Shown here piece by piece: positions 1-56,459 of a DNA stretch of 56,459 nucleotides. The DNA is from Lachnospiraceae bacterium (lineage in GTDB: Bacteria > Bacillota > Clostridia > Lachnospirales > Lachnospiraceae). The first letter of the stretch is position 1, and each line of letters opens with the position of its first letter. The stretch is from NCBI GenBank assembly GCA_910574745.1, contig CAJTCE010000026.1, forward strand, positions 1 to 56,459. The letters run 5' to 3'. Under the pieces are notes generated by a model. It saw only the letters and a program-made list of their open reading frames with translations, ran no database searches and was not told the DNA's origin. Position numbers and translations under genes: made by a program.

Positions 1-21
1 GTCTTCGTACTTTACTTTCAT
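1..21 (-). CDS. Start of a gene running off the left edge (partial)
   Basis: An ATG at 21-19 opens a minus-strand frame reading MKVKYED before the window ends. It is preceded by an AAAGGAG ribosome binding site 9 nt upstream and by a good promoter (75-102). Seven residues are too few to name the product. Confidence 0.55.
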
Positions 22-74
22 TGTTATAAAATCTCCTTTGTTTTCTGATGTATTAAGTCGCTAAACTCATATAC

Positions 75-102
75 ATCATACGGGGAGATTTTATTTTGTC
101 AA
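75..102 (-). promoter_or_regulatory. Vegetative promoter
   Basis: On the minus strand a perfect TTGACA (102-97) is followed after 16 nt by TATGAT (80-75), a housekeeping-sigma promoter about 55 nt before the ATG at 21. It lies downstream of the DUF975 remnant, so the partial gene has its own promoter. Confidence 0.7.
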
Positions 103-131
103 AGTTCAAATTTCATTCTCTATAGGAATGC

Positions 132-792
132 TTATATCATTTTATCTGTATCTATCTGCTGCTGAGGATAGTTGATTTCCCCCATAAGTGAGAAATTTTT
201 TGCATCTCCGTAATTGTACTGCATACCATAATTCTCCTGCGTATAGCTATACCAGCCGATTTTCGTTTTCAAGACCTCATACAATTCTGCATCTGTCATA
301 TTAATATATGGACTGACATAAAACACTGCCGCAAGACCGAAGCTAAGTAAAACGATAAACATCCATCCGATAAACGACAGCCCCAGAATAAATACATCAA
401 ATTTCTCCCCAGACATCATCCTCTTGGAAAGCTCAAATACCTCCTCCGTCTCCAAATCCGGCCTTTCAGCCAAAATATACGGAATCATTGCATATTCATA
501 AGACTTTATAATGCCCGGGATCAGGAAAAGCAGGCTCCACAGAAATATGTATAAATCCCTCAAAAAAAGAGTCTTTACAATATTTTTATAACGGCCGCTT
601 CCAAAGGCATATCCGATTAGGCCTATGTCCCCGGCTTTCTTCTCCCCGCGTGCTGCCTCAATAAAATATTTGGTTGCTCCAAGTCTTAATGGATTCAACA
701 AAAAAGCTTTCAGCGCCAGTCCGGCAAGAATCGCTATCAATGAAATGATCAGCATCCTTTGCTCTTTCTTTTCATTGTCTTCTGGTCCACAT
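132..792 (-). pseudogene. DUF975 family membrane protein, N-terminally decayed
   Basis: The frame from 755 encodes 207 residues of a DUF975-type multi-pass membrane protein, with several hydrophobic segments and the family-like stretch FLLNPLRLGATKYF near its start. The function of the family is unknown. The normal DUF975 N-terminus (MWTRxELKERAK in relatives, from memory) is visible upstream: a strong AGGGGG site at about 803-808 precedes ATG at 792, which reads MWTRRQ, then TGA (774-772), then KERAKDA. That stretch is in a different frame from the body, and the first membrane segment expected between them is missing. I infer an internal deletion plus a stop, leaving at best a weak restart at 755, where the AAAGG is too close to the ATG. 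Confidence 0.75.
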
Positions 793-847
793 AATATAAT
801 CCCCCTTTATCCCTCATTTTTCATTCGTTACCTGTTTTATAAACCGG

Positions 848-1317
848 CTATTCAACCCGTATTGCCATTTCATTGTGCTCAAGATCAACAACGGATTCCG
901 TATAACTACGTCCGTTTACTTTAACCGTAATATCCCCGTTCCATATATTTTGCACCTTTATAAGCTCCACCTTGATATCCAGGTTATAATTAGCCCAATT
1001 ATTTGTCTTAAATACCCGAATTCTCGGCCTTATATTGATTTCCTCATTCCTTATGGGAAAGGAATACTCATACATTCCATACTGAAAGCCTCTGCTCATA
1101 AAATACAGCGGCGAACTGCCCACGGACCGGGTCACAACCTTTTCCCCTCCGCGATCCAAATCGTTACACTCCAAATCTGTTAATAAGTATTTTTCCCCAT
1201 TCAGGGTTACAGCAGCTTTCCCGCTTATTCTGTGATTTATAAAAAACCAATCAGAAGTACCATAACGGCTCCTGCAAATAAATACAACAGTCTCTTCCGT
1301 ACTTTATTCCCCTTCAT
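848..1317 (-). pseudogene. Membrane-anchored hypothetical protein, frameshifted in a T6 run
   Basis: ATG at 1317 starts MKGNKVRKRLLYLF followed by a hydrophobic anchor ending IGFL, then a stop. One base away in frame, INHRISGKAAVTLNGEKY continues as an open frame to 848. The frames join if the run at 1241-1246 (A6 on plus, T6 on the coding strand) had one more base, giving a single anchored protein of about 156 residues with a beta-rich extracytoplasmic part. It starts 10 nt after the apbE stop, so it is the last gene of that operon. The family was not recognised; it is not the NusG domain II protein often seen beside ApbE. A sequencing error in the run is as likely as a true mutation. Confidence 0.65.
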
Positions 1318-1326
1318 TTTTACGCC

Positions 1327-2379
1327 TTATTCCCCTTTCTCTTTGCCGACCACATGTACCTCCATATTCCCAAAACCGCCGCTTAAGGAAAAAGCATCCG
1401 AAATCCCTTCCGTTATGTACAATTCCCCCTCGTCCGTTATAAGAATCATCTCAAAGTCCCCATGCTCTCTCCAATAACCTTCCGCTTTCTCTCTTCCCAT
1501 AATAAAAAGCGAGGTAGAAAGAGCGTCGCAGAGCTTTCCCTCCTTTGCCACAATGGTCACGGAAGCAAGCCCGCTTTCAGCAGGATATCCTGTAGCCGGG
1601 TCAATAATATGCCCATACCGCTTTCCGTCATCCCCTATAAAATAACGCTCATAGCTGCCGGAGGTTACCACTGCGGCGTCAGCAATTTCAAGAACGCCCA
1701 GATACCCTTCTGCATCAAAGGGATTCCGAAGTCCCAGCCGCCACCTGCTGCCGTCGGGCTTTGTGCCGATTACCTGCACATTTCCCCCAAGGTCCAAAAG
1801 CGCCGATGTAACGCCTGCTTCCTTTAAAATCCCCGTCAGCACATCTCCGGTATACCCTTTTCCTACAGCGCCCATATCCAGCTTCATACCCTCCGGAACC
1901 GTCACTTCATTTCCCTCTATTTTAACGCGCTCATATCCCACATCCTGTAAAAGCGCCTGCAATTCATTCTCTTCCGGAATCCGGTTTTCCCCTGTGGTAA
2001 ATCCCCATGCCAAAAGCACGGAATAAATGGTGGGGTCCAGCGCGCCGTCCGTTTCATCAGCCATGGAAAGGGCAAATTCCAGCAAATCCCTTGTTTCATT
2101 GCTGACCGTTACCGCTTCTCCCCCACTGCTGTTTAATGAATAGATTTCGCTGTTTTCATCCGTCGTTGACCAGAGAGCCTCCAGTTCCTCCATTTTACTC
2201 TGGGCATCCTCTAATGCCGTATCCCCGTTTTCCCCATAGGCTGTCAGGGAAATGTAGGTGTCCATTGCAAAAAAGCTTGTCTTAAATTCTTTTGTCCCTG
2301 TTTTTCCCACACCTGCACAGCCTGTTAAAAACAGAACCAGAATGCAGATAGCCGGAACTATTTTTTTCATATCAATCAC
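1327..2379 (-). CDS. apbE: FAD:protein FMN transferase (ApbE), lipoprotein
   Basis: This 350-residue protein has a lipoprotein signal peptide ending LFLTGC, so it should be anchored outside the membrane. ApbE transfers FMN from FAD to a Thr in target flavoproteins, such as Rnf/Nqr subunits. Family landmarks are visible: FFAMDTYISL near the mature N-terminus, GALDPTIYSVLLAWGF, LDMGAVGKGYTGD (flavin-binding core), LLDLGGNVQVIG, and a late DALSTSLFIMG. Length is normal. The ATG overlaps the stop of the P-II-like gene (GAGTGATTG context); the second Met, MKKIVPA, is a plausible alternative start. No FMN-binding-domain target is encoded nearby, so the substrate is unknown. Confidence 0.95.
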   Translation of the reverse strand: MIDMKKIVPAICILVLFLTGCAGVGKTGTKEFKTSFFAMDTYISLTAYGENGDTALEDAQSKMEELEALWSTTDENSEIYSLNSSGGEAVTVSNETRDLLEFALSMADETDGALDPTIYSVLLAWGFTTGENRIPEENELQALLQDVGYERVKIEGNEVTVPEGMKLDMGAVGKGYTGDVLTGILKEAGVTSALLDLGGNVQVIGTKPDGSRWRLGLRNPFDAEGYLGVLEIADAAVVTSGSYERYFIGDDGKRYGHIIDPATGYPAESGLASVTIVAKEGKLCDALSTSLFIMGREKAEGYWREHGDFEMILITDEGELYITEGISDAFSLSGGFGNMEVHVVGKEKGE

Positions 2380-3080
2380 TCCGCTTCATCCATTCCCACG
2401 GCTCCGTCCACCGGCATGGAAAAGACAATTCCCTGGGCTTCGCTGTTCATGCCGCATTTCTCCCCGATGGCCTTCATGATCTTAAGCTTATCTGACTTTT
2501 TGGCAAGGATGATGACGATCTCCCGCTCGGGCTGTACCTTGATCCCCCAGAACTGCATGGCCTCTTCGCTTCCGCTCCTTCTGCAGTGGAATACGGAGCC
2601 TCCGGACGCTCCCATGGGCCTTGCCGCATCCATCACTTCCTCGCTGAATCCCTGATTGATGATCGCCATGATCATGCTGTAATTGCTTTCCGCCATATCC
2701 TTTTCGCTCCTTTCCGCGATTTCCCTGTCTTCTTCCCTCTCCATGGAACTGATCAGCTTAATGAGCCTGCCGTTGCCTCCCGATAAGGGAACGGTAAATG
2801 CCACGCCCGTATTGGGCATCCCCAGATGCAGCTTTTTTTGAAGCTTCTTCAGCATTTCGTCTGCAAAAGCTTTGGGCATCATGCTGATGGAAATCGATTT
2901 CTCCACGCTGTCCAGCCCCAGCCAGTTTATGACTCCCACGGAAGCGGTTCCCTGGGCATGAAAATGATACCGGATAGGGATGTTGGCCTCTTCATACAGC
3001 GCCGCCGCCTTTTTTGCAAGCTTTGGGGCAGCTATCAAAAAAAGTATCCGGAAACTGGTATTTTTCATATCATGACTCAT
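2376..3080 (-). CDS. P-II-like regulator paired with DUF1538 transporter
   Basis: About 234 residues with two P-II-like halves. Each has a beta-strand start (FRILFLIAAPKLAKKAA; YSMIMAIINQGFSEEVMDAA) and the second has GASGGSVFHCRRSG, which matches the T-loop region of the P-II fold. P-II proteins sense adenylyl nucleotides or 2-oxoglutarate and gate membrane transporters. Position supports this, as the gene overlaps the 3' end of the DUF1538 gene. The frame is open further upstream, but AGGAGG lies 9 nt before MSHDMKN (3080), which I chose. The stop overlaps the apbE start, suggesting translational coupling. The ligand cannot be inferred. Confidence 0.85.
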   Translation of the reverse strand: MSHDMKNTSFRILFLIAAPKLAKKAAALYEEANIPIRYHFHAQGTASVGVINWLGLDSVEKSISISMMPKAFADEMLKKLQKKLHLGMPNTGVAFTVPLSGGNGRLIKLISSMEREEDREIAERSEKDMAESNYSMIMAIINQGFSEEVMDAARPMGASGGSVFHCRRSGSEEAMQFWGIKVQPEREIVIILAKKSDKLKIMKAIGEKCGMNSEAQGIVFSMPVDGAVGMDEAE

Positions 3081-4608
3081 CTGCATCTTCCTCCTCAAAC
3101 TCCAGAATTTCATCACTTTCATCCACGATCACAACCTGCTCTGCAATGCCTTCTGCGGCTGTCATCCTACGCTTATACTGGATTCCCATGACCTGTACCG
3201 CGATCAGCGGGACCAGGGCTACCAGCGCCACCACGCCGAAGGCGTCGGTCATCACATTCCCGTCAAGGGCTTCACAGGCGCCCAGACTTAAGGGCAGTAA
3301 AAAGGTGGTGGTCATAGGTCCGCTGGCCACGCCGCCGGAGTCAAAAGCGATACCGACGAACATCTTTGGCACGATCCCGGACAAAACCAGGGCAATGGCA
3401 TATCCGGGAATCATGATCCAGTAAATGGGCAGCCCCGTCAGTACACGCAAAAGGGCAAGCCCCACGCTGACCGCCACACCCAGGGAAAGACAGCGGTTCA
3501 TGGTCTTTGCCGACACCGCGCCGTTGGTCACGCCCTCAACCTGTCTGTTCAAAACCTGGATGGCAGGCTCCGCCTTTACTATGTAATAACCGATCAACAT
3601 GCCGATGGGGATCAAAAGCCATCTGAAACTGTCCGATACCATCTGTTTCCCTATAAGAAGACCCACGGGAGCGAATCCCACGTTGACCCCGCAGAGAAAC
3701 AACACAAGACCTGCATAGGTATAAATAAGACCGATGGCAATACGCTTGATCTGATGCCTTTTATAGCGGCGGCTGACAAACTGGAAAATTACGAATACCG
3801 CCGCCACCGGAATCAGGGAAACCATCACTTCTTTCAGATAGAGCGGGATCTCAAACAAAAACTCCCTGACCACATCCCTTGTGGTAACCACATCCGCTAT
3901 GACCGCAGCCGTATAAGCCGTTTCCGAAGGATTAAAAAAGCATCCCAGAACCAGCACCGCAAGAATGGGACCCACGCTGGAAAGCGCCACCAGACCGAAG
4001 CTGTCGCTTGCGGCGTTTTTGTCCCCGCGGACAGAGGCCAGACCTACGCCGAGCGCCATGATGAAGGGTACGGTCATGGGACCCGTGGTCACGCCGCCGG
4101 AGTCAAAAGCAACTGCCAAAAAATCCTTTGGCACCACAAAGGATACGATAATGACCGCCGCATAAAGCGCCAGCAATATGCCGGACAGATTGATCTGGAA
4201 TAAAATTCTAAGAATTGCCAAAGCGAGAAAAATTCCCACGCCTACAGCGATAGTCAGGATCAGGACTATATTGGGGATCGCCGGCACCTGTCTTGCCAAA
4301 ACCTGCAGATCCGGTTCTGATATGGTAATAATGGCCCCCATCAAAAACCCTATGAGGACGACTCTGAAAATGCGGCGTTTTTTTGAAATCTGTACGCCAA
4401 TGCCTTCCCCTAAGGGCGTCATGGCCATTTCCGCCCCCAGCTGGAAAAAGCCCATGCCAATTACCAGCATGACCGCCCCGCAGAAAAACATAACGATGGT
4501 ACCTAAATCTATGGGGATAAAGAGTATGCTGATTCCTAACACAATACCTGTAATGGGCAAAACGGCAGAAAGTGATTCTAATATTTTTTCTTTCAGCTTC
4601 GGATTCAT
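3070..4608 (-). CDS. DUF1538 multi-pass membrane transporter
   Basis: 512 residues with about a dozen hydrophobic segments and clear internal duplication. The first half carries VAFDSGGVTTGPMT and the second IAFDSGGVASGPMT, so the protein is two DUF1538 repeats in tandem. From memory, DUF1538 proteins have been linked to Na+/H+ exchange (UmpAB); whether that holds here is inference. The C-terminus is acidic (EEEDADES). It is the first gene of an operon with the P-II-like regulator, ApbE and the anchored protein, with overlapping or near-overlapping junctions. Confidence 0.88.
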   Translation of the reverse strand: MNPKLKEKILESLSAVLPITGIVLGISILFIPIDLGTIVMFFCGAVMLVIGMGFFQLGAEMAMTPLGEGIGVQISKKRRIFRVVLIGFLMGAIITISEPDLQVLARQVPAIPNIVLILTIAVGVGIFLALAILRILFQINLSGILLALYAAVIIVSFVVPKDFLAVAFDSGGVTTGPMTVPFIMALGVGLASVRGDKNAASDSFGLVALSSVGPILAVLVLGCFFNPSETAYTAAVIADVVTTRDVVREFLFEIPLYLKEVMVSLIPVAAVFVIFQFVSRRYKRHQIKRIAIGLIYTYAGLVLFLCGVNVGFAPVGLLIGKQMVSDSFRWLLIPIGMLIGYYIVKAEPAIQVLNRQVEGVTNGAVSAKTMNRCLSLGVAVSVGLALLRVLTGLPIYWIMIPGYAIALVLSGIVPKMFVGIAFDSGGVASGPMTTTFLLPLSLGACEALDGNVMTDAFGVVALVALVPLIAVQVMGIQYKRRMTAAEGIAEQVVIVDESDEILEFEEEDADES

Positions 4609-4710
4609 AGGAGGACCCCTTTTTCGTTATTTTGTTATTATACCATTTCATTACAATTTTAGAAACCGCAACCCTTGAATCAATCAAAGATTACGGCTTG
4701 CTGATACGTC

Positions 4711-5291
4711 TTATTCCTTTTTATCAATCAACATCATCGCTTTGTAGATTTCCCGCATTGATCTTTTGTCAAATTGAAGCCCTGTCTGAACCATGTATTG
4801 ACCCGCCTCTGTTTTCCCGATAATGTTCCCCGTCTCATCTCGTTCAAGATGAAGGTCATACTCTTCTGAAGCCGGATCTACAAAACCTTTTCCATTCACA
4901 AACTGTACAGCAAAGGAAGTTCCGGCAATTCATCATAAAGATATGAAAATAGTTCTGTTCCCACAAAGTTGTATTCTGCTTTTTCTTCAACGAAATTGTA
5001 GCATAAAATCCCCCTTTTGTCTCTACGTTTTTATTTAAATCAATACTTCCTCTATCATCCAACACCGTATTATTTATAATTCATATTCCCAGTCCGGTTC
5101 CGATTAATTCCCCGTCAGCAAATATATTCTCCTGCCTCTTGAATATCCTGATACCGGTCAATCGCCTCTTTCGCCGTAACAAGCTTCATACTTAATTTAT
5201 GTGACAATGTTTTAAACTCATGAATATTAGTCTGCATAGCCCTAAATGAAATCAGTATGTCATTATATATAATTTTATCGCTCAAAGCCAT
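4711..5291 (-). pseudogene. Decayed gene with at least three lesions
   Basis: Three consecutive minus-strand pieces read as one protein if repaired. ATG at 5291 (inside the alpha-galactosidase end) gives MALSDKIIYNDILISF to RYQDIQE. A frame change leads to RQENIFADGELIGTGLGI, an in-frame TGA, then INNTVLDDRGSIDLNKN to NYFHIFM. A second frame change leads to IAGTSFAVQFVNGKG, ending LIDKKE at 4711. The lesions are not in homopolymer runs, so they look like real decay. The family is not recognised. The first piece could be an independent short gene. Confidence 0.5.
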
Positions 5292-7683
5292 CCTGTTCCG
5301 CTTCCATAAAATAAATCCTGGAGCCAAAATCCGGAAAATGTTTTACCTCACTGCTGTATCCGGTTCCGCCAAAGGACTGTTTCAGCTTCACGCCGCTATA
5401 CATCAGCGCGTCGCCGTATACATAGCAGTCCTCTGTCTCCCCGTCCATCTTTACGAATTTTGCCACCATGTGATGCATCAGGGAATCCTGTTTGATATGC
5501 ACCGGGGAAACCGTATTGACCAAGTCCCCGAATTCCCTGACGTCATATTTCAGGGAACGGTTATAGAAATGGTATTTGCAGTCAGGTATGAGTCCCTTTG
5601 CCCTGTAATATTCAAACTGCGTATTAGGGAATACTAACTTATGCATAAGAAATCCCACCGCCTTTTTTCCATCGGGGGATACACAGGTCCACTCCATAAT
5701 GTTTCCCTCATTCTGCCCCAGACAGCTTTCGCTTCCGCCGGCTCCCTCTCCAAAGGTTCTTCCCCTGTAAAAAAGTCCCGTCTGCAGTACCTCCCTCCAC
5801 TCTTTGTAAAGGAAAATCTGGGTTTTGATCGCTTCCAGTTCTTCCTTCTTCATATCACAGAAATTACATTCATAGCCGCATACGCCAAAGCAAGCCACAT
5901 GAAAGCGGGTTTCCAACGGAGTGATTCGAAGGGTCTGATGATTGGGACATGACGATACGTGTGCGCTGACTACGGACATGGGATAGCCGTAGCTGTACCC
6001 TGTCTGAATCTCCGCCCGGCACAGCGCATCGGTATCATCGCTTGCCCATATCTGTGGGAAATAGCACAAAATACCCAAATCGAAACGGTTTCCCCCTGCA
6101 GCGCAGCCTTCAAATAAAATATGGGGGAAGCGCCCGGTCAGTTCTTTCATACAGCGGTAAAGACCCAGAACATAACGATGCGCCACTTCCTGCTGCCGCC
6201 CGGGCAAAAGTCCCTGTGAGAAGTAATCCGTTATCGTGCGGTTCATATCCCATTTCACATAGGAAATCTTTGCCGATGAAAACAGTCTGCTCATGGTCTC
6301 TATGATATAGTCCTGTACCTCCCCCTTGGTTAAATCCAGGATTCTCTGATTCCTTCCTTCTGAATGGGGCTTTTTGGGAATCTGTAACACCCAGTCCGGA
6401 TGCGCCTCGTAAAGCCGGCTTTTTACATTTACCATTTCCGGCTCTACCCAGATGCCGAAATCCATTCCCAGAGCTTTGATCTTATCCGCAAGCCCTTTTA
6501 CCCCTCCCGGCAGCTTTTTCCGATTCACTTCCCAATCTCCCAGGGACTGCGTATCGTCATCTCTTGTGCCAAACCAGCCGTCATCCATGACAAAAAGCTC
6601 AATTCCCGCTTCTTTTCCTGCCTTAGCCAGCTGTAAAAGCTTTCGCTCATTGATATCAAAATAGGACGCCTCCCAGCTGTTTAAGAGAACAGGCCTGATT
6701 TTGTTCTTCCACTGTCCCCGTACAATATGCTCCCTTACAAAACGATGCATATTTTTGCTCATACCGTTAAAGCCCTGATGGGAACAGCTCATAACCGCTT
6801 CCGGCGCTTCAAAGCTTTCCCCCGGATCGATCAGAAAGCAAAAAGACTGTGGATTGATTCCCATAGTAAGCCTGGTCTTACCATATCCGTTTACCTCCAC
6901 TGACTCATAGTGATTTCCACTGTAAATCAGGTTAAAGCCGTAGCAATCCCCGAAATCCTGGGTGGCTCCGGTTTTACTCAGCATCACAAAGGGATTTGCC
7001 CTGTTGGAGGACGTGCCTGTATAAGAGGCATTTACATGCTTTCCGGCGGATACTCTCATATCCGTCCGTCTCATTTCCCTTGCCCATGCCCCGTTAAATG
7101 TGGTAAACACATAATCCGGCGTATCGAAATCCAGCTGGGCGCTCATAAGTCGCACAAGCCTTACCTGTGCATCGCTTTCGTTGATGAATCTTGCGCTTCT
7201 GGTAACCACATCGCAGTCCTCATAAACATAATAATGCAGCTCCAGCCCCAGCAGGTATTGTCGGTCCGTTAAAGTAATACAAAGATGGTCCACCCTATCC
7301 TTTTCATCATAGGAACCGGGCAGAGTGCAAAATTCCTCTTTTCCTTTAGAAATTTCCGCCTTTTCAAAAAGAAAATCCGAGGTATAGCTGCCGTCTTCAT
7401 GGATAACTTCGATAAAAGGCTCCCTGATATCCCCCTTGCCGTAAGAGGACATTTCCAGTCTCATATCCTCTAAGGAAAAGCGGGTGTTCTCCTGATTATA
7501 AGCATTGGTGTTGCCGGGCATAAAGGCATGCTTTTCCGTTAGCGCCGCAGCATCCTCTTCCTTTTCCAGTGTAATCCTTCTCCCGTAGTAGAGATGCTCA
7601 AGATGGCCGGTCTCCAATATACGGAAACAATAAGTTGTGCTCCGGGTATCCAGTATAAAACATTTTTCCTGTTCTCTGATCAT
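5275..7683 (-). CDS. Alpha-galactosidase, GH36
   Basis: 802 residues, no signal peptide, so cytoplasmic. GH36 enzymes hydrolyse terminal alpha-1,6-galactose from raffinose-type sugars or melibiose with retention. Catalytic residues can be placed: nucleophile Asp in YVKWDMNR (about D479) and acid/base Asp in WASDDTDALC (about D549). The family signatures LFVMDDGWFGTRDDD (about 364-377) and WVEPEMVN (about 412-419) are also present. The ATG overlaps the TGA of the GPH transporter gene (ATGA), indicating coupled import and hydrolysis of an alpha-galactoside. It is the last intact gene of the TetR operon. Confidence 0.95.
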   Translation of the reverse strand: MIREQEKCFILDTRSTTYCFRILETGHLEHLYYGRRITLEKEEDAAALTEKHAFMPGNTNAYNQENTRFSLEDMRLEMSSYGKGDIREPFIEVIHEDGSYTSDFLFEKAEISKGKEEFCTLPGSYDEKDRVDHLCITLTDRQYLLGLELHYYVYEDCDVVTRSARFINESDAQVRLVRLMSAQLDFDTPDYVFTTFNGAWAREMRRTDMRVSAGKHVNASYTGTSSNRANPFVMLSKTGATQDFGDCYGFNLIYSGNHYESVEVNGYGKTRLTMGINPQSFCFLIDPGESFEAPEAVMSCSHQGFNGMSKNMHRFVREHIVRGQWKNKIRPVLLNSWEASYFDINERKLLQLAKAGKEAGIELFVMDDGWFGTRDDDTQSLGDWEVNRKKLPGGVKGLADKIKALGMDFGIWVEPEMVNVKSRLYEAHPDWVLQIPKKPHSEGRNQRILDLTKGEVQDYIIETMSRLFSSAKISYVKWDMNRTITDYFSQGLLPGRQQEVAHRYVLGLYRCMKELTGRFPHILFEGCAAGGNRFDLGILCYFPQIWASDDTDALCRAEIQTGYSYGYPMSVVSAHVSSCPNHQTLRITPLETRFHVACFGVCGYECNFCDMKKEELEAIKTQIFLYKEWREVLQTGLFYRGRTFGEGAGGSESCLGQNEGNIMEWTCVSPDGKKAVGFLMHKLVFPNTQFEYYRAKGLIPDCKYHFYNRSLKYDVREFGDLVNTVSPVHIKQDSLMHHMVAKFVKMDGETEDCYVYGDALMYSGVKLKQSFGGTGYSSEVKHFPDFGSRIYFMEAEQDGFER

Positions 7684-9071
7684 CTGCTATCCCTCTGTCC
7701 TTGCTTCTCTCTAATCTGTGCCGCGATTTCCTCCACCTTATGCTCTGAAAGAATGTATTTTTTCCGGAATATGAATGCCGCCGCCAAAAGCCCGATAACA
7801 GGCAGTACCGTCATGGTCATGCGCAGTCCGAAAACGGAAGACTTTGCCACATCCATGGTCGCCAGAGTATCGGAAGTATCGTCGCTTAAATTACAGATTG
7901 ACAGGCAGACAGAGGCAATGAGGGCGGAAACGCCGGAAGCCAGCTTTACTACAAAGGTCTGCATGGAAAAGATTACGCTTTCGTCACGCCGGTCATTCTT
8001 CAGCTCTCCATAATCCACCGTATTTGCCAGGAATACCGTAGTCAACACGGTAAGCATTCCAAATGCAGAAAAGACAAAAAATGCCGAAATAAACAGCATA
8101 AAAATACCTGTCTTGCCAAGGCACATGAAAATGAATAAAAGAGCATATCCTGAAATTGCCATAACAAAGCTGACATAGCACACCTGAATGGAACTGATAA
8201 ATTTACGCAGTACCGGATAGAACAGCATCATGGATAAAATCTGGATACCGCCTCCAAAGGTATTAAACAAGGTGTAGCCGTTATACCATTTATCCCCTCC
8301 AAAATCATACTTAAAGAAATAAATCAGCAGATTGGAAGTAATATACAAGGAACAGTTAATCAGTACAATAGAAATGACCACCACCATAGTCTGGTCATTT
8401 TGGACCAGAGCTTTGAACATCTGGCTTACGGAAGGAGCCTCCACATCTACAGTGGATTTTTCCTTGATATTCAGACAGGTAGTGAAAATAAATACTACAA
8501 AAATTACCGCAACAATCAGGGCAAACCATTTAAAACCTTCTCTCTCATCTCCACCGCCCAATGCCTGTACGCACATAACAGTAACCACGGTAATCAGGGC
8601 GGAGCCTACGCCCGCACAGGAACGTGCCAGAGTAGTCAGTCCCTCCCGTTCCCTTCCGCCTTCCGTAAATGCGGGAATCATGGACCAGTAAGGAATATCC
8701 ATCATGGTATAGGTTACTCCCCAGACCACATAGATAATGGCCGCATAGGCAACCAGACCGCTGCCGTTTAAAGCCGGCGGAGCTGCAAACATAATGTACA
8801 ATACTGTTGCATTCAATAAAGTGCCGATTAAAAGCCAGGGCCGGAATTTCCCCCACTTTGTTCTGGTCTTTGCCACCAGCACGCCCATGATCGGGTCGTT
8901 AAATGCGTCAAATACCCTTGCCGCCATCAGAATAATTCCCATGGAAATGGCGCTTACCCCCAGAATATCCTGATAATAATACAGGATATAGGTTGCGGAC
9001 AGCATGTATACCATATCCTTTCCCACGGCCCCCAATCCGTAGGATATCTTTTCTTTTACTGTCAGTTTCAT
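7680..9071 (-). CDS. GPH-family glycoside:cation symporter (MFS)
   Basis: 463 residues with 12 predicted membrane segments. The N-terminus, KISYGLGAVGKDMVYML, and the following RVFDAFNDPIMG segment match the GPH (melibiose/lactose carrier) group. KTRTKWGKFRPW after helix 2 is its conserved loop. It imports a glycoside with Na+ or H+; pairing with the overlapping GH36 gene suggests melibiose or raffinose-type sugars (inference). The start is 5 nt after the stop of the glycosyltransferase-like gene. Confidence 0.93.
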   Translation of the reverse strand: MKLTVKEKISYGLGAVGKDMVYMLSATYILYYYQDILGVSAISMGIILMAARVFDAFNDPIMGVLVAKTRTKWGKFRPWLLIGTLLNATVLYIMFAAPPALNGSGLVAYAAIIYVVWGVTYTMMDIPYWSMIPAFTEGGREREGLTTLARSCAGVGSALITVVTVMCVQALGGGDEREGFKWFALIVAVIFVVFIFTTCLNIKEKSTVDVEAPSVSQMFKALVQNDQTMVVVISIVLINCSLYITSNLLIYFFKYDFGGDKWYNGYTLFNTFGGGIQILSMMLFYPVLRKFISSIQVCYVSFVMAISGYALLFIFMCLGKTGIFMLFISAFFVFSAFGMLTVLTTVFLANTVDYGELKNDRRDESVIFSMQTFVVKLASGVSALIASVCLSICNLSDDTSDTLATMDVAKSSVFGLRMTMTVLPVIGLLAAAFIFRKKYILSEHKVEEIAAQIREKQGQRDSR

Positions 9072-9076
9072 ACGAC

Positions 9077-10555
9077 TTACCTTCCCTTCTTCATCATGGC
9101 TAATTCAACGACCTTATATGCGCCGTCATAAATGCCGGCCGTTTTGTTGTTTATAATATTTTGGCACATATCGGAAATCAATTCCCTTTCCTTTATAAAC
9201 AGCTTTATCATCTGGAGGGTATGAGGAATATCCCCGCATTCCAGAGTGCCGTCTCCCAATTCCGCCGAATGGATCGCGCCCCACTGCTCATGTCCGCCCA
9301 CTCTCTTGATAAAAAGCTTGGGAACAGGGTAAAAAGCCAGTTCGCTGGGCTTCGTTACCAACACGTCGCAGCTGCGCATTAAAAGGTTTGTGCAATAAAC
9401 CGCCTCAAAAATATTTTCATGCCAGAAAGCATGAACGCCTTCCACATCCCCGTATAACGCTTCCTTCGCAAAGCCTTTTGTCTCATCCCATTCATTAAAA
9501 TGTTTAGTGGATTTTTCCTTTAATGCCGGAATTTCCTTTAAAAGCTCTTCCCATACGTTCCGATAATCCCCTACATTCACATACAAAGCCGCCCTGCCTC
9601 TTTGTATGGCCGGCAAAATGTATTTGATGATGGCGGAAAAAATTTCCTTCTGTGCTCCTGCTCCGCCAATGGTCAGAAGAAACCGAACGGGCTTATTCTC
9701 TTCAATCCGTTTCATTCTTCTTTGACAGTCTTCATTAATATTGCTTACCAGTTCATGGTCGATATAATGCCCCGTATACACCAGGTCCTCATCGGTCATG
9801 GGTTTTAAGATATGCTTTCCTTCCATGCCGTTTAAGATGCGGTAGCCCTGGTATGCGTAATGGGTCTGTACCGTATGGAGACTTCCCTCAGCCAGGTGCA
9901 GCGCCATGGGCCAGTTATCCGGAATGGCGTTTACCACATATTTCATACCTGCGTGTACCGCTGCCTGGGCCGGCCATACATGGGTCGCCACTATCGGAAT
10001 ATCTTTTGGAATATTCCGATATACCGCAGCCATAAGCTCGGCGTTTTTCTGGTCGGAAGCGTTGTAGCTCAATTTCCTGAAGCCTTCATAGTTCATAGGC
10101 TCCCAGACCAGCCTGTTAAAAATCCTGCTTTTGCCGGAAAGCCTGGAGCCTAAGGAATACAAATCATTCTGGGCGCTGATCACCTTTGTACAGGTAGTGT
10201 GTCCATAGGAATTTAAGTCCATCCAGTAAGGCACATAGCCCATGGAATTGGCAGCCGATGCAATTGCCATGGAAATTCTGTAATGTCCGAAGCCCATACG
10301 TATATTTCCTACAATGACGCCCTTTTCCTCATCAAAGGGTATGTCCGTTTTCCTTTGACTGCCTTCCTTTTCCACATTGAGGTTCATTACCCCCAGCAAA
10401 TCTCCGATATAGGGATTTTTTGTAATGGTTACGGGATAATCCGCATCCGTATCATCTCCGAATTTCCGCTTATACTTCTCCCGGGATCTAACAGCTTTCC
10501 GGTAAACGGAATCTGTCATGGGATTTCCAAAAATATTTTTTGATCTCTCACTCAT
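9077..10555 (-). CDS. Glycosyltransferase-like protein of unknown role
   Basis: 492 residues from the ATG at 10555 (MSERSKNIFGNP), chosen because AGGAGG lies 7 nt upstream; the open frame extends further without a site. The N-terminal half has a glycine loop IRMGFGHYRISMAIASAA (about 110-127), like the nucleotide-sugar acceptor side of GT28/MGDG-synthase folds. Further on are a VATHVWPAQAA segment, FLLTIGGAGAQKE (start of a second Rossmann domain) and MRSCDVLVTKPSELAF, which resembles the donor-binding motif of GT-B enzymes. No membrane segment is seen. It lies between tetR and the sugar transporter. Possible roles are glycosylation in a lipid or storage pathway, or a non-catalytic GT-B homologue. 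Confidence 0.6.
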   Translation of the reverse strand: MSERSKNIFGNPMTDSVYRKAVRSREKYKRKFGDDTDADYPVTITKNPYIGDLLGVMNLNVEKEGSQRKTDIPFDEEKGVIVGNIRMGFGHYRISMAIASAANSMGYVPYWMDLNSYGHTTCTKVISAQNDLYSLGSRLSGKSRIFNRLVWEPMNYEGFRKLSYNASDQKNAELMAAVYRNIPKDIPIVATHVWPAQAAVHAGMKYVVNAIPDNWPMALHLAEGSLHTVQTHYAYQGYRILNGMEGKHILKPMTDEDLVYTGHYIDHELVSNINEDCQRRMKRIEENKPVRFLLTIGGAGAQKEIFSAIIKYILPAIQRGRAALYVNVGDYRNVWEELLKEIPALKEKSTKHFNEWDETKGFAKEALYGDVEGVHAFWHENIFEAVYCTNLLMRSCDVLVTKPSELAFYPVPKLFIKRVGGHEQWGAIHSAELGDGTLECGDIPHTLQMIKLFIKERELISDMCQNIINNKTAGIYDGAYKVVELAMMKKGR

Positions 10556-10578
10556 GGTAAACCTCCTGATACTCTTTT

Positions 10579-11142
10579 TTATGGATGGACCTTGATTCCT
10601 TCCATCAAAATATTTACTACTTCGCAAAGGGCGTCCTTATAAGAAATTTCATTGCGGATCAGAATATCTCTCTGAAAAAACTGCTCTAAGGATGCCTCCA
10701 GCATCATTTTCAAAACAGGAATTTTTACGGGCACAATACAGCCTTCTTCAATTCCCTGCTCTATAAGCGCTATACTCATTTCCCATCCTGTTTCCAGACG
10801 AAGTTCCACCTGTTTATATATCTGAGGATACTTCCCCTTCAAAAGATACAACTGACGAAAGTCCACATCCTTATAGCCTTCGGGCATTACCCCTAAAATC
10901 TTGTGTATTTTCTCCACAGTACTCAGCTTTTCATCTTCAAGCACTTCCCGCTCGCTGGCCTTGATGGAATCAAACATATAGTCCACCATAGCTAAAAATA
11001 ACTCTTCTTTATTCTGAAAAACCTTATAAATTGTCTTTTTGCTTATTTTTAATGACTCCGCAATGTCATCCATCGTGAATTTGAGACCTTTTTCATTAAA
11101 TATCCCTATAGTTCCTTCTAAAATCGTTTCTTTTAAATCCAT
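10579..11142 (-). CDS. TetR-family transcriptional regulator
   Basis: 187 residues starting MDLKETILEGTIGIF (GGAGGATAAAA upstream of ATG 11142). The TetR helix-turn-helix is at about 15-50: KFTMDDIAESLKISKKTIYKVFQNKEEL. The C-terminal helical ligand domain has no assignable ligand. First gene of the alpha-galactosidase operon, 23 nt before the glycosyltransferase-like gene. Two related palindromes upstream (11195-11226, 11254-11285) are likely its operators, implying autoregulation of the operon. A TetR rather than AraC/LacI regulator is unusual for an alpha-galactosidase operon. Confidence 0.92.
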   Translation of the reverse strand: MDLKETILEGTIGIFNEKGLKFTMDDIAESLKISKKTIYKVFQNKEELFLAMVDYMFDSIKASEREVLEDEKLSTVEKIHKILGVMPEGYKDVDFRQLYLLKGKYPQIYKQVELRLETGWEMSIALIEQGIEEGCIVPVKIPVLKMMLEASLEQFFQRDILIRNEISYKDALCEVVNILMEGIKVHP

Positions 11143-11194
11143 TTTTATCCTCCATGGGCAAGAACATGCCCGTATTTTTACATCATCATAAAAA

Positions 11195-11226
11195 CAGGAA
11201 ACTGATTTTTGCATTTCAGTTTCCTG
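11195..11226 (-). promoter_or_regulatory. Palindrome 1: TetR operator and/or hairpin terminator
   Basis: A perfect 11-bp inverted repeat, CAGGAAACTGA / TCAGTTTCCTG, separated by 10 nt. On the minus strand it is followed by TTTTTA, so it could also end or attenuate transcription from the bile salt hydrolase gene. The second copy of the motif (11254-11285) favours an operator role. Confidence 0.7.
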
Positions 11227-11253
11227 TATTGTAACACTTATACTTTACGGTCT

Positions 11254-11285
11254 CAAGAAACTAATTTAACAAAAATAGTTTCCTG
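11254..11285 (-). promoter_or_regulatory. Palindrome 2: probable second TetR operator
   Basis: Inverted repeat CAAGAAACTA / TAGTTTCCTG with a 12-nt spacer. Half-sites match those of palindrome 1 (AGGAAACT/AGTTTCCT), and the two centres are 59 bp apart. It has no U-tract, so it is not a terminator. Confidence 0.7.
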
Positions 11286-11333
11286 ATTTTATCAATTTTT
11301 ACCAATCGCTTTTCATTTCCGGTTTTAGCAGTC

Positions 11334-12308
11334 TTAATTCTGCCTTTTGATCTGTTCTCCCTCAATCACGGAATAACGAACCAGCTGACTGCCCTCTAAG
11401 TCCTCCTTATACATGTCTACAGCGGTAATCTGATGATTGTCATAAGTGGTATAATAGTAAATCCCCTTATCCGCATTGCAGCAGCATGTATAAAGGGTAA
11501 TTTCATAATTGCCTTCCCCCACATCGCAGCAGCCTCTCTGCTGGTCAACGGCGCCCAGAATATGAAAAAACTGGCTGACGCTTTCCTCCTCCGAATCTCC
11601 TGATAGGGAATTCATCTTGACAAAGGAAGCTCTCACAAAGCGGGACTGGGAGGACAGATCCCCCGGAAGTCCCAAGGCTCCCATGCCGCGGCTGTAAATG
11701 TGCAACGGCAATTTTTCCGAAAAAAGGTTCTCCGGCTGTTTCGGAGATAAATGCATATAATTATTCAGCAGAAACATCTGCTCCATAAATGGCGGATTAT
11801 TAGTCAGCACTCCTACCGGATTGTCATAAATTTTGACGCCTTCCTTTACTGCTTCCACCGTTATGGCTCCATCCTTGTCTGCAATGATAAAATGCAGCTG
11901 TGCCACGGGAAGCGCTTCGCTGAAGGGCTCCTTTATAAGATTCATCTTTTCCAGCAGATTTCTGGCTTCTTTTACCGTAGCGCACCCGGAAAGAATCCAT
12001 GGTATAAATTCAAAGGTTGCCACATTATCTTTTCCCGGAATTTCATCCTTAAAATCCGCATTGCCCACAAAATTCAGCCCTGCCATACCAAGTCCTTTTT
12101 CGTTGACAGCCTCGTGATAAAGCGGATAATCATCCGCCACAAGGGCCATTCCTATCATGGCATAATGAGTTTTTTTAATGCCCATATTCCGAAAAGAAAG
12201 GGAATAATTGCGGGGCGTGATAACAACCTCATCTCCATAAGAGAAATCATAATCTAAAGTACGCCCAAAATAGAAATCCTTAGTCTTGTAAGTAACTGCC
12301 GTGCACAT
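11334..12308 (-). CDS. Choloylglycine hydrolase family amidase (bile salt hydrolase type)
   Basis: 324 residues, an Ntn-hydrolase whose Cys2 becomes the N-terminal nucleophile after Met removal. Visible catalytic set: C2 (MCTAVTY), R16 and D19 (FGRTLDYD), Asn in GLNFVGNA (about 80), Asn in GVLTNNPPF (about 172), and Arg in SQSRFVRASF. The stretch GLPGDLSSQSRFVR is typical of bile salt hydrolases rather than penicillin V acylases. Length matches the 315-330 of the family. The enzyme would deconjugate glycine- or taurine-conjugated bile salts in the cytoplasm. It has no signal peptide. Substrate preference cannot be read from sequence alone. Confidence 0.92.
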   Translation of the reverse strand: MCTAVTYKTKDFYFGRTLDYDFSYGDEVVITPRNYSLSFRNMGIKKTHYAMIGMALVADDYPLYHEAVNEKGLGMAGLNFVGNADFKDEIPGKDNVATFEFIPWILSGCATVKEARNLLEKMNLIKEPFSEALPVAQLHFIIADKDGAITVEAVKEGVKIYDNPVGVLTNNPPFMEQMFLLNNYMHLSPKQPENLFSEKLPLHIYSRGMGALGLPGDLSSQSRFVRASFVKMNSLSGDSEEESVSQFFHILGAVDQQRGCCDVGEGNYEITLYTCCCNADKGIYYYTTYDNHQITAVDMYKEDLEGSQLVRYSVIEGEQIKRQN

Positions 12309-12378
12309 ATTTTCCGCCCTTTCCCCGAAACCCGGTTTTCTTTTTTATTGCTATTATACACTCTTATTCCGTCGTTTT

Positions 12379-13398
12379 CTACTCTTTGCTTACAAGCTCC
12401 GACAAAGGCTTAAAGGAATATCCCATCCCTTCCCATTTTGTTAAAAGCTCATCGAGGATCTCTCCGTTAGTATTTGAAGTATTGTGCAGCAATACTACCG
12501 CCCCGGGGTGGACTCTTGTCGTCAGTTTGTCAAAGGCTTCCTCATGGCTTGGCTGGTTGTCCTGATTCCAGTCAACATAAGCCAGACTCCAGAAAATCGT
12601 ATAATACCCAAGCTTCTCTGCCATCTCCAGATTCCTTACATTACATTTTCCCTGTGGCGGACGATAATAAGGAGAAAGCTCTTTCCCCGTGATCTCCTGA
12701 AAGAGCTGGGCTACGTCATTCACTTCGTTTCCGAAACTTTCCATATCAGAAATGGATGCCATATCCAGATGATGATAGGTATGGTTTCCCACTGCATGTC
12801 CCTCTTCCACCATTCGTTTTACCAGCTCCGGCTCTGTTTCCAGAAAATGCCCCACCACAAAAAATGTGGCCGGCGCATTGTGCTTTTTTAAGGCATCCAG
12901 AATAGGCTCTGTATTGCCGTTTTCATAGCCGCAGTCAAAGGTAAGATAAAGCACCTTTTCGCTATCGTCTCCCAGATAATAAGCGTGATACCATGCAAGA
13001 TCCTCTGCCGACGCATTTCCTCTGGGCTGGGTTTCCGGTTCTCCAAAGCCAAGCCCCCAGTCCTCGGATTCCAGCACCAGTTCAAACCCTTCCGGTCTTG
13101 CTTTCGGCTCCGGCTTTGCAACAGCTTCTTCGTTGCCGTCAGTTTCTTCTTCCACCCCGTCTGTCTCCCGGGATTCATCACTTTCTATTACGCTTACAAG
13201 ATTTTCTCCTTCCGCATCCGCCTCTGCATTATCCACGTGGCTCTGCTGCTCTGTCTGTCCTGCTTCCTGTTCTGTTTCCTGCTCTATTTTCTGCTCCTCG
13301 TCCTTTTCTCCCGGCGCACCGCATCCTGTTAAAAGCACGGCGCAAAATACAGCCAGCCCCACGCTCATTCTTTTTGCCATATCACTTTTTCTTTTCAT
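12379..13398 (-). CDS. Polysaccharide deacetylase (PdaA-like), lipoprotein
   Basis: 339 residues from ATG 13398 (MKRKSDMAKRM), chosen because CAGGAG lies 9 nt upstream. A signal peptide ends AVLLTGC, giving a lipid-anchored Cys. A Glu-rich linker of about 90 residues follows. The NodB domain occupies the C-terminal 210 residues: VLYLTFDCGYENG (motif 1), VGNHTYHHLDM (motif 2, metal His), YYRPPQGK (motif 3), SLAYVDWN (motif 4) and VVLLHNT (motif 5). TFDxGYENGxT is the form seen in PdaA-type enzymes acting on peptidoglycan muramic acid. Probable role is cell-wall N-deacetylation. Confidence 0.9.
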   Translation of the reverse strand: MKRKSDMAKRMSVGLAVFCAVLLTGCGAPGEKDEEQKIEQETEQEAGQTEQQSHVDNAEADAEGENLVSVIESDESRETDGVEEETDGNEEAVAKPEPKARPEGFELVLESEDWGLGFGEPETQPRGNASAEDLAWYHAYYLGDDSEKVLYLTFDCGYENGNTEPILDALKKHNAPATFFVVGHFLETEPELVKRMVEEGHAVGNHTYHHLDMASISDMESFGNEVNDVAQLFQEITGKELSPYYRPPQGKCNVRNLEMAEKLGYYTIFWSLAYVDWNQDNQPSHEEAFDKLTTRVHPGAVVLLHNTSNTNGEILDELLTKWEGMGYSFKPLSELVSKE

Positions 13399-13437
13399 CG
13401 CATCCATCTCCTGTTTCTTCTGTGTTTCTGAAAGCAT

Positions 13438-13764
13438 TCTGCTTTCTTTATTCTGTCCATAATCATATTATAAAATACCATTGCATCAAAACTGCATCAT
13501 ATTTATCATTTTTTTATAAAAAAATCAGAAGAAACTGATAGGATAAGCATTTTACTGTTTGTATAAATAATCTACTGATTATATTGAATCATATTATAAA
13601 ATTGAATAAATTCTGCGTCTGTGAAAGCTTGTTAGAGAACATTAAGGAAATATCTCAAACATAAAAACAATAGAATGATCAAACTGTTAGTTATTGAGAT
13701 GCTTTTCCATCTGTAAAGAAAACGCTTCGAAAGGAAATAAAAGGGCAGCCTTTTCAAAATTCCC
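13438..13764. other. AT-rich gap between the deacetylase and the DUF6033-like gene
   Basis: No coding frame is supported. A 16-bp motif AATCATATTATAAAAT occurs twice (about 13468 and 13587); its minus-strand form contains TATAAT and may supply -10 elements for the deacetylase gene. A short AAAAGG-CTGC-CCTTTT hairpin with trailing T's near 13739-13760 could end the upstream DUF6033-like transcript. Confidence 0.45.
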
Positions 13765-14541
13765 TTATGCCTTTATATCAAAACTGGGGGCAGAAGCCGG
13801 CAATATGCCAAGGGTGGCCGCCATAATGCTTCGTGTCACACTTCTTACATCAGTCCCTGCAGCCGCCCTATGGAAGCTTCCCGTTTCTTTACTTTCCGCC
13901 GGCTTTTGGCTCCATTCTTTATAAGCTGCGCGCTCTTTGGCTTTCTTCTCCGCCAGCTTTTCCTCTTCTTCCTTCTTCTTTGCGCGCTTTTTGGAAAGCC
14001 TTGCTTCTTCAGCGCTTTTCTCCTTTGCCTTCCTCTCGGCGTTCTCCTTTGCTATTTTTCCATCAGGATCGTTGGTGCATCCGCTCATGCAGGTAATATT
14101 GCCATTATCATCAATAATATAAGCAGCGTAGGTGCAAACCGGGCTTCCCTGCATAGTTTTTGTATGATTCACAAGGGATTTTACACAGTCGGGAATTGCT
14201 TTTAAGTTTTCCTCCAGATACTTGGCTTTTGCCGGGTCATTCATACATTTCTTTAAAAATCCGCCTGACACCGATACCGTTGTAGGAACGCCCTGCATTG
14301 AAGTTGTCCCGCTATTCATATAGCCGTATTTCCCCTGTAAATACCCGGAATACTCATTTACAGTACTAAATCCTGTCTTAATCTGCTCCGTTTTGGTTAC
14401 GCCGGGCGTTGAAGTCTTCAGTTCTACCGTGCTTGTTGTCACATTGCCGTCTTTTGTACTTCCACCGACCTTTGCACTGTCCGCTTTTTTTGCTGCGCCT
14501 GCATAGCCTGCAGCATAAGTGTTCCTAATCTCCATTGACAT
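13765..14541 (-). CDS. Leaderless DUF6033-like protein with FDxKA tail
   Basis: 258 residues, no signal peptide or membrane segment. The N-terminus, MEIRNTYAAGYAG, recalls the MSVNGIG/GY starts elsewhere in the window. The middle contains EYSGYLQGKYGYM and VSVSGGFLKKCMNDPAKAKYLE, the layout I associate from memory with the Lachnospiraceae family DUF6033. Residues about 170-215 are a highly charged helix of Lys/Glu/Arg (coiled-coil type). The last residues, PSFDIKA, match the FDxKA tail of three other proteins here. It is the last gene of an operon with the two PPC-like proteins. Function unknown. Confidence 0.7.
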   Translation of the reverse strand: MSMEIRNTYAAGYAGAAKKADSAKVGGSTKDGNVTTSTVELKTSTPGVTKTEQIKTGFSTVNEYSGYLQGKYGYMNSGTTSMQGVPTTVSVSGGFLKKCMNDPAKAKYLEENLKAIPDCVKSLVNHTKTMQGSPVCTYAAYIIDDNGNITCMSGCTNDPDGKIAKENAERKAKEKSAEEARLSKKRAKKKEEEEKLAEKKAKERAAYKEWSQKPAESKETGSFHRAAAGTDVRSVTRSIMAATLGILPASAPSFDIKA

Positions 14542-14563
14542 ACAATATCCCTCCCATTCATGA

Positions 14564-16072
14564 TCAGGCTTTCAATCCCGTTAGTTCATTCCCGTTCCAG
14601 CCGAAATTCACGTGATACTCCGGTATTTCTCCGTAAACTTCTTTGTATTGTAAAATATCATACAGCATCTGCTGATAATCAAAAAAGCTGCTTGTGCTGT
14701 CCGCCCCGTTTATCAGGGACGCCACCTTATAGGGAAGTCCTGCAATTTCCTCATTCACAATTTTCCCTGTCTGCTCCCTTTTGATCGATAAATCCTCTAC
14801 CGAAATCTTCCCGTCTGAGGCTTTTCCGAGAAAACGGTTACATTCTGCCACATAGCCGGCAATCCTGTATTGGCAATCCGTCATCGCCTCTGTCTCCCCG
14901 GAGTTTTCCAGATACACGTTTTGGAAACTGTCCCGGTGCGCCGTAACATAATCCTCCACCGCCTTTTTCTCATCCCCGTACAGACCGCTTATTTGGGCAT
15001 TGCCAAAAGGAGGCAGATAAATTTCAAAGCTTTTATCCGAAAGACCCATGGATTCCAGAAAGTCAGCAAATTCCTGCTCCAGCCCTTGCTTTCTTTTCAA
15101 GACCTCCTCCTGATAGATTTCATTCTGGTTGCCATAAATAGCGATATAAGCCCCTTCCGCTTCTGACAGGATTTTACCGTTTTTCTCTTCCTCCAGCAAT
15201 TCGGAAGCGCTCATGGCGCCTTTGTATTTTAATTCTTCCGGCAGCTCCTCATACTGCTTTTGATGAAGTCTGTTAATTCCCTCCGCATTTGCCGCCTCAC
15301 GCTTTTCTTTTGCCGCCAGGCCCATTTCATAACGCTCCTCCGGAGTTGTCTGTACCGCCGTTCCCTCTTTCAGTCGCTCCAACCATTCAACGGTTTCCTG
15401 TGGCATATCCCCTTGTGAAAAAGTAAGCTTATAGTTTCCCTCCACACTGTTATCCGAATCATGCTGGCTTATTTTTATGACAAAGTTCCGGCAGCCGGAC
15501 CAGTCGCATGGTATGGTAAGGGTTTTCGTCCCGTCCCCATTGGAAACTGCCATTCCTACCTGATTTCCCTGATCATCATAAACGACCAAATCATAGTCGG
15601 CGCCTTCCGGCATTTCCATATTCACAATCACGGGTCTCCTGCTAAGGATCTGCGATGAGGTGTCCACATGAAAGTAGTCCACATCACAGGGACTATTCAT
15701 AGTTCCGCTGAAATAACTGTCCGCATTTCTCCCCGCCACAAGAAGGGAAAGGTCAAAGGTTCCCTGGCTGTAGCGGTCTATATCCGCAATCTGTGTTGCC
15801 CCGGTGGCGGCATTGCGGTATACATCATTGGCACCGTCATTCTTTTCCGTTAAAACCACTGCCTCATTTAAGTCCTTCATTTTGCTCTGAAGCCTTTGCC
15901 CCGGTATCTGGACACAGGTCTGTTTCTTTCTCGGAAGCTGCAAAACCCTATCGGTAAGGCGGGAAACCCTTCCCTCTTTTACCGCCCGGTCCACGCTCTT
16001 TTGAAGATGACTTAAGGAAGGCGCCTGCAGCTCATATGTAGAATAAACTTTTGATGGTAAATTGATACTCAT
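14564..16072 (-). CDS. Leaderless PPC-domain-like protein, copy 2
   Basis: 502 residues without a signal peptide. Residues about 110-230 read as a PPC-type beta-sandwich: SGTMNSPCDVDYFHVD, then EGADYDLVVYDDQGNQVG and a closing NYKLTFSQ. The remaining 270 residues are helical, with RLHQKQYEELPEELKYKGAMS followed by LLEEEKNGKILSEAEGAYI. The same blocks occur in the same order in the neighbour at 16130-17668, so the two are paralogues of nearly equal length. It ends GLKA, possibly related to the xKA tails. PPC domains are normally secreted, so their presence in a leaderless protein suggests another export route (inference). Confidence 0.72.
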   Translation of the reverse strand: MSINLPSKVYSTYELQAPSLSHLQKSVDRAVKEGRVSRLTDRVLQLPRKKQTCVQIPGQRLQSKMKDLNEAVVLTEKNDGANDVYRNAATGATQIADIDRYSQGTFDLSLLVAGRNADSYFSGTMNSPCDVDYFHVDTSSQILSRRPVIVNMEMPEGADYDLVVYDDQGNQVGMAVSNGDGTKTLTIPCDWSGCRNFVIKISQHDSDNSVEGNYKLTFSQGDMPQETVEWLERLKEGTAVQTTPEERYEMGLAAKEKREAANAEGINRLHQKQYEELPEELKYKGAMSASELLEEEKNGKILSEAEGAYIAIYGNQNEIYQEEVLKRKQGLEQEFADFLESMGLSDKSFEIYLPPFGNAQISGLYGDEKKAVEDYVTAHRDSFQNVYLENSGETEAMTDCQYRIAGYVAECNRFLGKASDGKISVEDLSIKREQTGKIVNEEIAGLPYKVASLINGADSTSSFFDYQQMLYDILQYKEVYGEIPEYHVNFGWNGNELTGLKA

Positions 16073-16129
16073 TATTTCTTCCTCATTTCTATTACTGTTT
16101 TGTCATAATCTCAATCTCTGCCATATTAG

Positions 16130-17668
16130 CTATAAAACCTTTTTAAACTGATACTGGTACATATCCGAATACATATTGCCAAAGGACTTGGGAACAAACC
16201 GCTCATCCAGCGCTTCCATGTCCACTGCAAATCCACTGTCTTTTACCGAAAATCCCCCATCCTGAAACCGGAATTCCGAAGTAAAATCAGGAATGCCTAT
16301 ATCGCCGCTTATTCTCAGCTTTCCGATAATATTTACCAAAGCATCCCGCATCCGTTCTATTTTGGCATTGTCCTTCCCGTTGTTAATCAGACCTGCCGCC
16401 TTATCCGGCAATCCTCCTATTTTCCCGTTGGGTAAAAAATAAAGACTTTCAAGGGATATATCCATTCCCGTAATCCCCTTTAAATAACGCCGGACCTCCT
16501 GGACATCCGTAGCATACTGATAGGAATTGGAAGATAAGTCCGTCACACTGTCCGCAATACCGGTATAATAGCGGTACATTCTGTTACCGTATTTTTTTTC
16601 TATCAGCTTTTCCACCTGTCCTCTGACAGCCTCATCCTCTATGCCTTCCACGGTTACAGTGCCGTCGCTTCCGATCTTTACGCTCATTCCTTCCACTTCC
16701 TTTTCAGAAATGCCAAGGCCCTCCATTTCTTTTAAAAACTCTTTTGAAAAATCTTTTTTTAATTCTGCCTTCTGCCGTGCTTTTTCAAAATCCGCCAGAT
16801 TGGCAAAAATCTTCACATATTCCAGTTCCGCTTCGCTTAAAGCCTTTCCCTCCGCCATATCCTGCAAAAGCTCTTCCGCTGTCCGGTTTCCCCGATACTG
16901 CTTCTCCGGCGGCAGCGCTTCGAACTGTTTCTGATGAAGCTGCTTTAGCTCCTTTATGTAATTTTGTTCCGTTTCCTGTAAAACTGTATTATAACGGTCA
17001 AGATACTCTCTCCAGTTTTCATCCTTCCGGCTGTAAGCATTATGCAGCGCCCCAAACGCCTCTCTTATTGCATCCGTCTTTTCCTGTTCCTTGTTTTCGG
17101 AAACATGGAAGCTGATTTTATAAAAATCATCGGGGGATACTTCCTCTCCCTTTTCGTTTTCGATTTTGATGCAGTATTTTCCGGTTTTCGTATCCCAGTT
17201 GGGAATGCTTAAGGTTTTCCTGCCATCCTTGTCCCATTGCGCCTTTCCCACCTGATTTCCGTATTCGTCATACAGAGTAAGACTGTAATCGCACCCCTTT
17301 GGCAGGTCCATACGGACCTCCACATTAAAATAATTCTGTATAGTACGGTTATAAGGTATGGAAAAATGATAGAAATCCACATCATCTTTATCACTGAGGC
17401 TTCCCTTCAGACTACTGGTTTCATCCTGTATCAGAAATCCAAAATCCAGAAAAGCGCTGCCCTTATCCTGATCCGGCACCTCATAGGTGGTATGCTGATT
17501 TCGATAGGTATTATTGCTGCCAAGAGTACAGGTATCCTCCCGCAGCACCATATTTTCCCGTATTTTACCTTCAAAAAACGCCCTTCCCTGCTTTACGGTC
17601 ATAAGAAAAATAGGCTTTTCCCTGAAAGCCGCTCCCCACTGACTGCTATAGGTATTCGTTACTTCCAT
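16130..17668 (-). CDS. Leaderless PPC-domain-like protein, copy 1
   Basis: 512 residues, starting MEVTNTYSSQWG with GGAGGCGG upstream. The PPC-like core spans about 85-195: KGSLSDKDDVDFYHFS, LPKGCDYSLTLYDEYGNQVG, and FYKISFHV. The helical C-terminal part contains QLHQKQFEALPPEKQYRG and LLQDMAEGKALSEAELEYV, matching copy 2, and LPDKAAGLINN, matching LPYKVASLING there. No hydrophobic segment. First gene of a three-gene operon, 27 nt behind the GCCGATA promoter box. Confidence 0.72.
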   Translation of the reverse strand: MEVTNTYSSQWGAAFREKPIFLMTVKQGRAFFEGKIRENMVLREDTCTLGSNNTYRNQHTTYEVPDQDKGSAFLDFGFLIQDETSSLKGSLSDKDDVDFYHFSIPYNRTIQNYFNVEVRMDLPKGCDYSLTLYDEYGNQVGKAQWDKDGRKTLSIPNWDTKTGKYCIKIENEKGEEVSPDDFYKISFHVSENKEQEKTDAIREAFGALHNAYSRKDENWREYLDRYNTVLQETEQNYIKELKQLHQKQFEALPPEKQYRGNRTAEELLQDMAEGKALSEAELEYVKIFANLADFEKARQKAELKKDFSKEFLKEMEGLGISEKEVEGMSVKIGSDGTVTVEGIEDEAVRGQVEKLIEKKYGNRMYRYYTGIADSVTDLSSNSYQYATDVQEVRRYLKGITGMDISLESLYFLPNGKIGGLPDKAAGLINNGKDNAKIERMRDALVNIIGKLRISGDIGIPDFTSEFRFQDGGFSVKDSGFAVDMEALDERFVPKSFGNMYSDMYQYQFKKVL

Positions 17669-17694
17669 TCTATCATCCGCCTCCTTTTATTTTA

Positions 17695-17736
17695 TATCGG
17701 CAGATTTTTTTTGTATTCGGGCAGAATGTAACGAAA
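17695..17736 (-). promoter_or_regulatory. Promoter P1: GCCGATA box plus TTTCGTT box
   Basis: On the minus strand, TTTCGTTAC (box at 17736-17730) is followed exactly 28 nt later by GCCGATA (17701-17695) preceded by AAAATCT. GCCGATA matches the -10 of flagellar sigma-28 promoters (GCCGATAA); a TAAA -35 at the usual distance is not seen. The same arrangement with the same spacing occurs at 28148-28189. Confidence 0.6.
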
Positions 17737-17781
17737 CGACTTAAAATGGAAATAAAATTTTTTAACAAAGCAAATTTTCGA

Positions 17782-17875
17782 GATACGTCGGGTCAAGATA
17801 TGTCCAAGCTACGTCGGGTCGAGATACGTTTGAGATACGTTTGAGATACGTTTTCAGGATACGTTCAAGATACGT
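17782..17875. repeat. Array of eight GATACGT repeats with 11/13/15-nt spacing
   Basis: GATACGT or close variants (GATATGT, GCTACGT) start at 17782, 17797, 17808, 17823, 17834, 17845, 17858 and 17869. Steps are 11 nt, 13 nt, or 15 nt where CGGGTC is inserted. The array sits between ybaK and promoter P1. The 11-nt step is close to one helical turn, consistent with protein binding, but slippage is also possible. A GC-rich inverted repeat (CCGGCTG / CAGCCGG) lies just to its right near 17930-17952. Confidence 0.65.
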
Positions 17876-17965
17876 CCATAGATTTATCCTGCCAGGAATC
17901 CTGCTGTAGCAACAGAATGGCAGATCTGACCGGCTGTCAAAAAGCAGCCGGCTGTTTTCATTCAT

Positions 17966-18433
17966 TTAATATCCTTTACAGACATCCACCCAGCCTGCGT
18001 ATCCCGAATATTTTTCCATTTCCGGAATTGTAAGCTCTATGGCGCTGTTGGAGCTTCCGCAGGCGGGAAACACCGTATGGAAACGTTTCAGGGAAACATC
18101 CAGATATATGTCCACACCCTCGTTTACTCCAAAGGGACATACACCGCCTACGGCATGTCCTATGAGCGTTTCCACCTCTTCTAATGAAAGCATCTTTGCC
18201 TTCACGCCAAACTGCGCTTTATACTTTTGATTATCAATCTTTGCATCCCCTGCAGTTACAATCAACATACTATGACCGTCCACCATAAAAGAGAGCGTTT
18301 TCGCAATCCTCTGTGGTTCGCAGTGCAGGGCCTTTGCAGCAAGTTCTACCGTGGCGCTGGATACTTCAAATTCCTGAATTCTTTCCTCCATTCCGAATTT
18401 CTTAAAATATGTCTTTACCCTTTCTATTGACAT
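17966..18433 (-). CDS. ybaK: YbaK/EbsC-type aminoacyl-tRNA deacylase domain protein
   Basis: 155 residues covering the single YbaK/ProX editing domain. Landmarks: SSATVELAAKALHCEPQRIAKTLSF, VTAGDAKIDNQKYK (conserved Lys), and HAVGGVCPFGV (loop of the binding pocket). The C-terminus has FPACGSSNSAIELTI, also typical. Such proteins hydrolyse mischarged aminoacyl-tRNA in trans. The gene is last in a run with the three FDxKA-type genes, 60 nt after the first of these ends. Confidence 0.88.
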   Translation of the reverse strand: MSIERVKTYFKKFGMEERIQEFEVSSATVELAAKALHCEPQRIAKTLSFMVDGHSMLIVTAGDAKIDNQKYKAQFGVKAKMLSLEEVETLIGHAVGGVCPFGVNEGVDIYLDVSLKRFHTVFPACGSSNSAIELTIPEMEKYSGYAGWVDVCKGY

Positions 18434-18492
18434 TGATCTTTTCTCCTTTTTCTATACATATGACCAGAGTATTTTTCTATATTCTTCATATA

Positions 18493-19083
18493 TCATGCTC
18501 TTGCATCAAAGCTTCCCTGTATCGCCATTCCCTCCGCCATCCCGACAGCATCAAAACCGGCCGGGCTTCCGTTTTTCATCTCCTGCCTTTTTGCATGGTA
18601 GGCATTGTAATAAGTCGCTTTTAAAGCTCCATGTACTTCCGTTTCCGCTTTGGATTCTTTTTCATGCCAGCCCACGCCTGCGGTATAAGTCAGGATTTCA
18701 TCCCCGTTTTCATCATACACATGAATTGCGCTTCCCGTCCCTTCAGACTGAATCCGGGCTTCATACGGTTTGCCAAACAAAATACACAGCCACCTCTCAT
18801 CCGCATCTTTTATTTTCTGCAGATTCTCCATGCTGTCAGAGGCCATGGCCTGATTGATTTTTCCCATAAGCGCCGCCCTGTCAGGAGCCACCTTTGCAAC
18901 CTCGCTTTTGCGAAGGATGCTGAACTTATTTCCCATATATACATTTCGAGCCGCATCCTCTTTGGCATATTCCGCAATCTTCTCCTTAAGGGAATCCGAT
19001 AGCTTCCATTTTTTCTTCGATGCTGTTTTTCCTGTTGCCGTACATCCGATACGATCATTGATTGTTATTTTTTCAATTGCCAT
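18493..19083 (-). CDS. Leaderless hypothetical protein, FDARA tail
   Basis: 196 residues from MAIEKITINDRIG (19083). The open frame reaches further upstream, but this ATG follows the previous stop by one base and has AGAAAGG upstream. It contains APDRAALMGKINQAM, comparable to SPDRK in its two neighbours, and a beta-type stretch IHVYDENGDEILTYTAGVGW matching FYDKNGEMVATYSNKGW in the protein at 19788-20453. It ends GSFDARA, a variant of the FDxKA tail. No signal peptide. Third of three related genes. Confidence 0.7.
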   Translation of the reverse strand: MAIEKITINDRIGCTATGKTASKKKWKLSDSLKEKIAEYAKEDAARNVYMGNKFSILRKSEVAKVAPDRAALMGKINQAMASDSMENLQKIKDADERWLCILFGKPYEARIQSEGTGSAIHVYDENGDEILTYTAGVGWHEKESKAETEVHGALKATYYNAYHAKRQEMKNGSPAGFDAVGMAEGMAIQGSFDARA

Positions 19084-19084
19084 T

Positions 19085-19747
19085 TTATGCCTTTCTGTCA
19101 AATTGGGGTCTGTCCTCCAGATAATCCGGCAGCTCCAAAAAACTGTCTTCCAAATTGTTTTTTGTTTCACGATACTCTTTCCAGTAAATATCATAGAACT
19201 CATTTTTCCTGTCAAGCTCTGCCGGCGTCATTTCATAACTCCATCCGGCTCCGGTATTCCGTAATACCTTCACACCCTGGCATTCTATCTCTGCACCATA
19301 ACCGCCGCTGCTTAAAATCGGACAGGTCAGCATTCCGCCGCCTGCCAGGGCAAATTTCTTTTCGGCAAGTCTGCTCTCTCCATCGTGCGTATCCCTCAGA
19401 AAGTCAAGTAACGTCAATTCTCCAATCCCTTTACATTTTTGATTGCCGCTTTGCTTTTTCATGACACTTTTTGCCTGTTGGTATAACAGCTTCCTATCCG
19501 GCGAAACATCGGACAGATATTCCGCCCTTAACTGCAAAACCTGTCTGGCAATCTGCTCTGATTCCGGCTTACCTTCCGCCATAGCCGCCCTTTTTGCCAA
19601 TTCCTTAATGCTGCTGACAAGCTCTGCCTTTGTCTTATTGGTTTTCCCTGCTGAGGGAATGTATGACCAGTTGGGTTCCCCTGCTTTCGTTGTAGCAGTT
19701 GTAACAGCCCTTATGCTGCCGACAGAACCATTTAGTAAAACGCCCAT
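19085..19747 (-). CDS. Leaderless hypothetical protein, FDRKA tail
   Basis: 220 residues, N-terminus MGVLLNGSVGSIRAV, no hydrophobic signal. Contains YLSDVSPDRKLLYQQAKSVM, equivalent to YTSEVSPDRKEIITSGLKAV in the upstream neighbour. The last 17 residues, LPDYLEDRPQFDRKA, are nearly identical to that neighbour's end. A VKVLRNTGAGWSYEM strand pair corresponds to the NKGW/GVGW segments of its relatives. Family name unknown to me. Middle gene of the three-gene set. Confidence 0.72.
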   Translation of the reverse strand: MGVLLNGSVGSIRAVTTATTKAGEPNWSYIPSAGKTNKTKAELVSSIKELAKRAAMAEGKPESEQIARQVLQLRAEYLSDVSPDRKLLYQQAKSVMKKQSGNQKCKGIGELTLLDFLRDTHDGESRLAEKKFALAGGGMLTCPILSSGGYGAEIECQGVKVLRNTGAGWSYEMTPAELDRKNEFYDIYWKEYRETKNNLEDSFLELPDYLEDRPQFDRKA

Positions 19748-19787
19748 GAAAATTTACCTCCCAACAACTGAATTTTCCATTTTCTTT

Positions 19788-20453
19788 TCATGCCTTCCAA
19801 TCAAATTCAGGTTTATCTTCCAGATAATCCGGCAAATCTGCAAGCATACCGGTTTGAGCTGTCATATCCGCTCTTCGTGCTCCGTTTCCCGCCATTTCAC
19901 TGTCCGTTAAGGGCTTTCCGTTTTTTGCATCTCTCCATGCCGCATTATAAATCAAGCACATTCCGGTCTGGCGGGCGGCCTCTGCATTGGTTGTATACAT
20001 CGTCCAGCCTTTGTTGGAATAAGTTGCCACCATTTCCCCGTTTTTATCATAAAATTCGATATATTCGCTTTCTCCAACAGGCTGTTTTTTATACCGGACC
20101 TCTCCCTCAAGCAAAGTGGCAATAAAGTCTATGGGTTTTAATGCGTTTTGTCCGTTCCTTGCAACCGCCTTCAGACCGGAAGTGATAATTTCCTTTCTGT
20201 CCGGCGATACCTCAGACGTATATTGCTTCATCAGCTTATTAAAGCCTTCCGACTGATTTTGAAACTGTCCTCTCGCAAAATCTGCATAGGCCTGTTCTAT
20301 GATTTTCTTTTTATATTCTTCGTTGCTGATTCCGCTTTTTTGTCTGGAAAACACATAGGCGTCGTTGAAATCGGGCAGATGTATCCCGCCTATACTGCCT
20401 GTTTTGGAAAAGTATCTCTGCTGTAGCGAAATGTTGGATGAATGAACCTGCAT
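19788..20453 (-). CDS. Leaderless hypothetical protein, FDWKA tail
   Basis: 221 residues, starting MQVHSSNISLQQRYF with AAGGAGAAG upstream. Contains YTSEVSPDRKEI (about 76-87), IEFYDKNGEMVATYSNKGW (about 130-148) and the tail LPDYLEDKPEFDWKA. No signal peptide. It is the first of the three paralogues. A weaker GCCGATA-like sequence (GTCCGAAAA) lies about 140 nt upstream and is only a tentative promoter. Confidence 0.72.
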   Translation of the reverse strand: MQVHSSNISLQQRYFSKTGSIGGIHLPDFNDAYVFSRQKSGISNEEYKKKIIEQAYADFARGQFQNQSEGFNKLMKQYTSEVSPDRKEIITSGLKAVARNGQNALKPIDFIATLLEGEVRYKKQPVGESEYIEFYDKNGEMVATYSNKGWTMYTTNAEAARQTGMCLIYNAAWRDAKNGKPLTDSEMAGNGARRADMTAQTGMLADLPDYLEDKPEFDWKA

Positions 20454-20716
20454 GATTTAACTTCTTCTCCTTATCATTTAAAACATATATCCCGGTTCCG
20501 GATACAGGAAACACTACACCCGCAATCCCGGAATATTTAAATTCTGCTTTCATAAAACCTGAAGCTCTTTTTCATAATCCTATTATTATTTTCGGACAAT
20601 TTTCTTTCTTTATTAACAGCTGCAGTCCTCTTAGCTGACAATTCACTTCCTTTAACAAATCCTGTACCAATTATATTGACAGAAAAATCGGTTTTCCCGA
20701 AAATGTAATAAAAGGG

Positions 20717-20890
20717 CTACTTCCCGGAATGAATGGGAACTATCCTTTGGCTCAGCCCGATCGCACATACGATCAGCCCCGTAGGAATCAGAACCAGATA
20801 AACGGCATCGCAAAATTTGTCAAAAAGAAATCCATACACGATCTGCCCTACAGGCTGCGCACATAACGTAACAGCGGATGTATAAGCCAT
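20717..20890 (-). pseudogene. C-terminal remnant of an MFS-type transporter
   Basis: A 57-residue minus-strand frame reads MAYTSAVTLCAQPVGQIVYG, then FLFDKFCDAVYLVLIP and LIVCAIGLSQRIVPIHSG, ending at a TAG. This is the pattern of the last two helices of an MFS exporter (GQxxYGxLFDxF). Nothing upstream continues the protein, so only the 3' end survives. The rest of 20570-21016 shows no gene; a possible weak hairpin lies at about 20912-20940. Confidence 0.6.
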
Positions 20891-21016
20891 AATTTTTAAA
20901 CGCCAATAAAAGCAAGCAGCCTTGAAATATCAGCCTGCTCTTTTGAAATGTAACGCATACTTAGGAGAAAATCCTGCTTAATCGACCAAATTACTTAATG
21001 ACACACTTTTTATTAT

Positions 21017-22381
21017 TTATCCGCTGATAATCCCCGTCCTGATAAAAGGATTACACCAAAACGCAGGCAGCAATTCCGCAATCATAAAACACCATATGAC
21101 CGGCTCACAAAAAATAACCGCCATATACTGGAATTTCGGTATCAAAACCGCTACAAACAAAATCTTTCCAACCAGTTCAATCACACTGGAAAGCACGGGA
21201 AGGATTTTCTGTCCGATGGCCTGCAGCCCCTGCCTGGTGGGATTTAACAGACCTAATATGATAAGACACGGCGCCACCACACGAAGATACAGCGCACCAT
21301 TTTCAATAACCACGCTTTCCGAAGATCCCGAAAGCAGCTTCACTGCCGTTGGCGCAAAAAAGAACATTAGCACGGATGCAATGAAGGTCGTTACCACCCC
21401 ATACAGATAAGCGCATTTCATGGCCTTTCTGATTCGCTCCACCTGTCCGGCTCCATAATTCTGCGACACAAAGGTACTGACCGTCTGATTTATGGCGATA
21501 TTGGGCATCAGCAAAAATTGAAACAGTTTTCTTGCCGCCGTATGCCCTGCAATTACCAGATACCCCAGATTGTTGATCCCAAACTGCAGGATTGCCGTAC
21601 CCGAGGTAACAATGCAGCTCGTAAAGCCCATGGAAAGCCCTTGGGCAGTCATCTCCCGATATAGGCCCTTATCCCAGACAAAATGCTTCCTCTCCGGAAT
21701 CAGCATTTTTGCCCTTTTTCCTATGTAAATAAGACAGCACACCACTGATACTCCCTGAGCGATTACCGTGGCTGCCGCCGCACCGCGCACACCCATATGC
21801 AGTCTGGTAATAAAAAACAAGTCCAGCACAATGTTCAGGATAGATGACAAAACCAAAAACACAAGGGGCATTACGCTGTTCCCGACAGCCCGCAAGAGTC
21901 CCGCACATAAATTGTAGGCAAACATGACTGCAATAAACAATGTGATGGCAGAAACATAATCATATGCCTGGTCAATAATATCCGCCGGCGTATTCAACAC
22001 TTCCAGAAAAGGATAGAGAATAAACCTTACGAGCACCGTAATTGCTGCCGTGATACATACGCCGATTACAATGGCGGATGCTACCGATTTCTTTAAATAC
22101 TCCCGGTCCCCGCACCCAAAGCTTCTGGCTGTTACTACTGCAAGCCCGTTACCGACGCCCAAAGCAAATCCCATCAATAAGTCATACACCGCTCCCGCCG
22201 CTCCCATAGCCGCCAGTGCCTCATCCCCTAAGGTATGCCCGATAATCACCGTATCCATGGTGTTATACAGCTGCTGGAAAACGCTGGAAAAAAACAAAGG
22301 AATTGCAAAAATAAGCATAGACTTTAAAACCGGTCCATGAAGCAAATCTACAGAAGAATTTTTATATGTTAAAGTTTTCAT
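21017..22381 (-). CDS. MATE-family multidrug/organic cation exporter
   Basis: 454 residues, 12 hydrophobic segments. Typical MATE features: LLHGPVLKSMLIFAIPLFFSSVFQQLYNTMDTVIIG at the N-terminus (helices 1-2), then VGNGLAVVTARSFG and VSTFVSQNYGAGQVERI at the start of the second half. MATE proteins exchange drugs or metabolites for Na+ or H+. Single-gene unit. The other MATE here (29783-31129) is of the same subfamily but clearly distinct, so they are not a recent duplication. Confidence 0.93.
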   Translation of the reverse strand: MKTLTYKNSSVDLLHGPVLKSMLIFAIPLFFSSVFQQLYNTMDTVIIGHTLGDEALAAMGAAGAVYDLLMGFALGVGNGLAVVTARSFGCGDREYLKKSVASAIVIGVCITAAITVLVRFILYPFLEVLNTPADIIDQAYDYVSAITLFIAVMFAYNLCAGLLRAVGNSVMPLVFLVLSSILNIVLDLFFITRLHMGVRGAAAATVIAQGVSVVCCLIYIGKRAKMLIPERKHFVWDKGLYREMTAQGLSMGFTSCIVTSGTAILQFGINNLGYLVIAGHTAARKLFQFLLMPNIAINQTVSTFVSQNYGAGQVERIRKAMKCAYLYGVVTTFIASVLMFFFAPTAVKLLSGSSESVVIENGALYLRVVAPCLIILGLLNPTRQGLQAIGQKILPVLSSVIELVGKILFVAVLIPKFQYMAVIFCEPVIWCFMIAELLPAFWCNPFIRTGIISG

Positions 22382-22560
22382 TTAATACCATTCCCATACT
22401 TTACCATTAAAATATAGCATCAGCTCTCCACAATAGGACTATCCGTCCTTCATTACGGCAGCGTCATGTGGAATATATTATCAGAAAATGCCGTGCGTCA
22501 CAAGATATTCCTATTTTCTCTTTGTTTCCTTTCTCTTTGTTTCAAATAACGGGGGAATCG

Positions 22561-22592
22561 TAAAAACAACCACCCACTATGTACATGGGTGG
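22561..22592 (-). terminator. Rho-independent terminator
   Basis: Stem CCACCCA / TGGGTGG (22570-22592) with a 9-nt loop, followed on the minus strand by TTGTTTTTA. It lies 12 nt after the stop of the carbohydrate-binding-domain gene and ends the VTC/DUF4956 operon. Confidence 0.75.
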
Positions 22593-22604
22593 CAATCTCA
22601 TATT

Positions 22605-24197
22605 TTATGAATGCTTTATTTTTATTGCAATAAACAGGCCAATCAGAAGAGCCAATGCCGAAATGCCTAATAAAACCAGCGTATCAAAGGAAATATTATC
22701 AGATGATAATGTGTTTTCTACGGCATGCGTCTGTTCCCGATTTGATTGCGGGGAATGAACTCCATTCTCTTGGACCTGCTCTGTATCAGGCATAAAGGAG
22801 CTGTCTCTATTTTCCTGTAATTCCTGTCTGTCCGATTGTCTTCCGCCATCAGGCACATCCTCTCTATCAGAAGCTTCTGTATCGCCGGGATTTTTCATGC
22901 CATCGGGAGGTTCCATGCCGCCAGGCGGTTCCATATCACTTGACCGCTCTATACCACTTGGCGGTTCCATATCACTTGACCGCTCTATATCACTTGGCGG
23001 TTCCATACCATCAGGCGGCTCATTTCCCGAAGAGACAGAAGCATTAGATGGGTCAAACATATTATCTACAGGAAGACCCTCTTCTGCGCTTCCAGGAAAT
23101 TCCGTATCCTGCAGCATATCATCCTGATAATTACCGTCTCCACCACCGGCAAAAGATTGGTCATCACGATTTCTCTGACCACCAGGCATTCCGCCCTGTT
23201 CTCCGCCACCCTGTCTGCCGCCTTCAATATAAATATCTCCATTAGAATCCAGCCCGTCCGCATCCCTGCCGGAAGGGTTTGTGATCCTGATATCTCCGTC
23301 TGTAATGCGGATGACAGAGTTCTCGCCGCTCCCGGCAGCATTGATTCCATCATCTATTGCCATAATATCAATGGTTCCGCCGGCAATGGTAATATCCACT
23401 GCTTCAAGACCTTCATAACAATCCGTTATGGAAATCCTTCCTGATTCCACATAGAGAAATGCCGCATCATCGTCATTGGACACCGTAATGCCATCGTCTC
23501 CCGCGGAAATAGAAATCACAGATTCCCGAATACACACACTGTCATTGGCATGGATGCCATCCTGTACCGCACTTATGGCAATGTTCCCACCGGTAATTGC
23601 TAAATCATCATTGCATACAATTCCATGATAATACTCAGCATTTACTACAAGGCCTCCTGTTCCGTTAATGGTCAGATCATCCCGGGAATAAATTGCCCCG
23701 TCCACGCCGGAATCAGCAATTTTTGCATCATACTGTTCCCCGGAAGAAATCCTGCTTTCCGTGTCATCCGCCAGCGTCAGAAATACCTTATTCGCCTGTT
23801 CGATCCGGATTGCCGCATCATCGTCGCAATGAATCTCCACTCCGTCCAGCAGCAGCCATATCTTATCGCTTTTATCCGCATCAATTATGACGCTTCCGTT
23901 TGTAAGCTCTCCGGTCAGTACGTAATGGCCCGCATATGCAATATAAATATTTCCGTCATTGACATAAGCTCCGTTTCCCTTTATAACACTGCCCTTATCA
24001 GATAATGTTATTTTTGTTGCAGAGGAGACATCCCAGTCAGCGTCCAGATCATTGGCAGTAAACATGCCGCTGTCTGTTTCCCTGCTCATAGCAGGTAATA
24101 TTCCCAAGGCTGTTCCACTCATAAGCAGAATTGTCAGCGCAATAGAGAGAATGACGGAGACAATGCAAATAACGTCAATCCTTTTGTGTGTAGACAT
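22605..24197 (-). CDS. Membrane-anchored carbohydrate-binding-domain (beta-helix) protein
   Basis: 530 residues with a membrane segment at each end (about 8-30 and 503-525). Residues about 60-335 are a repetitive parallel-beta-helix-like region: GSVIIDADKSDKIWLLLDG, VDGAIYSRDDLTINGTG, HGIVCNDDLAITGG, GGTIDIMAIDDGINAAG. This is the pattern of clostridial carbohydrate-binding domain proteins (DUF4353 type, from memory). About 335-490 is low complexity, with tandem EPPSDIERSSDM units. Relatives usually continue the helix where this one becomes Gly/Pro-rich, so the C-terminal third looks substituted. It is the third gene of the operon with DUF4956 and VTC proteins. Confidence 0.78.
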   Translation of the reverse strand: MSTHKRIDVICIVSVILSIALTILLMSGTALGILPAMSRETDSGMFTANDLDADWDVSSATKITLSDKGSVIKGNGAYVNDGNIYIAYAGHYVLTGELTNGSVIIDADKSDKIWLLLDGVEIHCDDDAAIRIEQANKVFLTLADDTESRISSGEQYDAKIADSGVDGAIYSRDDLTINGTGGLVVNAEYYHGIVCNDDLAITGGNIAISAVQDGIHANDSVCIRESVISISAGDDGITVSNDDDAAFLYVESGRISITDCYEGLEAVDITIAGGTIDIMAIDDGINAAGSGENSVIRITDGDIRITNPSGRDADGLDSNGDIYIEGGRQGGGEQGGMPGGQRNRDDQSFAGGGDGNYQDDMLQDTEFPGSAEEGLPVDNMFDPSNASVSSGNEPPDGMEPPSDIERSSDMEPPSGIERSSDMEPPGGMEPPDGMKNPGDTEASDREDVPDGGRQSDRQELQENRDSSFMPDTEQVQENGVHSPQSNREQTHAVENTLSSDNISFDTLVLLGISALALLIGLFIAIKIKHS

Positions 24198-24209
24198 GGA
24201 ACCTCCTCC

Positions 24210-24881
24210 TTAGCCTGCGTAATCTCCGTTATAGCTGACCAGTACTGCACTGTTAACGCCATCCATTTCAGATAACGTGTTAATAAAATCTGTATTATCA
24301 TTTTTTAACCGGATTTCCAATGTCAGTTCCAGACTGTCCTTCTGTGCGCTTTTGCTCTTAACAACGCACCTCCGGGTCATTTCATCAAGATATTCTTTTG
24401 CTGCAGTCTCGCTGTCATGTCCATCGCATTGGATGACCACAATGTATGGATTGAAATGGGACTTCCGGTTAACAAAAACAAGAAGCATGATTCCGATGAT
24501 AACACTGCCGATGACAGCCAGAGGAATCATACCCGCCGCCAGCACGATTCCCACAGCAATGGACCAGAACAAAAACGCAATGTCCAGCGGCTCCCTAATG
24601 GCTGTACGGAAACGGACGATGGACAAAGCGCCTACCATTCCCAAAGACAGCACCACATTACTTGTTACGGCGAGAATTACCAATGTAGTAATCATCGTCA
24701 GGGCAATCAGCGTAACCCCGAAGCTGGAGGAATACATAACTCCCTGATAGGTCTTTTTGTAGACCAGAAAAATAAACAGGCCCAGGCCAAAAGCCAGAAT
24801 GAGCGCCAGCATCATATCAAACAGGCTGACGGCAGATACATTTTCAAGAAAGCCGGATTTAAAAATATCATTGAATGTCAT
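24210..24881 (-). CDS. DUF4956 membrane protein
   Basis: 223 residues. Four hydrophobic segments fill the first 130 (LALILAFGLGLFIFLVY; VTLIALTMITTLVILAV; IAFLFWSIAVGIVLAAG; VIGSVIIGIMLLVFV). The conserved SLGMVGALSIVRFRTAIREPLD follows the second. The C-terminal 80 residues form a cytoplasmic alpha/beta domain (YIVVIQCDGHD to VNSAVLVSY). The function is unknown, but these genes commonly sit beside VTC-domain genes, as here, and may form a membrane complex with them. Confidence 0.88.
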   Translation of the reverse strand: MTFNDIFKSGFLENVSAVSLFDMMLALILAFGLGLFIFLVYKKTYQGVMYSSSFGVTLIALTMITTLVILAVTSNVVLSLGMVGALSIVRFRTAIREPLDIAFLFWSIAVGIVLAAGMIPLAVIGSVIIGIMLLVFVNRKSHFNPYIVVIQCDGHDSETAAKEYLDEMTRRCVVKSKSAQKDSLELTLEIRLKNDNTDFINTLSEMDGVNSAVLVSYNGDYAG

Positions 24882-24897
24882 TGTTCTTCTCCTTTAT

Positions 24898-25569
24898 TTA
24901 ACCGTAGATACGGCATTGTGTATATTTTGAAAAAGCGGTTACCCGCCGTCCGGGAAGCCGGATCGCATCACGGATAATGTCCGGCAAAAAATTATCCCAT
25001 TTAACTTCCAGAATCATAGGGGCGTCCCCCGCGGGAACTGTGATGCAGGCCGGGTTCAGAAAATCCTCACATCGGAACCCCGTCCGAATGTCATAGTCGA
25101 GGGTAACCCGCACATTTCCGGGACCAAAAATGAACGGTTCCCTTATGTAGTCCACAATGATCTTGGGACGCAGTCTTTGTATTCGCATCTTAATATACAG
25201 CTCACGGATTAAATCCTCCTGACTATCCGCCATCCAATCCGCACGGCCGTTTACAAGGTCCAAAACCTGAACTGCGGTAAGATTGACGCTTTGCTTTTTC
25301 CCACGGCCGCCCGTCTTACTTTTCTTTTCCAGACGGATTACAGAGGTATCGCCGTTATAAAAGCGGATGCGGAATTTTTCCCTGCGGCTGATGCCATCCA
25401 GTTTTTCCCGCAGAGCTTTATCGGCGGCATTGTCAAAATACAGACTTCGTATCATGTATTTACCGTCAACGGCATGGGGATCAGGGCTTGCTACCGCCTT
25501 AAGCCGCTGTCTTAGCACCAGCAGATCGGCCTGATTGATTTCGTATTTCCACTCATGTCGATAATCCAT
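24898..25569 (-). CDS. VTC-domain protein (polyphosphate polymerase fold)
   Basis: 223 residues comprising one VTC tunnel domain. Visible residues: RHEWKYEIN at the start, IRSLYFDN, RREKFRIRFYN (basic tunnel wall), IRLEKKSKTGGRGKK, a Tyr/Arg set VDYIREPF, VRVTLDYDIRT, and the metal-linked Glu in PMILEVKWDN. In eukaryotes VTC domains make polyphosphate from ATP; bacterial ones of this type are uncharacterised or only partly studied. First gene of the operon with DUF4956 and the carbohydrate-binding protein. It may act on ATP or another nucleotide (inference). Confidence 0.88.
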   Translation of the reverse strand: MDYRHEWKYEINQADLLVLRQRLKAVASPDPHAVDGKYMIRSLYFDNAADKALREKLDGISRREKFRIRFYNGDTSVIRLEKKSKTGGRGKKQSVNLTAVQVLDLVNGRADWMADSQEDLIRELYIKMRIQRLRPKIIVDYIREPFIFGPGNVRVTLDYDIRTGFRCEDFLNPACITVPAGDAPMILEVKWDNFLPDIIRDAIRLPGRRVTAFSKYTQCRIYG

Positions 25570-25885
25570 AAAAATTTCCTTTCAATCTCATAGAATTCTC
25601 CTGCTTTGCACAGTTTACATTTGGAATTAGAAACTCATAATTTTACAGGTGTTTATCACACCTCATAGGGTTTTAATAAAATCCTCCGAAAGCCTTGAAA
25701 ACAAAGGATTTATCGCAATCATCACACCTTATTTCTTTATATGATTTCACACCATGTTACCCTTGTTCTGCACAATCATAAGGGCAAAATCAAGGGCAAG
25801 AAAATCTCATAACAAGTTATAACAGAGTGTGGTAATCGGAGAACTGTGATATATGTGCGAATATATTATAACGGAGGACTTTTTA
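25570..25885. other. Gap with TCACACC direct repeats, upstream of TnpV
   Basis: No gene is supported. TCACACC recurs near 25657, 25722 and 25746, with an inverted GTGTG at about 25830. Repeats of this kind are seen beside integrase arm sites, but no integrase is present. The region probably belongs to the same mobile-element remnant as tnpV. Confidence 0.35.
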
Positions 25886-26266
25886 ATGGATAAGTATATT
25901 TATGATGAAAGCAACGGTCTTTGGTATGAACTGCAAGGAGATTATTATATTCCTTGCCTTACTTTACCAGCCGAAAAAGGACACAAGCCTATCGGCTTAT
26001 GGGGGCAGCGACACAAACACTATTTGCAGGAACATAAACGGGCAGTTTACACTACGCTTCTCACAAGCGGAAAATTGAACTGTTATCTTGCTGATATTGA
26101 CGAACAAGCAACGAAGATGATGTTTCGATTGGTCGAACAAATGGCTGACAAGGAGGGCGTGACTGAACAACTAAAAGCAGAAAGCATGATATTGTGGATT
26201 GGAAGAATGAATGAAATACAAGCGAGGGCGAGAGAAATTGTATATAGCGAACTGATTTATAACTAA
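25886..26266 (+). CDS. tnpV: TnpV family transposon protein
   Basis: 126 residues from MDKYIYDESNGLWYELQGDYYIPCL, with ACGGAGG 8 nt upstream of ATG 25886; the frame is open a little further but has no site. The rest, KPIGLWGQRHKHYLQEHKRAVYTTLLTSGKL and a helical C-terminus, is characteristic of TnpV, encoded on Tn4451-type clostridial transposons and resembling excisionases. No resolvase or other transposon gene is near, so it is an isolated leftover. Confidence 0.8.
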   Translation: MDKYIYDESNGLWYELQGDYYIPCLTLPAEKGHKPIGLWGQRHKHYLQEHKRAVYTTLLTSGKLNCYLADIDEQATKMMFRLVEQMADKEGVTEQLKAESMILWIGRMNEIQARAREIVYSELIYN

Positions 26267-26271
26267 TGAGC

Positions 26272-26382
26272 GTAACGCTTATTGCCTTAAAATACAGTGG
26301 GTGGAGGATAATACTTCCCCTACTGTATTTTGGGCTTGCAGATAGTAACAAAACAAGGCTTCTCATTAGGCAATAGCGTTAC
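26272..26382. repeat. Nested inverted repeats after tnpV
   Basis: Outer arms GTAACGCTTATTGCC (26272-26286) and GGCAATAGCGTTAC (26369-26382) differ by one base. Inner arms AAAATACAGT (26289-26298) and ACTGTATTTT (26322-26331) are perfect. The inner pair can act as a terminator for tnpV; the outer pair could be a transposon-end relic or a larger RNA structure. Confidence 0.65.
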
Positions 26383-26524
26383 ATTGACACGCTACTGCTT
26401 ATGCAAATGAACAACAGTATAGAAATCTTCACGCCTTCGTGATAGACTTTTTATACAGGAACAAATCTGAATTTGAAATATTAATGAAGCTTCTGTGAAA
26501 ATTTTGTGATAGTTTCCCTGCAGT

Positions 26525-26562
26525 CAATAAAAAGACTGAAGAACGTTGATCCTCCAGTCTTT
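26525..26562 (-). terminator. Rho-independent terminator
   Basis: Stem AAAGACTG / CAGTCTTT with a 16-nt loop, followed on the minus strand by TTATT. It lies 32 nt after the stop of the gene at 26594 and ends the P2 operon. Confidence 0.65.
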
Positions 26563-26593
26563 ATTTCCATTAATATTCAATTCCACAGCTTCC

Positions 26594-27415
26594 TCACTGT
26601 TGTAATAAAGCATGTTTTAAAAGATGCTCCTGATATAAACGCAAATTCTCCTGCTCCTGTATTTTTCTCTTTTCAGCCCCCTCTTCCAATATCTGTATGT
26701 ATTTCACGCGCCTTCTTCTTTTTTCGGCCTGCTCAGCCTCAAACTGTTCCTGCTCTTCCTTGGTGGGACCGGTAATTCTCCCGGGGCTGGTAACAGTACA
26801 GTTCCGCACATTTCCTTCTTCATCCAAATCGAAAACATAGCTTTTACCCGCCTGAAATTCTGCCACATTAGCGCCATAGGAGGCCGCCACCGTATTATCC
26901 CAGCGGTCATAATCTTCTTTCCATTCCTGCACCTTTGCCATAATCTTTCTGGCATAGGCGGGGTCTGCATCCATTTTCTGCTGCAGGCTTTCCGGTATAA
27001 GGATTGCGATTCTCCCGGAACCTATGCTGCTGTAATTCCTCTGTAAATCGCTGCGGGTCTGGGGCGGATTCGCACCAACAGGCTTCCAGTCATTTAATGC
27101 ATCTGCACTTGTGTTTTTATTAAAATACTCCCAGAAGGGAAAGTCGTTTCTCTGCCAGTTCCCTGAGGAAATATCGGCATTGCCCACATGGGTTATGACA
27201 TCATACATGGGGAAGGCATCCACAAAGTTGGTCGCTCCCACCCTTCCCGTATTGTATGCTTTGCTGATGGTCGAAATATAGTCCTTAGCCCCCGCCATCT
27301 TATTTGCATAAGCCGCCCGAAAGGCATTTGCAGCATTTTTATCCGTTATTTTACTCAGACGTTCCTCATAGGACTCGCCCATATAGTCTCTTGTACCGAT
27401 TCCGTTTACGCTCAT
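26594..27415 (-). CDS. Leaderless MSVNGIG-type protein with C-terminal coiled coil
   Basis: 273 residues from MSVNGIGTRDYMGESYEERL (27415), set by GGAGGAAG just upstream; the frame extends further without a site. The N-terminal motif MSVNGIG is shared with four other genes in the window. Middle: YISTISKAYNTGRVG and RIAILIPESLQQKMDADPAYARKIMAKVQEW, recalling the Pro-Ala/Lys-helix region of DUF6033-type proteins. From about 215 the chain is a charged helix (EEQEQFEAEQAEKRRRR). No signal peptide or membrane segment. It follows the gene at 27515-28048 by 99 nt, probably in one operon. Confidence 0.72.
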   Translation of the reverse strand: MSVNGIGTRDYMGESYEERLSKITDKNAANAFRAAYANKMAGAKDYISTISKAYNTGRVGATNFVDAFPMYDVITHVGNADISSGNWQRNDFPFWEYFNKNTSADALNDWKPVGANPPQTRSDLQRNYSSIGSGRIAILIPESLQQKMDADPAYARKIMAKVQEWKEDYDRWDNTVAASYGANVAEFQAGKSYVFDLDEEGNVRNCTVTSPGRITGPTKEEQEQFEAEQAEKRRRRVKYIQILEEGAEKRKIQEQENLRLYQEHLLKHALLQQ

Positions 27416-27514
27416 TTTCTTCCTCCTCGTTTTTACCGCTCTCAACTGAAATTCCAATAATCATCCTTATACTTTATGCCTTCGCATATCCATGACGCTT
27501 CTCCCATGTATCAT

Positions 27515-28048
27515 CTACAGGATGTCCTTTCCCGCAAAACCTTCATTTACCAACGCACCCAGTTTATCCAGAAATGACTGGTAGAACATCCTTTCCTTCA
27601 TCTGCTGCCTCTGCACTTCAATGCTCTTTAGACCTTCCGGTACAAGCGGGTGGTCTAAATCATAAAGCGCCTGCTCCGTTGCCCGGATTGCTGACTGCAC
27701 CGTGCTTCCGAGAATATCATTTTCCCCACCGGTGCCTTTCATTACCTTATTAAGCCGCTGTACCATCATTTGGGATATGTGTGTCAGCATACCGTTCCTT
27801 CCGTTCATCCCAAGCCCGTTAACGCCTGTTTCCTTTGCTGCCTCCATCCAGGCCTTCTTTACCTCTTTTGGTGCATTCGCTCCCACAGACGCAAAAGCTT
27901 TTTCGTCATATCCCGTCTCAGGCTGTCCGGCTTTTTCTGCCACTGCCTCCATAAATCCCGTATCCCCGGATGAGACATTTTTTCCCGCCCTCTTTACCGG
28001 GTACCCTGTTACCGGATAGCTTGCTGTTCTTATTCCCATTACGCTCAT
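27515..28048 (-). CDS. Leaderless MSVNGIG-type small protein
   Basis: 177 residues, starting MSVMGIRTASYPVTGYPVKR, with GGAGGATTGGGAAAATG before the start. It is a clear paralogue of the protein at 49724-50221: both contain DEKAF, APxEVKxAWMxAAKE, HISQMMVQRLNK, DILGSTVxSAIxAT, ALYDLxHP and a C-terminal FYxxFLxKL. All-helical, no signal peptide. First gene behind promoter P2. The C-terminal extension VNEGFAGKDIL is absent in the paralogue. Function unknown. Confidence 0.75.
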   Translation of the reverse strand: MSVMGIRTASYPVTGYPVKRAGKNVSSGDTGFMEAVAEKAGQPETGYDEKAFASVGANAPKEVKKAWMEAAKETGVNGLGMNGRNGMLTHISQMMVQRLNKVMKGTGGENDILGSTVQSAIRATEQALYDLDHPLVPEGLKSIEVQRQQMKERMFYQSFLDKLGALVNEGFAGKDIL

Positions 28049-28147
28049 TTTCCCAATCCTCCATTGTTGCCGAATATTTTAACCCTGACAATCTTCTCTC
28101 ATTCGGAACCGTCCCCATTCCCCACAATCATGTTCCCTCATTTTATT

Positions 28148-28210
28148 TATCGGCAGATTTTCATTATTTCATGGGTAAAGGAAACGAAAAGCACATGAAA
28201 TGTAACGAAA
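28148..28210 (-). promoter_or_regulatory. Promoter P2: GCCGATA box plus two TTTCGTT boxes
   Basis: GCCGATA (28154-28148, preceded by AAAATCT) lies exactly 28 nt from TTTCGTT (28189-28183), the same geometry as P1. A second TTTCGTTACAT copy (28210-28200) sits 21 bp further upstream, about two helical turns, and is identical over 11 bp to the P1 box. The first gene starts about 100 nt downstream. Confidence 0.6.
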
Positions 28211-28278
28211 AGTGTATCTCTTTGCCGAATTGGTCGATTGCAGCCCGACTTTCCCGTTTTCCAAATAAGCTACAACAG

Positions 28279-28578
28279 CTACAACAAGTAATTATTTTCC
28301 CGATTTGCAATCTGCAAACCGACTAATTTATAGGTTGCATATCCTCCCATAACTAACGGCTCTGCCTTGCAAATTTCTTCCGCTTCCTCACGGCTCTCTG
28401 TTTTCAGGATATACATACCTGCCATTCCCGGATAACCTTTAAAAACACCGCAGATTTCCAACTTTCCTTCATCGTCCAGCTTTCTTATATTCTCGACATG
28501 TTCCATAACTACCTGTTTTGTCACTTTATTATAGATCTTACTTTTCTCAATCATCATCATATACATTAACTTATCCAT
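28279..28578 (-). CDS. YciI-like (YCII-related) protein
   Basis: 99 residues with the ferredoxin-like YciI layout: MDKLMYMMMIEKS, HVENIRKLDDEGKLEICGVFKGY, GMYILKTESREEAEEICKAEPLVMGG and YATYKLVGL. The family has a conserved His/Asp pair and unclear, possibly enzymatic, roles. The gene is divergent from the WYL regulator, with two palindromes between them, so it is a likely target of that regulator. Confidence 0.8.
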   Translation of the reverse strand: MDKLMYMMMIEKSKIYNKVTKQVVMEHVENIRKLDDEGKLEICGVFKGYPGMAGMYILKTESREEAEEICKAEPLVMGGYATYKLVGLQIANRENNYLL

Positions 28579-28719
28579 ACGATTTTCTCCTTCTCTTTCT
28601 TTGCTTTCTCACTTAGGGTATTATATTATGTCTATCCGGCTATAGCAATCTGTCTGGCTTTATCTTTCTCCCACATAGGGCGTTGCAGGGTTTCATTTTA
28701 GTGCCATATTGCATTTGCT

Positions 28720-28759
28720 TGATAAATAATTTATCATAGAATAGTGACAAAAATTGTCA
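28720..28759. promoter_or_regulatory. Two palindromes between yciI and the WYL regulator
   Basis: TGATAAA-TAA-TTTATCA (28720-28736) and TGACAA-AAA-TTGTCA (28745-28759) are both perfect, with 3-nt centres. They lie in the divergent promoter region, 23 nt before the regulator start at the nearest, and are good operator candidates for the WYL protein. Confidence 0.65.
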
Positions 28760-28781
28760 TTATTTGAAAAGGAGTTTAAAA

Positions 28782-29735
28782 ATGTCAAAGGCGGAACGGC
28801 TTATTGAAATGATGATAACAATAAATGCAAAAAAGGATTTTACAGTAGGTGAATTGGCAAATGAATTTTCCGTATCAAAAAGAACAATACTGCGCGATCT
28901 GCAAGAATTAGAACGGGCCGGTTTTCCCCTTTACTCTGAAGTCGGGGCGGCGGGTGGATATCATATTTTGAAAGAACGCATTTTGCCGCCTATTGCTTTC
29001 TCAGAAAGCGAAGCAAGAGCTGTATTTTTTGCCTGTCAGGCCTTACAATTTTATCGTGACTTGCCTTTTGAACAGGAAACCATATCCGTCTTAAAAAAAT
29101 TTTTAAATTGTCTGCCATTAGATGTACAAAACGGCATCGCGCAGATTCAGAACAAGATAGCATTTTGGACACCGGACAGGCATTGTGACTCGCCATTGCT
29201 TAAATCAATATTTCTTATTACAATAAACCATCATGCCGCAACAATACGGTATTCGTCAACATATTCTGAAAGTACGCGAACCATTGTACCTATCGGCTTA
29301 TATGCCATGAATGGACTTTGGTATTGCCCCGCCTATTGTACATCAGCAAATCAAATCAGGGTATTCCGGGTTGACCGTATCAAAGAAATCATAGAGGAAA
29401 AGCCCTATCCAAAAGGAAAATATCCTATCCCTGCATCAATTCAAGAATATCTTGAAAAAACAGAGGTAAAAAATGATTGCCACATAAAAATCCGGCTGAC
29501 GGACATAGGCGTTAAACGCTGTGAAAGTGAATGTTTACTTGCGAGCGGATTAAAAACGTTTCCAACAGGCGGCGGAATAATCGACATGGATATAAACCAT
29601 ACTGCTTTAGAATGGGTTGCCGGCTATATACTGCCATTTGGGAGCGACGCCACTGTATTAGAACCGACGGAGCTAATAGAGCTGATTCAACAAAAAATAA
29701 ATGAATTACAGCAGCATTATTGCAGATTGGAATAA
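28782..29735 (+). CDS. HTH plus WYL-domain transcriptional regulator (YafY type)
   Basis: 317 residues from MSKAERLIEMMITI; AAGGAG lies 9 nt before ATG 28782. The N-terminal HTH_11 domain (about 1-60) contains FTVGELANEFSVSKRTILRDLQELERAGFPLYSE, followed by GAAGGYHIL. The WYL domain follows (about 140-220), with YGLYAMNGLWYCPAYC and RVFRVDRIKEI, and a C-terminal WCX-like part. WYL proteins usually sense small nucleic acids or ligands and often repress adjacent genes. Probably controls the divergent yciI. Confidence 0.9.
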   Translation: MSKAERLIEMMITINAKKDFTVGELANEFSVSKRTILRDLQELERAGFPLYSEVGAAGGYHILKERILPPIAFSESEARAVFFACQALQFYRDLPFEQETISVLKKFLNCLPLDVQNGIAQIQNKIAFWTPDRHCDSPLLKSIFLITINHHAATIRYSSTYSESTRTIVPIGLYAMNGLWYCPAYCTSANQIRVFRVDRIKEIIEEKPYPKGKYPIPASIQEYLEKTEVKNDCHIKIRLTDIGVKRCESECLLASGLKTFPTGGGIIDMDINHTALEWVAGYILPFGSDATVLEPTELIELIQQKINELQQHYCRLE

Positions 29736-29782
29736 TAAATTGGTTTTTAGTTTTTACAATCGTTAGTCTGCAGCAACAGGAA

Positions 29783-31129
29783 CTATGTAAAGATTGCATA
29801 CCGCTTCGACGGCTTCACAAGCAGCGTTACAACCAGAATAACCGCCGCCGTTATACCCAGACTGAGCGGGTATACCTGCATGATGGTCGCAAAGGACGGC
29901 TTCTGCTGAAACACTATGAATATCCATGTAAGCCGTACTCCGCAGATTCCGATAACCGAACAGGCCGCCGGAATAAAGGAAACGCCAAAGCCTCTCAAAT
30001 AGCCCGACAGCCCCTCCTGGGCAAAGCCGAACACATACGCAAAGAAAATATATTCCAGACGAATCCGTCCTGTTGCGATTACATTGGGATCCGTATTGAA
30101 AATGCCAAGCAGCGGATGGCTGAACAAAAGAATCAGCCCACTGACCGCCACAGTGCTTATCAGACTTTGTATCAGACAAAGCTTTAACGCTTTCCGGCAG
30201 CGGTCGTTCTTCCCTGCCCCGTAGTTCTGGCCTACAAAGGTGGTGCAGGCCTGGCCAAAAGAGTTCATGATGTAGTAGGCGAAAATCTCAAGATTGAAAG
30301 CCGCTGAAGATGCCGCCATTACTGTCGTTCCCAGACTATTGACTGCTGACTGGACGATAATATTTGCAAAGGAAAAGATCATTCCCTGTATACCTGCCGG
30401 AATCCCGATTCGCAGAATCTGCCCCAGCACATCCTGATTTATCCGCAGCTTTCGAAGCTCGATGCGGATTGCCAGCTCCGTCTTCATCAATGCCACAAAC
30501 AAAATTGCAGAACTGATGAGATTAGAAATTACCGTCGCTGTTGCCACGCCGTCCACATCCATGCAAAGTCCCCGTACAAAGAACAGGTTGAGACCAACAT
30601 TCAAAACACCGGAAATTACCAGCGCAACCAGCGGCGTCTGGGTATTTCCGCAGCTTCTGAAGATTGCCGATTCAAAATTGTAAAGCAGAATTACCGGCAT
30701 CCCTGCCAAATAAATCTGAAGATATTTTACCGCCAGCGGATATACATCGTCCGGAACATCCAGCAATTTTATTACTTCAGGAGCCAGAAACTCTCCCAAC
30801 ACCGTAATAAACAATCCTCCCAGCAAGGCCACGATTACCGACGTATGCACGGCCTTTGAAATGTTCTCGTTATCCCTTTGACCGATAGATTTCGCAATGA
30901 TAACATTACTCCCCAGGGAAATTCCGACGAAAAGATTGACCAGCAATCCGATGACAGGCGCATTGCTTCCCACCGCCGCCATAGCCTCCTTACCCGAAAA
31001 CTGCCCTACTACCGCCAAATCCGCCGCATTGAACAACTGCTGCAAAATCCCTGTTACCGCAAGCGGTATCGCATATTTAATAATCTTGTCTCCCAAGGAG
31101 CCATTTATCATATCCATACGGCTTTTCAT
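29783..31129 (-). CDS. MATE-family efflux transporter
   Basis: 448 residues, 12 hydrophobic segments. N-terminus MINGSLGDKIIKYAIPLAVTGILQQLFNAADLAVVGQFSG is the classic MATE start. VGISLGSNVIIAKSIGQRDNE and FGQACTTFVGQNYGAGKNDRC mark the two halves. Single gene, convergent with the WYL regulator and divergent from the FlxA-like gene. Confidence 0.93.
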   Translation of the reverse strand: MKSRMDMINGSLGDKIIKYAIPLAVTGILQQLFNAADLAVVGQFSGKEAMAAVGSNAPVIGLLVNLFVGISLGSNVIIAKSIGQRDNENISKAVHTSVIVALLGGLFITVLGEFLAPEVIKLLDVPDDVYPLAVKYLQIYLAGMPVILLYNFESAIFRSCGNTQTPLVALVISGVLNVGLNLFFVRGLCMDVDGVATATVISNLISSAILFVALMKTELAIRIELRKLRINQDVLGQILRIGIPAGIQGMIFSFANIIVQSAVNSLGTTVMAASSAAFNLEIFAYYIMNSFGQACTTFVGQNYGAGKNDRCRKALKLCLIQSLISTVAVSGLILLFSHPLLGIFNTDPNVIATGRIRLEYIFFAYVFGFAQEGLSGYLRGFGVSFIPAACSVIGICGVRLTWIFIVFQQKPSFATIMQVYPLSLGITAAVILVVTLLVKPSKRYAIFT

Positions 31130-31421
31130 AATAAATTCCTTCTTTCCTATAACCTTTTATAACACTGTCCAAATTTCCCGTCAATGCAGAATTTTCAACA
31201 CGATTCACGGTGTTCAAAACAAATATTATGCTGCATTTAATTTTCACTTGCAATTTTGGACATTCCAAACATTTGAAAAAACAATTCAAATTCAATATAT
31301 TATTTTCTTGCCTGAATTCCCAAAAAATAGTAAAATATAATTAACTATAGTAACAGCGAAAAAATGGATATCAGGGAATATGTTGTCTAAAAACATCCTT
31401 TAGCAGGAAGGGAGGTATTCT

Positions 31422-32357
31422 ATGGGGATCGGAAGCATAGCATCAACAAACAGTATGTCAGGTCTGCAGCTGACTGCGGTAGATTCAAAAAGCAAAAAAT
31501 TTCAAAATGAAATTACAAACGCACAGCAGCAGATGCAGAAGCTATCTTCAACGCAAGAACTTTCTGTTATGGAAAAAAACACTGAGCGTCAGAAGCTTCA
31601 GAAAGAAATATCCTCTCTCAATGCAGAGTTGAAGCGGCATCAGGAAGAACTCAGCAGGTCGCAAAAAAGAGAAGCCATGATGGCGGAGCTGCGGGAAGAT
31701 AAAGAACTGACAAAAGATGAAAAATCAGAAGACAAAATACAGGCAAAAGAAACGTCCTTAAATACGTCAGACGAAAAAAATCTACCAGCCGACGCTAAGC
31801 AGACAGGCCAGCAGGGAAATGTCATAGTCAAAAACAACGATGGCACTGTTATCTTAAAGGAATCGGGCAGGCAGACTGATGAAACCACAGAAAAAGGCAC
31901 TGTCGAAAAAGAAGCAAAAGCCTCAGACAGTGATACAGCTGTAGATGCCGGACTATCCCACAAAAAAGTGCATGCAATGGTATCAGCAGATTCTTCCGTA
32001 AAACAGGCAAATCGTCAGGGAACTATCATAGCAAAAACCAGAGACGGCATTGCTATTTTAAAGGGGGAAATGCGCCAGGATGAGAAGCGCGGCGTAGATA
32101 CAGGGAAAAATCAGGCCGAGCTGGAAAAAATGGAGAAAAAAGAACAGCGGGCAGTGGCATTCCAGTTCTCTACATTAGGCGAAGCAAATAACACCATGAA
32201 ATCAGCCGCAGAAACTAACGCAACCGGAACAAAAGATAATGCACAGATTGACGCAGGAAATAACGGTTTTAATAATCCCTTTTTTAACGCTATGAATGCA
32301 GCACAGGAAGACGGATGGGCATCACAACAGAGATTTTTCGTTTCTCTGGGCCATTAA
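31422..32357 (+). CDS. FlxA-like protein
   Basis: 311 residues, one of few plus-strand genes. The N-terminus, MGIGSIASTNSMSGLQ, leads into a heptad-rich helix: IQ-type NEITNAQQQMQKLSSTQEL and LQKEISSLNAELKRHQEELSRSQ (about 28-85), the FlxA-like family signature. FlxA in E. coli is a sigma-28-dependent, flagellum-linked gene of unclear function. The rest is polar and repeats: GNVIVKNNDGTVILKESGRQTDE-like and GTIIAKTRDGIAILKGEMRQDE-like blocks (about 128 and 203). It lacks a signal peptide. A GGGAGG site precedes the ATG. No sigma-28 box was found upstream of this gene. Confidence 0.75.
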   Translation: MGIGSIASTNSMSGLQLTAVDSKSKKFQNEITNAQQQMQKLSSTQELSVMEKNTERQKLQKEISSLNAELKRHQEELSRSQKREAMMAELREDKELTKDEKSEDKIQAKETSLNTSDEKNLPADAKQTGQQGNVIVKNNDGTVILKESGRQTDETTEKGTVEKEAKASDSDTAVDAGLSHKKVHAMVSADSSVKQANRQGTIIAKTRDGIAILKGEMRQDEKRGVDTGKNQAELEKMEKKEQRAVAFQFSTLGEANNTMKSAAETNATGTKDNAQIDAGNNGFNNPFFNAMNAAQEDGWASQQRFFVSLGH

Positions 32358-32383
32358 ATCATTTAACAGTTTTTTGCAAAAGC

Positions 32384-32480
32384 GGGGCTGTTGCAAAAGT
32401 ACGATTCTCCTACAAAATGGTTACGATATCGACAATATCTGCACCATATATTGCAGGAATCTGTTACTTTGCAGCAGCCT
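32384..32480. mobile_element. 97-bp MITE-like element with IS6-type ends
   Basis: The left end GGGGCTGTTGCAAAAGTACG and the inverted right end GGCTGCTGCAAAGTAACAG form imperfect terminal inverted repeats of about 25 bp around a 45-bp core. The ends resemble IS6-family termini (GG..CTGTTGCAAA). There is no coding capacity. It lies in the convergent gap between the FlxA-like gene and the hybrid kinase. Target duplications are not obvious. Confidence 0.6.
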
Positions 32481-32520
32481 CTTTATTTTATTCTACTGTT
32501 CTGGATGCTTTCAGCCAAAA

Positions 32521-34846
32521 TCATAGCTTCACTATCTTCCATAAAAGCTCCAGCAGCTTGGAAACGTCAATGGGTTTTGCAATATGACCGTTCATCCCGG
32601 CTTCTAACGCCGCTTTTTTATCTTCATCAAAAGCGTTAGCTGTCATGGCTATAATCGGAATACCTGCAACATCCGGATTCTCCAACGCCCGAATCTGTCT
32701 TGTAGCTTCATAGCCGTCCATGACGGGCATCTGAATATCCATCAAAATCAGCTCATACCGACCGGGCTTTGCCTCTCTCATCCGTTCTACCGCAACAACG
32801 CCGTCATTGGCAACATCCACGTCAAAGCCGACTTCTTTCAGAATCTCCACGACAATCTTCTGGTTCAGTTCATTATCCTCTACCAAAAGGATCTCTTTTC
32901 CATGAAAGGAAAATGTCTCTTGCAAAGCTTCTTCTTTATTTTTGACCGTAAACGGAGACTCAAGAATCTCTTTAAGTTCCGATAAAAAGATTGGTTTGGA
33001 ACAAAAAGCCGTAACGCCTGCTTTTCTTGCCTCTTCTTCAATATCCGACCAATCATAAGCAGTCAAAACGATAATGGGCGTCTCCTCTCCGATAAGTGCG
33101 CGAATCCGCCTTACCACCTCGATTCCGTTCATATCCGGCATAAGCCAGTCTATGATATATACGGCATACTTATCCTCCTGCTCTCCTGCAAGCTTTACCC
33201 GAAGCACCGCCTCCTTACCGGATGTGGTCCAATCCGGGCGCATACCGATGGCGGCCAGCATCTTGGTCACACTAGAGCAGGTATTAAAGTCGTCGTCTGC
33301 CACAAGCGCCCGAAGCCCCCGCAGCTGGGGAATCGTTTCCTGTTTTACTGAACCGGAACAGGTTTTAAACTGCAAAGATACGGTAAACGTGGTACCTTTT
33401 CCCACCTCGCTATCCACAGAAACCGTACCGCCCATCATATCTACAATATTTTTGGTAATCGCCATACCAAGGCCGGTTCCCTGTATCCCGCTGACCGTGC
33501 TTGTTCTCTCACGCTCAAAGGGATCAAAAACATGCTTTAAAAATTCCGGGCTCATTCCGACTCCCGTATCCTTTACCTGAAATTCATAATCGGCATAGCC
33601 TTCCGGCGCATTTCTCTTCTGCAAAATCCGAACGCTTACCATACCGCCGGGTTTTGTAAACTTCATAGCATTACTCAACAGATTCAGCAAAATCTGATTC
33701 AGCCTGAGCTTGTCACACAGAACATGTTCGTTTACCACATCCACCGTATCAATATAGAAGTCCAGCTGCTTTGACATGATATCCGCCTGTACAATGGTCT
33801 TTAAGTCATGGAGAATCTCCGGAAGGGAACTCTCCTTTTCCTCAATTTTAACCTTTCCGCTTTCAATGCGGCTCATATCCAGCACATCATTGATCAGGCT
33901 CAGCAGATGATTGCTGGAGGTGGCAATCTTTGTCAGATAGTCTTTTACCTGTTCCTTATTATCAATATGTGCGGCGGCAAGTGATGTAAAGCCTATGATA
34001 GCATTCATGGGAGTCCGGATATCATGAGACATATTGTTGAGGAACGTGGTTTTCGCCCGATTGGCATGCTGTGCGGCCGCCAGAGCATCCTGAAGGTCAA
34101 CTCTCTGCGCTTCCAGCTGCGCCTCCATCTTCTTTTCATCATCAATATCTACAAAAAAGCCCACGAAGCTAACCGGGGATCCATCCTCACGCCTGGACAA
34201 TCGGCCGGCCGCATGGAACCATCTCCATCCTGCATTTTGGGTAAGAAGACGGTATATCACATCATAGGTCTTCTGACCGGTATAGTCCCTTACCGTGTCC
34301 CAATACTCCTTCATTACATACTCTTTATCCTCTTCATGAAGCAAATTTGACCAGGAATCCAGCCTGTTCGGAAAATCCTCTTCACTTTCGTATCCCAGCA
34401 TGTTCCGAAAAACATCGGTCCAGATACAGGAAATTATCTCCCCACGTTCATCAAACTCCATGCTCCATGGACCGGATCCTAATGCCGCCTGAATATTTTC
34501 CATAGCGGTCCGCTCCCGCTCAATCTGGGCAAGCGCAGCTTTAAGCCGTTCCTTGTCCGCCTTTTCCTGTCCCAAAAGAATCCTTGCTTTTTTTTCTGTA
34601 CTTATGAACCAGTATGAAAAATGCCAGAAGCATCGCAGCTGCCACGACGAGCGTCTGAACCAGAAACCTGTGCAGCGTCTCTAAAGATTCCACGCCTATC
34701 TTTTCCAATATGTAAGCTGCCTGGCCTGTGCCCGTTTTTGCACCTTCTACCACCCAGATTATCGCAATAAGAAAAAACGCCGCCAGCACAATTCCGCCCC
34801 CTATGGCAAAAACAGTGTTCTTCTTCTTCTGCTTTTTTGACTGCAT
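32521..34846 (-). CDS. Hybrid sensor histidine kinase, split by a homopolymer frameshift
   Basis: ATG 34846 (GGGAGG upstream) encodes a short anchor part with two membrane segments ([38 protein letters not shown]). After HKYRKK the frame changes at a run of eight A's (coding strand; T8 at 34588-34595). One A less continues into [15 protein letters not shown] and a 684-residue frame: PAS (about 40-150), HisKA with MSHDIRTPM (His about 184), HATPase with GTGLGMAI, and two receiver domains. The first receiver has [12 protein letters not shown] and the second [13 protein letters not shown]. The signal is probably sensed in the short extracytoplasmic loop. No dedicated regulator or output gene adjoins. 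Real phase variation or a sequencing error are both possible. Confidence 0.85.
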
Positions 34847-35243
34847 CGTTTTCCTCCCTTTGTGAATTAAGCCGATAATAAGCTTTACCATTCCGGTTAT
34901 CATAATATGCCCACAAAATATCCGATCCCGGAAGTTCCTCTTCAAACCATATGTTAAAATATATCCCCGCTTTTAATAATATCCTCTTTTACAAGCAGTA
35001 AATTTATATTCGTCCTTTTTCTTTTATCCTTCACAATGTAAATATATATTTTAGCACATTTTTCTTATATTTACTATCCATAAAGCTGTACAAAACAGTG
35101 TACAAAATAGAACATTTCCTCCTGCAAATTTAATGTATATATTTGTGCCAGGCCAACATACTGTTCCTGCTCTGAATGATTTATTTTTTAATGCTTATAT
35201 AACTGAATATGTCATAATCCGTTTTATCCTCCTGTAGAGCATA
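34847..35243. other. Non-coding gap upstream of the hybrid kinase
   Basis: AT-rich, with no supported gene. It contains a palindromic TGTACA pair (about 35089-35106) and poly-T stretches and probably holds the kinase promoter. Confidence 0.4.
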
Positions 35244-35320
35244 AAAATGCCCGGCTATCTTATCTGCAATAAAAAACGCATTTTATGCATACTCTAAATT
35301 GCCAAAAATAACCGGGTGCA
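35244..35320. repeat. Flanking repeat, copy 1
   Basis: 77-bp element beginning AAAATGCCCGGCTAT and ending ATAACCGGGTGCA. The ends are near-inverted repeats. A second element with the same ends lies at 35904-35971; the pair flanks the PsiE-like gene. The core is not conserved in sequence. Confidence 0.6.
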
Positions 35321-35418
35321 TCCTAAAGATTACATTGGACAGAAAGTCCCCTTCTTATCCTCCTTCAGCAGAGTTCCGAAAAAAACTATTGGAAACCGAA
35401 CTCAAACGGAACTTTAAA

Positions 35419-35811
35419 TTATTCTCGAGTATTATTTTTATCTCCTGCCGAGCGGTGCAGGTACCGGCGAACAAGACATAAAATCGAAATACTGATCACA
35501 GAGGCAAAGTCCTGATACGGTGTGGTATTGCTCACAATCATATGTCTTGCCACCAAAAAAATGATTACCTCTATTACATTATCCGAACTCGGACGCCATA
35601 ACATCTGCAAGAACTCAATTCCAATCACAATGATAAAAATTCTGTCCAGATACTGCTTAAAGGCGTCCGTACCATCCAATAGCTCATTAAAAATCTCATA
35701 ATTCTTAAAAAAACTGAGCAAAGCAAGAATAATGCCAATCAGCACAAGAATTGCTACGATCAGTTCCAGAATTTTGCATATCTTTTGAATCAATTCCTCT
35801 AATTTTTTCAT
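35419..35811 (-). CDS. PsiE-like small membrane protein
   Basis: 130 residues with four hydrophobic segments: ELIVAILVLIGIILALLSFF, DRIFIIVIGIEFLQML, VIEVIIFLVARHMIV and FASVISISILCLV. The pattern IGIEFLQML followed by VIEVIIFLVARHMI is that of the phosphate-starvation-inducible PsiE family, of unknown function. Single gene between two copies of a terminal-inverted-repeat element. Confidence 0.7.
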   Translation of the reverse strand: MKKLEELIQKICKILELIVAILVLIGIILALLSFFKNYEIFNELLDGTDAFKQYLDRIFIIVIGIEFLQMLWRPSSDNVIEVIIFLVARHMIVSNTTPYQDFASVISISILCLVRRYLHRSAGDKNNTRE

Positions 35812-35903
35812 ATGTTTCCTATCATTAAACCCTTTCCGCCGGAATAATCATTTGTATACTTTTCTCTATGAACAAATGAAGCTCTTTTACCCGATATCAA
35901 AAT

Positions 35904-35971
35904 AAAATGCCCGGCTATTCATGCCTATTGAACCCAAAACTCAATATTGCCGCACTAAATAACCGGGTGCA
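35904..35971. repeat. Flanking repeat, copy 2
   Basis: 68-bp element in the same orientation as copy 1: the left 15 bp and the right 13 bp are identical, with a different core (the right ends share TTGCC before ATAACCGGG). Could be a small mobile repeat or a structured RNA. Confidence 0.6.
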
Positions 35972-36188
35972 CAAGGCATCTTCTCTTCGGCTGTCAATCA
36001 TTGCGATGATTCGTCCTCCGAGGATGTATTTTAATTTTCATGATCAAATGGATGTTTCCATCTTTATTCCAACTTAATCCGATTTTGGATAAGCAATATT
36101 ATAATCCCATTTTAGGAAAAATCAAGTGTCTTTTTCTAAGAAATACTTTAACTTTACGATTGTTGCCGGAAAGAAAAATAAGAGAAAG

Positions 36189-36222
36189 ATATCCCGCCGC
36201 AAAGCAATTAGCGGCGGGATAT
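36189..36222 (-). terminator. Strong terminator hairpin
   Basis: Perfect 12-bp stem ATATCCCGCCGC / GCGGCGGGATAT with a 10-nt loop, 8 nt after the lipoprotein stop. A T-rich stretch (CTTTCTCTTATTTTT) follows on the minus strand. Confidence 0.8.
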
Positions 36223-36229
36223 ACTCTGT

Positions 36230-36841
36230 CTATTCATAAACTTCAATGATCACTTTCTCAGCGACAAATTCCTCTCCCTCAAAATAACCCTGTGCCTCTA
36301 CTCCGTCATCCGCCTTGATTTCAGAAAAAGCTGCTTCTGCCCTGTCAATATCTGCGCCGGTGCCCGAAATCGTCCACCGTTCAAATATTGTCGAATCTTT
36401 GCACCGGACAGTTACCAGTTCTTCCTCCGAACCTCCCTCTCCCGGCATCGCAATTATATTTCCCTCATCGTCTACCAGTGTACGGCTGATTACAAAGGAG
36501 TCCGAAGAGACGCTCCTTACTTTTCCGCCGATAAACATGTCTCCCTCATTCAAGTCCAACTTCTTCACTCCATCCGCGCTGCCACCCGTTCCATCATTCT
36601 GTCCCGACTGCTCCGTACCTACTGTTTTATCCGCTGCTGTCTTATCATCCTCTGCAGTATCTTCCGCTGTTCCGTCTACTTTGGATTCCGCCTCTTTTAA
36701 TCCGTCTTCCTCCGTCCCCTTCTCTGATGAAAGGACCTCACTGCCGTTATCCGTCTCCGGGATGCCGCCGCATCCTTCCAAAAGTGCCATCATAAGTGTC
36801 AAAACTACAGTTGCCATCATACATTTTCTTTTCATTCGCAT
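36230..36841 (-). CDS. Lipoprotein with DUF5666-like domain
   Basis: 203 residues with a lipoprotein signal peptide (LMMALLEGC). An acidic, low-complexity linker of about 65 residues follows (EDTAEDDKTAADKTVG). A beta-barrel-like domain closes the chain: GDMFIGGKVRSVSSDSFVISR, VTVRCKDSTIFERW and DGVEAQGYFEGEEFVAEKV. That repeat pattern resembles DUF5666 OB-like domains. Outer-face cell-envelope protein of unknown role. Monocistronic, ended by the hairpin at 36189. Confidence 0.75.
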   Translation of the reverse strand: MRMKRKCMMATVVLTLMMALLEGCGGIPETDNGSEVLSSEKGTEEDGLKEAESKVDGTAEDTAEDDKTAADKTVGTEQSGQNDGTGGSADGVKKLDLNEGDMFIGGKVRSVSSDSFVISRTLVDDEGNIIAMPGEGGSEEELVTVRCKDSTIFERWTISGTGADIDRAEAAFSEIKADDGVEAQGYFEGEEFVAEKVIIEVYE

Positions 36842-37008
36842 TTCCTCTCTTTGCTGTCATTCAACCCAGCTTGCCGAGTCTGCGCTTATTGTAGCAAAGA
36901 AATCTCTAAACCTTCTCTAAGGAACCGCTCCTGATACATTTAATAGACCCCTTTGGTCTGATAATAACACTATCCTGCTCCACTAATAACCCTCTTTCAT
37001 CCTCCACA

Positions 37009-37335
37009 TCATCTTGTCTGTTTTGTGACCTTACCCATTCTCTGCATTATACGGTTTTTCGAATGGTACGTATCATATGCTGTTTTATATTCGGCATATT
37101 CTTCGCTTTTGCTTTTTGCCGTTCCCGCTTCCAGCATAGCTTTCTTCTTTTCTGTCAATATGTCAATTTTGCTCTTTGCATATGCATCCGCAACCCTTTC
37201 CATATCCTCATCATTGTGGGAAACGGTTGAATCTGACAGCTGTTTAAGACGAGAATCTATTGCTCTTTCATCGATTGCTGCCGTATAAGAAATTTGATTC
37301 AAATAATCATTCATTTTGATATTTATAGAATACAC
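37009..37335 (-). CDS. Small helical hypothetical protein
   Basis: 108 residues, predicted all-helical and charged, no signal peptide: MNDYLNQISYTAAIDER and RVADAYAKSKIDILTEKKKAM to QRMGKVTKQTR. The first codon of the long frame is GTG directly after AAGGGA, too close for normal initiation; ATG at codon 8 is an alternative but lacks a well-spaced site. The Tyr-Ala-Asn-type start recalls the leaderless families here, but no shared motif is clear. Confidence 0.5.
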   Translation of the reverse strand: MYSINIKMNDYLNQISYTAAIDERAIDSRLKQLSDSTVSHNDEDMERVADAYAKSKIDILTEKKKAMLEAGTAKSKSEEYAEYKTAYDTYHSKNRIMQRMGKVTKQTR

Positions 37336-37463
37336 TCCCTTTTACTTTGCTTATATTGGTTAGATTGGAACGTCTACAAAAACCTTAACTACCATTGCAA
37401 AATCGCTTGGTCGCTTTTCCGGTCTTTTGATTTCCTGCCAGCCTTGTCCTGCCGCAAAATATA

Positions 37464-37766
37464 TCAGCAGATGCAATGCATGATCCTTAATGCCTCCAGT
37501 ATCTCCGTTCCCATACCATCCGTCAAAGAATATTCCACATGGACCGGGTATCCCTCATAGGACTTCTTTTCCACAAAGCCGTAATCCATCAGTTCCTTTA
37601 ACTGCTCCAGCAACATTTTCTGTGTAACGCCGTCTATGTCACGTTCCAGCTTCGCCAGAAATGTCGCCCCTAAACCCAGCCGCCATAAGATGATCGATTT
37701 CCATTTCCCTTTGATAATGTCATGCATCGGTTCCAAGGGGCAGGTATATTCCGTTCTCATTTTCAT
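37464..37766 (-). CDS. HxlR-family regulator
   Basis: 100 residues, nearly the whole chain being the HxlR winged helix: CPLEPMHDIIKGKWKSIILWRL, the recognition region GVTQKMLLEQLKELMDYGFVEKK, and wing VEYSLTDGMGTEIL. It starts 12 nt after the anti-sigma-like gene, with GGGGGATT upstream, so it is probably the third gene of the sigma operon, an unusual partner for an ECF system. Confidence 0.85.
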   Translation of the reverse strand: MKMRTEYTCPLEPMHDIIKGKWKSIILWRLGLGATFLAKLERDIDGVTQKMLLEQLKELMDYGFVEKKSYEGYPVHVEYSLTDGMGTEILEALRIMHCIC

Positions 37767-37778
37767 AGGCTAATCCCC

Positions 37779-38486
37779 CTACTTTGCCCGTTCATCATAC
37801 AGCCAGAACATATAACCATAATTATCATTACCTGCAAAATTTATAAGCTGTTCTTCCGTACCGCAAAGAACGAAGTAATCATGATCCATTGTTCCGTCAT
37901 TATAATGTTCAAAATCAACTGTATAGTTTATTCCAGCGAGCCGTTCTATCTCGTCTTTCACTGCTTCACTATTAGATTCAAACATATTATTATCACTAAA
38001 TACATCCACTACGACTTTGTATAAAACTGCATCCCCATATTCCCCCATAGCCCTTTGTAAAGGAATTGAATATATGCAGTGACCATTATTTGGGGATTTA
38101 TAGCAGGCTTCACCCTCATAAGCATAGGCTGAGACTTCCGGCAGACTTTCCGTCTCCTGTTTTTGCGCCGCCTGATCCTGCTCCGCTATTTCCATATCAC
38201 CATCTGACTGCTCCCTCTGCCCGGTGCCATAGTCATTAGGATTCCCATCCAGTGAAGCATCTTCTATTCCCGCATCCACATAATCATCGTTTACAGAAGC
38301 AAAATTAAAAATATTAGGGATTTCAAATACAGCTATAACACAAAAAAATAAACAGGCCACCGCCATTCCCCACTTAATCCATATGGAATGCTTCCTTTTG
38401 GCTTTTTCTTTCCAGGCTTCTTCAATATAATGTTCTTTCACATTAGTCATACTGTTATACAGTTTTCTGGCTTCTTTTTCTTTCAT
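37779..38486 (-). CDS. Membrane anti-sigma-like protein
   Basis: 235 residues. A cytoplasmic N-terminus of about 35 residues (KEKEARKLYNSMTNVKEHYIEEAW) is followed by one membrane segment (WGMAVACLFFCVIAVFEI) and an extracellular domain of 180 residues with an acidic linker. The ATG overlaps the stop of the sigma factor gene (ATGA). Gene position and topology indicate an anti-sigma factor; no ZAS motif (HxxxCxxC) is present, so the assignment rests on context. Confidence 0.75.
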   Translation of the reverse strand: MKEKEARKLYNSMTNVKEHYIEEAWKEKAKRKHSIWIKWGMAVACLFFCVIAVFEIPNIFNFASVNDDYVDAGIEDASLDGNPNDYGTGQREQSDGDMEIAEQDQAAQKQETESLPEVSAYAYEGEACYKSPNNGHCIYSIPLQRAMGEYGDAVLYKVVVDVFSDNNMFESNSEAVKDEIERLAGINYTVDFEHYNDGTMDHDYFVLCGTEEQLINFAGNDNYGYMFWLYDERAK

Positions 38487-39046
38487 AGTGAATAATCCTC
38501 CTTTTCAAGTGCGGATTTCAAACTTTGACGCAGCCGATACATCCTCTTTGCCATATCTCTTGGCATAATCCTATATTCCTTCGCAAGGTCTTTGACCCCT
38601 TCACCATTCCAATAGCGTCGCATGAAAAGAATCCGGTCAGCCTTTGGAAGCGAAGCAAGCCATGTGTTCAAGAATTCTGTCAGTTCCATCTCCTCAATTT
38701 CATGTTCTACAGTTATCGGAGACGGAATACAGTCCTCCAGTTCACTCAAAAGCTGTTCCATGCCGGCATACCGCTTTTTCCGATGATTTTTGTTCCAAAG
38801 ATTAATTGCAATATTCCGCGTAACTTTGCCAAGCCATGCACCAAATCTGGCTGGCTGTTGCGGCGGTATAGAGTTCCATGCCTGCAAATATGTATCATTA
38901 ACACATTCCTCTACATCTTCGGCAATCGTCAGGATGTTGAATGCAATGCTCTGACAGAACGCCCCATACTTCTTTGCAGTTTCTGATATCGCATTCTCAT
39001 CACGATGATTGTATAAGTCGATAATCTGTAAATCTTCCATTCGCAT
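38483..39046 (-). CDS. ECF-type RNA polymerase sigma factor
   Basis: 187 residues with region 2 (CQSIAFNILTIAEDVEECVNDTYLQAWNSIP, the -10-binding helix) and region 4 (LPKADRILFMRRYWNGEGVKDLAKEY, then RLRQSLKSALEKE). Between them is FGAWLGKVTRNIAINLW. It directs transcription of an unknown regulon when released from the anti-sigma protein encoded downstream. Confidence 0.92.
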   Translation of the reverse strand: MRMEDLQIIDLYNHRDENAISETAKKYGAFCQSIAFNILTIAEDVEECVNDTYLQAWNSIPPQQPARFGAWLGKVTRNIAINLWNKNHRKKRYAGMEQLLSELEDCIPSPITVEHEIEEMELTEFLNTWLASLPKADRILFMRRYWNGEGVKDLAKEYRIMPRDMAKRMYRLRQSLKSALEKEDYSL

Positions 39047-39179
39047 CCTCCTCTTGCCGTAGTTGTGAAGACCTTCACTTATAAAGACAAGTTTTCATCA
39101 GAAATATTCCTTTGAAACATAAAAAATTATAACTTTTTTCTTCAAATATATCCACCACGCTTTACAAAATGAATTGTCC

Positions 39180-39316
39180 AAAATAAGAAAAGAGCCGTCC
39201 CCCATATCCCGCAAAAGCACATCCTATCCCCGGAAGGAGAAAAAGCAGTCATCCGGGGCCGGGACCGTACCGCGGTATGCCATATTCAGCCTGTAAGGGG
39301 AGATATCCTGTATCAT
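39180..39316 (-). pseudogene. N-terminal remnant of a NudC-like NAD+ diphosphatase
   Basis: ATG at 39316 (AAGGAGGGG upstream), 11 nt after the radical SAM stop, reads MIQDISPYRLNMAYRG, PAPDDCFFSFRG, then an amber stop (39226-39224). It continues in frame as DVLLRDMGDGSFLILD. This matches the start of Lachnospiraceae NudC-type proteins (MIQDIAPxxxxNAYxxxxPxxxD; from memory). Zinc-ribbon and Nudix domains are absent. Confidence 0.5.
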
Positions 39317-39327
39317 GGCTCCCCTCC

Positions 39328-40212
39328 TTACAGATGCCGCAGGTTCTCACGGTATCTGCGCAGCTCCTTTTCATCCACGGCGCCGATGACCTCATCCAGC
39401 CACTTTACCATCCGTTCCCTGTCCTTCGGCAGATGCCCCTCCACGTTGATGCAGTTCGATGCGCCCATCGTTGCAAAATAGGTGTCTATGTCAAGGCTGC
39501 CGACCAGCGTCCTTAGTTCATACAGCTTTTCTGTCTCCGTTTCCTCCGTCCAGTTCCCATCCCGGATTTCCTGGTACAGCTCCGAGGTCGGGTAGATCGT
39601 CAGCATGGAGGAAACAATGACCTTCGGGTGGAGTTGGTTGAACACCTCCGCCGTGTTCTTTACCCCTTCCTCCATATGTCCGGAGCCGTATATCCCGGCA
39701 AGGTAGAAGAAGTTATAATCCATCCCCACTTCATCCAGCCTTTTGCATTCTTCTATGATCTCCTTCGTGCCGAACCCTTTATGCATGAAGGACAGTGATT
39801 CCTCGTCCCCTGCCTCCACGCCGATGGTAAGGCTGTTATACCCATGCCCCCGCAGCTCCCTTAACTGCTCCGCGGTCTTCGGCGTGATATCCGTGATGCG
39901 GGCGAAACAGCCGATGGACTGCACTTTTGGATAATATTTCCGTACCAGTTCCGCCAGCGTTTTCAGCTTGTCAAAACTTAGGACGAAAGGATTCGCCCCG
40001 GTGAAGAATACCCGCTTTGCGTTCAGGTAGTAACGGCTGATCTCCTTTAAGTCCGCCTCCACCTCAGATAAAGGCGACATACGGAACTTAAACGGCACGT
40101 CCTCATAGAGCGTGCAGAACTTGCATTTGTGGTGGGTACAGCCCGCCGTTACCTGTACCAGTGCGCTCCCTGCCTCATAGGGCGGCCTCCATATCGTTCC
40201 CGTGTAATGCAT
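39328..40212 (-). CDS. Radical SAM protein
   Basis: 294 residues with the cluster motif CTHHKCKFC (Cys-x4-Cys-x2-Cys, about residues 25-33) that binds a 4Fe-4S cluster and S-adenosylmethionine. VFFTGANPFVLS and LTIGVEAGDEESLSFMHKG fit the barrel strands of the Elp3/HemN-type subgroup, and YNFFYLAGIYGSGHMEEGV follows. The reaction is unknown. GTIWRPPYEAGSALVQVTAGC at the start is typical of anaerobe proteins annotated only as radical SAM. Followed at 11 nt by the NudC remnant. Confidence 0.9.
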   Translation of the reverse strand: MHYTGTIWRPPYEAGSALVQVTAGCTHHKCKFCTLYEDVPFKFRMSPLSEVEADLKEISRYYLNAKRVFFTGANPFVLSFDKLKTLAELVRKYYPKVQSIGCFARITDITPKTAEQLRELRGHGYNSLTIGVEAGDEESLSFMHKGFGTKEIIEECKRLDEVGMDYNFFYLAGIYGSGHMEEGVKNTAEVFNQLHPKVIVSSMLTIYPTSELYQEIRDGNWTEETETEKLYELRTLVGSLDIDTYFATMGASNCINVEGHLPKDRERMVKWLDEVIGAVDEKELRRYRENLRHL

Positions 40213-40242
40213 AAAACATCTCTCCTTCCTGTCTGTAAAAAT

Positions 40243-40329
40243 CTAACTGACGATACCCCTGATCTCTTTTAAGTCCCGGATACCGTTTTTCTCCATGTAC
40301 TTTTCCAGCCCGCTATATCCACTGATGTG
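40243..40329 (-). pseudogene. C-terminal scrap of a dihydroorotate-dehydrogenase-like protein
   Basis: 28 residues, HISGYSGLEKYMEKNGIR then DLKEIRGIVS and a stop, match the C-terminal helices of PyrD/PreA-type flavoproteins (GxxxYxxxxGIxxLxEIxG). No other part is found. The rest of 40213-40571 contains no gene. Assignment rests on a short match. Confidence 0.35.
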
Positions 40330-40571
40330 TTTATCCCGTCCGCCTCCTTCCTGAATCACATGATAGCAACTGGCAGGGAAAAAGAAAAGTACTGCCTTTT
40401 TTCGATTATAGTGCATAAAATGATACCGGTATCAAAAAACATAGTACCTTGAACAGATAGGACGGATATAGACCGGCGGCTTCCGGTTTAAAGCCCGTTC
40501 TCATCTTATACTGTTAGTTTTGGAATCTTACCCTGCCCTGAAGATGCCAGTATTAAGTTGTAAAAAACTGT

Positions 40572-41090
40572 CTAAACCGTTTCGTAAGATACCAGTTCTT
40601 CCACCAAGATTCCGGTCTGAGAGTGGCGTTCCGGGTCTGCCGCTTTCTCGTCCGAATACCCGACTGCCAAGATATTGACCGGCTCCAGATTTTCAGGAAG
40701 TCCAAACTCCCTGCTGATAACATCCGGCTTGAAATAACAAATCCACACAGAGCCAAGTCCTAATTCTGTTGCCTGCAGCATCATGTGGTCTGTCAGTATG
40801 GAGGCGTCTATGTCGGCAGTCTGCTTCTTATCAAACGGGCGCACCCATGCCTTTCCGTGATCAGCGCAGACGATGACCGCCAGCGGCGCTCCGTAAAGGT
40901 TCGCCCCTTTCCCAATCTTCGCAAGCCCCTCACTGCTCTGCACAACAATCAGACGGACAGGCTGCAGGTTGGCCGCAGTCGGCGCAACGTGGGCGGCCTC
41001 CAGAATCTTTTCCAGCTTTTCTTCCTCCACCTTTCTGTCCTGATAGCTTCGGACGGAATAACGCTTCTTTGCAATTTCGATAAAATCCAT
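40572..41090 (-). CDS. Nitroreductase family protein
   Basis: 172 residues with the FMN-dependent nitroreductase fold: FIEIAKKRYSVRSYQDRKVEEEKLEKILEAAHVAPTAANLQPVR (FMN-phosphate-binding Arg/Ser) and the C-terminal LGSVWICYFKPDVISREFGLP, ending VNILAVGYSDEKAADP. It reduces nitro compounds, quinones or flavins with NAD(P)H. Divergent from the (broken) HxlR gene across a 27-bp palindrome, as is common for HxlR-regulated reductases. Confidence 0.9.
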   Translation of the reverse strand: MDFIEIAKKRYSVRSYQDRKVEEEKLEKILEAAHVAPTAANLQPVRLIVVQSSEGLAKIGKGANLYGAPLAVIVCADHGKAWVRPFDKKQTADIDASILTDHMMLQATELGLGSVWICYFKPDVISREFGLPENLEPVNILAVGYSDEKAADPERHSQTGILVEELVSYETV

Positions 41091-41182
41091 AATGGCAAAT
41101 CCTCTCTTTCTGTTATATACCGAACGTGTTGATTAACCGTTGTCCCCATTTTAGCAGGACACAGAAATTCTGCAAGAATGCA

Positions 41183-41209
41183 CCTTTTGGGTAGATACTT
41201 CCCAAAAGG
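41183..41209. promoter_or_regulatory. HxlR operator palindrome
   Basis: Perfect inverted repeat CCTTTTGGG / CCCAAAAGG with a 9-nt spacer, between nitroreductase (minus) and the HxlR remnant (plus), overlapping where both promoters should be. It likely served the HxlR protein that is now deleted. Confidence 0.7.
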
Positions 41210-41236
41210 GTAGTTATTAAAAGTTGGAGGAATGCA

Positions 41237-41455
41237 ATGAAATATTCTAAAGACCAGTTCAACTGCCCGGTTGAAGCCACGCTGTTTTTGATCGACGGGA
41301 AATACAAGCCGCCCAGGACTCTGTACTCCCTTACCCCATTCGGGCGCAGCATCATTCCCGTACTGGATGCCATGTGCAAGTGGGGCACCGGCTTCTTGGA
41401 CGGGCTGGACATCCAGCCGCCATGCTGCACAAAAAAATCAGCAGGAGAACCTTGA
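41237..41455 (+). pseudogene. HxlR regulator with deleted DNA-binding core
   Basis: 72 residues: MKYSKDQFNCPVEATLFLI then DGKYK is the normal HxlR start, but it is joined directly to PPRTLYSLTPFGRSIIPVL, the normal C-terminal wing. About 45 residues (helices 2-4, including the recognition helix) are missing in frame. GGAGG precedes the start and the reading frame is intact, so a peptide may be made, but it cannot bind DNA as a normal HxlR. The nitroreductase may therefore be unregulated. Confidence 0.75.
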
Positions 41456-41558
41456 CCAGCTTTCCTGCATCCCATCCTTTTGGACGGCATCCGCAAATAC
41501 GCTTTTCAGGCGGCTTTCTATTGTTTAAAACGGCTCCGCCATTCCTGTCGTGTCATGT

Positions 41559-41669
41559 TCATAAATGGCATCTTCCACATCGGGAAGTCGCCGGTTCAGC
41601 TCTGTGTATCTTGATGCGGATTTTGCTGCCACACATTGGACAGCGTACCCATTCAATCAATCGCTTCAC
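41559..41669 (-). pseudogene. Cysteine-rich KTR-domain protein remnant
   Basis: 36 residues: VKRLIEWVRCPMCGSKIRI, then an altered end with CGRCHL. The WVxCPxCxxKxRIxI start matches the small cysteine-rich KTR proteins of Tn916-like elements; the C-terminal half is wrong and a second Cys pair comes from another frame. It probably marks the right side of an integrated element. 41456-41558 and 41670-41850 hold only fragmentary frames (one reads HLSTQKVEEICKEICK). Confidence 0.45.
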
Positions 41670-41850
41670 ACTGCACCGCCTATTAAAACGAATTGCTCTC
41701 TCCGTGATGTTTGCAAATCTCTTTACAGATTTCCTCGACCTTTTGAGTGGACAGATGTACTTTGCTAAAAGTGCGTTTATACTATTCTATTTCCGTTTGC
41801 GTAAATTGGGGTGCCTTTTTCCCCTTAATGTTATGTGATAAATGCTGCAT

Positions 41851-42519
41851 TTAGTTTTTCCGTCCTTTTCTCGTATCTGTATCGGGAGTATCTGCAATTT
41901 GCAGTTCTCCTTTTCGCAATTTCAAAATCACATCAGCTTGCTTTGCAAGCTCATTGGAATGCGTAACGATAACCACACATTTATTCATCTGGTAAGCACA
42001 TTCCCTTAAAATCTTTGTGATTTCTGCCGCAGTATCTTCATCAAGGTTACCTGTCAGCTCGTCGGCAAGGATGACCTTTGCATCAGAAGCTAATGCACGG
42101 GCAATCGCTACACGCTGCTGCTGACCGCCAGAGAGTTTCAAAACATTTCGTTTGCTTTCTTCTTCGGTCAGTCCGACACGCTCTAAAATAGGCTGTGGCG
42201 GCAGTTTAGAAGTGAGAGCTACATTCTCTTTTGGTGTTAGATAGTCAATCAGATTGTAGCTCTGAAAGATAAAGGCTACATTATTTTTACGATGTGCCGC
42301 AAGACCTGTGATTTCAATGTCTTGTCCATCAAAAAGGATTTGACCCTCAAGGGGACTGTCTAACCCACCAAGCAGGGAAAGCAGCGTTGTCTTTCCGCAG
42401 CCACTCGGTCCAAGTATGGCGTACATTTTCCCTGCGTCCAATTCGGCACTCACGCCTTTTAACACATTTTTCTTGTTATCATAGGAGTAGCGAACTCCTT
42501 TTATCTCCATAATACTCAT
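41851..42519 (-). CDS. ABC transporter ATPase (MacB/Bce type)
   Basis: 222 residues from MSIMEIKGVRYSYD (AAGGAGG upstream of 42519). Walker A GPSGCGKTT, Q-loop FIFQSYNLIDYLT, signature LSGGQQQRVAIARALA, Walker B KVILADELTGNLD, switch His in VVIVTHS. It energises the two FtsX-domain permeases upstream. Substrate is unknown; such exporters with their own two-component systems usually handle peptide antibiotics. Confidence 0.93.
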   Translation of the reverse strand: MSIMEIKGVRYSYDNKKNVLKGVSAELDAGKMYAILGPSGCGKTTLLSLLGGLDSPLEGQILFDGQDIEITGLAAHRKNNVAFIFQSYNLIDYLTPKENVALTSKLPPQPILERVGLTEEESKRNVLKLSGGQQQRVAIARALASDAKVILADELTGNLDEDTAAEITKILRECAYQMNKCVVIVTHSNELAKQADVILKLRKGELQIADTPDTDTRKGRKN

Positions 42520-42533
42520 CGTTTTATACCTCC

Positions 42534-43835
42534 TTAGCTCATCTTTGAAAGAATATCTCTCGGCTTCAAACGGAACACCGTCCACGATGCAAGTACCACC
42601 GAGGCGGCAATAATGGCAATACCGATAAGGTATAGAGGCAATAGATATGCCGCTGAAATTTCAACATTAAGCGTTGCTGCACCTGTTGTTACTCTGGACA
42701 CCAGAAATTCGCTTGCTTTTCCTGTAATCAGACTGCCAAAGAAAACAGAAGCTGCAAAGGCGACAATCGTTACAGTTACCGTTTCCACAAAAAATTGTCC
42801 GATAATGCCCGTCTTGCTCTTGCCGATAGACAGGTAAACGCCAATCTCTTTTTTACGCCCTCTAATCCAAAGAGTTAAAAGAAGTGTCAGCACAAGAGAG
42901 CTTACAACTACGATAATCACGATGATAGTGTTTACTAAGCTCTGCAAGGTTTCAAGAGGTGCTTGTACGACCTCATATTCATCCGTATCAATGCTTAGTT
43001 TCAAGGATTTCCCACGAAGCTCTGACAAGTTCTTTACTTTATCATAGACATTCTGGATGCTTACAGGGTCTTCCACATAAATATCAATCTGTGTATAACC
43101 ATCTATCTTACGACCAAAGTTTTCAAACATTGTCGTGTAGTCCACATAGCCGCAGTTTGCGGGTATATCCGATACAGAAAGACCTCCGTTTCCAGAAGTA
43201 CCCTCCGTACCGTCAAATATACCAATGATTTCAAGCTTCACATTGCTGTCAGAGTCAAGACAGTACATTGTCATTATATCGCCCACAGACAGCTCATTGT
43301 AATCCGCAAGCTCTTTTGAAATCATCACAACATACTTATCTTCGGGAGTGATGTGCCTGCCATCCACAAGGCTATATTTTCCGCTTTCAAAATCAGAGCT
43401 TTTTTCAGAGGAAAGAGCTGCCGTATAAGCAGACGACTCTCCATAAGGAGTGTAGCTCAAATTAAACGCCGCAGGTAAATATTCAAAGTCCACACCTGCT
43501 CCCCAAAATCCTCTCGGATTGTCAGAGTTATAATCTACAACGCCGTCCACCTTTGAAATGGCATCTAACATCTCTGGGGTAATGTAATCGCCATTATAGG
43601 TATAGGTCATACCGTATCCGTCTTGGCTCGAGTCGTATTGGTTGGCAGGGTCAATCTCCAAAAATAATTTACCGCCGATAGCTGTCTGCACATCCTCAGT
43701 CGCTCCTTCGGATGCATCACGGATTGCCAGACCTGTCAAAAGAAAGGTCGAAATAATCGCTAATACCAAAAACAAAATCAATGTCTTTACTTTCTGTCGA
43801 AAGCAGTAAAGAAAAGCTCTCTTTACAAAATTCAT
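42534..43835 (-). CDS. ABC transporter permease with FtsX domain, subunit 2
   Basis: 433 residues from MNFVKRAFLYCFRQKVKT (AAGGAGG upstream of 43835). One N-terminal membrane segment (LILFLVLAIISTFLLTGLAI), a large extracytoplasmic domain of about 220 residues (MacB-core like), and three C-terminal segments ending VVLASWTVFRLKPRDILSKMS. The end matches its neighbour's KLKPREILTKMS, so the two permeases are paralogues. Same operon as the ATPase, 14 nt apart. Confidence 0.9.
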   Translation of the reverse strand: MNFVKRAFLYCFRQKVKTLILFLVLAIISTFLLTGLAIRDASEGATEDVQTAIGGKLFLEIDPANQYDSSQDGYGMTYTYNGDYITPEMLDAISKVDGVVDYNSDNPRGFWGAGVDFEYLPAAFNLSYTPYGESSAYTAALSSEKSSDFESGKYSLVDGRHITPEDKYVVMISKELADYNELSVGDIMTMYCLDSDSNVKLEIIGIFDGTEGTSGNGGLSVSDIPANCGYVDYTTMFENFGRKIDGYTQIDIYVEDPVSIQNVYDKVKNLSELRGKSLKLSIDTDEYEVVQAPLETLQSLVNTIIVIIVVVSSLVLTLLLTLWIRGRKKEIGVYLSIGKSKTGIIGQFFVETVTVTIVAFAASVFFGSLITGKASEFLVSRVTTGAATLNVEISAAYLLPLYLIGIAIIAASVVLASWTVFRLKPRDILSKMS

Positions 43836-43849
43836 TACGCATATCCTCC

Positions 43850-45211
43850 TTAGCTCATTTTTGTCAGTATCTCTCTTGGTTTCAGCTTCAAGATAGAAGC
43901 CGATGAGAGCAGTACGGAAAGCACAACTACGATAAGCTGGCATCCATATATCAGCAGGGTTTTTCCAATACCCAGAGTGAGATAGCTGTCAATACTCACT
44001 GCATCACTCATTCCATTCTGTAATGCCGCAGCGTTGATAAGATTAGGCCAAAAATCCGCAAGCAGATGATGACCTAAGTTATGACTTATTCCAAAGCCCG
44101 CAGCATAAGAAAACAGAAATGCGGTGGCAGCGACACTCAATACTTCTAACAGAAACTGTTTTATGATTTCCCCCTTCGGAATACCTGCTCCTAAAAGGAT
44201 GCCTGCTTCTGGTATGCGACCTCTGATACGCAAAGTTAAAATCAAGGTCAAAATAGCGGCACTCACTATGGAAACACACGCCAACAGGATTTTTATTAAA
44301 TCCCCTAAAGAAGTAAGACTATCGGAAATTTTGGAATACTGAAAATCATTCGTGCGGATAAAATGCGTTTTCCAATCAATTTCATCTATCTGCTGCACCT
44401 TAAATACAATCTCATCAAGTGTCTTTGGGTCAGTCACATAAAAACCGACCTCGCCTGTATAAACAGACGGTTCGCTTGCAGCAAGCTGTGTCAAAACATC
44501 AATACTTGCGTAAATACGATTTTCTTGTCTGCCTGCAGTTGCTGTTACATTCGCATCAGCTTCCAGAATATCGTATATTCCTACAATCGTTACAACAGTC
44601 TCTTTTCTTTCCCCAGGCCACACATCCATGTACTCGCCGTCAGCTTCTCCAAGCTCGGACGATGACAGGACAATCTTATCCCCAACAGACAAGCCATTTA
44701 CAGCCGCCACCTCAGAGCTTATCAAAACGGCGTTTGTATCTGCTTCAGTAATGTGTCTGCCTGCGGCAAGAGCCAGTACCTCATCTACAAAATCTGTTTC
44801 CAAAGCGGAATAGCGAAGTGCTGTAACCGCCCCCATATTGTTATCCTCGGTGTGTTTCTCTCCGTGGATAAAGGTAAGCTGTCCGCCTTTGGCATATCCA
44901 TAATTGATAGGATTGTAGTACGCAATATTGCCGCAGTTTTGTATCCGCTTTATCTCATTGTCAGTAATACGGATATGATTTTCCGTAACAGTCATTTCGC
45001 CATTCTCGTCTGATACTACGCCTGTACTCGCCCTTAGATAAAAGGCAGCTCCTAAAGCTCCTCGGATGTCACTCGCTAACTTCTCGGATGCGGTAAGGAG
45101 CGAAAAACAGGAAATAAGAAAGGTCGAAACGACCATAATGAGCAGAAAGATACTTATGGCTTTTCCTTTTTTACGGAGCAGATACAGACCTGCCCGCTTT
45201 TTACAATCCAT
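43850..45211 (-). CDS. ABC transporter permease with FtsX domain, subunit 1
   Basis: 453 residues, MDCKKRAGLYLLRKKGKAISIFLLIMVVSTFLISCF, same topology as subunit 2. First gene of the three-gene exporter operon, behind a promoter with a CTAACC-N5-CTAATC direct repeat. The two different permeases probably form a heterodimer with two copies of the ATPase. Confidence 0.9.
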   Translation of the reverse strand: MDCKKRAGLYLLRKKGKAISIFLLIMVVSTFLISCFSLLTASEKLASDIRGALGAAFYLRASTGVVSDENGEMTVTENHIRITDNEIKRIQNCGNIAYYNPINYGYAKGGQLTFIHGEKHTEDNNMGAVTALRYSALETDFVDEVLALAAGRHITEADTNAVLISSEVAAVNGLSVGDKIVLSSSELGEADGEYMDVWPGERKETVVTIVGIYDILEADANVTATAGRQENRIYASIDVLTQLAASEPSVYTGEVGFYVTDPKTLDEIVFKVQQIDEIDWKTHFIRTNDFQYSKISDSLTSLGDLIKILLACVSIVSAAILTLILTLRIRGRIPEAGILLGAGIPKGEIIKQFLLEVLSVAATAFLFSYAAGFGISHNLGHHLLADFWPNLINAAALQNGMSDAVSIDSYLTLGIGKTLLIYGCQLIVVVLSVLLSSASILKLKPREILTKMS

Positions 45212-45235
45212 TTAGGCTTCATCTCCTTTCTGCTG

Positions 45236-45270
45236 ACAATCATATCTTTTTTTGATTAGTTTTTGGTTAG
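45236..45270 (-). promoter_or_regulatory. Promoter of the ABC operon with response-regulator direct repeat
   Basis: On the minus strand CTAACC-AAAAA-CTAATC (45270-45254) is followed after 9 nt by TATGAT. The 11-bp repeat period and position just upstream of a -10 are typical of OmpR-family activator sites. The same motif and spacing precede the regulator gene (47391-47422). Confidence 0.7.
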
Positions 45271-45305
45271 CATTTGATATGCGTTTCATTCGTTTTTATG
45301 GACAC

Positions 45306-45336
45306 AAAGAAGCCGCCAGATAACTGACGGCTTCTT
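45306..45336 (-). terminator. Terminator after the histidine kinase gene
   Basis: Stem AAAGAAGCCG...CGGCTTCTTT with a short loop, 12 nt past the kinase stop. It separates the two-component operon from the exporter operon. Confidence 0.75.
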
Positions 45337-45348
45337 TAGAAGATGGTT

Positions 45349-46716
45349 TTAGTTCAGTTTTAGATCGAACACAACGCCTTTGTCGGTATTCGTGATTTGG
45401 TATCCCATTTGGTGCAGGTCAAGGATTGTCTTTACAATGTATAATCCCAGACCGCTTCCACCTGTGACTTTGCTTCGGGATTTATCTGCCCTGTAAAACG
45501 GCGTGAACATATTTTCCAAGTTATCCTCATCCAAAAATACGCCTGTGTTTTCCACAGCCAGAATGTGCATATTCCTGTCAAAATCCGCATAAATCTCAGC
45601 TCCATCTTTTGAGTGGCGGATGGCGTTGCCAATGATGTTGGATAATGCCTTACGAAACAGATTGCGATTGACTGACACGCTTATATCTTCTGGGATGTTC
45701 TGGAAAATAGCAATATCTTTTTCAGCCGCCAAAGGTTGTAATTCTGTGACGGTTTTCCTTACCATATCGGACAAGGAGAGGGGTTCCAGAGAGTTTCCGA
45801 TATTCATTGTTTCCATTTTCGTAATGGAGAGTATCTCTTTGATTAAGTATTCAATGTCCTCGGCAGATTTTAGTGCCTGCGGCAGATACTTGTCGTGGTT
45901 TTGGTAATCCCCGAAACCTAATATCATATTCTCAAGCTGACCTTTCAGAATAGTCAACGGCGTTTTCAGTTCGTGTGAAACTGCCGCAAAGAAATTCCTG
46001 TGCTGTTCCTCAAGCATCTTAAACTTCTTGACATCTTTGGTTAACTGCTGATTTGCTGTTTCCAGTTCTTCCATTGTACTTTGCAGCCTTGCCGCCATTG
46101 TATTCAAACTGGAAGAAAGTACACCGATTTCATCCCCTCTGTCTGTATCACACCTCCAAGTCATATCAAGCTCTGTCATCCGCTTGGAAATCTGACTGAT
46201 TTTTGCAATCGGTGCAGCAATCACTCGGCTGCAAATGAAAGCGCTTAGGGCAGAGAGAAGCAGAATAACCGTCAATACCAACGGAATAAAACGGAGAAGC
46301 AGAATGAACAGTTCGCTTGCCGTTTTGGATAGAGAGATAACAGAAAGCGTATAGTTTGCTTTATCTTCTGCAAAGGTCACATCAGTTGTATAGGTCTGTG
46401 CCGTTGACAGGTCGTCAGCAATGGTTTCAAAGTCCCCGAAAGTAACGCTGTTCTTTTCGTTTCCTAACATCGCCACGGCGTTGTTCTCAATACAGAAATT
46501 TGTAATCAGCGTCGTCCCTTCCTCATAGCTTTTGTTTTCCAGAGCAGAGAATAACGCTCCTGCATTGTTCTCAAACTGTTTGCTGCCTGTGAGTTGATAG
46601 CTTTGTGGCACAAATACAAGGACGATGCCGTATATCAAAACGCTGCACAGAGTCAATGCGGTAAATACCCACAAGAACACTTTTGTACTTAGAGAGTTAC
46701 TGATAGTCTTTCGCAA
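45349..46716 (-). CDS. Sensor histidine kinase of the ABC exporter locus
   Basis: 455 residues: membrane segment at about 12-35, extracytoplasmic sensor of about 110 residues, second segment (FIPLVLTVILLLSALSAFI), HAMP (VIAAPIAKISQISKRMTEL), HisKA with FFAAVSHELKTPLTIL, then HATPase with NIIGNAIRHSKDG and GGSGLGLYIVK. Autophosphorylates and passes phosphate to the regulator encoded upstream. Its start overlaps the regulator's 3' end by 20 nt. The sensor is too large for a BceS-type kinase. Confidence 0.93.
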   Translation of the reverse strand: MRKTISNSLSTKVFLWVFTALTLCSVLIYGIVLVFVPQSYQLTGSKQFENNAGALFSALENKSYEEGTTLITNFCIENNAVAMLGNEKNSVTFGDFETIADDLSTAQTYTTDVTFAEDKANYTLSVISLSKTASELFILLLRFIPLVLTVILLLSALSAFICSRVIAAPIAKISQISKRMTELDMTWRCDTDRGDEIGVLSSSLNTMAARLQSTMEELETANQQLTKDVKKFKMLEEQHRNFFAAVSHELKTPLTILKGQLENMILGFGDYQNHDKYLPQALKSAEDIEYLIKEILSITKMETMNIGNSLEPLSLSDMVRKTVTELQPLAAEKDIAIFQNIPEDISVSVNRNLFRKALSNIIGNAIRHSKDGAEIYADFDRNMHILAVENTGVFLDEDNLENMFTPFYRADKSRSKVTGGSGLGLYIVKTILDLHQMGYQITNTDKGVVFDLKLN

Positions 46717-47371
46717 TTTTGTATCCCACCCCTCTGACAGTTTCTATGTAATCCACGCCTAACTTTTTTCGCAAATTCATAATGTGGAAATTGACGCTTT
46801 TTTCCTCGCCGATAAATTCATATCCCCACACAAGGTTAAGCAGCTCATCTCTTGTAAATACTTGTCCTTGATTTTTAAGGAAAAGCAGTAAAATATCAAA
46901 CTCGGATTGCGTGAGAATGACCTCCGCACCCGATACAAGGACTTGCCTTTGCTTTGCGCTTATCTGAAGTTCTTTATATCGAAGGGTGTCTGTATCCATA
47001 TCCATTGTTTCTGTTCTTCTAAACAGTGCTTCTACACGCTTTAATACCAGTTTGATAGAAAACGGCTTTGTGATATAATCATCTGCCAACAAATCAAATC
47101 CTTTTATCTGGTCAGCCTCTGTATCAAGGGCAGTCAAAAGGATAATCGGGGTCTGTGCTTCTTGTCGTATCATTTCGCAAACAGCATATCCGTTGATTTT
47201 CGGTAACATAATATCCAAAAGGATAAGGTCTATGTTATGGGTATGAAAAGTATTGATACCCTCCAGACCATCCGATGCGGTCACAACTTCATAGCCGCAG
47301 GCTCTAAGCGGCTCGGCTAAGATGTTTTGTATTGCGATTTCATCTTCAATAATCAGTATTGTCTTTGCCAT
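46697..47371 (-). CDS. OmpR-family response regulator
   Basis: 224 residues. Receiver domain: IEDEIAIQ (acidic pocket), LILLDIMLPKING (phospho-acceptor Asp), LTALDTEADQ, DDYITKPF (Lys). The winged-helix domain (about 130-224) ends RKKLGVDYIETVRGVGYKI. It likely binds the CTAAYC direct repeats in front of both its own gene and the ABC operon. Confidence 0.95.
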   Translation of the reverse strand: MAKTILIIEDEIAIQNILAEPLRACGYEVVTASDGLEGINTFHTHNIDLILLDIMLPKINGYAVCEMIRQEAQTPIILLTALDTEADQIKGFDLLADDYITKPFSIKLVLKRVEALFRRTETMDMDTDTLRYKELQISAKQRQVLVSGAEVILTQSEFDILLLFLKNQGQVFTRDELLNLVWGYEFIGEEKSVNFHIMNLRKKLGVDYIETVRGVGYKIAKDYQ

Positions 47372-47386
47372 ATCTTAAACCTCCAA

Positions 47387-47422
47387 TCTGATTATACTAA
47401 GGCTTGGTTAGTTTTTGATTAG
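47387..47422 (-). promoter_or_regulatory. Autoregulated promoter of the response regulator
   Basis: CTAATC-AAAAA-CTAACC (47422-47406) followed 9 nt later by TATAAT on the minus strand. Same half-sites, same 11-bp period and same 9-nt distance as at the ABC promoter. It overlaps the stop codon of the upstream HTH remnant. Confidence 0.7.
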
Positions 47423-47596
47423 TTTTTCTGATTTGCTTCGCTTATCAGCAGGCTTTTTGGCATCTTTAGGAATCAGCCATACTCGGTTGATATTCAAAAC
47501 ACCCTCAATACGATTTTCCTTGCATTACCGCTGCACCCGCCGAAGTGATACATTCCATTTTTCTGCCGCTTCCTGTGCTGTCATATAATCAAACAT
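47408..47596 (-). pseudogene. Excisionase-like HTH protein with an ochre stop at codon 24
   Basis: ATG 47596 (TTAGGAGG upstream) reads MFDYMTAQEAAEKWNVSLRR, VQR, then TAA (47527-47525). It continues in frame with CKENRIEGVLNINRVWLIPKDAKKP to a stop at 47408. TAQEAAEKWNVSxRRVQxYCxxxRIxG is the usual sequence of small HTH proteins of Firmicute mobile elements; a Tyr codon is expected at the stop. A single base change inactivated it. Confidence 0.75.
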
Positions 47597-47674
47597 TTCT
47601 GACCTCCTAAAATCGTACTGTATTTATTATGGCCGTTTAGACGAACTGTATCAAGTGTGCAAATATGAACTTTT

Positions 47675-47715
47675 ATCTCTTGCAGCAGGATATTTCATAT
47701 CCTATTATAAGAGAT
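47675..47715. other. Hairpin at an element junction
   Basis: Nested inverted repeat: ATCTCTT (47675-47681) / AAGAGAT (47709-47715) outside, AGGATAT / ATATCCT around TTC inside. It sits between the HTH remnant's promoter area and the truncated DUF2800 gene, possibly a terminator or recombination site. Confidence 0.5.
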
Positions 47716-47725
47716 TTCACATTGT

Positions 47726-47878
47726 TTAATTAGAAGCCAGGGCATGGGCGGCGGTGCCTTCCTCGGCATAGACGCTGCCGCCCGCTTCATCCTGAAATTT
47801 CTCCTCCAGCCTTGCGGACGGCGTGCAGGAGAGCCACCGCCTGTAGGAGGATGCGGAAAGAAGCGCGTGTTTCCCCAT
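47726..47878 (-). pseudogene. DUF2800 (phage nuclease-like) N-terminal fragment
   Basis: 50 residues, MGKHALLSASSYRRWLSCTP then SARLEEKF and EEGTAAHALASN, then a stop. MGKHALLSASSxxRWLxCTPSARLEE is the start of phage/ICE DUF2800 proteins, PD-(D/E)XK nuclease relatives of about 380 residues. The gene is cut at 47726, a likely recombination joint. The ATG overlaps the end of the reading frame that follows the DUF4406 gene. Confidence 0.7.
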
Positions 47879-47985
47879 CACAGCACCTGCGTTTTCTGCG
47901 CCATCAGCGCACGGATGCCCTCCAGCGTGGCAGGGGATTCCTGCTGTACTTCCGGCTGTGCCAAGGTTTCCGATTTTTCCGCTTT

Positions 47986-48324
47986 CTATGCTTTCACAGC
48001 TTTCTCCTTCATGCCGCCCTCCGTTTCCTTGAATATGATTGTCTTTCCCTGCGCCGTGGCGGATGCGATCTCCGCCGCCATCCCTTCGGTGGCTTCCCCG
48101 AACACCCACATCTCGTCACACAAGGCAAGCAGTTCCATCCCCATAGAGATGTCGAGCCGCCTCTCTTCCTCTGTCTCCTCATTTAAGAACTGTGGGAATA
48201 AAAGGTGCGGCGCAATGGGGAGATGCCCTTCCTCACACGCCATGCGGCAGTAGGCCGCCGCTTTCCTTGCATTCCCTTCCATGTCGCCGCGGAAGGGGCT
48301 GCAGATAAAAACCTTCTTACGCAT
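47986..48324 (-). CDS. DUF4406-like nucleoside-processing-fold protein
   Basis: 112 residues from MRKKVFICSPFRGDMEGNARK; this start replaces a longer open frame. KVFICSPFRG, a helix with CEEGHLPIAPHLLFPQFL, ERRLDISMGMELLALCDEMWVFG and EGMAAEIASATAQGKTI match phage-borne DUF4406/DUF7768 proteins (nucleoside 2-deoxyribosyltransferase-like fold). After the amber stop, the same frame continues with KAEKSETLAQPEVQQESP to AQKTQVL, so the stop may be a CAG-to-TAG change shortening a 148-residue protein. Leftover of a phage or ICE with the DUF2800 fragment. Confidence 0.7.
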   Translation of the reverse strand: MRKKVFICSPFRGDMEGNARKAAAYCRMACEEGHLPIAPHLLFPQFLNEETEEERRLDISMGMELLALCDEMWVFGEATEGMAAEIASATAQGKTIIFKETEGGMKEKAVKA

Positions 48325-48388
48325 CCGTCCCTGCCGGTTCCCTTTTATCGTTTGTGCATTATTGGTTTTCTTCCATATCAAAAATTCA

Positions 48389-48814
48389 TTACCCCAAAAA
48401 GTCTAAGAACTTTTTGTAGAATATCAATTCCTGTCCTGCAAAATCCGGGTTTGCCGCCGGAGTCAGCGGATTCTCCAACCTATGTATGATTTTTTCAGCC
48501 ATTGACTTTGCGAAGCCTACACTGTCACCCAAAAATGTGGAACTCAAACCCTGCTGCCCGCTTTCAACGTGCAGTACCAATGCCGTTGAAATGCGGTTCA
48601 TCGGAAAAGGATTTATCCCTGTTTCTGCAAGCGCCTTATCCCATGCCTGCATCACTTCATCGGAACTCTCCGGCCTGAAAGCATCCGTTTCTTTCTTTGT
48701 TGCAGCTTTGTTTATTGCATCAGCAAAATTCCCTCCTGCCACATTCCTTTCCGTCCTTCTTGTTTCATACCCTGCCGCCGGGTATCCTGCTGCTCCTATT
48801 CCGTTTACATTCAT
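48389..48814 (-). CDS. Leaderless MSVNGIG-type protein
   Basis: 141 residues from MNVNGIGAAGYPAAGYETRR (GGAGG 10 nt upstream of 48814; the frame is open further upstream through the leader repeat). Pattern as in the relatives: N-terminal NGIGxxGYxxxGYxxRR, then GGNFADAINKAA, SDEVMQAWDKALAETGINPF and the C-terminal FYKKFLDFLG. It is shorter and more divergent than the two other members of this subtype, lacking the HISQMMVQRLNK block. No signal peptide. Confidence 0.72.
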   Translation of the reverse strand: MNVNGIGAAGYPAAGYETRRTERNVAGGNFADAINKAATKKETDAFRPESSDEVMQAWDKALAETGINPFPMNRISTALVLHVESGQQGLSSTFLGDSVGFAKSMAEKIIHRLENPLTPAANPDFAGQELIFYKKFLDFLG

Positions 48815-48950
48815 TTTTCTTAATCCTCCATTTTCTTTGTCATAGCAGCCCCCCTGTCGTTCAGAGCCGCTCCTGCTCCCTTGTAAAAAGTCCGAGCAGT
48901 TCATTGCCTCCATGCATATATACCTGTTAACCTCCCCGCCCAAATTCCAT
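48815..48950 (-). repeat. Conserved 5' leader, copy 1
   Basis: About 136 nt directly before the gene at 48389-48814, alignable nearly without gaps to 51558-51698. Shared pieces include GCATGGAGG-AATGAAC-GCTCGGACTT and CGGCTCTGAACGACAG-GGGGCTGCTAT, then ATGGAGGATT before the start codon. It contains CTGAACGACAG, part of an inverted repeat. A short form occurs at 50222-50262. Confidence 0.7.
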
Positions 48951-48978
48951 ACCGGCCTTTACCTCCTCTCACTGATCT

Positions 48979-49026
48979 GCCGGGGATGCCTGCCCTTCCT
49001 TGTCGGACTGTGGCTTATGGGGGATG
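48979..49026 (-). repeat. IPHKPQ coding repeat, copy 1
   Basis: 48-bp sequence shared with 49670-49718. On the minus strand it reads YIPHKPQSDKEGQASPADQ, in frame with and directly beyond the stop of the gene at 49044. The second copy reads HIPDKPQPDKAGQASPA. Confidence 0.65.
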
Positions 49027-49043
49027 TATTTTTTTATCCAAAA

Positions 49044-49487
49044 TTAGCCCGTTGCTTTCCTCCAGAACAAGCCCTCTGAAAACGCTATCCTCTCCATAAT
49101 GGACTGAGCTTTTTCTGACGGATTATACACTGACAGATTTAAGCAATCCCAATCAAAAACCAGCAACGCATCTTCCTCCACAAACAGGACATTCAGCGTG
49201 CCCGAATGGTTCCCCATAATTTCACAGACTGCTTCCTCTATCATTTTCGGTAAAGGACGGTCACCCCATCCATTCCACAGAATAGATACATGGTAATAAC
49301 ACATCAGTTTCAAAATAATGGCAACAAACCTGTCTTTCAGCCCTGTATGTTTATCGCTGTTCAGCAGATAATACTCCACATCAAAAAACTGCCCGCCATT
49401 ATCCGGTTCCACCTGCTCCGGAAGATAATCCATAATAAAACATGGCTTCTCCAGCAATGCATTGATTCGCTCCATTTTACTTTCCAT
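49044..49487 (-). CDS. Hypothetical 147-residue protein, maybe shortened by a stop
   Basis: 147 residues, no signal peptide: KPCFIMDYLPEQVEPDNGGQF, FVAIILKLMCYYHVSILWNGWGDRPLP, VLFVEEDALLVFDWDCLNLSVYNP. Not recognised. Compact alpha/beta proteins of this size beside putative exported genes are often immunity proteins, but there is no direct support. After the TAA the frame stays open for 24 codons (FWIKKYIPHKPQSDKEG...), so the original protein was probably about 171 residues; a Tyr codon would restore it. It starts 10 nt after the 40-residue gene. Confidence 0.6.
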   Translation of the reverse strand: MESKMERINALLEKPCFIMDYLPEQVEPDNGGQFFDVEYYLLNSDKHTGLKDRFVAIILKLMCYYHVSILWNGWGDRPLPKMIEEAVCEIMGNHSGTLNVLFVEEDALLVFDWDCLNLSVYNPSEKAQSIMERIAFSEGLFWRKATG

Positions 49488-49497
49488 CTTGTACCAC

Positions 49498-49620
49498 CTA
49501 CTGACTTATATGTTCAGAATCAATATTACATTTTTTCTTTCGGTTTATCACTTTGTTTACCCACAAATCAACAAAAATTTCTGCAATATCTGCAATCATC
49601 TCTATGATAAAATCAAACAT
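49498..49620 (-). CDS. 40-residue amphipathic small protein
   Basis: ATG 49620 is preceded by GGAGGAGTGTAAG, a very good site. The product, MFDFIIEMIADIAEIFVDLW then VNKVINRKKK, is an acidic hydrophobic helix with a basic tail, like small membrane-active or antisense-toxin-like peptides. It lies between the MSVNGIG gene at 49724 and the 147-residue gene in the same direction. It has no known family. The upstream frame is open through the IPHKPQ repeat, but no start codon there is convincing. Confidence 0.55.
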   Translation of the reverse strand: MFDFIIEMIADIAEIFVDLWVNKVINRKKKCNIDSEHISQ

Positions 49621-49669
49621 CTTACACTCCTCCACATTCTTGTTATACGATTCCCCAATCTGCCGGAAC

Positions 49670-49718
49670 GCCGGGGATGCCTGCCCTGCCTTGTCAGGCT
49701 GTGGCTTATCGGGGATAT
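49670..49718 (-). repeat. IPHKPQ coding repeat, copy 2
   Basis: 49-bp near-identical copy, 6 nt beyond the stop of the gene at 49724-50221 and one base out of its frame. It continues openly into SPAFRQIGESYNKNVEECK and the small protein start. Looks like the 3' end of a lost relative of the 147-residue gene. Confidence 0.6.
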
Positions 49719-49723
49719 GCGTC

Positions 49724-50221
49724 TTATAACTTCTCCAATTTTTCCAAAAACGCCCTATAAAATTCCCCTTCTTTGATGTGGGCCTGTTGAACCTCTATGC
49801 TCCTGGGCGTATATACCCTTGGATGCTCCAAATCGTACAGCGCCTCTTTCGTTGCCTGAATCGCAGATTCCACCGTGCTTCCAAGGATGTCAAAATTCTC
49901 CGTTTCACCCTTAAGCTGTTTATTAAGCCGCTGCACCATCATCTGCGATATGTGGCTCATCATCCCGTTTCCCCGGATTCCCATGCCATTCGCATTTACT
50001 TCTTTCGCCGCATCCATCCACGCATCCTTCACTTCCTGCGGGGCACCCCGACCGACCATCTCAAAGGCTTTCTCGTCCTGGTCGGCTGCTCTACCCTGTG
50101 CCGCCTTTTCTTCCACCGTTTCCATGAATCCCACCGTTCCGGGTTCCGCACTTCTTTCCATCTTCCTTGCCGTGTATCCTGTCATCTGATATCCCGCTGT
50201 CCCTATTCCATTTACACTCAT
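49724..50221 (-). CDS. Leaderless MSVNGIG-type protein
   Basis: 165 residues from MSVNGIGTAGYQMTGYTARK (ATG 50221; GGAGG 10 nt upstream). Paralogue of 27515-28048 over its full length (DEKAFEMVGRGAPQEVKDAW, MMSHISQMMVQRLNK, FDILGSTVESAIQATKEAL, YDLEHP, FYRAFLEKLEKL). Predicted helical, soluble. Placed in the LytTR-kinase cluster, whereas its paralogue is under promoter P2, so different regulation is likely. Confidence 0.75.
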   Translation of the reverse strand: MSVNGIGTAGYQMTGYTARKMERSAEPGTVGFMETVEEKAAQGRAADQDEKAFEMVGRGAPQEVKDAWMDAAKEVNANGMGIRGNGMMSHISQMMVQRLNKQLKGETENFDILGSTVESAIQATKEALYDLEHPRVYTPRSIEVQQAHIKEGEFYRAFLEKLEKL

Positions 50222-50321
50222 CTCCAAATGTCCTCCATTATTTTTTATTGTAGCCCCTCTGTCAGTCAGACCATATCTGTTCTTGCACAGCTACCAGTAT
50301 TCTTAAAGCTGCCCACGCTTT

Positions 50322-51557
50322 CTAAGCCTCCGTTGAAGTATTCGACACTTCATCCGATACTGTATCCATTCCGGTATCATCAGATGGCATATTATTATCG
50401 GTATCATGCTCTGAATTTTCATTTGGCACTTCTGTCGGCTTGGAAATTTCCAAACTCATTGTAGTTTCCATTCCACCAATACTCATTGTCATTACAAGCA
50501 CCCTTGAACCATCTGGCTTAACAATAATATCTGTCTTTGATTCAGATTCCTGTTTATCTACCTGCTCCAATTCCTCATCTGATAAGATTCTTTCAAATTC
50601 CAGTCCTCTTTCTTCAAAATATTTCTCCCACTTTGAATATTCCTTGATGTCTTTCGCTTCTATATACCCCTCCGCCATTGCATTCATAATTTCCATATAC
50701 ATATGCGTTGCCCCTATTGGATACATGACAGCCCAGCTCTTGGATGGATTGGCATTATCCATATAGTTCATCCCATTACAGGTAATCATCATGATTCCAT
50801 CTTCTGTCCTGACAGCCTGACCTGCTACTTCGGCCTGTGCAAATCCCATTGCCACACTTTCTGATTTTATAAGGTTAGGATACTTTTCCTTATACATATC
50901 CGCCAGTTCCCGCAATTTCCCCATCTGCTGCTCATCGCTGACCATGAGCCATGAACCGCCGCCTTCGTTCCCTTTGATTTTCAGGCACTCTATTCCTGTA
51001 AACGCATTCACCTCTATCGTGTATTTTTCATTTAAGGATGATGTAGGAATACCGTCTGCATTATCGACATTTAAAAACTGTGCCAATGTCTCCATAAGCT
51101 CACTGCCAGCGGGCACGACATCCATCAGCCCTCCCCTTGGGTCAGTCGCCACAATGTAATTTTTACCCGAATTGCCATCTGTTTGTACCGATGTATTATT
51201 GGGATCAAACTCAAATGATTTATCAAGTTTCTTATCATATATACGCCAATATCCAGATATCTCATCAGACGGTTCAATTAGATACCGCTCACTCCCTACT
51301 TTTTCAACTGGCTGCTTTGTTTCTGCCTTAAGATTATTTGTATGAAATCTTGAACCCATACTGCCCATTATGGAATATGCATCATATGCAGAAAACCTTT
51401 CTCCTGCTTTTGAATAAATGAAATTTTTACCCAAACCCTCTCTCACCATATCTGCATCTGCCATCCTGCCTGCAAAGCCCGTTCCTAAACCATTCCTCTG
51501 TGCCTTTCCCATTTCACGCCATGCGGGAAAACCCACCCCTATTCCATTTACGCTCAT
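50322..51557 (-). CDS. Large leaderless MSVNGIG-type protein
   Basis: 411 residues, starting MSVNGIGVGFPAWREMGKAQRN with ATGGAGGATT upstream. The middle (about 75-330) is mixed alpha/beta: RYLIEPSDEISGYWRIYDKK, IVATDPRGGLMDVVPAGSEL, TIEVNAFTGIECLKIKG and GGSWLMVSDEQQMGKL. Relatives of this type I recall only as hypothetical proteins of Lachnospiraceae. The last 45 residues are a Ser/Thr/Asp-rich tail (NNMPSDDTGMDTVSDEV). No signal peptide or membrane segment. Preceded by leader copy 2. Confidence 0.7.
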   Translation of the reverse strand: MSVNGIGVGFPAWREMGKAQRNGLGTGFAGRMADADMVREGLGKNFIYSKAGERFSAYDAYSIMGSMGSRFHTNNLKAETKQPVEKVGSERYLIEPSDEISGYWRIYDKKLDKSFEFDPNNTSVQTDGNSGKNYIVATDPRGGLMDVVPAGSELMETLAQFLNVDNADGIPTSSLNEKYTIEVNAFTGIECLKIKGNEGGGSWLMVSDEQQMGKLRELADMYKEKYPNLIKSESVAMGFAQAEVAGQAVRTEDGIMMITCNGMNYMDNANPSKSWAVMYPIGATHMYMEIMNAMAEGYIEAKDIKEYSKWEKYFEERGLEFERILSDEELEQVDKQESESKTDIIVKPDGSRVLVMTMSIGGMETTMSLEISKPTEVPNENSEHDTDNNMPSDDTGMDTVSDEVSNTSTEA

Positions 51558-51698
51558 TTTTCAAATCCTCCATTGTCATCAATTATTTTATAGCAGCCCC
51601 TCTGTCGTTCAGAGCCGCATCCGCTCCCTCATAATAAGTCCGAGCGGTTCATTACCTCCATGCAGACATACCGCCTAACTTCCCCTGTCAAACTTCAT
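51558..51698 (-). repeat. Conserved 5' leader, copy 2
   Basis: About 141 nt matching 48815-48950. Both copies have the stem CTCTG-TCGTT-CAGAG or a variant just upstream of GGGGCTGCTAT, where a -10 would fall (TATAAA here). Translations in one frame are also similar (MHGGNELLGLFTRE / LHGGNEPLGLIMRE, each ended by TGA), so a leader peptide is possible. Confidence 0.7.
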
Positions 51699-51702
51699 GA
51701 CA

Positions 51703-51744
51703 AACACCCCCTTTCGCTGAAATTACTGCAATTACTTTTTTCAC
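51703..51744 (-). pseudogene. ParA-type ATPase N-terminal scrap
   Basis: GTG at 51744 reads VKKVIAVISAKGGV, the start of a ParA/Soj P-loop (KGGVGKTT in full proteins), then leaves the family at TGT CAT where leader copy 2 begins. Marks a deletion joint between an ICE-type segment and the MSVNGIG cluster. Confidence 0.55.
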
Positions 51745-51867
51745 TCCGCACTCCCTTTATGCGGTTCCGCCGAAATGATCTCCCCCTGCACGTTGGAGTC
51801 ATCCGAATCCCCGTCCAGCTCATCTTCGTCAAGCTGCGGCTCCACCGCTATGGGGTCAGCTTGTTTG
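51741..51867 (-). pseudogene. C-terminal scrap of an ICE-type protein
   Basis: Open minus frame KQADPIAVEPQLDEDELDGD, DSNVQGEIISAEPHKGSAE, ending with TGA overlapping the ParA GTG. Acidic tail of an unidentified protein normally preceding parA. It overlaps the end of the gene at 51848 in another frame, so the cluster gene is probably fused to this remnant. Confidence 0.45.
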
Positions 51868-52085
51868 AAATAGAGCTGTCATAGGTAAAGCCGCTATAAT
51901 TTGGTGGCTGCGGAACAACCATGTCCCCCGCCCATGCTGATAAGCCGGATTTTTCCGCCGCATCCTTTCCTTCCGCAGCTTTCTGCACCTCCTCCACAAA
52001 ATTCCCTGTGCCTGCCACCCTTCTGCTACTGTTTGTGTAGGCATACGGATTAACCCCCAATGCCGCTTACATTACCGATGCTCAT
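51848..52085 (-). pseudogene. Broken MSVNGIG-type gene coupled to the kinase gene
   Basis: ATG 52085 reads MSIGNVSGIGG then stops. One base less in the G5 run (C5 at 52054-52058 on plus) gives MSIGNVSGIGVNPYAYTNSS, RRVAGTGNFVEEVQKAAEGKD, an N-terminus of the leaderless family with the conserved RR...GNFxEEV. The ATG lies inside the stop of the kinase gene (ATGA), so expression is coupled. The 3' end (SISNKLTP) runs into an ICE scrap, so the C-terminal part is lost. Confidence 0.65.
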
Positions 52086-53494
52086 ACCTGTCTCCTTTCC
52101 TGTAACATCACCGTTACACTGAACTCATTTTTCTTTATCTTGATATCTACGTCCCCCATATATTCTTGCGCTTCCCTCTTTACATTGGAAAGCCCGAACC
52201 CGTGCATGGAACCTTTCTTTCCGAAAGGCTCTTTTTCCTTTGTAGAGATTGGGAGGTTCGTATCCGCATCCATGATGATCTCTCCTTCAAACGGGTTTCT
52301 AACCTCGATCAGGAAGAACTTTCTCTTCTGCCTGCTGGAAATAATAATATACCTGTCGCCCTGCCGCATTTTCCCGCAGGCTTCCAAGGCGTTCTGCAGC
52401 AGGTTATTTATAATGATGCCGATGTCATAGGCATCATACTTTTCCGATCCCGGGTAGGTAAATTCTGACCGGAACCGTATGCCCTGCTTTTCCGCAGCTT
52501 TCTGCCTGTCGTTCACAATCACGTCAGTAACGGTATTCCCTGTCTTTATGGAAAACTCAAAGGCATCCATGCTCTCATCCATTCTGGAAATGTAATTCCC
52601 CACGTCCCCATAGTTCCCGCTCTCAAGCAGCCCCTTGATATTGGTCAGATGATTTCTCATCTCATGCTTCATCCGGCGTATGCCGTCATAAAACTGCTCC
52701 ACCTCCGCCATCCGTTCCTGTATGGCATGGACCTGTTGCTGTTCCACAAAATATCTTTTCTTTTCCGCCTGAAGCCCTGCCACTTTCTGATAAGATATTA
52801 TGGTCACCAGAATACTGGCATAAAATAGTGCTGCAGACACAGGTACAATCCCTATCAGCACCGGGTACTGCTCATAAAGCCGAATAATCAAATCCCCCTT
52901 AGCCACCACTGTCAGAATCCGGAATAGGATATTTACAAACAAGATGCCCGTCACAGGCGCCAGCAACAGATAGCACAATTCCCCTATATGCAGCTCTATC
53001 CTGCATTTTTTGATTTCATGTGCCACCATATACAACAGCACGAAAAAAAGCATAAACTGTAACAGTTCTACCATGAAAAAATTCAAAGCAGTGTTCTGCA
53101 ATACCTTCGCCGCATCCGCCCCCTTTCCGCAATACCTGATTATATAAAAATTCACGCTCACCACCGCCAGCGAACTCAAGTTCCTGATGCAGAAGAATAC
53201 TACACCCATGAACAGTGCAGCTTTCTTTTCCATCCCTAAATACCTTGCCGCCAGCGTCAGCAGGACTATTACTGAAATCATGCAGACCAATGTTCCCATA
53301 CTGACTGCCATGTTAAAAAAATAGATGATAGAATAGGATGCAAACACAGTCAGCATCTTTATGATATCTGCCGGATGCCCCCTTTTCCGCCCCGCCATAT
53401 ACGGATAGAAAAATGCCGTCAGACAGCAGGCATACAGAATGACTTCAATCCCCACCGCTGTATTTTGGAACAGTGTGAAACTTGCCTCGCTCAA
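52082..53494 (-). CDS. GHKL sensor kinase (AgrC-like)
   Basis: 470 residues: about six membrane segments in the first 230 (VILYACCLTAFFYPYMAG; LGMEKKAALFMGVVFFCI; LLAPVTGILFVNILF), a helix with phospho-acceptor His in RRMKHEMRNHLTNIKGLLES, then a GHKL ATPase with NNLLQNALEACGKM and GFGLSNVKREAQEYMG. This layout is that of peptide-sensing kinases such as AgrC. No AgrB/AgrD-like genes are adjacent. It is 11 nt downstream of the regulator gene. Confidence 0.9.
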   Translation of the reverse strand: MSEASFTLFQNTAVGIEVILYACCLTAFFYPYMAGRKRGHPADIIKMLTVFASYSIIYFFNMAVSMGTLVCMISVIVLLTLAARYLGMEKKAALFMGVVFFCIRNLSSLAVVSVNFYIIRYCGKGADAAKVLQNTALNFFMVELLQFMLFFVLLYMVAHEIKKCRIELHIGELCYLLLAPVTGILFVNILFRILTVVAKGDLIIRLYEQYPVLIGIVPVSAALFYASILVTIISYQKVAGLQAEKKRYFVEQQQVHAIQERMAEVEQFYDGIRRMKHEMRNHLTNIKGLLESGNYGDVGNYISRMDESMDAFEFSIKTGNTVTDVIVNDRQKAAEKQGIRFRSEFTYPGSEKYDAYDIGIIINNLLQNALEACGKMRQGDRYIIISSRQKRKFFLIEVRNPFEGEIIMDADTNLPISTKEKEPFGKKGSMHGFGLSNVKREAQEYMGDVDIKIKKNEFSVTVMLQERRQV

Positions 53495-53505
53495 TGACAG
53501 CCCTC

Positions 53506-54210
53506 CTATTTCATAAACTGCAGGTACGCTTTTACAAAATCTTCATACTTATATTTTGAAATCAGGAGCTTATCCCCATTTGTCAGCGTTACCTCTGTTT
53601 TGTTGTATTCATCCACATAGGACAGATTGACCAGATAGCCTTTGTGGACACGGCAGAACTGCCCCTGCAGTTCTTCTTCCAGATCGCTCATTTTTGCATA
53701 ATACTCCAAAACCCCGTCCTTCATATGGACGGCTATCTTATGGTTCTGGCTTTCCATGTAATAGATGTCGCTTAACGGTATTGTTTTTCCCGTATTCCCA
53801 TACTGGATCATCAACGCTCTTTTACCCTGCCCAGCCTGCTGTGCCGCCCTTTGAAAAATCTCGGCAAACCGCCCTTCGTCAATGGGCTTCAGCAGATACT
53901 GGAAAGCCCCCACGTCAAAGGCATCATACACATATTTTTCATAGCCCGTGACAAATATGATGACGGGCTGTTTGATATCTTCCATGCCTCTGATCCGTTT
54001 TGCCATTTCCATACCATCCATTGATGAATCCGGACCTTTCAGCTCAACGTCAAGAAACAGCAGGTCACATTCAGCCCTCGCTAAAAGATAGTCCTCCGCC
54101 GTGGCATATTCCGTAACCTCACACTCCACTCCCTGTTTCCGAACCAGCGAACAGATGTAGCTCCTTATATTTTTTTCATCATCACAGACCGCTATTTTGA
54201 TTGCCTCCAC
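53506..54210 (-). CDS. LytTR response regulator (AgrA-like)
   Basis: 234 residues. Receiver domain about 1-120 with CDDEKNI, LLFLDVELKGP (Asp) and QYLLKPIDEG; LytTR domain about 140-234 (ESQNHKIAVHMKDGVLEYY, CRVHKGYLVNLSYVDEYNK, KLLISKYKYEDF). LytTR proteins bind direct repeats upstream of quorum or bacteriocin-type genes; the leaderless genes downstream are likely targets. Confidence 0.93.
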   Translation of the reverse strand: MEAIKIAVCDDEKNIRSYICSLVRKQGVECEVTEYATAEDYLLARAECDLLFLDVELKGPDSSMDGMEMAKRIRGMEDIKQPVIIFVTGYEKYVYDAFDVGAFQYLLKPIDEGRFAEIFQRAAQQAGQGKRALMIQYGNTGKTIPLSDIYYMESQNHKIAVHMKDGVLEYYAKMSDLEEELQGQFCRVHKGYLVNLSYVDEYNKTEVTLTNGDKLLISKYKYEDFVKAYLQFMK

Positions 54211-54565
54211 CTCCTTCTTTCAGCATTTATCCCTAAAAATGCTTTACTTCGTGTATCGGAAAAATAATAATATTTTTAACTCCGACAGCGTGAATAGACG
54301 ATTTGACAGCGTAACTGGATTGACATTTTTTATCCTTAATATCCCCTCTGCCGCTCTCAATATCCCTCACAAAAGGGGCGGCTGCCCCCGCAAGGCGGCA
54401 CAAACGCAAACCGCCGTGTAAGCATATTACCTCTGATTTTCCCGCTTTCCAAGCGGTTTCTGCTGTCAGGCCTGTCTACGGAAACGGCAGACCGCCGCAT
54501 ATGGTGGTAAACCATCTGCAGCGGCCTTTGCTTAATCAATGGTATCTTTTCCAGCCTCGCCACAA
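54211..54565. other. Gap upstream of the two-component operon
   Basis: No convincing gene. It contains GC-rich palindromic pieces (ATGGT/ACCAT near 54500 and CCGCC-type repeats at 54395-54420) probably left from an integrated element. The promoter for the LytTR operon should lie near 54230-54290. Confidence 0.35.
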
Positions 54566-54867
54566 TTATTTCATCATAAGAATCGTAATCCTATTTATTA
54601 GGCTCATAGGCATTACTTTGGAAAATAGAACCAACAGCTTATTATATATCCCCGGAATAACCAGCCTTCTTCCTTTCATCATTTTGCGATAAGCAATCCC
54701 CACTACTTTTTCCGGCTTCATAACTGCAATCCTGAATAGCAATGTATTTTGAATGTTTGCTTTTGCAGCAAATTCTGTCTCCGTTGCCCCCGGACATAAA
54801 GTAGTTACTTTTATCCCTGCTTTACCAAGTTCGCCACATAAAGCATTTGAAAAAGACATAATATCAG
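54566..54867 (-). pseudogene. Short-chain dehydrogenase/reductase, cut by the IS
   Basis: About 100 residues of an SDR C-terminus: DIMSFSNALCGELGKAGIKV, TTLCPGATETEFAAKAN and MMKGRRLVIPGIYNKLLVLF. The cut falls just after the expected Tyr-x3-Lys motif (normally Y-ASKAxxxSFSxAL). The N-terminal Rossmann part would lie beyond the IS. The start codon predicted inside the IS end is not meaningful. Confidence 0.75.
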
Positions 54868-54874
54868 GGCACTG

Positions 54875-54905
54875 AAAAACTCCCATTTTTTGAGTGGGAG
54901 TTTTT
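54875..54905 (-). terminator. Terminator at the IS left end
   Basis: Perfect 11-bp stem AAAAACTCCCA / TGGGAGTTTTT with a 9-nt loop; either strand has a T-tract, so it can stop transcripts in both directions and may also be part of the IS end. Confidence 0.75.
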
Positions 54906-54961
54906 CATATTTAGAATTTTTATGCTTTAGTTTTTTAAAAGTTTTGGAAACATGCCATGAC

Positions 54962-56434
54962 CTATGCCATAGCGTGTTCTTTCAGCTTCACGATTCTTTT
55001 TATATTTGCTGTGAACGCCGTAAAATACATTTGAAGGCACATTGCAAACAGCCCCCTTGAATCTGCTCTTCGCAATCCGTGGGCTTCTTTTAATTCCCCA
55101 TTCTTTTCTTCTATTCGGTGGCGGATTTTCATCCGTTCCTTAAACATTTCACTGGCTTCAAATTTCAGTCTTTCCTGATTCTTCTGACTTACTTGGGTAA
55201 TGCTGTAGCTACGCACTTTTGATGTTGACTTTCCAACATGACAGTTTTCTCTTAATGGACACTTTCGGCATTTGACTTTACTGAACACATACCTTAAATA
55301 TGTATTTCCATTTTGGGCTGCCCTTTTCTCTATGCGCGTCGCAAGCTCCCAAGCCGGACATTGCAGCATCCCTGCATCTTTATTAAAACAAAAACCTTCT
55401 TCCAGCCTTCCGTTTGCTGCAGCCACTACTGCGGTATTGGTTCGAGCTATCAATGTAATCTCTTCTCCGCAAGTTTCCAGATTATCATCACTGACATATG
55501 CCATACCACCTATAACTTCTGTCACTTTTATCCCATTTTTCTGAGCCTTTTCTATCAGTCCTGGTAATTCTGGACCATCTGGTGCCCCTCCATGTGTTAC
55601 GCTTATCCCGGCAATCAGCCGTTCTTCTGTCATTGCTATATGGTTTTTATATCCGTAAAATGTACTGGTTGCTGTTTTGTGTCCAAATCGGGCATCCTTA
55701 TCATCTTTTGAACGGATTTCCCTAATCTGTTCATTTTCAAGCAGTTCCTTCATCTTTTTTGCAGTTTCCTGTATCTTTTGATTCCCACAGTCTGCTATAT
55801 CTTCCTCTAATGCCTGAAGTAGATTCTTTGTATAAGCGATTTCTTCGTCTAATCCGGCTTCCAAGGATGGCTTTTCCGGAAATTTCTCCGATAATTCGTA
55901 AGCATTTTTGTAGATTTCTTTTCGAAGCTGCTTACTCATATCCCGCAAAATCTGGGTAGGGGATTTCGCACGAACAGCTGCATTCGTATGGGTAGAATCT
56001 ACAATAATAGTTCCTGATTTTATCAGTCCTTTATCCAAAGCCTGCTGTATTGTTTCTTTCAGCATTTCTTCTAAGATATCTTCCGTAATGCGAGTTTTTC
56101 TGAATTTTGTAAGAAGGCTGGGGTCAATCATTTTTGCTTCGGGCTCTAAATCCAGAAAATATTTGTATGCCATATCTGTCTGTGCACTGCTGATTAGGAT
56201 TTCATCAGACAAATCATACAGTTTTTTCAGAAACAGAAGTTTAAACATCATTTCCGGTTCTTTTGCCGGACGGCCAAAATGTTCACAGTACTGTTTACGA
56301 AGCATAGGATTTACAAAACTAAAATCTATATTCTCTTTAATTCTACGCAGAAGATGATTATTGGGAATGATTACTTCATAAATTCCCTGATAAGGCGACA
56401 ATGATAGCTTTAGCTGTGAATTATCTTTTAACAT
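54962..56434 (-). CDS. IS1182-family transposase with a lost catalytic Asp
   Basis: 490 residues. N-terminal DUF772-like domain (SLSPYQGIYEVIIPNNHLLRR, FVNPMLRKQYCEHFGRPAKEPEMMFKLL), DDE core with first Asp in GTIIVDSTHTNA, cysteine cluster VKCRKCPLRENCHVG, and the C-terminal Glu region RIEEKNGELKEAHGLRRAD. The second acidic residue is expected in a VIGDxAY motif; here it reads VIGGMAYVSDDN (GGT for GAT, one-base change). The protein is otherwise full length. It is probably inactive. Confidence 0.88.
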   Translation of the reverse strand: MLKDNSQLKLSLSPYQGIYEVIIPNNHLLRRIKENIDFSFVNPMLRKQYCEHFGRPAKEPEMMFKLLFLKKLYDLSDEILISSAQTDMAYKYFLDLEPEAKMIDPSLLTKFRKTRITEDILEEMLKETIQQALDKGLIKSGTIIVDSTHTNAAVRAKSPTQILRDMSKQLRKEIYKNAYELSEKFPEKPSLEAGLDEEIAYTKNLLQALEEDIADCGNQKIQETAKKMKELLENEQIREIRSKDDKDARFGHKTATSTFYGYKNHIAMTEERLIAGISVTHGGAPDGPELPGLIEKAQKNGIKVTEVIGGMAYVSDDNLETCGEEITLIARTNTAVVAAANGRLEEGFCFNKDAGMLQCPAWELATRIEKRAAQNGNTYLRYVFSKVKCRKCPLRENCHVGKSTSKVRSYSITQVSQKNQERLKFEASEMFKERMKIRHRIEEKNGELKEAHGLRRADSRGLFAMCLQMYFTAFTANIKRIVKLKEHAMA

Positions 56435-56459
56435 TGCAGAATCCCCCTTCCTTATATTT

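Follow-up and report, generated by a model that had tools for sequence, protein, structure and literature searches.

The proteins that share the MSVNGIG start in the window (the whole 56,459-nucleotide stretch of Lachnospiraceae DNA analysed) and their DUF6033 relatives belong to the sigma-28 regulon of Lachnospiraceae and probably leave the cell through the flagellar type III gate. Exit through the flagellum is considered probable because the relatives are nearly confined to flagellated bacteria and often lie behind the flagellar gene switch. The first-pass annotation had read the shared start as an export or sorting signal; co-occurrence with FlhA, sigma-28-like promoters, predicted disorder and an element resembling a gate motif support this reading; export itself is inferred from them.

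Window genes are named here by their start positions (Table 1). On the minus strand, the five intact genes begin with MSVNGIGTRDY (27415), MSVMGIRTASY (28048), MNVNGIGAAGY (48814), MSVNGIGTAGY (50221) and MSVNGIGVGF (51557), and have M-[SN]-V-[NM]-G-I in common, as had been described. The sixth gene (52085), already reported as broken, reads MSIGNVSGIGG and then a stop; the reading is taken up in a different frame (GVNPYAYTNSSRR...GNFVEEVQKAAE), where it terminates prematurely. The GY followed by RR or RK that had been added to the motif was present in 28048, 48814 and 50221 only, and did not hold for the remaining genes. The pattern M-[SNAGMITD]-[VIT]-[NSM]-G-[IV] had five matches when all six frames of the window were read, whereas 20 second-order Markov copies averaged 0.05. 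The DNA pattern for M-x-V-N-G-I-G was found at four places in the 4.35 Mb genome (three in the window and one in contig C39), and its reversed control at none. The shared start recurs across Lachnospiraceae, canonical Pfam DUF6033 proteins included: M-x-[VIT]-[NS]-G-[IV] starts were present in 11/72 canonical DUF6033 genes of other species vs. 0/595 control genes. In the window, genes 27415 and 14541 (26594-27415 and 13765-14541) are members of DUF6033 (PF19498) over the cut-off, while the other motif proteins lie outside the family (no PF19498 match for the genes at 27515, 48389, 49724 and 50322). A canonical DUF6033 gene (L127) is also present in Anaerocolumna aminovalerica DSM 1283, a flagellated and non-pathogenic species. 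Pfam gives no function for DUF6033, and a literature search (titles and abstract starts; few subscription journals covered) retrieved neither a paper naming the family nor a description of the MSVNGIG protein set.

The protein bodies are more diverse than the starts. The five intact window proteins fall into three body families, and a comparison of 19 proteins, of motif type or related to it, gave eight body families. The earlier statement that the rest of the proteins differ was right for 27415 and 51557, which are separate body families, and needs qualifying for 28048 and 50221, whose bodies are 62% identical over 119 aa; the 48814 body is linked to these two only via a 21-aa stretch. The proposed lack of a signal peptide was borne out: a simple Kyte-Doolittle rule applied to residues 1-45 detected a hydrophobic core in 0/76 collected proteins (these, like the 18 MSVNGIG-type proteins below, were chosen by hand or by start pattern) vs. 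143/595 controls. The collected N-termini are rich in Ser/Asn/Gly/Ala and poor in cysteine, and lysine/glutamate-rich helices are present in the bodies. The start of the motif proteins is predicted to be disordered and lies outside any confidently predicted fold (pLDDT below 50 for residues 1-32 and 34-42 of the 50221 protein); a predicted-disordered N-terminus without a Sec signal is a feature of early flagellar substrates, as are small non-polar residues near the N-terminus, here V3 and I6 of the window starts.

Co-occurrence with flagellar genes, the check suggested in the first-pass annotation, was strongly positive. DUF6033 was near-exclusive to genomes with FlhA, a strong link to the flagellum. 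Among 250 genomes of the family, 81 had DUF6033, 129 had FlhA and 80 had both (FlhA in 80/81 DUF6033-positive vs. 49/169 negative genomes, p=1.1e-29; these statistics ignore genome kinship, and genera differ for 249 of the 250 genomes). Genome G235 harboured DUF6033 and lacked FlhA and FliP. In a sample of the class, FlhA was present in 14/15 DUF6033 genomes, and in 12/12 of those over the cut-off, compared to 113/291 overall. One genome from another family (G511) harboured a DUF6033 gene with a MAITGINNTY start and a promoter scoring 10.5, located about 5 kb past FlhA and after fliA. The MSVNGIG profile matched 21 genomes; the 11 with matches starting at position 1 were used, and ten of these had full FlhA, while in the other (G174) FlhA was reduced to a fragment containing stops and FliP was absent. 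FlhA was present in four and absent in six of the ten genomes left out; in six of these ten the match was to stretch 16-39 or 16-40 of a frame of about 700 aa, which was taken as another protein. The start lies outside any confidently predicted fold, and relatives of the proteins occur almost only where the flagellar export gate exists, neither of which contradicts a sorting signal.

Sigma-28-like promoters were scored against the FliA consensus TAAA-N14-17-CCGATAT, as given in PMC3720852. As expected of a regulon, they preceded 38/72 DUF6033 genes (8/80 loci were dropped, having no recognised gene or less than 150 nt upstream) vs. 12/375 neighbours. Scores of at least 9 were reached in 13/29 DUF6033 genes (1/30 loci, L048, dropped) vs. 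1.5% in Markov copies, and scores of at least 8.5 in 13/23 RR/BlaI relatives, the regulator genes at the head of such operons, vs. 26/284. A ribosome-site rule was used to set gene starts, and it erred for several genes of the RR/BlaI set (L016, L081, L083, L085 and L218). In the window, 3/14 upstream regions, all of them operon heads, scored at least 8.25; the -35 box is poor in two of them, and the window contains NCCGATA 50 times. Genes driven by sigma-28 are normally late in flagellar assembly. Early substrates are expressed before hook completion and not from sigma-28, in contrast to the sigma-28-like promoters of the motif genes.

Early flagellar subunits combine an N-terminal non-polar signal with an F-x-x-x-hydrophobic gate-recognition motif at least 19-24 residues beyond it, according to an eLife 2022 paper (PMC8983047). 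All 18 MSVNGIG-type proteins had F at residues 28-32, which begins an F-x-x-x-[VIM] resembling this motif in 13/18 and an F-Y-P-Q-K in 3/18. An early-substrate F-motif score of at least 3 was reached by 7/18 proteins of this set, 8/119 controls and 139/3600 shuffles, and depended on the training set (3/18 without FliK, 8 without TIGR02530 and 13 without FliE); held-out FlgD failed it (1/20). Among array proteins, 14/79 scored at least 4 vs. 17/595. The p-values of these comparisons are too good because there are paralogues among the 18 and the 79 proteins. Only 3/58 DUF6033 or other operon proteins reached 3, and therefore the F-motif signal is not common to the whole regulon.

Several known systems resemble the motif proteins in part. 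With the early subunits FlgD, FlgE, FliE and FliK, as described in PMC8983047, they share small non-polar N-terminal residues, predicted disorder and no Sec signal, and most of the MSVNGIG type have an F-x-x-x-hydrophobic stretch about 24-30 residues later that resembles the gate motif; they differ in having sigma-28-like promoters and no homology to any flagellar part. The +3 hydrophobic residue typical of FliE and FliK in this bacterial family is mostly absent from them. FlgM (PF04316) has a short polar N-terminus and a sigma-28-like promoter, as the motif proteins do; it is sigma-28-driven and exported. In a matrix built from 17/20 FlgM N-termini (the divergent L104-L106 were dropped), the 76 collected proteins stood apart from 242 controls (p=2.5e-7) and were no better than shuffled versions of themselves (p=0.16); a score of 2 or more was reached by 7/76, all of DUF6033 or MQITRDN type, and the MSVNGIG starts of the window scored -8 or lower. 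A FlgM-like signal in the MSVNGIG set was rejected on these grounds, and PF04316 had no match in the six window motif genes scanned. FlxA (PF14282) also belongs to the sigma-28 regulon and is not known to have a function in the flagellum; E. coli flxA is FliA-dependent with no obvious motility role (PMC4183435). FlxA-like genes lie within the motif arrays (31422 in the window; L207, L220 and L243, judged by eye), whereas the motif protein bodies belong to other families. V. cholerae MakA and Campylobacter FlaC are reported to be non-flagellar proteins without a Sec signal exported through the flagellar channel (PMC6123715, PMC4863622), which the motif proteins would parallel; those are Gram-negative single cases, whereas the motif proteins form a wide range of Gram-positive candidates that come with regulators of their own.

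The system extends past the 13,765 to 52,085 span first annotated, with regulator genes ending at 54210. LytTR/GHKL or BlaI/BlaR1-type regulators adjoin motif genes in 21/32 array loci (13 picked for their matches and 20 from divergent DUF6033 matches) and likewise in the window. In L239 and L241, a RiPP maturation system adjoins DUF6033-like genes, with no scored sigma-28 site. The core of a 109-nt leader (GGCTCTGAACGAC) was found in 12/243 loci, 11 from the own genome (some overlapping) and one from G163. A known RNA element was rejected as the identity of this leader, no Rfam family reaching its gathering score anywhere in the window.

Table 1. Features of the proposed regulon in the window.
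Feature	Positions	Strand	Remarks
DUF6033 protein of operon A (MSMEIRNTYAAGY)	13765..14541	-	PF19498, 31.2 bits
Two more operon A proteins (MSINLPSKVYSTY, MEVTNTYSSQWG)	14564..17668	-	ORFs; no Pfam family over cut-off
Sigma-28-like -10 (GCCGATAT), poor -35	17694..17701	-	33 bp upstream of 17668; score 9.0
Three small proteins	18493..20453	-	Relatives in motif arrays L077, L081, L017, judged by eye; no sigma-28-like site scoring above 8.0
MSVNGIG protein, 273 aa, DUF6033 member	26594..27415	-	PF19498, 30.1 bits vs. cut-off 25
MSVMGIR protein, 177 aa	27515..28048	-	F-M-E-A-V at residue 32
Sigma-28-like -10 (GCCGATAA), poor -35	28147..28154	-	106 bp upstream of 28048; score 8.25
FlxA-like protein, MGIGSIAS start	31422..32357	+	Pfam FlxA 23.4 bits, under cut-off 26.3; F-Q-N-E-I at residue 27
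MNVNGIG protein, 141 aa	48389..48814	-	F-A-D-A-I at residue 30
Second leader copy, 82% identical	48842-48950		
Shorter relative of the leader	50243-50270		
MSVNGIG protein, 165 aa	49724..50221	-	F-M-E-T-V at residue 32
411-aa MSVNGIG protein of body family 3	50322..51557	-	F-A-G-R-M at residue 28; relatives in G163, G047
Conserved 109-nt leader upstream of 51557	51590..51698	-	
Broken MSISNVSG-type motif protein copy	51848..52085	-	Intact relatives L075, L081
GHKL (AgrC-like) sensor histidine kinase	52082..53494	-	78.2 bits with Pfam HATPase_c_5 (GHKL), above cut-off
LytTR response regulator, heading operon C	53506..54210	-	Above cut-off with Pfam LytTR (75.3 bits) and Response_reg (60.5 bits)
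Operon C promoter, sigma-28-like, TAAA-N14-TCCGATAC	54253..54278	-	Score 9.0; 50 bp upstream of GTG start

If the proteins are exported, the start would provide a small, non-polar signal for export, the F-x-x-x-hydrophobic stretch might dock at the C-domain of FlhB, and the protein would be threaded out unfolded. Counting against flagellar export are the early-type F motif set against late sigma-28 timing, the training dependence of the F score and genome G235, as well as the RiPP neighbourhood of L239/L241 and the few promoters of the window, two with a poor -35. The proteins might instead be sigma-28 regulon members acting inside the cell (regulators, chaperones, or motor or chemotaxis accessories), with a start by which they dock to a partner in the cytoplasm. 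The promoters and the co-occurrence with FlhA agree equally well with this, and the lysine/glutamate-rich helices and the timing of the F motif are in its favour; however, one start on eight unrelated body families is easier to understand if it serves as an address tag, exported subunits have a similar F motif and the N-termini have the Ser/Asn/Gly/Ala-rich, cysteine-poor composition given above, and we regard an intracellular role as possible but somewhat unlikely.

Another exit route (type VII secretion, an ABC exporter, phage-like particles or cell lysis) seems quite improbable. The absence of a Sec signal, the DUF6033-like genes among RiPP maturation genes in L241 and the presence of an EssC over the cut-off in the own genome would suit it, but DUF6033 is tracked by FlhA (p=1e-29) and not by EssC, with which type VII substrates should occur (EssC over the cut-off in 57/250 family genomes; 23/81 vs. 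34/169, p=0.15); a Pfam scan of the window genes gave no WXG100/LXG match. Mere recent duplication, in which promoter, leader and first codons were copied before different genes with no sorting role, is suggested by the 48814 and 51557 leaders (82% identical over 109 nt) and by the proximity of many paralogues to transposase-like genes in C39 and C67 (judged by eye). The motif starts of canonical DUF6033 genes in other species, which lack the leader, make it very unlikely.

Under flagellar export, the neighbouring GHKL kinase/LytTR or BlaR1-type/BlaI pair could, more speculatively, sense something outside, perhaps the cargo, and tune the operon. We suggest only tentatively, and with considerable doubt, that these are flagellum-coupled signalling cassettes, in which cargo made under sigma-28, and hence only by cells that are building flagella, is released by the gate and read by the adjoining regulators, the cells gauging flagellar export or the presence of kin. 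Secretion-coupled feedback would then reach further than FlgM and use messages that are diversified and interchangeable. If export is true, motile gut Lachnospiraceae would employ their flagella for the general secretion of a large unstudied protein family, with an address tag readable from sequence and a candidate list of extracellular proteins for abundant commensals. It would also give DUF6033 a function and provide a test bed for Gram-positive flagellar export signals.

The common start, MSVNGIG or a close variant, that the first-pass annotation described for a set of window genes (named here by their start coordinates) was confirmed in five intact genes and one broken gene (see the table); its pattern matched five times in the six frames of the window, where second-order Markov copies give an expectation of 0.05. 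The reported lack of a signal peptide also held (0/76 collected proteins, simple hydrophobicity rule). The claim of differing bodies held with a qualification: there are three body families in the window and eight among 19 motif-type or related proteins from this and other genomes, but 28048 and 50221 belong to one family, with 48814 as a weak third member (27415 and 51557 represent the other two). The genome (4.35 Mb, 106 contigs, 99.6% complete; the window is contig C26) carries further motif copies on contigs C39 and C67 and, outside the window, DUF6033 genes (Pfam PF19498) on C2, C17, C18 and C67. The 27415 and 14541 products belong to DUF6033 (scores of 30.1 and 31.2 bits, above the cut-off of 25), the 31422 product is FlxA-like with a score below the Pfam FlxA cut-off, and the remaining motif proteins scanned matched no Pfam or NCBIfam family above cut-off. 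Two motif genes are preceded by a leader of 109 nt that may form two hairpins, is 82% conserved and has no Rfam match; partial copies precede 50221 and C39:25412.

Coordinates of motif genes, leader copies and related loci
Feature	Location	Position	Strand
Intact motif gene	window	27415	minus
Intact motif gene	window	28048	minus
Intact motif gene	window	48814	minus
Intact motif gene	window	50221	minus
Intact motif gene	window	51557	minus
Broken motif gene	window	52085	minus
Motif-gene array	window	48389-51557	
109-nt leader	window	48842-48950	
109-nt leader	window	51590-51698	
Seven-protein array	L080 (G184)	2824-10999	
SLxDYAxIKNGSYGKL family	L207	4755-5507	
SLxDYAxIKNGSYGKL family	L220	4462-5214	
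SLxDYAxIKNGSYGKL family	L221	2780-3520	
DUF6033-like genes (five tandem-type copies)	L241 (G415)	5021-15368	
DUF6033-like genes	L239 (G274)	6209-11798	
DUF6033 gene without FlhA	L242 (G235, contig C38)	5317-5961	

The start had been read as an export or sorting signal, with co-occurrence with flagellar genes as the proposed test. Among 250 Lachnospiraceae genomes, almost all of different genera, DUF6033 was present in 81 and FlhA, of the flagellar type III export gate, in 129. Both occurred in 80, DUF6033 only in 1, FlhA only in 49 and neither in 120, so that the proposed association was found in 80 of the 81 DUF6033-positive genomes (p=1.1e-29, kinship ignored). The sole exception, genome G235, also lacks FliP; the reason is either loss of the flagella, an incomplete assembly or a foreign origin of the contig (contamination 5%). 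EssC, the ATPase of the rival type VII export machine, was over cut-off in 57/250 genomes and showed no association with DUF6033, which 23 of these genomes carry (p=0.15). A sample drawn across the class (291 genomes, 113 with FlhA) gave 15 genomes with DUF6033, of which 14 had FlhA (12/12 where the DUF6033 match exceeded cut-off). The MSVNGIG profile matched from its first position in 11/250 genomes, ten with a full FlhA and one with an FlhA fragment only. A DUF6033 gene of G511, a genome from another family, starts with MAITGINNTY, has a full-score sigma-28-like promoter and lies approximately 5 kb past FlhA, after a FliA gene; in G225, a DUF6033 gene adjoins genes resembling FliW, FlgL, FlgK and FlgN (judged by eye).

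TAAA-N14-16-GCCGATAT, described as the flagellar consensus for Lachnospiraceae (PMC3720852), lies upstream of many DUF6033 genes. Promoter scores of at least 9 were found in 13/29 DUF6033 genes of a first set (1.5% of Markov copies). A second set, 80 loci taken from a separate scan of named and MAG genomes, overlapped with the first in some genes; in it, 38/72 scorable DUF6033 genes reached this score against 12/375 neighbouring genes (p=9e-25), and most of these 12 belong to further small families whose starts are of flagellar type, chiefly MRITTQMLNETAKRTG. The window alone is insufficient as proof of sigma-28 control: of its three sites at operon heads (17668, 28048, 54210), two have poor -35 boxes, no score above 8.0 was reached in the remaining 11 of the 14 upstream regions scored, and the word NCCGATA is found 50 times. 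A small protein family, MRITTQMLNETAKRTGIP..., repeatedly adjoins DUF6033 genes and has strong sigma-28-like promoters (upstream scored in L129, L142, L151, L157, L160, L176, L181 and L197; also found in L208, L223 and L226); it is probably a further, uncharacterised flagellar-regulon protein. In L241 and L239, DUF6033-like genes with no scored sigma-28 site surround CcpM (Cys-rich peptide radical SAM maturase, TIGR04068), TIGR04066 and a subtilisin-like protease, possibly another use of the family.

GHKL kinase and LytTR regulator genes lie upstream of the window array. A DUF6033/motif protein was present in 32/33 array loci examined, and in 21 of these 32 the same gene run held a LytTR, GHKL, BlaI or BlaR1-type (M56) relative, compared to 1/74 canonical loci, where the DUF6033 gene is isolated with its own promoter. 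Within array loci, scores of at least 8.5 preceded 13/23 response-regulator/BlaI relatives versus 26/284 other genes. The L080 array, a good single locus for experiments, has seven different proteins, some with MSIYGIGASGY and MNIGSIGYTGY starts, after a single regulator-kinase pair. The SLxDYAxIKNGSYGKL family is common to several arrays.

Starts of the form M-x-[VIT]-[NS]-G-[IV] were found in 12/79 array proteins, 11/72 canonical DUF6033 proteins and 0/595 other genes of the same loci. In AlphaFold2 models, pLDDT fell below 50 over residues 1-35 for a canonical DUF6033 protein, modelled from a 70-sequence alignment, and over residues 1-32 and 34-42 for the 50221 protein, whose alignment had only 3 sequences. 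According to work on Salmonella FlgD, early subunits require small non-polar N-terminal residues and, at least 19 and best at least 24 residues further on, a gate-recognition motif (in FlgD FLTLL, residues 36-40; PMC8983047). In the MSVNGIG set, F stands at residue 28-32 in 18/18 proteins, including F32 of the 28048 protein, and is followed four residues later by V, I or M in 13/18, a stretch that resembles the gate-recognition motif. An early-substrate matrix trained on 57 Lachnospiraceae FliE, FliK and TIGR02530 proteins found held-out FlgB (18/19) and FlgC (14/18), but FlgD only in 1/20. It placed the 18 MSVNGIG proteins above 119 controls (p=2e-7) and their own shuffles (p=6e-8), a training-set dependent result (score of at least 3 in 13/18, 3/18 and 8/18 without FliE, FliK and TIGR02530 respectively); in the wider script-chosen array set, 14/79 scored at least 4 versus 17/595. 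The F motif is absent from DUF6033 as a class (3/58 DUF6033/other proteins) and only a few proteins have a FlgM-like N-terminus; therefore, these proteins may carry more than one kind of signal.

Most likely, sigma-28 would switch the operons on in flagella-building cells and the proteins would be threaded through the flagellar gate, disordered start first, while the adjoining regulator pair probably reads an outside signal. That the pair reads the cargo itself, by analogy with AgrC-type kinases, is speculation. Timing is the clearest difficulty: sigma-28 genes are normally made after the gate's switch to late substrates, and the F motif is characteristic of early ones. Both could be used by cells that continually start new flagella.

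DUF6033 was named in no paper of the literature searched (which covered a minority of subscription journals), and no description of the protein set was found there, judged by title and abstract start. The flagellar export of non-flagellar cargo described in Gram-negative bacteria concerns single proteins, whereas the candidate set reported here is broad and regulator-linked. If its proteins are indeed exported, Gram-positive gut bacteria would show a new form of such export.
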